The translations under genes were made by a program, and so were the position numbers. From a virus: a DNA stretch of 31,379 nucleotides. Below are positions 1 through 31,379 of the stretch, piece after piece. Positions within the stretch are counted from its first letter, which is position 1, and each line of letters begins with the position of its first letter. The notes below the pieces were generated by a model that saw only the letters and a list, made by a program, of their open reading frames with translations, made no database searches and was not told where the DNA came from. The DNA is taken from the IMG/VR virus record IMGVR_UViG_3300034045_000008, positions 1 through 31,379 of that record; one strand, 5' to 3'.

Positions 1-1110
1 CCATTCCCTGATAAGAAACTACCTTTCGTTATTGTACATTACCTGCCTGTACGTAAATCAAATTATGGTGAGCCTGATGGCGTTCTACTAGAAGATAACC
101 AGAAAGTAGCTGGTGCAGTAATTCGTGGGATGATTGACTTATTGGGTAAATCCGCTGCAGGCCAGAAAGGTTATGCTAAGAATTCACTGGATTTAGTTAA
201 TAAGCGTAAATTTGAAGCTGGTTTAGACTATGAGTATGAACCTACTGTAACTAATCCAGAACAAGTATTCTTTATCCATAAGTTCCCTGAGATCCCTGCA
301 TCTGCTCAATACATGTTGGATCTACAGAATGAAGATGCTGACTCTCTAACAGGCGTAAAAGCCTATAGCAGTGGTATTAGTGGTAATGCATTAGGTAGTA
401 CTGCTACAGGCGTTAGAAGCGCTCTAGATGCTGCTAGTAAGCGTGAACTAGGTATCTTACGTAGATTGGCACAAGGCTTAGTAGAAGTAGGCCGTAAATT
501 CATTAGTATGAACGCTGTCTTTCTAAGTGAGGAAGAAATAGTTCGTGTAACTAATGATGAGTTCGTACCTATCCGTAAAGATGACTTAGCAGGTAATATA
601 GATTTAGCTTTATCAATCTCTACTGCTGAAGCAGATAACCAAAAAGCAGAAGAACTTGCCTTCTTATTACAGACATCTGCACAAGCAATGCCTGAGGATT
701 TCAGTCGGTTGATACTGGCTGAGATTGTTAAATTACGTAAGATGCCAGATTTGGCTAAGCGTATTGAAGAATATCAACCACAACCTGATCCAATGCAAGA
801 GATTGCTATGCAAGAAGCTAAATTACGTATTGAGCTACTTAAATCAGAAATTGTGGATAAACAAACACAAGCTGAATGGAATGCTGAACGTGCTAAGACA
901 GAACGTGCTAAACAAGCTAACCTATACAGCGATACTGACTTAAAAGACTTAGATTATCTAAGCAAAGAAACAGGCGTTGACCATGTTAGAGAGCTTCAAA
1001 AAGAAGCTCTCAAGCAATCAATGTCAAATAAAGGCGAAGCAGGTAGACCTGCAACAGGTGAAAACACTGATGATAGTACTAGTACTTACAACGGTATATC
1101 ACAAGTTTAA
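1..1110 (+). CDS. Portal protein, C-terminal part (N4 gp59-like), cut by window edge
   Basis: The frame is open from base 1 to the TAA at 1108-1110, so this is the last ~369 residues of a longer protein; the ATG at 130 is an internal methionine. In N4 the portal is about 760 residues and forms the dodecameric ring through which DNA is packaged and ejected and on which the tail assembles. The visible part has a helical core with a Gly/Ser/Ala-rich stretch near 360-430 (GISGNALGSTATGVRSALDA) followed by long helices, then a charged Gln/Glu/Lys-rich helical tail (about 780-1020), as is common at portal C-termini. It lies directly upstream of scaffold and capsid genes, which is where N4-like phages place the portal. 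Identification rests on this context and overall character; I could not align it. No cysteine is seen in the visible part. Confidence 0.8.
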   Translation, partial: PFPDKKLPFVIVHYLPVRKSNYGEPDGVLLEDNQKVAGAVIRGMIDLLGKSAAGQKGYAKNSLDLVNKRKFEAGLDYEYEPTVTNPEQVFFIHKFPEIPASAQYMLDLQNEDADSLTGVKAYSSGISGNALGSTATGVRSALDAASKRELGILRRLAQGLVEVGRKFISMNAVFLSEEEIVRVTNDEFVPIRKDDLAGNIDLALSISTAEADNQKAEELAFLLQTSAQAMPEDFSRLILAEIVKLRKMPDLAKRIEEYQPQPDPMQEIAMQEAKLRIELLKSEIVDKQTQAEWNAERAKTERAKQANLYSDTDLKDLDYLSKETGVDHVRELQKEALKQSMSNKGEAGRPATGENTDDSTSTYNGISQV

Positions 1111-1139
1111 TATCTCAAGGTAATTACCGAGGACACACG

Positions 1140-1505
1140 ATGAACCAAACTGACTATAAATTACAGCGCATTGACGAAGCTATTAAACACAACCAACGTT
1201 TAATAGAGAAAGTAGAGACGTTACACCGCTTGATGGAAAACCCTGATTTCCAGGATATTATCCTCCAGGGATATTTCCGTGATGAGGCGTATAACTTAGT
1301 CATGCAAAAAGCTGAGCCTGCGTCAAGAACGCCTGAACGACAAGAAGATATTATTATGTCTATTGAAGCTATCAGTCGCTTAAACGAGTATTTCCGCGCT
1401 ATTGAATTGATGGGTAACACCGCTAAACAAGCGATTGAAGCACACGAAGACTTACGTGAAGAAGTAATATCTGAAGCAGCTAATGGTGCTTCAACAGTTA
1501 ATTAA
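1140..1505 (+). CDS. Small helical protein between portal and scaffold genes, function unknown
   Basis: A 121-residue, mostly helical, acidic protein without recognisable catalytic motifs. The start is ATG at 1140, preceded by GAGGA at about 1130. It follows the portal stop by 29 bases and the scaffold-like gene starts 10 bases after its stop, so the three genes are surely co-transcribed. N4-like phages carry a small gene at this place (the gp58 position); a role as a head-assembly or portal-associated factor is only inferred from position. I do not recognise the family. Confidence 0.75.
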   Translation: MNQTDYKLQRIDEAIKHNQRLIEKVETLHRLMENPDFQDIILQGYFRDEAYNLVMQKAEPASRTPERQEDIIMSIEAISRLNEYFRAIELMGNTAKQAIEAHEDLREEVISEAANGASTVN

Positions 1506-1515
1506 GGAGTGACTT

Positions 1516-2655
1516 ATGCTTGATAAGATTAAAGCGGCTTCAGATATTTTAGATTTACCAGACGATGAGTTCTTAGAAAACTTCAACGAATTTGCTCAAC
1601 CTAAAGAACTTATTGACGAACCTGATGAAGAAGTAGAAGAAGAAGAATCAGAAGACGTTGATGAAGATGAGGATGACGAAGAAGAAGTAGAAGAAGAGGA
1701 CGATGAAGATGATGAGGAATCGGACGAAGACTCAGAAGAAGATGAAGAAGAATCTGAGGATGAGGATGAGGAATCAGAGGGAGACGACGATGATGAAGGA
1801 GAATCAGAAGATGACTCCGATTCTGATGACGTATTAAAAGAAGCTCTAGCCCCATTAAAGGCTATGGGCAGAGAAGTAAAAATTGAATCCATTGAAGAAC
1901 TACGTAGATTGGCTTCAATGGGTATTGGGTTTAACAGTAAGATGCGTGGCATTAAGCCACATATCAAGGTATTACGTACCTTAGAGCAAGCTAACATGCT
2001 AGACCCTGAAAAGATCAATTTTGCTATTGATTTGGTTAATAAGAAGCCTGAAGCAATAGCAAAACTGGTGAAAGATGCTGAGCTAGATCCATTAGATATT
2101 GACGTAGAGTCATCTAAGGACTATAAACCCAGCAATCATACTGTTGATGATTCCACCATCGCTTTAGAAGATGCACTGGAAGAAATCAAACAGACACCTA
2201 CTTACAACACTACCATTTCGATTGTAGTGGATAAGTGGGACGAAAAGAGTAGAGCTGAAATTGCTAAAGACCCTCGATTAATCAAAGTAATCAATGACCA
2301 CGTAGCAACTGGTGTATATGAAAAGATTAACGCAGAGGTTGAACGCCAGCGTCTACTCGGTAAGCTCGATGATGGTGTTTCTGACATTGACGCTTACTAC
2401 CAGATAGGCACTCAATTATTCAACAATTCTGGGGATGGCAATGGCGAGGCTGAAGCTAACCAATCACAGAATAATCGTAATAAAAGTAAGCCTAATCGTA
2501 CATCTAATAATGATGAAATCAGAAACAAGAAAAAGGCTGCTAAACCTACTAAAGCAAGTAGTAAGAGTAAGCCTAATAAGAAACAATCTGACTTTAACCC
2601 ATTAGATTTACCCGATGATGAATTCGAGAAACTAATGAGTAAATATTCATTTTAA
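1516..2655 (+). CDS. Acidic scaffold-like head assembly protein (N4 gp57 position)
   Basis: A 379-residue protein just upstream of the major capsid gene, the usual place for a scaffold. Residues about 33-105 are almost only Asp, Glu and Ser, one of the most acidic tracts possible; the middle is helical, and residues about 310-358 form a basic, Lys/Asn/Ser-rich, probably disordered tail. The short sequence LDLPDDEF occurs twice, at residues 12-19 and 363-370, that is, close to both ends. Scaffolds bind coat protein through short terminal helices and are removed before or during packaging, so the paired motif could be the coat-binding element (inference). The start ATG has AAGGAG seven bases upstream. 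The ORF on the opposite strand made of serine codons is only the mirror of the acidic tract. A role in charge mimicry of DNA inside the procapsid is an alternative. Confidence 0.7.
   Translation: MLDKIKAASDILDLPDDEFLENFNEFAQPKELIDEPDEEVEEEESEDVDEDEDDEEEVEEEDDEDDEESDEDSEEDEEESEDEDEESEGDDDDEGESEDDSDSDDVLKEALAPLKAMGREVKIESIEELRRLASMGIGFNSKMRGIKPHIKVLRTLEQANMLDPEKINFAIDLVNKKPEAIAKLVKDAELDPLDIDVESSKDYKPSNHTVDDSTIALEDALEEIKQTPTYNTTISIVVDKWDEKSRAEIAKDPRLIKVINDHVATGVYEKINAEVERQRLLGKLDDGVSDIDAYYQIGTQLFNNSGDGNGEAEANQSQNNRNKSKPNRTSNNDEIRNKKKAAKPTKASSKSKPNKKQSDFNPLDLPDDEFEKLMSKYSF
1549..1572 (+). repeat. First copy of the LDLPDDEF-coding motif in the scaffold gene
   Basis: 24 bases coding for LDLPDDEF at residues 12-19. 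The second copy at 2602-2625 encodes the same eight residues but differs at synonymous third positions, so the match is held at protein level, not by recent DNA duplication. Confidence 0.8.
2602..2625 (+). repeat. Second copy of the LDLPDDEF-coding motif in the scaffold gene
   Basis: 24 bases coding for residues 363-370 of the same protein, ten residues before its C-terminus. It pairs with 1549-1572. Confidence 0.8.
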
Positions 2656-2667
2656 TGAGGTGCAATT

Positions 2668-4092
2668 ATGGCTCAACAATATAATACAGGCGGTACTACT
2701 TCTACCGTAGGTGAACAATTTAACGATTTTCTGTACAAGAAAAAAGCGTTAGTTGAAGCACGTAAAAAGCAAGTATTTACACAGTTAGCTGAATCAGTAG
2801 CTTTACCTAAACACTTTGGTAAAGAGATTCGTAAGTACCAATACATTCCTGTATTACATGATGCTAACATCAACGATCAAGGTATTGATCCAAATGGTGC
2901 TACTACTACTCGCCAAAAAACTATCGTATTAGTTCCACCTGCAGGTGGTCAACAAGGCGAAGAAAACTTATACGTTACTAAGTATGCAGTTGGTGAGGGT
3001 GCTAACGACACTGATGCTACCACTAATGCACAAAACCGTGTAGTTGAAATCGTAACGAAAGAATTAGGCTTAACTGCTGCTGACTACAATGCTGCCAAGT
3101 CTGCATTAGCAGGCCTTGGTTACACTGTTGATGAATCTCGTCCAGTTGTTCCAGTATTCGGTAACTTATACGGTTCAAGTAAAGACATCGGCCGTATCTC
3201 AGGTAAATTACCTACTTTGAGTGAAGTTGGTGGCCGTGTAAACCGTGTTGGCTTCAAGCGTAAAACACTTAAAGGCTCTATCCAGAAATTCGGTTTCTTC
3301 GATGAGTACACTAAAGAATCATTAGACTTCGACACTGACGAACAGTTAGAAATGCACATTCACCGTGAAATGGTTAATGCTGCTGTTGAAATCTCTGAAG
3401 CTAAGTTACAAATCGACTTACTTAATGCTGCTGGTATTGTACGTTACCCTGGTACTGCAATGTCTACAGCACAAATTTCTGGTGAATCAGGTAGCGAAAC
3501 TTTAATTACTTATGAAGACTTAATGCGCTTATCTATCGACTTAGATAATGCCCGTTGTCCTAAAGACACTAAAGTAATTACTGGTACTCGTTTAATTGAT
3601 ACTAAAGTTATTAGTTCTGCCCGTGTAATGTACGTTGGTTCTGAATTGATACCAATGTTACGTTCTATGCGTGATAGCTTTAATAACCCAGTATTCATTG
3701 ACGTTAAACACTACGCTCACTCTTCTGATGTTATCGAAGGTGAGATTGGTTCAATTGACCAATTCCGTATTGTTGTAGTGCCTGAAATGCTACATTGGGC
3801 TGGTGCTGGCGCAACTGTTACTAACAACGCTGGTTATCGTGAAACTAACGGTAAGTACGACGTATTCCCAATGTTGGTAGTAGGTCGTGGTGCATTCTCT
3901 ACTATTGGTTTCCAAACCAATGGCGATATGGTGAACTTTGTTATCAAGCACAGTAAACCAGAATCAGATATTGCATACAGCGAGAGCAACCCATACGGTG
4001 AAATCGGATTCATGTCAATCAAGTGGTACTATGGTACTCTTATTGAGCGTCCAGAACGTATTGCGTTGATTAAAGTACCTGCTAAATGGTAA
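2668..4092 (+). CDS. Major capsid protein (N4 gp56-like)
   Basis: 474 residues, expected to adopt the HK97 fold and form the icosahedral shell; N4 gp56 is about 400 residues, so this one is somewhat longer. The start ATG has GAGGT eight bases upstream. The protein is soluble, mixed alpha/beta, rich in Gly/Thr/Val, with no catalytic motif. It begins with an N-terminal arm followed by a basic helical stretch (about residues 24-60) and ends in a beta-rich part with several aromatic residues (GFMSIKWYYGTLI). It follows the scaffold gene by 12 bases and is followed at once by a GC-rich hairpin terminator, which fits a highly expressed capsid gene at the end of a transcript. Unlike the virion proteins encoded further downstream it contains a cysteine (in ARCPKD). 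The call rests on position, length and character. Confidence 0.85.
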   Translation: MAQQYNTGGTTSTVGEQFNDFLYKKKALVEARKKQVFTQLAESVALPKHFGKEIRKYQYIPVLHDANINDQGIDPNGATTTRQKTIVLVPPAGGQQGEENLYVTKYAVGEGANDTDATTNAQNRVVEIVTKELGLTAADYNAAKSALAGLGYTVDESRPVVPVFGNLYGSSKDIGRISGKLPTLSEVGGRVNRVGFKRKTLKGSIQKFGFFDEYTKESLDFDTDEQLEMHIHREMVNAAVEISEAKLQIDLLNAAGIVRYPGTAMSTAQISGESGSETLITYEDLMRLSIDLDNARCPKDTKVITGTRLIDTKVISSARVMYVGSELIPMLRSMRDSFNNPVFIDVKHYAHSSDVIEGEIGSIDQFRIVVVPEMLHWAGAGATVTNNAGYRETNGKYDVFPMLVVGRGAFSTIGFQTNGDMVNFVIKHSKPESDIAYSESNPYGEIGFMSIKWYYGTLIERPERIALIKVPAKW

Positions 4093-4100
4093 TCTAACAT

Positions 4101-4125
4101 AAGCCCCCGCAAGGGGGCTTTATAT
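4101..4125 (+). terminator. Hairpin terminator after the major capsid gene
   Basis: AAGCCCCC, loop GCAA, GGGGGCTT: an eight-base-pair perfect stem with a tetraloop, nine bases after the capsid stop codon. The T-tract after it is poor (TTTATAT), so termination may be partial and let downstream virion genes be read at a lower level; it could also act as an mRNA 3' stabiliser. Confidence 0.8.
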
Positions 4126-4145
4126 CAATAATCAAGGAGTCAATT

Positions 4146-4652
4146 ATGACTGAGAAAAGCGAATTAGAACTTCTAAAAGAACGTGCCGATAAAATGGGCA
4201 TTACTTACAATAAGAATATTGGCGTAGAAAAGTTACGTGAAAAAATCAACAAATCTTTAGGTATTCAGGAAGAGGAAACAGAGCCTACTGAATCTCTATC
4301 AGAACGCAATGCTCGTTTACGTAAAGAAGCTACTCGTTTAGTACGTGCTAAAGTAGTATGTATGAATCCTACCAAACAAGGCTGGGAAGGTGAGATTATC
4401 CAAGCTGGTAATAGTGTTATCGGAATGGTTCAAGAATTTGTGCCTTTTAATGCCCCTAATGGTTGGCACATTAGCCAAATCGTATTGAATGCATTGAAAG
4501 AACGTAAGTGCCAGATCTTCGTAACAGAACGCAATGAGCGTGGTATCGAAGAAAGCAAATCAGTAGAAATAGACGAATTCAATGTTACTGAGTTACCTCC
4601 ATTAACTGTTGAAGACATTCAACGAATGAAGCTCAATTCAGCAAACAGATAA
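4146..4652 (+). CDS. 168-aa virion/head protein with N-terminal HeH/LEM-like domain (N4 gp55 position)
   Basis: First gene after the capsid terminator; ATG with AAGGAG upstream. Residues about 5-38 (LLKERADKMGITYNKNIGVE and on to LREKIN) look like a HeH/LEM-type helix-extended loop-helix module, a small fold often found at the N-terminus of phage head and termination proteins. It is followed by an acidic linker and a beta-rich C-terminal part (about 85-165) with several conserved-looking aromatic residues (FVPFNAPNGWHI). It has two cysteines. N4 gp55 lies in the same place and its function is not settled. A role as capsid-associated or packaging accessory protein is inferred only from place and the LEM-like module. 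Confidence 0.65.
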   Translation: MTEKSELELLKERADKMGITYNKNIGVEKLREKINKSLGIQEEETEPTESLSERNARLRKEATRLVRAKVVCMNPTKQGWEGEIIQAGNSVIGMVQEFVPFNAPNGWHISQIVLNALKERKCQIFVTERNERGIEESKSVEIDEFNVTELPPLTVEDIQRMKLNSANR

Positions 4653-4671
4653 TAGGTAGGATAAGTACACT

Positions 4672-5757
4672 ATGGCTCAAATAGATATTACAGAGATCAT
4701 CTCAGCAGATCAGGACAATCCAGGCTCATTTGAGAGCATTATGACGGCTGTTAGTACGTACCTAGAGGCAGAGTTTGATAAAGGCCGTATAAAAGCCCCA
4801 GACTACGCCAAAGTGTACTTATCTGCTATGGAGGCTGCTTTACAGCAGTCTCTTGCGTTTGCTTTACAGAAACAACAAGCAGATAAACAAGCCGAACTAC
4901 TGGATGCCCAACGTCGTCAAGTAGAGAAAGAAATAGAGAAACAAGACGTTGAGATTGCAGTTCTTAATAAGCAGTCTCTTAAAGTAGACGAAGAAATAAC
5001 ACTACTTCAGAAACAACAGCTACAGACTGATGCTCAAACCACTAAACTAGATGCAGACAAAGATCTAGTATTAGCCAATATTACTAAGATCAATCCAGAG
5101 ATTGATTTAATCAATGCACAGAAAGACAAGACAGCGCAAGATCGTTTACTCGGTGTAGCAAATGAACAACTTACTTTAGCTAAAGTAACTGAATCGGTTA
5201 AGATGTTGGATAAAATTGATGCTGATATTTCACAAACTACAGCCAATATTTCTCTCATCAATGCTAATGCTACTACTGAAGGTAAGAAAGCAGATAAGCT
5301 AGTAGCTGATACCGCTCTTACTAACCAACAAAAAGACAATTTAGCGCAAGCACTACTCAAAGATATTGAGGAAACTAACTTAATTATTGCTAAGACAGCC
5401 CAAGCTAACCAAGAAGCTGCTGTACTAGTGGATCAACAAAATAAATTAAGAGCTGAGAAAGACTTAATAGCTCAGAAGAAACTAACTGAAGAAGCCCAAG
5501 TAGCTGACACACTAAGCACAGGTAGTCCAGTTGCTGGTGTATTATCAGCACAGAAAGATATATATAAAGAACAAGCAGCTACCTTTGTGCATAATAAGAA
5601 GTACAAAATGGCTAAGCTGGCTGCTGATGTATTCTCTATGCAGTTATCAGCTAATCCAACATCGCCTATACCTAGTGCGTTAAGTGAGTTATCACAAAGT
5701 GCTATGATTACAGACGCTGCAGCTAATGCTGATATTACTTTACCCTCTACACCATAG
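4672..5757 (+). CDS. Long coiled-coil virion protein (N4 gp54-like position)
   Basis: 361 residues. From about residue 55 to 290 the sequence is nearly continuous helix with heptad/hendecad-like periodicity and repeating alternation of Asp/Lys with Leu/Ile/Ala (for example LLDAQRRQVEKEIEKQ, KADKLVADTALTNQQKDN, LRAEKDLIAQKKLTEEAQ), so an elongated coiled coil or trimeric/tubular assembly is likely. The C-terminal 50 residues are Ser/Ala/Pro-rich. N4 carries a virion protein of about 30 kDa (gp54) at this position. The protein lacks cysteine, as do all later products of this strand. The start ATG has AGGATAAG about 11 bases upstream, a weaker spacing than its neighbours. The next gene starts eight bases after its stop. 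Function as an internal or tail-tube protein is inferred. Confidence 0.7.
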   Translation: MAQIDITEIISADQDNPGSFESIMTAVSTYLEAEFDKGRIKAPDYAKVYLSAMEAALQQSLAFALQKQQADKQAELLDAQRRQVEKEIEKQDVEIAVLNKQSLKVDEEITLLQKQQLQTDAQTTKLDADKDLVLANITKINPEIDLINAQKDKTAQDRLLGVANEQLTLAKVTESVKMLDKIDADISQTTANISLINANATTEGKKADKLVADTALTNQQKDNLAQALLKDIEETNLIIAKTAQANQEAAVLVDQQNKLRAEKDLIAQKKLTEEAQVADTLSTGSPVAGVLSAQKDIYKEQAATFVHNKKYKMAKLAADVFSMQLSANPTSPIPSALSELSQSAMITDAAANADITLPSTP

Positions 5758-5765
5758 GTAAATAA

Positions 5766-7895
5766 ATGGGTATATTTAGTAGTAAGACTATAATCACAAC
5801 GGCTGTGAGTACATCACAGCTACGTGATCCAAAGAAAGCAATGACATTAAAGCAAACCATGCTTAAAGCTACATTGCTTGAAAAGGATATAGTCGAGTCA
5901 CTTAAAGACTACGTCTTTACAAGTGCTGCTAAAAAAGCCCAAGTGTACTACTCACAGGGCGTAAATAACCCAGTAATAGGCCAACCTTCAGGTATTTCTG
6001 CAGGTATTGGCCTATATTCTTTCCCTACAGTAGACATAGTACAGCCTATTATAGAAAGTATAGTAGGTACTCCTATGACTATTATTGGTATGCGTGTTAC
6101 TTACTTTGATAAGTCTGCGCGTATGGCTTGGGTCAGGGCAAAGGCCTTTGAACAAGGTATGTTAAATGAATACAATGGTCTTTATAATATCCCTGGCATA
6201 GGTAGCGATTATTCTCTAATAGACGCTGATCTTACTTATGACGAATATGCTGTTAAGGCACAATTCAGAAAATCCCAAGATAGTGGTGCTTCTGTTTATT
6301 TTAATTTTGCTTTACCAGACCGATTTGATGAATACAGCCCTTATTACGTAGTTACTTACCATAGGGCGAATGATGTTCGGAGATTGCCTCTTACATGGGT
6401 ATATCCTGCGAATACTTCCGAATATCCTGAATTATCTGCAGAGATAATAGATGGTAAAGAATTCGGTAATACTCTCTTTCCAGTAGTTCCCATTATTATC
6501 AATAAGACTGAAGTAAAAGAATCAACTTACCCGGATGAGAAAGCTGCAGCGGATAGTTTACTTCGTATCAGTGGCTTACAAGATATTGAGACATTCATAG
6601 AACTGCTCAAATCTAACGAAAATTATGCTGACGTAGACGATGCTTTCATTATGTTTGGGGCAGATTTGAGGGACATAAAAGAGGTATATGTAGCAGAGTA
6701 CTTATACAAATTCTTCGATGTGTTGAAAGAACAGTCAGTGCTATCGAAAGAAATGTTTGAGTCTTCATTGGCTAACGATCCTCCTAAAGGAGTACCGCCT
6801 AGACTAAACAAAGTCCTAATTAAAGATAAAGAATTCAACGTTACATTGGCTTATCACTACATTACACATGAAGTGATAACAGGTACAGGTGCAGGTAATG
6901 CGTGGTATTTTTACGGTAATGAATATGCTGCTAGTACATTTGAATCACCTGAATATGAAGTGGGTGTAGCAGGCAGTGATAATAACGTATTTTTAGAGGA
7001 TACCGAACTTGTACTAAGGAAACGCATAGATGATGATTCTTATCACGAAATAAGAGTCAGAGGCCTAGTACATAGTACCTTTGTGTATAACAGCCGTACT
7101 TTAGTAGATAGGTCAATTAACCATTTAAGGAATGATGATTACCAGGGCGGATTCTTTATACCCATAGATAAATCCATTATGGATACTATGAGTGCTGAAA
7201 ACCGTGAGAAGCTGATAATAGGTGCTGCTTCTCTTGTGGTTTATGCTATTCATGTAGAGACATTGAAATGGTATCAGAATCCTGACTTTTGGTTAATCGT
7301 ACAAATAGCTATGATAATAATAGCCTTATATACGGGCTATGTTGACTTCACCGCTATCTTAGCCAAACAAGGTGTACAGGAAGCTATCAAGCAAGTTGTT
7401 ATTTCATTAATTACTAACTATGCCTACACCCAGATAGCTCTTTATATAGCCAATATGGTGAGCCCTGAGTTATTTATTTATGTAGCTGCTGCATTAGCCT
7501 TATACGGTGTATTGGGTACTGATGCGATATTCTCTAAACCACTACTAGATTTACCACTAGCTACTGACATAATGAAGATAGCTGCAGTATTCCCAGACCA
7601 AGCCAATCGAGTCATAAATAAGAAGAAAGAAGAACTTGAGCGTGAGATGTCTGAATATACTAAGTCGGCTAAAGAATGGCAGGAAGAGATAGAGAACGCT
7701 GCAGCTATGCTGTCGCCATTGGAAGGTGTTGACTATTATGACATAATTAAAGAACAGAAAATATACATTGAAGACGTAGATGTTTTCATTGCTCGTACCA
7801 CTGGTATAACTGATTTTGACGAACTATTGATAGATCAGATTGATAACTATGTCGAGAACAAATTAGATTTATATAACAACACACTAGTTGTATGA
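5766..7895 (+). CDS. 709-aa virion structural protein with hydrophobic segments
   Basis: A large protein without recognised enzyme motif, between the coiled-coil protein and two smaller internal-protein genes; N4-like phages have a structural protein here (gp53 region). The first ~480 residues are mixed alpha/beta. Residues about 505-526 (FWLIVQIAMIIIALYTGYV) and about 549-590 (LITNYAYTQIALYIANMV followed by LFIYVAAALALYGVLG) are strongly hydrophobic and could be two to three membrane-spanning helices. The end (about 620-709) is charged helix. Membrane-insertable segments in a virion protein suggest a part in forming the ejection channel through the host envelope (inference). No signal peptide and no cysteine. 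ATG with AGGT seven bases upstream; its stop TGA overlaps the ribosome-binding site of the next gene. Confidence 0.7.
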   Translation: MGIFSSKTIITTAVSTSQLRDPKKAMTLKQTMLKATLLEKDIVESLKDYVFTSAAKKAQVYYSQGVNNPVIGQPSGISAGIGLYSFPTVDIVQPIIESIVGTPMTIIGMRVTYFDKSARMAWVRAKAFEQGMLNEYNGLYNIPGIGSDYSLIDADLTYDEYAVKAQFRKSQDSGASVYFNFALPDRFDEYSPYYVVTYHRANDVRRLPLTWVYPANTSEYPELSAEIIDGKEFGNTLFPVVPIIINKTEVKESTYPDEKAAADSLLRISGLQDIETFIELLKSNENYADVDDAFIMFGADLRDIKEVYVAEYLYKFFDVLKEQSVLSKEMFESSLANDPPKGVPPRLNKVLIKDKEFNVTLAYHYITHEVITGTGAGNAWYFYGNEYAASTFESPEYEVGVAGSDNNVFLEDTELVLRKRIDDDSYHEIRVRGLVHSTFVYNSRTLVDRSINHLRNDDYQGGFFIPIDKSIMDTMSAENREKLIIGAASLVVYAIHVETLKWYQNPDFWLIVQIAMIIIALYTGYVDFTAILAKQGVQEAIKQVVISLITNYAYTQIALYIANMVSPELFIYVAAALALYGVLGTDAIFSKPLLDLPLATDIMKIAAVFPDQANRVINKKKEELEREMSEYTKSAKEWQEEIENAAAMLSPLEGVDYYDIIKEQKIYIEDVDVFIARTTGITDFDELLIDQIDNYVENKLDLYNNTLVV

Positions 7896-7905
7896 GGTAA
7901 AGAAT

Positions 7906-8400
7906 ATGGCAGACAAAAAAGATTATAACGACATCCTTGACCCTGATGTCAAAGTGTCAGAGTGGTTATTTAAAGGTAATGGTTTTGAAACGCTAGGTAG
8001 AATAGGTACTGGAGTAAAAAGTGTATTTGATTTATACACTGGATTAAAAGGTTTAGGGCTTGCCCAAGAAACTTTTGATTACAATAAGAAATTAACCAGT
8101 ACTAACTTAGCTAACCAAGCTACATTAATTAACGCTACAAACCAAGATAGGTATACTCAATTGGCTTCTTGGCTAGGTGCTGACAGAGCTAAAGAAATGT
8201 ATGGTGATATGAATACGTATCTACAAAACCATAATGTTGCTACAGACATCAACGGCACTAAACCTACTGTTAATACTAATAATACTAACCAACAGCCTAC
8301 AGATACCTACACGAAGCTAGGCAGTATTGCCAGCTCTAAGAAAGCAGCTCCTAGAAGCTCTGCTGCTTATAATGCACTAAGTAAATTCGGTAGAATTTAA
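7906..8400 (+). CDS. 164-aa internal virion protein (N4 gp52-like position)
   Basis: I start it at the ATG at 7906 because GAGGT (7894-7898), overlapping the previous stop codon, stands seven bases before it; a longer reading from TTG at 7888 has no ribosome-binding site. The N-terminal half is amphipathic with Gly-rich segments (GRIGTGVKSVFDLYTGLKGL), the middle is Asn/Thr/Gln-rich and low in complexity (about 115-135), and the end is basic Ser/Ala-rich. N4 gp52, a virion protein of about 16 kDa, has the same place and size. No cysteine. It is probably co-packaged with the polymerase; exact function unknown. Confidence 0.7.
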   Translation: MADKKDYNDILDPDVKVSEWLFKGNGFETLGRIGTGVKSVFDLYTGLKGLGLAQETFDYNKKLTSTNLANQATLINATNQDRYTQLASWLGADRAKEMYGDMNTYLQNHNVATDINGTKPTVNTNNTNQQPTDTYTKLGSIASSKKAAPRSSAAYNALSKFGRI

Positions 8401-8406
8401 GGAGGT
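8399..8406 (+). promoter_or_regulatory. Very strong Shine-Dalgarno overlapping an upstream stop codon
   Basis: AAGGAGGT overlaps the TAA of the 164-aa gene and ends four bases before the ATG at 8411. It is the best ribosome-binding site of the + strand block and argues for high, possibly coupled, translation of the 570-aa protein. Confidence 0.75.
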
Positions 8407-8410
8407 TCTC

Positions 8411-10123
8411 ATGGCAGTTATACCAACATGGCAAAACGTAGGTAAATTAGATGTACGAGACGTAGCCCAATTAATGCAAAGTAGTGCAACAAGAGCTTCA
8501 CAAGGCTTAGGTGGATTAGCTAACTTAGCTGCTACTACTGGTGAAGAATTGCGGGCAGATCGTGTAGCTTCTGTACTCAATAAAGCGGCACAAGTGGATA
8601 CAGGACAAGAAGTACTAGATAACTACGATAACTTTACTGATGCTGAGAAGATCCTCCAGCAAGCAGATGGCTATATAGACAATAAAGACATTGGCAGTAT
8701 ACAGAAGGCTTTTAAAACCCAAGCCACTAACGTAGTAGACAAAGCGTTATATAACAACACCGCTAAATTCTTAGCTGACCCAAATACTACAGGTACTTTA
8801 GATGGTGCTCTAAAGGCTAGAGATGCCATTCTTAATAATGTACAGGTATTCGGTAATGTGGCTTCTAAAGATGCTGTAGAAAAGGCAACTGGTAATGTTG
8901 AATTACTGAACAAATTATCTACAGGTTATTTAACATCTACCGTAGGTAATGACATATATGAAGATGTATTCAGTGCTGTTGATACTGTACAGCAAGCCAC
9001 AGGTATCCCTATCTCACTAGATCAGAAAGGCAATATCAATATGGCTGGCTTAACTGAAGCAGAGATACAGAAGGTTAGTAGTTACTTGGCTGGTCACAAA
9101 GATTTAGCACAGCAAATGAAGTCGGTAACTAAAGAAACTTTTATTGATAACTACGCTAATAGACTACTACAAGAAGCTAGTAGCAAAGGTATACCTATGG
9201 ATAAAAATGTTGCGTACAGCCAGGCGACACAATATTACGATACAAATATTGCAGCTAGACGCCAAGAACATGTACTAAAACAAGCGCAACTTAGACAACA
9301 AATTACTCAACAAAATCCTGAAGTAAATACAGTACAGACTTACATTGAGCAAGCAAAGACTAAGGCAGCTTTAGCGCAGCAGAAACTACAAGCCTATAAA
9401 GAAAGTGTTGAGTCGCTACACGGTATTACCGAAAAGCGCAGTATTTCTGGTATGGCTGAAATAATGAAAGAAGTAGCCAAAGAGTCTGGTAAAGACTTCG
9501 GTGAATTAAACGGTTATTTAGGCTCTAACAATAACGAAGTTGCTCCACGCCTATATAGTATATTGAGTAGTACCTTTGAAGCAGAGTTGGCTACAGGTGA
9601 GAAAGTGGTAATAGACTTTGCTAAAGATACTTCATTAAATGCTCTGAAAATAGCATTAGCTCAAGCAATTAACCCCGAAAAGGATGGTGAGGGTAACTAC
9701 GATATAGCTAGCGATAAATTCAAAGAGACCTTGGCTCAAGCCATACTTCGTGAAAAAGCTGAGTACATGCGAGCTGAGGCTGAATACACTGTATATAACC
9801 AGAGCGCTACTAAGCTATCTGGCATATTAAACGGCTTCCTTAGAAATAACACAGTAGACCATAAAGGTAGACATGTTATTCTTAATGTAGAAGAGGCACA
9901 ACAAGCTCAGTTTGCTCTTAAGCAAACAGCATTACAGCCTATAGACTTATTAGCGCAATCAGATCCTGCTCTACAGGAAGCACGAGCCAAGGCAGATAAG
10001 TTCTTAGAAGCTAGTCAGAAGATAGGCAAAGGTAATCCTAAAGATGACCTCCCTGAAGATGGAAAACTTACAAATGACCAGAGACTTGAAGAAATGTGGC
10101 GAAACCTTTCCTATATCTACTAG
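8411..10123 (+). CDS. 570-aa helical internal virion protein (N4 gp51-like position)
   Basis: A soluble, largely alpha-helical protein rich in Ala, Gln, Lys and Asp, without signal peptide or transmembrane segment. Residues about 280-340 (QEHVLKQAQLRQQITQQNPE and on) and 430-470 are good coiled-coil candidates. It sits immediately before the virion polymerase gene, as N4 gp51 does, and like all its neighbours on this strand it has no cysteine. Helical Ala/Gln-rich proteins at this place in podoviruses are typically internal or ejected proteins; that role is inferred. The gene is followed by a strong intrinsic terminator before the polymerase gene. The start is set by the AAGGAGGT just upstream. 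Confidence 0.72.
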   Translation: MAVIPTWQNVGKLDVRDVAQLMQSSATRASQGLGGLANLAATTGEELRADRVASVLNKAAQVDTGQEVLDNYDNFTDAEKILQQADGYIDNKDIGSIQKAFKTQATNVVDKALYNNTAKFLADPNTTGTLDGALKARDAILNNVQVFGNVASKDAVEKATGNVELLNKLSTGYLTSTVGNDIYEDVFSAVDTVQQATGIPISLDQKGNINMAGLTEAEIQKVSSYLAGHKDLAQQMKSVTKETFIDNYANRLLQEASSKGIPMDKNVAYSQATQYYDTNIAARRQEHVLKQAQLRQQITQQNPEVNTVQTYIEQAKTKAALAQQKLQAYKESVESLHGITEKRSISGMAEIMKEVAKESGKDFGELNGYLGSNNNEVAPRLYSILSSTFEAELATGEKVVIDFAKDTSLNALKIALAQAINPEKDGEGNYDIASDKFKETLAQAILREKAEYMRAEAEYTVYNQSATKLSGILNGFLRNNTVDHKGRHVILNVEEAQQAQFALKQTALQPIDLLAQSDPALQEARAKADKFLEASQKIGKGNPKDDLPEDGKLTNDQRLEEMWRNLSYIY

Positions 10124-10148
10124 TTTGCGAGCTTAAATAAGGTATTAT

Positions 10149-10177
10149 AATAAGACCCTAACGGGTCTTATTTTTTT
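10149..10177 (+). terminator. Intrinsic terminator between the 570-aa gene and the virion RNA polymerase gene
   Basis: AATAAGACCC, loop TAAC, GGGTCTTATT then TTTTT: a perfect ten-base-pair stem and a seven-T run (10171-10177). It lies 25 bases after the stop codon and about 20 bases before the polymerase ATG. I see no convincing promoter between it and the ATG, so polymerase mRNA may depend on read-through. Confidence 0.88.
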
Positions 10178-10197
10178 AATTAGTATAGGTAACAGCT

Positions 10198-13100
10198 ATG
10201 AATGATAACAAAGATTTTAGTGAACCTAGTTCTACAACTCCCCAAGTAACAGAAACTAGCGTACCAACACCAAGCCTAGATGCATTCAACCCAGTGAATC
10301 AATCTAACTCGATACTACCTGATGTACAACCAGAGTCTAATACCCTACTAGGTAAAGCAGAGGCTGTACAACAAGCATCACAACAAGCAGTCTCTTCAAC
10401 AGGTATAGACGCTACCGTTAAGCGTATGTATCAGCAGGTCGATCAATTCTTGGCTTCACAAGGCATAGACCCATCCGCATTAACAGTTGATGAAAAAGCT
10501 GATGTCTTTCGTAGCATGAATGACAAAGAGACTGCATTAAAGTTAGCAAGTGCTAAGAAAGAAATTAACGCACGTCTTAAATCAGATTTAAAAGTACTTG
10601 AAAGAACACGTTCTCGTTTTGGTGATGAAAAAATAAAAGACACTGCAGTAGTTGCAGGTGGGGTTGCTAACAAAGCAGTACACAGTATTTACGCTACAGC
10701 AGACTTCCTAACTAGATTAGGTACAGCCAAGTTAGGTGATGATAATATTTTTGTTGCTATAGCTAAAAATAACCCTCTTCTAAATGCAGATGAGTTTGCT
10801 ACCCGTATAGGTGAGGTACTAACAGGGAAATATAGCAATGACAATAACCCGTTAGCTAAGAAAGATTTTAAATTGGGTAAAGGACTAGACCCAGTAGTAG
10901 AAGCAGTTACTGGCTATAACCCTGTAGACGTATTCAAGAGTATTGACCAAGTACTGTATCAGAACTCTTCCCCCATCCATCAAGAAGCTATGGATGCAGG
11001 TGCAGTATCTTTACAGAAAATAGACGCAGGTGCTAAACAACGTAAAGAGGTATACGCTAGATTATCTGGACTAGATCCAGATAATTTAGAGGACAAAGCC
11101 AAATTAGAAGTTATGGATTACATGTATAGCTTTGTTGAGGCTATCAAAGCTAACTTAGATAATCCAGAATTCCTAGCTACACAATCTGCGCTTACCTTAG
11201 GTGACTTAGCAGGTGGTGGTTTAGTAGGTAAAGCAACTAAGCCTATTGGTGCTCTATACGCCTCAAAACATCTGTTACCTAAGATAAAAGAATCTGAAGA
11301 GATGGCTAAGTACTTCAGACCTTTTATCGAGAAATACAAAGATGATATTTACCCACTATTCCTTGAATCAGCAGAAACCATGGCTGAAAAAGGAGCTAAG
11401 ATAGACTTTAACATCTATAACCTATTGAGCGATCTACCTCGGGAACGACAACTAGAAATAATACGGGATTACCGCGAGATACAAAAACACTTGGGTCATA
11501 ACCCAGTGCAGAAAAAGCTGGATGATCGTAAACGTGTAATTGCTGAACAAGCCGCTGCTACTGCTAAAGCAGAGCAACAAGCTGCAAACGTAGGTTCACT
11601 TGTTGGTTTATCGGCATCATCTGCTTACTCTAATGCTAATGAAGCTGTAGAAGAGTTAATGAAACTTCCTATGAGTACGTTTCTTGAGTCTGACTACGCT
11701 AAGGCATTATCTGAACAAAATCCAGACGCTACTCCAGGAGAGTTATTGCAGATAGCTGCAGAGCAGGTAAGAGAAACTACCTATAACCTAGTATTCGCGT
11801 CATCACTTCTATCTAACTACTTTACAGGTGCTGCAAATGTTGTAGGTAAAGCTGTTGGTGGTAAAGGCGTTAAATTACCTGAAGGTACTGGAGCTGTATT
11901 TAAAGAACCTTTCCAAGAAGCTATTGAAGGTACTACAGAACAGCTATCTAAAAACTACGCTTTACAAACACATGGCGATGAAAATAAAGAACTGTTTGAA
12001 GGAGCAGGTACTAACGCAGGTGCATCAGCTATTGCTGCTTTTGGTTTTACTGGAGGTACTGCTGCAGTAGTAGGAGCACCTAAAGCACTAGAGACAGGAG
12101 CGAATATAGCTAAGTCTGCTGTAGGTATGTTCGTTACTAAATCGGCTACAGACAAAGATACAGACCAAGCCAAAAATATTCGTAATGTTATAGCGAATCA
12201 TTCATTTGACCCAGAGTCTCTAAATAAAGACAAGAATAAAAAACCTATCCCAGGTGAAGCTCCTCCACAAGAACCTGTACAAAAGACTCCTAAAGAAATT
12301 CGTAAGGAGCAATTACAACGGGCAATAGAAAAAAGAGATGTTTCTGAATTAACTACATCTGAGCATGTTAAGCCTGAAGAAGTAGTACGTACTGTAGCTA
12401 AAATAGTCAGAGACCCGAAGGCTACAGTGGAAGAGAAATATAACGTAATCCACCAACTAACTGCCTATGGCTCTGCATTGTCTTTGGTTAATATGTCTTA
12501 TGAGAATAAGCTAAAAGAACTGAAAGAAAATAAAGACCCATCTAAACAAAAGCAGTTACGTGAAGAACTTAAAGGACTTAAAGCAATTAACGATAGTGTT
12601 AATGCTGTTAAAGCTCATATCTATAAAGTAGTTACTGATGGTAAGAAAACCTTCAGTAAAGACGAATTAAAAGAAGCTATTGTTAGTAGTATTACTCGTA
12701 ATACTAAGAGTAAGGCAGAAAGCAAAAATGCTGTAGTGCGTCTAATGGCGGCTGTAGCCAATAATGATATAGAACTAACAGAAGAAGACATTACCCGTAT
12801 AGCCAATGACCCTAATAATAACCTCACTCGTGAGGATTTAATGAAGGCCATAAGTTATGCGAAAATTAAAGATGTTAACGAACTAGTCGGTAAAACCGCA
12901 GGTAGTGTAAGAGATAACATCCTTAATGGTAATGCTAACTTTGTTGGTTTACGTCAATATAACGATACTATCATCGGCGCATTAGCACTGAATGATCAAT
13001 ACGCATTAACGAATGCTGTAAACCAATTCAATAAATTCAAAGAAAGTCACAACAAGAAAGCTGAAGGCGCTAAGAAAATACTCAGTATTCTTGATCGTGC

Positions 13101-16100
13101 TCGTAAATTAGCGTTAGAGCGTGGAGCTAATCCACAACAAAACATAGCTCTTAAAGTATCTGAAGTTTCTCCAGAGCTGCAACAAGAATTAGACGCAGCA
13201 ATCCAAGAGCATCTATCAGATGGTTTTAGATCAGAAGGTAGAACAGTTACTGGATACAACAGCGTATTTAGTAAGAAACAACGAGATACTTTAAACAACA
13301 TCATCGAAGAAGCTAATATTCTTAACAAGTTCGAGCAACGAACTAATAAGATGATTGATGAGTATTTCAATAAACCTAAAGATACTCAACAAACACAAGA
13401 TAAAGCCCCAGAGACGCAATCTGAGACAACTACTCAGACAGAAGCTAAAGATACTAAGAAAGAAACTAAAGCTCCTGAGAAAGCTCCTGAGAGCACCAAA
13501 CAGGAAAGTAAGCCTACCGATACTAAAGCTAATGAAGAAGCCTCAGATAAGCCAAAAGAAACTGTATCTAATCTTACTAAGCTAGGTGACGAAGAGCTTG
13601 ATGCTATTCCCAATAATGCGACTAAGCATATAGAGAATGTGTCTGGTTCTTTAGAAAGTAGCCAACAAAAGCTGAACAGTACCCAAAAAGCTATCAAAGA
13701 AAATCAGCGTGAATTAGATGCACTAAGTAAAAAGATTGATAGTTTATCTAAGTCTGCTAAGCCAAGTAAGAAGGCCACAAAAGCTCTTATCGAAGCTAAG
13801 AAAGCCCATAAGGAAATCGTCTTAGAGACTAAAGAGCTACGTGAATCAGCACAGCGTTTGAAACGCACTATCAAGCAGAACAAACGTAAACTTAAAGAAG
13901 CTAAAGAGCAGTACATCAAGAATGAACAAGTGAAGCAAAATGCTAAAGACTTGGGCATTGATGTAGATGCTATGCGTCAGGATATTGACGAAGCTCTTAA
14001 AGATACTAATGATACTGATGGCTCTAAGATGACTGCGCGTATTATGTATACGTTAGCTAAAGGCCTAGATAAGTATGTTGCCAAGATTAAAGAATTAAAG
14101 GACAAAGGCAACTATAGTATGGCTGAATTAATGGACTTAGAGCACAAGCTAAATAAATTCGTCCATAATTTATTCGTCGGTACTAATGGTGTATTCACTA
14201 AGATAGCTGAGTTGAATATCCCTGAAGAAGTCAAAAAAGCTGTTAGCAGTAAACTGGCTAAAGACGTATTCGATTTAGTATCGTTCCACCACGCAGCCCT
14301 TAAACCGTCTAAAAATAGCCATAAGTTATTGATCAATAAACTACGTAAGGCAGGCATTGATCTAAATAACATTACTTACGAGAAAGATGGCCAAATCTTC
14401 TTTACTGACGAAGTTAAAGAAGTGTTTAGAGAACAGCTCTATGGTAAAGACGGAGACTTTACACGTAATGATAAAGTCTTACTAAGCCAGTTAGCTACTT
14501 TCATGCACAAATTCCAGAAAAGTTTCAACGAACTTACTGATTCTGCGGGAGCTTCTAAGTTTACTTTGAAGAACCCAATAGCTGAATTCTTGTTCGATCA
14601 AAACTTCTCTGAATCTAAACGAGGTGAATTTTCTATAGCCATGGCTATAGCCTCATTTAATTACATAGCGACACAAGGTAGAACTACGCTATACAAAGAT
14701 AAGTTAACTCGTATAGGCATATTAGATGCCACCCAAGAAACATACGATTTATTGAGAGCCATAGATCCTGCATTCAGTAAACGTGCTGATAAGATATTCA
14801 GTGAAGTAGGCGTACCTATGGAAGATGTAGCAGATAGTATATACCAAGCCACTATGGATATTCTTGGTTTAAAACCTGATAACAATGTAGCTACATTGGC
14901 TCTTATAGAGGGACTTAAAAAGTCTATCGGTAGATCTGCTATTAATGTCATGACTGGCATGACTTACCCGCATAGAGATTCGCAAGGTAATGTTACCCAA
15001 GTGCCTCTAGTGTCTAAAGATCAAGTAGATATGAGGGTATTTAACCCTACTTGGTACAGTAAGCCTACTGACAATAAAGAACTGAATAAAATACTTAAAG
15101 CATTTAAGGATAATTCAGTGCTAATCAGTACTGTTGATCGGCTATATCATATAGCCAAGAAAGTGGGTAAAGTTAATAAGAATATTCTTAAATCACTTAG
15201 CTTACAAGAACAGGCTAATATCATAAGAGCTGTACAACCAGGATCTAAAGTTAAAGCCACAAAAGAGTCTCTAAATAAAGCTATCAATAGCCTTACTGCT
15301 AGAGAGATGCAGCAAATATTCAGTGTATTGAACCTGTTGGACAAAAATCCTCAAATAGTTAAAACATACTTAAATGAGTATACTGCTCCGTTCAGAGATC
15401 CACATACAGATGCGAAAGTTTATCCACATAAACACACTCGTACTTTCATCAACTTTGCTGGATTTGAGCAGACAGTTGATGATGTAACTAGAGTAGACTT
15501 AATAGAACCTTTGGATAATATAGCTGAAGCCCATAAATCAGCTAAGAAGACTTTATCTACTCTTGTAAGTAATGATCCTGACGGTAGTTTACTAGACGAA
15601 GATAAAGCACCTAGAACAGAGCCATTAGATGATTCGCAGTTACCTACCAATAAGCTACGCTCTAACTCTAAGGTATCTGCAAAAGAACGAAAAGTACTTA
15701 GCGTACTTAACAAACAAGCCTATGTTGTACGTGACTACATGTCGCACATGCTTGATGTACTAGGCCGTGGTTTCTTCTACGCAGTAGAGGGCGTTAAAGT
15801 AGGTGAAGAGCTAGTAGAAGTACCTGCTTCAGAAATAGACGCACACAAAGCTAACGCTCAAAGATTATCTCGTGTACTTGATGTATACGATGAAATGCGT
15901 AGTACATTTGATGAAGAAGGTAATCCAACTAATTGGTACTTCACTCATTTAGTTACTTCATTTGGTCGTTACCAGATGAACCAACAGCCATTTAACCCCC
16001 AAACAGATAAGCTGGCTCGACACTTAGTACGCCATAATATGTGGAGACAGAAACTCACATTACGTAGAAGACGTAAGGATGGTTCTAATGCATTAATAGA

Positions 16101-19100
16101 GTCTAAGGCTATCCAACGATTCTTAATCGGTGTTGCCCAGTCTCTAGGCGTTAAAACAGACCAAAAAGAGTATGAAGTTATACGAGATGAATTAAACCAA
16201 TTAGTTAATAATTCGTCCGTTAAAGATGCGCTAGAGTCTCTGAGAGCTATCAATAACGCTCAACCAGGTTCTTTAACTGATGAAGAGATACAGCAACATA
16301 CTAACAATATAGCTGCTGTTACCACGTCGGAAGAAAAGACATTTACACTGGAAGGTCTTTATAACTACATGGTATTCCAAGATGCTGTAAATAGTGGGGC
16401 TAAATCAGTCGAAGTAGACATGTCTCGTGAGGATGATGGTAGAACTAATGGCTCAGCCTTATCACAACTATACTACACAACCGAACATTTACTTGATGAA
16501 GACGGTGGGGTTAATCCTTACATAGCTAAAGAATATAACCGTTTTGGTATTTTCTTCAAAGGGCAGTTATTCGATAACTACGTGCAGTACAGAAATGGCA
16601 AACCTTCACCAGCTAAAATAACTTCTGTAAGAGAACTCACAGAAGACGAAAAGAAAGAAGCTGGTTTGGGTGTACGTGGTGAAGACAAGTACGAAGGCAC
16701 TGCTCGTGAAGCATTTAACATACTAAATAACTTACTTAAATACGGCGTAATGGCCGCTAAGCTAGTTAAGAACGCGTCAGGTTTATTTACCTTAGATGAA
16801 GAAATACCATCTAAAGCCAAAGATGAGTTAGATACTCGTTTAGATGCTCTTAGGGAAAATAAACGGCCATTAATTAAGTATGATAATGGATTAATCTTAG
16901 GCATCGTTTCTTTATTTGGTGATCTAGTAACAGGTGAGGGCAAAGATACTGAAGTTACTTCTGATGGACGTAAAATTAGTAAGAACCCTACTGTACAAGG
17001 TAGTTATGCTGCTGGCTTAACTGCGATGCAACGTAGTGCAGTAAGTACCGCTATTGAAAAAGCAGTGGGTGCTTTACTTAGCGATGATAAAAGCGATGCT
17101 TTGGTTGCCTTAGAAAATTACGTAAAAGAAAATCAACTAGGTGAGTTATTCGTTAAAGACGAAGAGAACTATAAAAAGTTAGTTGAGTTGTTACGAGAAA
17201 CAGGTGTTTCTAATGATCTACTTAATTATCGAAACCCTACGTTAGATTTAACACTGAATCTAGATCTAAAGATACCTGTTAAATACTACAGATATGATAA
17301 GCGTAAAGACGGTTATGTCAGTTATGATACCACTATTACGCTTGGTGGAGCTATCAAAGGTATTATGGGTGCTGCGATTGCAGGTGGTGTAAAAGGATCT
17401 AACGCATCTATTGAAACAGGCGCAACTGCTGTAAAAGATATGACTATCACTGCTGCCCTAACGTATAAAGCATTATTTGATGCTGCATACAATGAAGCAA
17501 TCGAGAAGAAACGTAAGTTATTTGGTAATGCAAGCAAAGCATACAAAAAACTATTTGCCCTTACTCAGCAAGAAGAACAAGAGATTTACGATAAAATCGG
17601 GATACCTCCAGAGTTCTTGACACCTATGGCAGATAAAGAAGGCCATGGTGTTTCTTATGCACGTATAAGTAAGCAAGATAGTTCTGCTAATCCAGACAAT
17701 AATCTGTCTTTCGCTACGCAAGCACTTCGTAATACCGCTGATGTAACTAATGAATATGTGCTTGATGAAAATGGTGAGATAGTTACTCGTCCAAGATCTT
17801 TAACCAATAAGGGTAAAGGTTATGACGAATCTATGGATACCGCTAACATGACTCTCGAAGAGCCTGGTGTAGCTGGTCTCCCTGCTAGTATTATTAGTCG
17901 TGATGCTTCTATATTAGGTAATGCTGTACTATCTGCAGACAAAAAAGGCTTAGGCTTCTTGCCTCTACATGATGCTAATATCGCAGGTACTGGCATTATC
18001 CATAGAATCACTAAAGGGTTTAACCGTGCTATGTTTAGTGATGCTATTAAGTCTCACCCAGCAGCACAGATATTCCTACTTAATCTACGGAATTTTTACC
18101 TATTAACTGAAGCTATTTCTGAGAACCCATCAATGGATATAACACCATTGTTGTTTGATTCTCATAATAGACTAGCCACAATGCCTGAAAGCATTAAGAA
18201 AGTGGACAAGAACCCTATAAAAGAATTCGACTCTCTTGCATTATTTATACAAGAAACTGCACATAATCTGCTTGAAAAAGACATCGAAAAGAACCCAGAA
18301 CTTAATGCTGGGGAAATGCGGTCAAATATGGCTGTAGCATTCTCAGCAATCGATACGCAAGATGTGTCTGCTTACAGAGGTCTAGCTACTAAGCATCCAG
18401 AAGTAATTAAGTACATAAATAGAGCTTACCTGATAATGGCTAAGCATGAATTACAAGTCAATAAAGAACTAGTAGAGAAAATGGATAACATCACTAAAGA
18501 GGCGCTGAGTATTATCAATACTATGGGTAACTACTACAACGAAGAAGGCCTATATAACGCCACAGCAAGAGATGCTAAAACTACTAGTAAAGGCGGTAAG
18601 AAAGTACCTAGAGTTCTGGATAAGTACGAAGATCGTGCAGCTACAGAACAAGAAACTAATAAGGATATTGAAAATAAACCAGCGCAAGTACTTCCTGAGG
18701 ATAAGCCTACAGCATCTGGTGTGTATGCTTCTCTACTACAAGCAGAGAATGCGCAGGAAGCCTTAGAACACTTAGCTGAGCTACGTAAATTATGGGCTAA
18801 CGCTACTGATGGTAGAATAAATAAAGTAGTTACAGCTTTCTTTAAAGCCCTCTCTAGGGATCGTGCTGATATAAAAGAGTTATTAACAAATACCAAAATA
18901 GTATTTGGTACTACACCACACGGCGCAAATGCCTCTGTATCGTTCAATAACGGTGTAGCTACAATAACTATCAATGATAAGCTACAAAACCCTGAGATTG
19001 TCGCTGAGGCGCTCTCACACGAGATTACTCACGTTATCATTGAGAATGCTCTTAATAAGGCGATGTCTGACAAAGCAACTCCTGAAGAAGAGGCTTTGGT

Positions 19101-22100
19101 TAATGAATTACATGAGTTAATGAATACCGCACAAGCAGCAGCAGATGCATCTGGTTTCCGTTACAGTAACCACTTCGATAACTTACATGAGTTCGTTACT
19201 TGGGCAATGACTAGCCCTACATTCCAAAACTTCTTAGATGGAATACCACACAAACCTGACAATGCTCTAATCAAGGGTGTTAAAAATATTAAGAATGCTT
19301 TACCTACCCAGTTACGTTCGTTACTGGATAAGTTATTTGGTGTATTTAATAAATTGATAGGGCTTGGTACAAATGGTAGCGCCTTACGGTCTGTATTAAA
19401 AATAGGCGCTACTCTAGCAGTGAATCAGGATTTAGAACAATCAACTGATTCAGTTGTACGTAACCAAGAAACTATTGATGGTATTGTGTTTGATCGGTCT
19501 ATCCAAATTACTCGCATGAACTCAGAGCAAGTATTTGATAGCTTGGCTTATATTGATAATAGAGCAGTAACCCAAGAACACTCAACACACTTGAAAACAG
19601 TGCTACGTAACATAACCAATAAGATACTAGAACCTACCCAAATTTCTGTATCTACTACTAACGTAGGGACAAATGGTTATTATCTAACTAATGCGCAAAA
19701 AGTAGAGTTGTTCATGCATGACGATAACTCTCCTAATGAGCAGTTAGGTATGGTGGTTGCTCCATTCAATATGTCTATGCAAGAGAACTATGTCTATAAC
19801 TTGACTAGACTGTCTCTCCATACAGCCCTCAGCAATAAGCCTGACTTATACAAACAAGCAGATAAAATCTATGGTGAGATCATGGAGGAGCTAACTCCGC
19901 AAGACTTCCTAGATGTGTCTAATGGCGTTGGTTTAGATGAAGCTAATCGTATGCTTAATGTATTGCGAAATATTTCAATTACATCTGAAACAGAGACACA
20001 CGATGATTTAACTAAGTTGGATTACACTACGGTTGATTCTAGGTTCTTGGCTGACTTCATGGCATTGGCTACTACTAATGAGACTATGCGTAATGCAATT
20101 GATAAAGCACAAGCCCGTATAAATGAACGAGCTAAGCAACCTAAGCCATGGAAAGAACGTATCATTGATTTCGTGCTCAAGGCACTAGATTTCTTATATG
20201 GTGTTTATTCAGGTAATCTACGTATAAACCAAATAAAAGATAGCGCTAGTATTGATAACTTAGTTACTGCATTAGCTCGTACAGAGGTAACCAATAAATA
20301 CTCTTTAGAGAAAGCGGCTCAAACTAGTATCGGTATGTTAGTTACAGCTACTCAAGTAGGTATAGATGTAGTGACTAAAGTAGCTAAAAGTACAGGTAGA
20401 TTAGTCGGTAATCCTAGAGAAGGCAGTAAGTTAGATACTGTAGTCAAGGGTGTAAGAGGTGCAGCAGACCTAGTAACTTCAGGTCAGGCAGTTCCTATGG
20501 TTAATAAATTACTTGATCAAATGTTAGGTGACTCTTTTAATAAGAAGCCTGGTATTCTTAACTCTATCTTAGATGAATTTGCTAAACCTAGCAGAAGTGT
20601 TGCTAAGATCCAAGCATTGCTAAGGCTATCTAACCGTACTATTGAGACTAAACGTAAAAACGTAGCAGATTCTATCCACAAAATAGTTAAGTCTTCTTTC
20701 TTAACTCCTTTAACCAAAGGACATGAGATTGCTCTTAATCTACTGACTAAGATAGACGCACATCAATTAACTAAGGTTCATGGTGAACAGACTGTTATTG
20801 ATTGGATCACTAACCCAGCTACTAGAGCTAACAGTAAGCAACAAGCTATTACGGATATAGGCAATATCCTTACACCGTCATTAGCTAACTATGTTATCAA
20901 TAGTGCTTTGAATTTAGGCCAGTTCTTAAACACTAATTTAAATAGAAGCTCTAAGCCAATACATTTCAATGCCCTTAAAATAGTAGAAAGCATTGATAAT
21001 ATATTCTCTTCAGCAGAGATAGCTGCGATGAAACAAGATCCAGCTATGGCACAACAATTACGTACTATTCAAGCTGAAATAGCTGTATTCAAGCGACGTG
21101 TTGCTAGTGATCCTAATACATTACAGGATTTAGTTAAACATGTGGATACTCTGGTTTCACTAGAAACATTGAATACTGCTAGGGAAGTTGATTTACAGAA
21201 CTTAGCGGATATTGTGAATAAAGAGTACACTGCAGACTCGCAGGAAAACGGTATTACTGCGTTTATGGGTGTTAGTAACACTGTTGCTAATAAGCAAGGC
21301 GAGTATCGCTTTGGTGGTAACCCTCACCCTATTGTTAGATTTACTGATATGCCTAAAGGTTTCCATAAGAAAATCTACACACCTTATAAGAGCCATAAAC
21401 TTGTAATGCTTAAAGTAGGTGAAACCATTGACGAGTACATCAATGACAACAACATCAAAGCAGTAGAATCAGCACAAGAAATACAGTTACCTGATTACTT
21501 GGCTAATAAGGGTAATAAAGCCTACTTAATTAATATTGCTGATGGTGGTTTACCTACATTCCAAGCAGGTGTCTTGTCTACTGCCGATACCACTGCTAAA
21601 CAGGTATTTACTCAAGAAGGCATCGAGACTGACTTACGCGCAATGGAAGGCGTTAATTTACAGGATGTAGCTAGTACATTACCTGATACTATGGATTTAT
21701 TTAATCAAGTTGGTTTACCTACCAATAAAGTAAATCTTATAAGAGATCCAGTCACAAACAAAGTACATATACCTATCCCAGCTAATGTGCTCTCAGAAGC
21801 TCGTGACGCTGTTGAAAGCGGTATACGTATGTTATCGGTCACTGGTGGTGATGTCGTCAACGTACAAGGCACTAAGGAGGTCAATGAGAAAGCCATAGAT
21901 GCAATGCTTGAGGAGTACAACTCAGAATACCTAGATCACCCAGAGGATTTCGTGTTTGTAAGTAACATGCACACAGACCCTGAAATTAGGGAATTCTGGA
22001 ATACCTTACCTGAACAAACTAAAGACTACATGCGCTCTAAAGGACACATATTCCAGTATCAGGGTAGAGATGTAGAAGGTCTGTTTGTACCTAAAGCAGT

Positions 22101-23175
22101 ACTTTACACTATGTTTGGTCAACGTAAGTTACATCCTAAGAACTTGTATGACTTACCGATAGAAGATCAAAAACTAATCATTCAAATGATTCGTAAAATG
22201 ATTGGCGGTATGACTAAGCTGTACAATGCATTCAATAAGAATAGTGAACCTTTAGATGAACTAATGTTAGCTACTAAGGGATTTACAGCATTGACTGAAT
22301 TAACATCGTACATTAAATCTACCGTAGTTGTTCGTTTTATGAATGTAATGATAGTGAACGTACTAAGTAACACGGCTCATTTGATATTCGTTAAGAATAT
22401 TCCAATTGCTAGAGCCATTAAGTACCAGGTAGATGGTTATATTCATGGTTACGATTACTTACTTAAAGAACGTAAGATACGTGAATTGATGCTTAAACAC
22501 GATGCTGTACGTGACCCTGCAGAGAAACAAAAACTACGTAATGAAATTAAACGTATGCAGGTATCTATGTCTAAGTCACCTGTACATCATTTGATAGAGC
22601 GTGGGTTACTACAAACTATCATAGAGGACGTAGAACAAGCAGATGAAACCAATGACTATAACCAAGGTATTGATCATTGGATTTCTTCAAAAATTGACGA
22701 GAAACTCACTAAAGAGAATTCACGTAAATTTGCCCATGAGTTACTGATGACTCAACGCTCTACTTCATACAACGTACTGCATCACTTTGTACAGTTAGGT
22801 GACTTTGCTTCACGTTACGCTTTAATAACTGAAAGCACACGTAAAGGACAAGACCTAAATGAGGCAATACAAGAGGCTGTATTTGAGTTCATTGACTATG
22901 ATAGACCTACCCATAAGCTAATCATGTTAGCAAATGACACTGGCTTATTATGGTTTACTCGATACGCTTTTCGTATACAGGCGGTGTTACTTAATAATTT
23001 ATTACGAGATCCCGCTAGAGTGATAATGTTCTTGTTATTGCAAGAAGGAGTTGATGTAGATGCACCAGATCCGTATGACAGTAGTGTACTCCATGGTGGT
23101 GTATTTAATACTGTGGGAGGTGTTGACAGATACATCAATGGTTTGACTACACACCCAGCATTATGGGCGTTCTAG
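10198..23175 (+). CDS. Giant virion-packaged single-subunit RNA polymerase (N4 gp50-like vRNAP), 4325 aa
   Basis: In N4 this protein (about 3,500 residues) is packaged, injected with the DNA, and transcribes early genes from hairpin promoters. The catalytic signature is present here: TSFGR at 1920-1924 (TxxGR), motif A D2080-G2081 in DDGRTNG, motif B R2258, K2262 and Y2270 (spacing 0-4-12, the same as T7 R627/K631/Y639), and motif C H2591-D2592 in PLHDAN. Before the core lie an N-terminal helical region, a Gly/Ala-rich stretch (about 605-628), a disordered Pro/Thr/Lys/Glu linker (about 1058-1127) and a coiled coil (about 1148-1245). After it come an HEITH metallopeptidase-like domain (2941-2945, E2998), a probable degenerate copy of it (about 3100-3360), and a C-terminal region with hydrophobic segments (about 4036-4075). 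The whole chain has no cysteine. In N4 the N-terminal part aids DNA injection and the C-terminal part packaging. The ATG has only a weak AGGT upstream. Confidence 0.95.
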   Translation: MNDNKDFSEPSSTTPQVTETSVPTPSLDAFNPVNQSNSILPDVQPESNTLLGKAEAVQQASQQAVSSTGIDATVKRMYQQVDQFLASQGIDPSALTVDEKADVFRSMNDKETALKLASAKKEINARLKSDLKVLERTRSRFGDEKIKDTAVVAGGVANKAVHSIYATADFLTRLGTAKLGDDNIFVAIAKNNPLLNADEFATRIGEVLTGKYSNDNNPLAKKDFKLGKGLDPVVEAVTGYNPVDVFKSIDQVLYQNSSPIHQEAMDAGAVSLQKIDAGAKQRKEVYARLSGLDPDNLEDKAKLEVMDYMYSFVEAIKANLDNPEFLATQSALTLGDLAGGGLVGKATKPIGALYASKHLLPKIKESEEMAKYFRPFIEKYKDDIYPLFLESAETMAEKGAKIDFNIYNLLSDLPRERQLEIIRDYREIQKHLGHNPVQKKLDDRKRVIAEQAAATAKAEQQAANVGSLVGLSASSAYSNANEAVEELMKLPMSTFLESDYAKALSEQNPDATPGELLQIAAEQVRETTYNLVFASSLLSNYFTGAANVVGKAVGGKGVKLPEGTGAVFKEPFQEAIEGTTEQLSKNYALQTHGDENKELFEGAGTNAGASAIAAFGFTGGTAAVVGAPKALETGANIAKSAVGMFVTKSATDKDTDQAKNIRNVIANHSFDPESLNKDKNKKPIPGEAPPQEPVQKTPKEIRKEQLQRAIEKRDVSELTTSEHVKPEEVVRTVAKIVRDPKATVEEKYNVIHQLTAYGSALSLVNMSYENKLKELKENKDPSKQKQLREELKGLKAINDSVNAVKAHIYKVVTDGKKTFSKDELKEAIVSSITRNTKSKAESKNAVVRLMAAVANNDIELTEEDITRIANDPNNNLTREDLMKAISYAKIKDVNELVGKTAGSVRDNILNGNANFVGLRQYNDTIIGALALNDQYALTNAVNQFNKFKESHNKKAEGAKKILSILDRARKLALERGANPQQNIALKVSEVSPELQQELDAAIQEHLSDGFRSEGRTVTGYNSVFSKKQRDTLNNIIEEANILNKFEQRTNKMIDEYFNKPKDTQQTQDKAPETQSETTTQTEAKDTKKETKAPEKAPESTKQESKPTDTKANEEASDKPKETVSNLTKLGDEELDAIPNNATKHIENVSGSLESSQQKLNSTQKAIKENQRELDALSKKIDSLSKSAKPSKKATKALIEAKKAHKEIVLETKELRESAQRLKRTIKQNKRKLKEAKEQYIKNEQVKQNAKDLGIDVDAMRQDIDEALKDTNDTDGSKMTARIMYTLAKGLDKYVAKIKELKDKGNYSMAELMDLEHKLNKFVHNLFVGTNGVFTKIAELNIPEEVKKAVSSKLAKDVFDLVSFHHAALKPSKNSHKLLINKLRKAGIDLNNITYEKDGQIFFTDEVKEVFREQLYGKDGDFTRNDKVLLSQLATFMHKFQKSFNELTDSAGASKFTLKNPIAEFLFDQNFSESKRGEFSIAMAIASFNYIATQGRTTLYKDKLTRIGILDATQETYDLLRAIDPAFSKRADKIFSEVGVPMEDVADSIYQATMDILGLKPDNNVATLALIEGLKKSIGRSAINVMTGMTYPHRDSQGNVTQVPLVSKDQVDMRVFNPTWYSKPTDNKELNKILKAFKDNSVLISTVDRLYHIAKKVGKVNKNILKSLSLQEQANIIRAVQPGSKVKATKESLNKAINSLTAREMQQIFSVLNLLDKNPQIVKTYLNEYTAPFRDPHTDAKVYPHKHTRTFINFAGFEQTVDDVTRVDLIEPLDNIAEAHKSAKKTLSTLVSNDPDGSLLDEDKAPRTEPLDDSQLPTNKLRSNSKVSAKERKVLSVLNKQAYVVRDYMSHMLDVLGRGFFYAVEGVKVGEELVEVPASEIDAHKANAQRLSRVLDVYDEMRSTFDEEGNPTNWYFTHLVTSFGRYQMNQQPFNPQTDKLARHLVRHNMWRQKLTLRRRRKDGSNALIESKAIQRFLIGVAQSLGVKTDQKEYEVIRDELNQLVNNSSVKDALESLRAINNAQPGSLTDEEIQQHTNNIAAVTTSEEKTFTLEGLYNYMVFQDAVNSGAKSVEVDMSREDDGRTNGSALSQLYYTTEHLLDEDGGVNPYIAKEYNRFGIFFKGQLFDNYVQYRNGKPSPAKITSVRELTEDEKKEAGLGVRGEDKYEGTAREAFNILNNLLKYGVMAAKLVKNASGLFTLDEEIPSKAKDELDTRLDALRENKRPLIKYDNGLILGIVSLFGDLVTGEGKDTEVTSDGRKISKNPTVQGSYAAGLTAMQRSAVSTAIEKAVGALLSDDKSDALVALENYVKENQLGELFVKDEENYKKLVELLRETGVSNDLLNYRNPTLDLTLNLDLKIPVKYYRYDKRKDGYVSYDTTITLGGAIKGIMGAAIAGGVKGSNASIETGATAVKDMTITAALTYKALFDAAYNEAIEKKRKLFGNASKAYKKLFALTQQEEQEIYDKIGIPPEFLTPMADKEGHGVSYARISKQDSSANPDNNLSFATQALRNTADVTNEYVLDENGEIVTRPRSLTNKGKGYDESMDTANMTLEEPGVAGLPASIISRDASILGNAVLSADKKGLGFLPLHDANIAGTGIIHRITKGFNRAMFSDAIKSHPAAQIFLLNLRNFYLLTEAISENPSMDITPLLFDSHNRLATMPESIKKVDKNPIKEFDSLALFIQETAHNLLEKDIEKNPELNAGEMRSNMAVAFSAIDTQDVSAYRGLATKHPEVIKYINRAYLIMAKHELQVNKELVEKMDNITKEALSIINTMGNYYNEEGLYNATARDAKTTSKGGKKVPRVLDKYEDRAATEQETNKDIENKPAQVLPEDKPTASGVYASLLQAENAQEALEHLAELRKLWANATDGRINKVVTAFFKALSRDRADIKELLTNTKIVFGTTPHGANASVSFNNGVATITINDKLQNPEIVAEALSHEITHVIIENALNKAMSDKATPEEEALVNELHELMNTAQAAADASGFRYSNHFDNLHEFVTWAMTSPTFQNFLDGIPHKPDNALIKGVKNIKNALPTQLRSLLDKLFGVFNKLIGLGTNGSALRSVLKIGATLAVNQDLEQSTDSVVRNQETIDGIVFDRSIQITRMNSEQVFDSLAYIDNRAVTQEHSTHLKTVLRNITNKILEPTQISVSTTNVGTNGYYLTNAQKVELFMHDDNSPNEQLGMVVAPFNMSMQENYVYNLTRLSLHTALSNKPDLYKQADKIYGEIMEELTPQDFLDVSNGVGLDEANRMLNVLRNISITSETETHDDLTKLDYTTVDSRFLADFMALATTNETMRNAIDKAQARINERAKQPKPWKERIIDFVLKALDFLYGVYSGNLRINQIKDSASIDNLVTALARTEVTNKYSLEKAAQTSIGMLVTATQVGIDVVTKVAKSTGRLVGNPREGSKLDTVVKGVRGAADLVTSGQAVPMVNKLLDQMLGDSFNKKPGILNSILDEFAKPSRSVAKIQALLRLSNRTIETKRKNVADSIHKIVKSSFLTPLTKGHEIALNLLTKIDAHQLTKVHGEQTVIDWITNPATRANSKQQAITDIGNILTPSLANYVINSALNLGQFLNTNLNRSSKPIHFNALKIVESIDNIFSSAEIAAMKQDPAMAQQLRTIQAEIAVFKRRVASDPNTLQDLVKHVDTLVSLETLNTAREVDLQNLADIVNKEYTADSQENGITAFMGVSNTVANKQGEYRFGGNPHPIVRFTDMPKGFHKKIYTPYKSHKLVMLKVGETIDEYINDNNIKAVESAQEIQLPDYLANKGNKAYLINIADGGLPTFQAGVLSTADTTAKQVFTQEGIETDLRAMEGVNLQDVASTLPDTMDLFNQVGLPTNKVNLIRDPVTNKVHIPIPANVLSEARDAVESGIRMLSVTGGDVVNVQGTKEVNEKAIDAMLEEYNSEYLDHPEDFVFVSNMHTDPEIREFWNTLPEQTKDYMRSKGHIFQYQGRDVEGLFVPKAVLYTMFGQRKLHPKNLYDLPIEDQKLIIQMIRKMIGGMTKLYNAFNKNSEPLDELMLATKGFTALTELTSYIKSTVVVRFMNVMIVNVLSNTAHLIFVKNIPIARAIKYQVDGYIHGYDYLLKERKIRELMLKHDAVRDPAEKQKLRNEIKRMQVSMSKSPVHHLIERGLLQTIIEDVEQADETNDYNQGIDHWISSKIDEKLTKENSRKFAHELLMTQRSTSYNVLHHFVQLGDFASRYALITESTRKGQDLNEAIQEAVFEFIDYDRPTHKLIMLANDTGLLWFTRYAFRIQAVLLNNLLRDPARVIMFLLLQEGVDVDAPDPYDSSVLHGGVFNTVGGVDRYINGLTTHPALWAF
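15955..17973 (+). other. Catalytic core of the virion RNA polymerase, TxxGR to motif C
   Basis: Segment coding residues 1920-2592. TxxGR to motif A is 156 residues, A to the motif B lysine 182, and motif B tyrosine to motif C aspartate 322. These are longer than in T7 (112, 94, 173), as is typical for N4-type enzymes, and the A-to-B gap appears longer even than in N4 (about 111 from memory). The full core, by comparison with the ~1,100-residue N4 mini-polymerase, should span roughly residues 1500-2750. Confidence 0.88.
18720..19430 (+). other. Zinc-metallopeptidase-like domain inside the virion RNA polymerase
   Basis: Residues about 2842-3078. HEITH at 2941-2945 gives two zinc-binding histidines and the catalytic glutamate; E2998 in NLHEFVTWAMTSPTFQNFL is a good third ligand, 53 residues later. 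A beta strand pair (ASVSFNNGVATITIND) precedes the helix, as in gluzincin-type peptidases of large phage polyvalent proteins. Bounds are approximate. Confidence 0.65.
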
Positions 23176-23375
23176 TCTTTATCGTGTTCTTCTAGGATTT
23201 GTCTAGCAATTCTTTGTTCACTGAATTCGGCAAGGAGGCCGAAAAATACGATAGCAACAAGTCCGATAAGACCTAGCACAGGGGCTACAATAGCCCCTAA
23301 TGCTAGTAAACCTACCATGACTATTACCGCAATAATGAATAACAAAGTAGCTAATAGTGCTTTAATAATAGCCAT
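23172..23375 (-). CDS. 67-aa small membrane protein
   Basis: I start it at the ATG at 23375 because AAGGA stands a few bases upstream; the longer frame beginning near 23432 lies inside the preceding gene. Residues about 4-50 are almost all hydrophobic (LLATLLFIIAVIVMVGLLAL then IVAPVLGLIGLVAIVFFGLL), enough for two transmembrane helices with a short Gly/Pro turn, followed by a charged cytosolic-type tail (EQRIARQILEEHDKD). It could be a holin-like or superinfection/envelope-associated protein, but no lysis gene is seen next to it and I do not recognise the family. It is the last gene of the - strand block; its TAG stop lies in the same CTAG as the stop of the polymerase gene on the + strand. 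Confidence 0.7.
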   Translation of the reverse strand: MAIIKALLATLLFIIAVIVMVGLLALGAIVAPVLGLIGLVAIVFFGLLAEFSEQRIARQILEEHDKD

Positions 23376-23385
23376 AATAGTATCC

Positions 23386-23724
23386 TTATTTGCCGTGTTT
23401 AAAGATAGGCGGACGAGCTGTTTTAGGCTCATCTTCTGAGTCTACTTTTTCATCCACTGGCTCTTGTGACGTATCTGTTGATACATGTACTTCAGGCTGA
23501 TCTTCTTGTGTAGCGAAGAATGCGATAGGAGAGCCATGATAAATTGGGGGTGGTGTATTTTCTACAGGTTCTACAGGCTCTACACGAGCACTACAAGAAA
23601 CAGAGCCACCATCTTTACGACCTACAGTAAAGCTGATGTCACTTACTTTATGATTTAATAAGTTTTTCATTAAGTGAGCAGCTACAGCTTCTTCTATCTG
23701 TGCTTGGGTTAAAATAATTTCCAT
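23386..23724 (-). CDS. 112-aa conserved-type phage protein of unknown function
   Basis: The N-terminal ~50 residues begin with a helix of the form ILTQAQIEEAVAAHLMKNLL followed by beta strands (SDISFTVGRKDGGSVSCSARV), a small fold frequent in phage early proteins; the rest is disordered, Pro/Glu/Thr-rich and acidic, ending in a short basic stretch (RPPIFKHGK). The start ATG has AGGAGT upstream, which overlaps the end of the RuvC coding sequence, so translation is probably coupled. It lies in the place of the small unassigned N4 genes between SSB and the polymerase. Function unknown. Confidence 0.75.
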   Translation of the reverse strand: MEIILTQAQIEEAVAAHLMKNLLNHKVSDISFTVGRKDGGSVSCSARVEPVEPVENTPPPIYHGSPIAFFATQEDQPEVHVSTDTSQEPVDEKVDSEDEPKTARPPIFKHGK

Positions 23725-23727
23725 TGA

Positions 23728-24024
23728 TTACTCCTGGTTAAGTTTGTTTAAGTAAAAGCGAACTTCAGGTAGACGCAATCCTGCATGTACTACAGCAACT
23801 GCATCTGCTAGATGTTCATTATCATTAATAAGCCTAGTACCGCTCATAAGCCATTTCGCATTGTCTGGGTATTTTGAATATGCCCATTCAATCATTTGGC
23901 GTTTAGTGGCAGTTTTACCTAAGCCAGTTACTTCCTTCACTTCAGTGGGATTAACTGATATTAGATCATCACCTAAGATACCTGCTAGTAATCCTATAAC
24001 TACGCCATAAGAAGCCATGGCTCT
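23728..24024 (-). CDS. RuvC-like Holliday junction resolvase, exon 2
   Basis: Codons 87-184 of the spliced gene, starting AGA GCC ATG directly after the intron's terminal G at 24025. It encodes RAMASYGVVIGLLAGI and then NPTEVKEVTGLGKTATKRQM and NDNEHLADAVAVVHAG. The last motif supplies the C-terminal acidic catalytic residues (E156 and D160) of the RuvC/RNase H fold; E156-H157-xx-D160 is the usual pattern. An unspliced reading starts at ATG 24153, but its first 43 residues are translated intron core, not RuvC. Spliced product 184 residues, near the usual RuvC length. The next gene's ribosome-binding site lies in the last codons. Confidence 0.88.
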   Translation of the reverse strand, partial: RAMASYGVVIGLLAGILGDDLISVNPTEVKEVTGLGKTATKRQMIEWAYSKYPDNAKWLMSGTRLINDNEHLADAVAVVHAGLRLPEVRFYLNKLNQE

Positions 24025-25043
24025 CGCTTTGTTCGTTAAAAAGCGCAAATTTTTAACCGTTCTCTTATGAACTGCTGCATGTTTCCATGCAGTCCAGACT
24101 ATATCTTTATCTCCAGCTTTACCTGCTGAGATACCAACCGTTTCGAGCATCATTAGCTTATGCCCTACTTCCTTTAAAGGAATAGTCGTTACACGTTACT
24201 TAATTTTTGTATTGGATGGGCTAAATGATGTTCTTTGATGTACGTATTTCTAGCTTTAACTGCATCTTCTTCTGTTTTATGGTGAGAGGCTAATATTTTA
24301 CGCCCGTTATGGGTTATTGTAGCTATCCACCTTTTATGAGTATTGCAGAAATGTATTCCACGATACCTGCTAGAAGAATATTCTTGTGAGTGGGTTTTAT
24401 TAGCTCCGTTTAGAGCAGTATTTGCCCATCTCAAATTAGCAGGAAAATACCCTAAATCATTGTCAATACGGTCTATTTGCATAGTAGTATTGTTTAAATC
24501 TTTAGGGCAATTATCTAAAGCGATTAAAGTATTTACGTAGTTTTCAAATGAATCAAAATAAGGATCTACTGTAATACCTCTCCCACCGTACCGAGGGTAC
24601 CTAGGGTTATTGGGATTATTGCAGCGATCTCTCATTGATAACCATCTTGGGTAGAGAGGATGATTTTCACAACCACCTTCAAATTTTTCACGGTATTTAC
24701 CTGCACACGCATTAGAACAAGTTTTTTGCTTAGTTCTTTTGGCGTTATCCAAAGAAGTAGTAAACTCACTTTGGCATACAAGACATTTCATTAAAATTTG
24801 TCTTCTTTTTCGTTTACCCTTAATGATAGGGTCAACTTCTTTAATAAAGTTACCGTCAAAAATTGATGGATCTATTTCTTTAGCCATTTTAATGTCCTAT
24901 AGTATAAGTGGTGTTATACCATAGTATGGCATAATACAAAAATCAAGTCTTCGCTCGGTATTGTCTTCAACATTACTTGGTCAGAGTTCCACCGAATTAG
25001 ATTGGTTATACTTATGTATTTCTACATAAGCAGCCTATAATTA
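24025..25043 (-). mobile_element. Group I intron (1,019 bases) inside the RuvC-like gene
   Basis: Exon 1 ends ...CAGCT (25048-25044) and pairs with GGCTG (25035-25031) to form P1 with the classical U-G pair at the 5' splice site. P3 can form from ACCAA (25006-25002) and TTGGT (24137-24133). A P/Q-like stretch with CGGT and ACCG lies near 24995-24950. P7 pairs GACTA (24187-24183) with TAGTC (24101-24097), the latter inside the hallmark S element AAGATATAGTC (24107-24097). A P8-like stem TATCTC.AGC/GCTGGAGATA lies just before it, and a hairpin CTGCATG-GAAA-CATGCAG (24092-24075) with a GNRA loop follows. The intron ends in G at 24025. Joining 25044 to 24024 gives an uninterrupted RuvC frame. The layout, with the ORF between Q and R in P6, resembles the phage T4 td intron (subgroup IA). 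Subgroup is a guess. Confidence 0.92.
24189..24887 (-). CDS. Intron-encoded HNH-AP2 homing endonuclease
   Basis: 232 residues in the P6 region of the group I intron. Order of parts: a zinc-binding ribbon with C35-x2-C38 and C57-x3-C61; the HNH nuclease region about 78-160 with YPRWLSMRDRCNNPN, YGGRGI at 100-105, QIDRIDND at 137-144 and NLRWA at 151-155, the signature of the GGRGI-type HNH family; then an AP2 DNA-binding domain at about 172-222 (SRYRGIHF, W187, and the ending helix with DAVKARN). Such enzymes cut intronless alleles and spread the intron by double-strand-break repair. The ATG has AGGAC nine bases upstream. Its stop codon TAA (24191-24189) directly abuts the P7 strand GACTA, so the ORF reaches into the ribozyme core. 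Target: probably the joined exon site coding SQSA-RAMA (inference). Confidence 0.92.
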   Translation of the reverse strand: MAKEIDPSIFDGNFIKEVDPIIKGKRKRRQILMKCLVCQSEFTTSLDNAKRTKQKTCSNACAGKYREKFEGGCENHPLYPRWLSMRDRCNNPNNPRYPRYGGRGITVDPYFDSFENYVNTLIALDNCPKDLNNTTMQIDRIDNDLGYFPANLRWANTALNGANKTHSQEYSSSRYRGIHFCNTHKRWIATITHNGRKILASHHKTEEDAVKARNTYIKEHHLAHPIQKLSNV

Positions 25044-25301
25044 AGCTGATTGGCTTCCTATTGGTAATTCAGCTATAACTAGATCAGATTGCTTGACAAA
25101 GTCTATAAGCGCCTTAGCAAGGCTTTTGGCGCGTTTATAGTCTTTGTTTGATGTTCTAACAGTCTTGTCGGAAGATGCTTCAGTTTTTACTAGTAGAGTG
25201 TCGAGTAACTCGCACTCTCCACTCTCTGTATCATAAACCATCTTGACCAATCCAGTATTACGAAGTGATGGGTCTATTCCTACTACTGTTAATTTAGCCA
25301 T
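25044..25301 (-). CDS. RuvC-like Holliday junction resolvase, exon 1
   Basis: Codons 1-86 of the spliced gene. GIDPSLRNTG has the first catalytic aspartate (D10) at the end of the first strand of the RNase H-like fold, and VIAELPIGSQSA has the second acidic residue (E78). In the unspliced reading the frame runs three more bases into a TAA at 25043-25041, giving an 86-residue truncated product without the last catalytic residues. RuvC-type enzymes resolve branched recombination or replication intermediates before packaging. The ATG lies two bases after the SSB stop codon without a good ribosome-binding site, so translation is probably coupled to SSB. Confidence 0.88.
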
Positions 25302-25303
25302 AA

Positions 25304-26104
25304 TTAACCACGCTTAAACAGAGGGCGTTTTGGTGTAGCAGCAGTTTGAGGGATACCCACTTTAGTAGTAGTGCCTGATGCTTTATCATCTGCCTTGGCG
25401 GATGTATGGCCTTTCTTAGCAACAGTACGGTCACGCTCTTTACCTTCCCAAGTTTTTACCCACTTGTCATAGAAAGCAGCTTTTGTATCTGGTTGCTCTT
25501 GGCGTAACACCAATTCATTGAAGGTAAATGGCTCGTCTTCTAATGCAGAGAATACTGCATCAGTACGGTAACGCACTACTGTTTCGCCAGTAGGTTGGTA
25601 AGAACCATCGTCTGCTTTAGCTCGCTTATCTTCAATGTTTTTAACAATACCAAGAATTACTGGCTTACCTACTAAATCAGTAATTACTTGTACTTCTGTA
25701 GGTACTTCTTTTTTCTCTTCAAAGTCGTATAAAGCTACTACTTTCTCTTCTACGTCTAATTCAGTAACATCTACTTCACCAGCAACTGCAGCTAGTTCAC
25801 GTAAGATTTTAAAGCTTGGTAAGTTACGTACAGTACCTGTAGCGTCTGTATAAGTGGTTTTACAGCCTTTGGCTTTGCCTGAAGTATAGTAGATGGTTTC
25901 ACGATGTGTAGCACCTTCAGTAGTTTTGAAGTGGATTGTGACACTTTTAGCACCCTTCGGAGACTCACCTAAGTAAGCTAATTCGATGATACCTTTGTAA
26001 GCACCAGACTCCTCGATTTTAGCGAAGTTGCTACCGCCTACACGGGCTTCATCTTCATCTTGTACTGCTGAGTTATCTAATTGTACACCTTCAAATAATG
26101 ACAT
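25304..26104 (-). CDS. Single-stranded DNA-binding protein (N4 gp45-like SSB)
   Basis: 266 residues, practically the length of N4 SSB (265). It is beta-rich up to about residue 205 with an OB-fold-like character (YKGIIELAYLGESPKGAKSV, then a strand pair around HFKTTEG and RETIYYTS), and ends in a disordered Lys/Ala/Thr-rich tail. In N4, SSB coats DNA during replication and recombination and also activates host sigma-70 RNA polymerase at late promoters by means of its C-terminal end. Here the tail ends in basic PKRPLFKRG and not in the acidic DDDIPF-type tip of bacterial SSB, which fits the N4 activator type (inference). ATG with AGGAG upstream; it follows the ATPase gene by 14 bases and precedes RuvC by two. 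Several charged clusters but no enzyme motif. Confidence 0.82.
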   Translation of the reverse strand: MSLFEGVQLDNSAVQDEDEARVGGSNFAKIEESGAYKGIIELAYLGESPKGAKSVTIHFKTTEGATHRETIYYTSGKAKGCKTTYTDATGTVRNLPSFKILRELAAVAGEVDVTELDVEEKVVALYDFEEKKEVPTEVQVITDLVGKPVILGIVKNIEDKRAKADDGSYQPTGETVVRYRTDAVFSALEDEPFTFNELVLRQEQPDTKAAFYDKWVKTWEGKERDRTVAKKGHTSAKADDKASGTTTKVGIPQTAATPKRPLFKRG

Positions 26105-26118
26105 AATATTTCTCCTAA

Positions 26119-26880
26119 TTAATCTTCTTTATAGTATTCGTGTAGACGGTCAATGACTTGTTGAACGTCGTTATCTATGTAAAGTTCATCTAATGAAAAC
26201 ATATCAATAGGTGTTCTTATCTTTTCACCTATTCCTTTTTTAGTGATACAGGTCTGGAAGCAGTGCTTATAACCTTGTACCTCGTTTAGAGGAGTGATAT
26301 GTAATAGATCGTTTTGTATGCCATTCAAGTCCTTTAATTTGACTCTTTTGGCATAGAGAATGGTAGAGAAGTAAGCCTCAATACCATTATTTTTAAGAGC
26401 GCCTTTAACAGGTACTCTAGTCTCATACACGCCAGTTTCTTCGTTTAACTGGGTTAATGTATGTGCTAAGAACACAACATTCTTAGAGCTCTTAGCCACA
26501 TACTGTTGCATAAGATTTTTAAAGTACTGTTGGAATTCGCCCCATGCTTTCATGGTATTAGTGGCTGTAACTACTAATGTGCTCTCGTACAAGTCCATCA
26601 AGAAAGTAATACTATCTACTACAATCGTATGGATATGAGGTGATTGTTCCGCGTACTCAAATGCTTCGTATACCTGATAGCAATCAGTTATTGTATAGCT
26701 CTCAAAGCTGTTTTTAAATGGAGGTTTCTTACCTGCTTCACAGTTAAGGTACAAGACGCCTTTATGGTCTCTTAGGTTTTTTAACGACATAGTTTTACCT
26801 GAGGCAGATTCGCCACAGATAAGTACTAGGTTATCATTAACCTCCCCATTATATGAATAGGTTGTATCTTCTGGATTCAT
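26119..26880 (-). CDS. RecA-fold ATPase (Sak4-like recombination mediator)
   Basis: 253 residues. A Walker A motif GESASGKT lies at residues 23-30, a Walker B strand TIVVDS at 85-90 (D89), and a motif-III-like strand VVFLAH at 135-140. This order and size fit the compact RecA-like Sak4 family used by phages for single-strand annealing or recombination together with SSB, whose gene follows directly. It lacks the N-terminal and C-terminal extensions of RecA. N4-like phages have such an ATPase in the same place (about gp44). Start ATG with AGGAG upstream, eight bases after the primase stop. Alternative: a helicase-loader-like RecA-fold ATPase. Confidence 0.8.
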   Translation of the reverse strand: MNPEDTTYSYNGEVNDNLVLICGESASGKTMSLKNLRDHKGVLYLNCEAGKKPPFKNSFESYTITDCYQVYEAFEYAEQSPHIHTIVVDSITFLMDLYESTLVVTATNTMKAWGEFQQYFKNLMQQYVAKSSKNVVFLAHTLTQLNEETGVYETRVPVKGALKNNGIEAYFSTILYAKRVKLKDLNGIQNDLLHITPLNEVQGYKHCFQTCITKKGIGEKIRTPIDMFSLDELYIDNDVQQVIDRLHEYYKED

Positions 26881-26888
26881 GTTATCTC

Positions 26889-29054
26889 CTAGTTGCTTGT
26901 TTTAAGCCTATTAGCATAATGCTTATAGGCAGTGACTAGTATTGTGCTATGGATTTCGACTTCAGGTAACTTATTCTCTAGCTTATCGTTTAAAGCCAGT
27001 ACTCTATTAGTTACTTCATCTATCTCTAACCCACCATCAACCAACATAAGAGCATATTTAATTAGCTCATTAGAACGATTACCTTCTGTCATACGTAAAG
27101 CGAACCAACGTTCTAAGTTAGATAGGTTCTCTAATTTAACGATGTTTTTACGGTATTCTTCGTTCTTGTTTGTTGCTGGGATAAATGTAAGTACATCAAG
27201 CAATTCGCCTTCATTGTACTCATATACACAATTTTCATTGGTTAGCCATTTGCGTGAACGTTGGCCAGTAGCTGTATCTACTTCAAAAGGCAACCATTCA
27301 AAGACATTCTTCATAAATTCTTTATAATCTTTAGAATCCATGTAAAGCACATGGCTCATGGGTATGATTATTCTGAATCTATTCTCTTCTTCTGTATGGC
27401 GTTTAGTTGTATGGATTAAGAATGTGTAATCTTTTAATAACTGTTTAGCCATTTCATAAGTAACACTTTTCTCTACATCCAATACAATCATGTTAAAGCC
27501 TTTTATGGCTTTATCATCAGACCGATGATTGTCTATGAAGTGGTGGTTAGCCCAGTGTAGTCCAGGTGCTTGGATCAAGTTATGTAATTGATCAAATGGT
27601 TGTTGCTCTGGCTCATAGTTGTATGCAATATCATCACTATAACTGAAGATCATTTTGTCTAGATCAGTTTCTTGTAATGACTCACCACGTAAGAATTCAA
27701 TACCATCCATATAAATTTTCTTAATGATGATATTGTTTCTGTAGCCCCATGAGGTAGCTAATTGCAGCATATCCTGTTTAGCAGATGCAGCTCCTCTAAA
27801 GAAAGGTAAATCCTCTACAAGGTCTGCTTGCGTAATGTCACGGCCTACAGATGCAATATACTTAGCTAATTTAACATGATTCTTTTCGCGTTTTAGTATC
27901 TTCTCAAAGGCTTTACCAGAATCTTCAGCTAAACGGATAGCACAAAATAGGTGATGTTGGGTAACTTCATCTGAGCCGTCTATAAAAGCGTAAGCTCCTG
28001 CCACTTTAAGTGCTTTGAAGTATCTATGACTTAGCTCCGCTTTTTGGATTTCTTTATGCTCTGGTAATTCGTAAGCACGTAGTTCGCAATAATCTTTGTA
28101 TTTAAGTAACTCGATAGTAACATCACGAGACACTTCAATATCTTTACCAAAGTTATCTATATCAGCTAGTTCGAACAATCTATCAGCCATATCAAATAAT
28201 GTCTGCTCATCGTTTTGATCAACTAGCTGTGATAACAATTCCTCTGGTGACTTCATGCCTGGCTTACGTGCATTACGTGTTAAGCCAAAGAAGCATCTAC
28301 GTCCGTACCCTATTTCTAGGAAAGACATAAACTCTTCTTCTACTTTACCACCATTAAGTAGTTTAGTTGGTGTACCATAAAGTAATACGTTTGTAGGAGT
28401 ACGCCCATCAACATCTTGGCTACGTGAGTTATCGGCAGTATTTTTAACTAATTTTTGTTTAGTCTTACCTACGTCAAATAACTCTAAGAACACAGTTAAA
28501 GCATCAGTATTACTCAGCAAATTACTGGCTACTTCGTCCATTTCAAAATTCAATGAACCAGCTTTAGCCATTAATAGTTTCTGACGTAACTGTTTGATCG
28601 CCGCAGGTGTAGCACTATCGAAAGAGAAGAGTAATTCACCATGCGAACGGAATTCTTTTGCTACTAGCTCTTCCTCTACGTTAATGTCGGTATTGTTAAT
28701 AGCGGCTCGTTGCATAGCCATACTTAACAAATTTTGCTCCGCTATCATAGGGAAAGTTTCTTTCAAGAATCGGTCTTTAAATCGGTGAAGTACTTCCTCT
28801 TCCATTATGTTAGTAGAGTGGCCTTTACCAGTTCCAGATGGCGCTAGATTAAGCGCATACATATTGATAGGTATAAAGCCTCTATCCATAGTTTTGATGT
28901 TTGTACGCATCATTGAGGCGGCTTTACAAAAGTAATAAGCTACCTGCAATCTAAAGAACAGGTCAGCATCACTCTGTACTTTTTTACGTAATACTTTTAC
29001 CAGTTCTTCAGATAATTCAAAATGAGGGTAATCTTTATAGTTAATGTCTGACAT
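26889..29054 (-). CDS. Fused DUF3987-type ATPase and archaeo-eukaryotic-type primase
   Basis: 721 residues. The first half is a P-loop ATPase: APSGTGKGHS at 71-80 with the Walker lysine K77, and a Walker B-like SLNFEMDEVAS strand about 110 residues later, as in DUF3987-type helicase/primase proteins. The C-terminal part has the marks of an archaeo-eukaryotic primase (AEP) domain: NMIVLDVE with D526 and E528 as metal ligands, a strand-histidine segment FLIHTTKRHTEEENRFRIIIP (H548, H553, R559, R561), and later acidic residues near 575. It probably makes primers and may move on DNA at the fork together with the DNA polymerase. It matches the primase of the N4 replication block by place and size. 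Its ATG is two bases after the stop of the 126-aa gene with a poor ribosome-binding site, suggesting coupled translation. Confidence 0.78.
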   Translation of the reverse strand: MSDINYKDYPHFELSEELVKVLRKKVQSDADLFFRLQVAYYFCKAASMMRTNIKTMDRGFIPINMYALNLAPSGTGKGHSTNIMEEEVLHRFKDRFLKETFPMIAEQNLLSMAMQRAAINNTDINVEEELVAKEFRSHGELLFSFDSATPAAIKQLRQKLLMAKAGSLNFEMDEVASNLLSNTDALTVFLELFDVGKTKQKLVKNTADNSRSQDVDGRTPTNVLLYGTPTKLLNGGKVEEEFMSFLEIGYGRRCFFGLTRNARKPGMKSPEELLSQLVDQNDEQTLFDMADRLFELADIDNFGKDIEVSRDVTIELLKYKDYCELRAYELPEHKEIQKAELSHRYFKALKVAGAYAFIDGSDEVTQHHLFCAIRLAEDSGKAFEKILKREKNHVKLAKYIASVGRDITQADLVEDLPFFRGAASAKQDMLQLATSWGYRNNIIIKKIYMDGIEFLRGESLQETDLDKMIFSYSDDIAYNYEPEQQPFDQLHNLIQAPGLHWANHHFIDNHRSDDKAIKGFNMIVLDVEKSVTYEMAKQLLKDYTFLIHTTKRHTEEENRFRIIIPMSHVLYMDSKDYKEFMKNVFEWLPFEVDTATGQRSRKWLTNENCVYEYNEGELLDVLTFIPATNKNEEYRKNIVKLENLSNLERWFALRMTEGNRSNELIKYALMLVDGGLEIDEVTNRVLALNDKLENKLPEVEIHSTILVTAYKHYANRLKTSN

Positions 29055-29056
29055 GG

Positions 29057-29437
29057 CTACACTCGCTCATTCGTTCTTACGTTACGTGCAATAATATCAG
29101 CCATAGTAGTCTGACCTTTCACAATCTTGCGGTAAAATGTCTCGCTTTTATTTAATTTAAGGGCGTTATTCATTTCAATAACAAAGACCTTAAAAGGTAA
29201 TTTATCCTTGTTAGAGGTGAAACGATCCCATTCATCCAGTATAAAAGTGTACTGTTCTACCGTGATTACCGAAGTGTCATAAGGCTTTCTTGGTTTGTCT
29301 TCAGATTTTCTGGGGTTTCTTTTAGCAGATACTTCTTCATTAGTTTCAGTGTCTGTCCCAAAGAATACAACAATAGATTCGCCTACTTCAGCGATAACTT
29401 CCATTACATCGGAAATAAGGTTTTTTATACTTAGCAT
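29057..29437 (-). CDS. 126-aa protein of the replication block, unknown function
   Basis: A soluble protein with an amphipathic N-terminal helix (SIKNLISDVMEVIAEVGES), a basic/acidic linker (about 38-55) and a helical C-terminal domain (about 58-120) that could hold a helix-turn-helix (KVFVIEMNNALKLNKSETFYRKI). AGGAGG stands just upstream of the ATG. It lies between the nuclease and primase genes, so a replication accessory or DNA-binding role is plausible, but I do not recognise the family. Confidence 0.72.
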   Translation of the reverse strand: MLSIKNLISDVMEVIAEVGESIVVFFGTDTETNEEVSAKRNPRKSEDKPRKPYDTSVITVEQYTFILDEWDRFTSNKDKLPFKVFVIEMNNALKLNKSETFYRKIVKGQTTMADIIARNVRTNERV

Positions 29438-29446
29438 AAATGCCTC

Positions 29447-30448
29447 CTAGATGGTTAATAGACCTTGTGATATTAGATTTTGGGCTTGCTTGCATATAGT
29501 TACTGCAGGGCAATAAACACATGCTCTGGCTTGTCCAGGGACTTCCACCACCACACCCTTACCTTTACCTGTAGTCGCTTTATACGATTGAGCAACCGCC
29601 AAAGAGTCAAACACTCTGGTAGCTCTATTTCGTTTGGTTGGATCTTTGTAGTACTTAAAGGATGAATCTGTTTGCCATAATTCTTCCTTTGTACACGCTG
29701 GAATATCTTCTTCCGCAGCGTTTTTGTACCTATTCAGTTCAGTTATTTTATTTTTTATAAAACGCTCAGTTGCCTCTTCGTCCATTAAATCGTAATGAAC
29801 AGGCAGTACCTTAGAGACTGGGTATGTAGGGTCTTTACCTACTTTAGATTTCATCCAGTCATTAAATACATAGTTGATTAATACTGTATCAGAGGTAACT
29901 AATTTAGGGTTAAGCCAACGATAAATAGAACCTTGTAAGGTATACTTATCGGCATTAAGGTCTTTAGTGTAGGTAAATGTGCTAGTGGTTTTAACGTCCT
30001 CTAATTGTCCGTTAAAGATGAAATCAAATTTACCGTGTATAACCCATCCGTTGATTTCTCTACTTGATCTAATTTCTTGATAAACTGGGATACATTTTGG
30101 ATTTGCTTGTAAATACTCCTCAGAAGGATTTACAACAATTCTATCAACTACCTTTTGTGGTACATTCAATCTACGTAAAGCACGCTCTAAACGCTCTCTG
30201 TTTTGCCATGTGTGCTCTATTGCGGTATGAATTGCTGTACCTGCGCGAGAACTAACTAAATCAGACACATCTCGACTGATATTGTCGAAATCAACTCGTT
30301 GATTCAGGATAATCTGTTTTGTTGGTTTAAGCAGAGATGTGGCACTAATATGCGGTTTACCTGTACCGTCATTATAGTAGTCATATTCGTCGTCACAGAG
30401 CCATACTGCCATTGAATAAGGCAGATTATACATATTGGTGAAAATCAT
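29447..30448 (-). CDS. Cas4/RecB-like PD-(D/E)XK nuclease with probable Fe-S cluster
   Basis: I start it at ATG 30448 (GAGG upstream), giving 333 residues; a longer frame from 30490 has no ribosome-binding site and would run through a hairpin. All marks of the RecB/Cas4 nuclease family are seen in order: GTAIHTAIE (H74), GKFDF (D142), EDVK (D151/K153), and the QxxxY motif LQGSIYRWL (Q172, Y176). Four cysteines fit the usual iron-sulfur arrangement: C252, then C310-x2-C313-x5-C319 near the C-terminus. Such phage enzymes are DNA exonucleases used in recombination, replication or host-DNA breakdown. It sits between DNA polymerase and primase genes as in N4-like genomes. N4 itself carries a related exonuclease-like protein in this block. 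Confidence 0.82.
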   Translation of the reverse strand: MIFTNMYNLPYSMAVWLCDDEYDYYNDGTGKPHISATSLLKPTKQIILNQRVDFDNISRDVSDLVSSRAGTAIHTAIEHTWQNRERLERALRRLNVPQKVVDRIVVNPSEEYLQANPKCIPVYQEIRSSREINGWVIHGKFDFIFNGQLEDVKTTSTFTYTKDLNADKYTLQGSIYRWLNPKLVTSDTVLINYVFNDWMKSKVGKDPTYPVSKVLPVHYDLMDEEATERFIKNKITELNRYKNAAEEDIPACTKEELWQTDSSFKYYKDPTKRNRATRVFDSLAVAQSYKATTGKGKGVVVEVPGQARACVYCPAVTICKQAQNLISQGLLTI

Positions 30449-30470
30449 AATTAAATCCTCTAAATGAAAG

Positions 30471-30489
30471 TGCCAGCATCTCACTGGCA
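30471..30489 (-). promoter_or_regulatory. Hairpin in the gap between DNA polymerase and nuclease genes
   Basis: TGCCAG, seven-base loop TGAGATG, CTGGCA, followed on the - strand by CTTTCATTT, in an 84-base non-coding gap; the largest gap of this block. The stem is six base pairs and the T-tract is weak, so it may be an attenuating terminator, an mRNA processing/stability element or part of a promoter. A second, weaker inverted pair ATTGC/GCAAT lies upstream near 30500-30520. Confidence 0.45.
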
Positions 30490-30532
30490 AGGAACATTAT
30501 TTGATTGCCGTTCTAGCAATTACCACTAGGAG

Positions 30533-31379
30533 TTATTGTTGTTCATACTCTTCAATTGCTTTAAGAAGCTCTTCTTCGGTTATATTGTTCTTAATAGTAA
30601 GAGCCTTACTCCAGTTTGGAACATATAAATCCGTCTGAGCACCAATCTTAACAATAGGGTGCTCTAACTCAGGTGATTCATGGTTTTCCATACATTCGAT
30701 AAGGTTCTTATTATACCATAATACCGTATCTACATCATTGCTGACTAGATAATATTGTGCATCATGTATTTGACATGAAGGTAGTACTTTACCTGCATAA
30801 CCTTCATCAATAATACGATTAAGTAATTCATTAGCTGCTCTGGTATTAAGTAAACCATAAGATTGGCCTAATGCATTACCTGCAGTTCTACCTTCTTTAG
30901 CAGCTATTTGTGGAATTACTCCATTCACTATCAATGATTTTTTAAGTTTTGGTGTACGTACTTTTAGCCCATACGCACCAACAACATAACCGTCCTTAGA
31001 CGCCTGTATTAGCTTATCGTTAACCCATTGGATAGATGCCTTGTAAAGGTCTTTAAAACGGCATTCTATGGCTTCAGCTTCTTCTAACGGGATACCCAAG
31101 TTATTGTGCAATGTAAACGCTGTACCTTGATAAGTTAGAGCAAAAGTAGGTGCTTTTGATTTCTGCCTTATTTCAGGGTACTTTGCCTCGATAGAATTAA
31201 TGGATTCCACTGTGTCTTCTATATCAGGCAACTCTTCTTTGAAGTATGAGTATGCCCGTAAACAGTGGCCATCATAACCATCTTGGTACACTTTTAACTT
31301 ATTTGGGTCTCTTGTCGTTAGTGCAGATACATAATCCTCTAATGAGTTGTAATCAGCTCCAGAGAATATATACTCATCT
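30533..31379 (-). CDS. Family-A DNA polymerase, C-terminal part (N4 gp39-like), cut by window edge
   Basis: The frame is open to the end of the window, giving the last ~281 residues; the GTG at 31291 is internal. The three palm/finger motifs of family A are all present: motif A FSGADYNSLED (first metal aspartate at 31354-31352), motif B SKAPTFALTYQG (K..F...Y.G, near 31116-31165), and motif C SCQIHDAQ with the metal-binding HD at 30766-30761. RTAGNALGQSYGLLNTRAANE is the helix between B and C. It is the replicative polymerase of N4-type phages; the 3'-5' exonuclease domain should lie outside the window. The gene heads the - strand replication block seen here. Confidence 0.93.
   Translation of the reverse strand, partial: DEYIFSGADYNSLEDYVSALTTRDPNKLKVYQDGYDGHCLRAYSYFKEELPDIEDTVESINSIEAKYPEIRQKSKAPTFALTYQGTAFTLHNNLGIPLEEAEAIECRFKDLYKASIQWVNDKLIQASKDGYVVGAYGLKVRTPKLKKSLIVNGVIPQIAAKEGRTAGNALGQSYGLLNTRAANELLNRIIDEGYAGKVLPSCQIHDAQYYLVSNDVDTVLWYNKNLIECMENHESPELEHPIVKIGAQTDLYVPNWSKALTIKNNITEEELLKAIEEYEQQ

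Follow-up and report, generated by a model that had tools for sequence, protein, structure and literature searches.

The stretch of DNA analysed here (the window), a fragment of 31,379 bases from a virus record, carries the structural genes of an N4-like phage as one module. The genes on its plus strand follow one another in the order gp59 (portal, cut), gp58, gp57, gp56 (capsid), gp55, gp54, gp53, gp52, gp51 and gp50, as they do in N4. The other annotated isolates share this order, a few of them with small extra genes; Alteromonas phage PT11-V19, for example, has two of them between gp54 and gp53. This gene order and the presence of a giant virion RNA polymerase (vRNAP), of the class of about 3,500 amino acids, place the module in the Schitoviridae (N4-like phages). 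DNA-level and tblastn searches for close relatives of the window among phage isolates gave no match.

The features are collected in Table 1. The family profile of gp54 matched the DEV tail tube protein gp75 (9bgm, E 1.2e-60) and N4 gp54 (9lc0, E 5e-45), and that of gp53 matched N4 gp53 (9yft, E 5.7e-84) and a DEV-type gp53 (9ze4, E 1.4e-114). Likewise, the gp52 profile recovered a DEV gp52-like protein (8vxq_A, E 2.4e-24) and the 16.5 kDa protein of N4 (9yf4, E 2.6e-14); the length of 164 residues given for this protein is counted from an ATG, and would become 170 from an upstream TTG at 7888. For gp51 the profile matches were to DEV gp72 (8vxq_R, E 1.2e-20) and to the 66 kDa protein of N4 (11mn, E 6e-5); an N-terminal TW motif is almost invariant among 23 homologues, and a Foldseek search of the gp51 model against the PDB gave no usable match. 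The product of the gp50 gene was identified through PHROG 2206, virion RNA polymerase (E 1.4e-230), and through the C-terminal region of the N4 vRNAP structure 9pnr (E 1.3e-10). It is about 825 residues longer than the N4 enzyme (3,500 residues). The PHROG match stops at residue 3613, and only residues 4033-4275 correspond to the N4 C-terminal region, which suggests that extra sequence lies between.

Table 1. Plus-strand features of the structural module in the window, with the basis of each assignment and the number of cysteines encoded
Feature	Position	Strand	Basis	Cysteines	Remark
gp59 portal, C-terminal fragment	1..1110	+	PHROG 1216	0	
gp58 homologue, 121 aa	1140..1505	+	PHROG 2346	0	
gp57 homologue, 379 aa	1516..2655	+	PHROG 2120 ('tape measure' in PHROGs)	0	probable scaffold
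gp56 major capsid protein, 474 aa	2668..4092	+	PHROG 1357	1	
gp55 homologue, 168 aa	4146..4652	+	PHROG 2130 and position	2	
gp54 homologue, tail tube, 361 aa	4672..5757	+	family profile	0	not ejected
gp53 homologue, tail plug, 709 aa	5766..7895	+	family profile	0	not ejected
gp52 homologue, outer-membrane-complex protein, 164 aa	7906..8400	+	family profile	0	predicted to be ejected
gp51 homologue, periplasmic-tunnel protein, 570 aa	8411..10123	+	family profile and synteny	0	predicted to be ejected
gp50 homologue, giant vRNAP, 4,325 aa	10198..23175	+	PHROG and structure match	0	predicted to be ejected; single unbroken chain

An earlier note on this DNA had pointed out that the five consecutive products from gp54 to gp50 contain no cysteine, and that the capsid and 168-residue proteins do. 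Both observations are borne out by the codon counts: TGT and TGC are absent in frame from all five genes, 6,129 residues in total. The minus-strand genes encode 32 cysteines in 2,536 residues (12.6 per 1000), a rate at which about 77 would be expected in the five proteins and at which the probability of finding none is about 1.6e-34, a naive estimate that assumes equal rates. Calculated from the position-specific base frequencies of each gene, the expected numbers are 1.0, 8.6, 2.6, 4.9 and 41.4 for the 361-, 709-, 164-, 570- and 4,325-residue products respectively, or about 58 in total. Nucleotide or codon bias can be ruled out as the cause, and the absence does not arise at the level of the DNA, because vRNAP genes are rich in out-of-frame TGY: pooled over 20 phages, it occurs at 26 and 79 per 1000 codons out of frame, against 0.01 in frame.

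The earlier note went on to treat the five genes as a zone with definite borders that marks a functional set. The zeros are real but the borders are not, since the portal fragment, the 121-residue protein and the 379-residue protein upstream are likewise free of cysteine; so are two minus-strand ORFs (141 and 126 residues). The capsid and 168-residue proteins break the run. The zero of the portal fragment is an edge effect, as the gene is complete in L002, a contig of identical sequence, and there has one cysteine in 735 residues. As a marker to be read from one genome the zone was rejected, gp53 and gp54 falling inside it by chance of lineage, and gp57, gp58 and the portal fragment lying outside it and also having none.

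A gene-by-gene survey of the window and 19 isolates, Schitoviridae or related, gave a sharper boundary. Cysteine was absent from gp51, gp52 and gp57 in all 20 phages, and from gp50 in 19 of the 20 (one cysteine in 67 thousand residues). It was absent from gp54 in 14 of 20 phages, from the capsid protein in 14 of 19, from gp55 in three of 20, from gp67 in three of 18, and from the terminase (TerL) in none of 17. The portal protein lacked it only in the window, where the gene is a fragment; and the single cysteine-free gp53 among the 20 phages is also that of the window. The homologues of gp54 have low but nonzero numbers, and the absence of cysteine from gp58 is unconserved (zero in nine of 20). 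The pattern was the same in 80 IMG/VR loci found by means of the capsid protein. When these were pooled with the isolates and duplicates removed, gp51 had no cysteine in 37 distinct sequences (19.0 thousand residues) and gp52 none in 55 distinct sequences (9.8 thousand residues), while gp57 had three in 32.5 thousand residues and was cysteine-free in 82 of 85 sequences. For comparison, 63 sequences of gp53 (47.6 thousand residues) contained 139 cysteines in 81 distinct alignment columns, which implies that cysteine was gained many times in this protein. The difference between gp51 plus gp52 and gp53 in the pooled set is significant by Fisher's test at p 4e-29, and that between gp50-52 and gp53 in the isolates at 1e-44, both values being uncorrected for relatedness. 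Apparent cysteines in gp50 of locus L045 and gp57 of locus L021 were discounted: they stand two to five residues ahead of a premature stop, in what looks like the tail of a frameshift. A conserved and near-absolute exclusion of cysteine covers gp50, gp51, gp52 and gp57.

Three of these four proteins correspond exactly to the genes whose products are ejected in N4 and DEV, with gp57 as the sole extra member. Cryo-EM has identified N4 gp50, gp51 and gp52, and DEV gp71, gp72 and gp73, as the ejected set (PMC12633501, PMC10925440); the window has the same genes in the same order, and its gp50, gp51 and gp52 are homologous, by profile matches, to the solved ejected chains of both phages. From this analogy the three proteins of the window are presumably ejected too. 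In N4, by contrast, gp53 is the tail plug, present in full and in empty particles, and gp54 is the tail tube, and both have been modelled in full and in empty tails (PMC12633501). The 709- and 361-residue proteins of the window match the plug and the tube, not an ejected protein. The proposal of the earlier note that the five products are all carried out of the capsid along with the DNA, and that the zero zone marks them, fits the five zeros seen in the window and in one metagenomic relative (L003, as far as it was read), but it sits badly with the retention of both tail proteins in empty N4 particles and with the cysteines found in gp53 homologues in 19 of 20 phages, and we regard it as very improbable. 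What survives of it is the part concerning gp50, gp51 and gp52. The absence of cysteine from gp53 and gp54 here is best explained by drift, in a lineage where both proteins are cysteine-poor anyway. Lack of cysteine can serve as a sequence-only test for ejected proteins, as the note had suggested, at the level of the family but not in a single genome, and gp57 then stands as a false positive.

The protein encoded by gp57 is probably a scaffold. Its gene lies directly upstream of the capsid gene; the protein is charged, with a low content of Trp, Tyr, Phe and Ile; and its AlphaFold2 model is mostly helical with a disordered N-terminal region (mean pLDDT 73). Comparison with T7 gp9, P22 gp8, SU10 gp8 and crAss scaffold candidates gave no sequence match, comparison with solved folds gave none either, and a Foldseek search of the model against the PDB returned nothing usable. 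It might be supposed instead that gp57 is a fourth ejected protein, which would turn the cysteine rule into an exact marker of ejection. Its depth of exclusion is near that of gp51 and gp52, it is named a tape measure in PHROGs, and one peptide of it was recorded from virions of LIT1 (PMC3715699). That peptide amounts, however, to a coverage of 3%, and a footnote to one of the tables in the same paper states that gp57 went unidentified in particles of N4 (PMC3715699); in addition, the scaffolds of T7 and P22 are equally free of cysteine. Given its scaffold-like position and character, a role as an ejected protein appears unlikely.

The same tendency is seen in ejection, scaffold and tape-measure proteins of other phages. 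In P22, gp7, gp20, gp16 and the scaffold gp8 all lack cysteine, as do gp15, gp16, gp7.3 and the scaffold gp9 of T7; T7 gp14 has one, at residue 2. The proteins gp20-24 of SU10 are absent from genome-release particles (PMC9509320), and all of them are free of cysteine (gp24 being counted without its last 31 codons), whereas most other SU10 virion proteins contain it. The gpH tape measure of lambda has none in 853 residues (L105, 10542-13103), and the tape measure of the Gram-positive phage TP901-1 none in 937 (L289, 1139-3952). There are also exceptions: the scaffolds of SU10 and lambda have one cysteine each, a single internal cysteine is present in T7-like gp16 in five of 14 relatives, and in most relatives epsilon15 gp15 contains one or two. 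Exclusion of cysteine from ejected proteins is a strong tendency and no law, as T7-like gp16, epsilon15 gp15 and two unsplit vRNAPs described below make plain.

The most informative cases are N4-like phages in which the vRNAP is divided between genes. In PT11-V19 it is encoded by two genes, and the only two cysteines are at position 997 of 1000 in the first product and at position 6 of 2082 in the second, that is, at the two ends that face each other across the break. Both are kept in Alteromonas phage R22Y (1004 of 1008 and 6 of 2083), whose C-terminal part is 64% identical to that of PT11-V19. A search with the PT11-V19 capsid protein uncovered a sister clade in which two loci spanned the break (L228 and L240, whose contigs are those of L307 and L313), with the same arrangement of facing-end cysteines in different local sequence. 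The parent contigs were then searched with the C-terminal part of the PT11-V19 enzyme, and ten further split vRNAPs were taken from them. Given as length and cysteine position for each piece, seven of these are 972 (C971)/2088 (C5), 969 (C967)/2046 (C3), 920 (C918)/2035 (C4), 994 (C994)/2097 (C5), 1019 (C1017)/2103 (C3), 922 (C920)/2055 (C3) and 951 (C949)/1884 (C3); two are 2128 (C2127)/940 (C3) and 2331 (C2331)/968 (C5); and one is in three pieces, 912 (C910)/1003 (C3 and C1000)/1280 (C6). With those of PT11-V19 and R22Y included, the 12 loci are L099 (27717-36971), L103 (5975-15252) and L307-L316.

In all 12 split enzymes, whether of two or three pieces, every one of the 26 cysteines in 36,790 residues lies no more than six residues from a facing end, and the outer ends have none. 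The facing-end windows make up 0.42% of the residues, so that the naive probability of this arrangement is about 1e-61, a figure inflated by relatedness. The enzymes are nevertheless diverse: their N-terminal parts fall to 22% identity, neither the local motifs nor the reading frames are constant, and cysteine is encoded by TGT as well as TGC. There are three kinds of break, near residue 1000, near residues 2100-2300, and that of the three-piece case; and the spacing between the genes ranges from -7 to +6,492 nucleotides. In L312 (7115-13348, reverse strand) pieces two and three are about 6.5 kb apart, and other genes, which do contain cysteine, lie between them. Sequence error is an unlikely origin for the split genes, which come from 12 genomes (two of them isolates) and vary in spacing, frame and position. 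In the same clade, complete gp51 and gp52 were free of cysteine in eight of eight cases each. Among eight unsplit vRNAPs read together with the split ones, six had no cysteine and two (L322 and L323) a single internal one. The facing-end arrangement is a feature of relatives only; the window itself has an unbroken vRNAP with no cysteine.

It is tempting to suggest that the facing-end cysteines are interchain disulfide staples, which would restore a single head-to-tail polymerase chain for ejection or for assembly. On the strength of the sequence pattern we consider this quite likely; alternatives are that the terminal cysteines belong to a metal site, or act as a packaging or processing signal. 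If the staple is real, it would account for the orderly exit of several polypeptides from the capsid by way of a narrow tube, and for their remaining together in the host; it would also bear on the question whether ejected proteins travel as a single string of beads.

The most probable explanation of the overall pattern is selection against thiols in the ejected proteins gp50, gp51 and gp52, the zeros of gp53 and gp54 being due to drift. The three proteins would be stored in the head and tail, forced through a channel described in the literature as about 35 Å wide, and refolded on reaching the host envelope. Oxidation of a thiol in the threaded chain, which could happen in the released virion or in the periplasm of the host, might produce a loop or cross-link and so block the passage or leave a misfolded enzyme; selection would in this way remove cysteine from all three. 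In a split polymerase the facing ends would be the sites where a bond is wanted, and a bond elsewhere would be harmful. That oxidation is the selective agent is something we infer. The confinement of cysteine to the facing ends of split vRNAPs supports it, being what would be expected if bonds form there. The periplasm can be only part of the cause: gp57 and the scaffolds T7 gp9 and P22 gp8, which never encounter a periplasm, are also free of cysteine, and so is the tape measure of the Gram-positive phage TP901-1.

These same proteins lend some weight to the idea that what counts is mechanical threading, together with storage in an oxidising virion, rather than the periplasm, so that any protein squeezed through a pore would avoid loop-forming thiols. 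The cysteine-free scaffolds, among them the scaffold-like gp57, and the tape measures of lambda and TP901-1 would all be accounted for, and the facing-end cysteines imply oxidation of ejected chains somewhere. Scaffolds, however, exit the procapsid within the reducing cytoplasm, those of SU10 and lambda retain a cysteine, and the tape measures form a sample of two; we take this account to be a real possibility, but not the probable one. An explanation that dispenses with selection on thiols altogether would make the lack of cysteine a by-product of composition, in long, helical, flexible proteins that are poor in order-promoting residues. Relative to other virion proteins gp50-52 are indeed low in Trp (ratio 0.52), Tyr (0.67) and Ile (0.77), and gp57 is depleted in aromatic residues and Ile as already described. 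Yet the ratio for cysteine is 0.00 when that of the next lowest residue, Trp, is only about halved; a single change would turn about 20% of gp50 codons into TGY; and cysteine returns at precise chain ends in the split polymerases. A by-product of composition is in our judgement improbable, and selection against thiols in the ejected proteins remains the preferred reading.

That the N4 vRNAP has no cysteine was known before, as the earlier note said, and the idea of an oxidising periplasm is also in the literature. The observation is credited to Kazmierczak et al. 2002 in passages of PMC3915230 and PMC2784036; a passage of PMC3715699 (2010) proposes transit through the tail and the disulfide-forming periplasm as the reason; and the absence was remarked on again in 2016. 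More recently it counted among the criteria by which a putative vRNAP was named in StenR_269 and the Zobellviridae (2023; PMC10747016). That work resembles ours in taking lack of cysteine as a sign of an injected giant polymerase, and differs in dealing with one protein, without a survey or neighbouring virion proteins. The earlier passages on N4 concern the vRNAP alone, while here gp51 and gp52 are added, the absence is quantified, and gp53 and gp54 are shown to be exempt. The papers on the N4 and DEV ejectosomes do not mention cysteine (PMC12633501, PMC10925440). In the open-access literature searched there was no statement on the absence of cysteine from gp51, gp52 or ejection proteins generally, and no description of split vRNAPs with cysteine pairs. 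What is new here is the family-wide boundary of cysteine exclusion and, above all, the facing-end cysteines. A remark on one enzyme becomes a measurable rule for a delivery cassette, which sets the ejected trio and the scaffold-like gp57 apart from the plug and tube.

The same polarity is seen in two unrelated ejected sets. The RNA-polymerase cargo of crAss001, like the split vRNAPs, consists of virion-borne polymerase polypeptides with conserved cysteines at chain ends: gp47 has cysteine at 2339 of 2341, gp50 at 5 and at 2404 of 2412, with a further one at 1334, and gp49 at 5, so that the ends concerned are the C-terminus of gp47, both ends of gp50 and the N-terminus of gp49, and bonds between them would join the three proteins head to tail (crAss-like loci L107, 16988-39724, L110, L111 and L325-L327). 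In crAss001 the three proteins together have five cysteines in 6,102 residues. The end cysteines are kept in relatives at 97, 69 and 60% identity, and also in Dulem virus 41 and DAC17 at 25-44%; in cr116_1, in the same range of identity, they are largely kept, and an extra piece of the polymerase region has no N-terminal cysteine, so that this phage fits in part. Distant crAss-like polymerase subunits have several internal cysteines, a further exception to the exclusion. Passages of PMC10172136 indicate that the cargo polymerase of crAss001 is thought to be ejected partly unfolded, and describe disulfides for the tail and for the crAss001 portal-vertex protein gp57; the passages found in that paper do not mention the cysteines of the cargo proteins. 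In epsilon15-like phages a cysteine lies six to seven residues before the end of gp16, and another at position 5 or 6 of gp17, in every relative for which both genes were read (L106, 14669-19329, and L112-L187). The former protein ends YSVAAxCFLRNP and the latter begins MKQACxxA, and these are nearly the only cysteines of either protein; the case is weaker because the motif around the cysteine is conserved too. As a separate observation, T7-like gp14 (L101, 8229-8819, and L190-L204) begins MCWxxAIPIA, and its sole cysteine, Cys2, which has no evident partner, is kept in 15 of 15 relatives.
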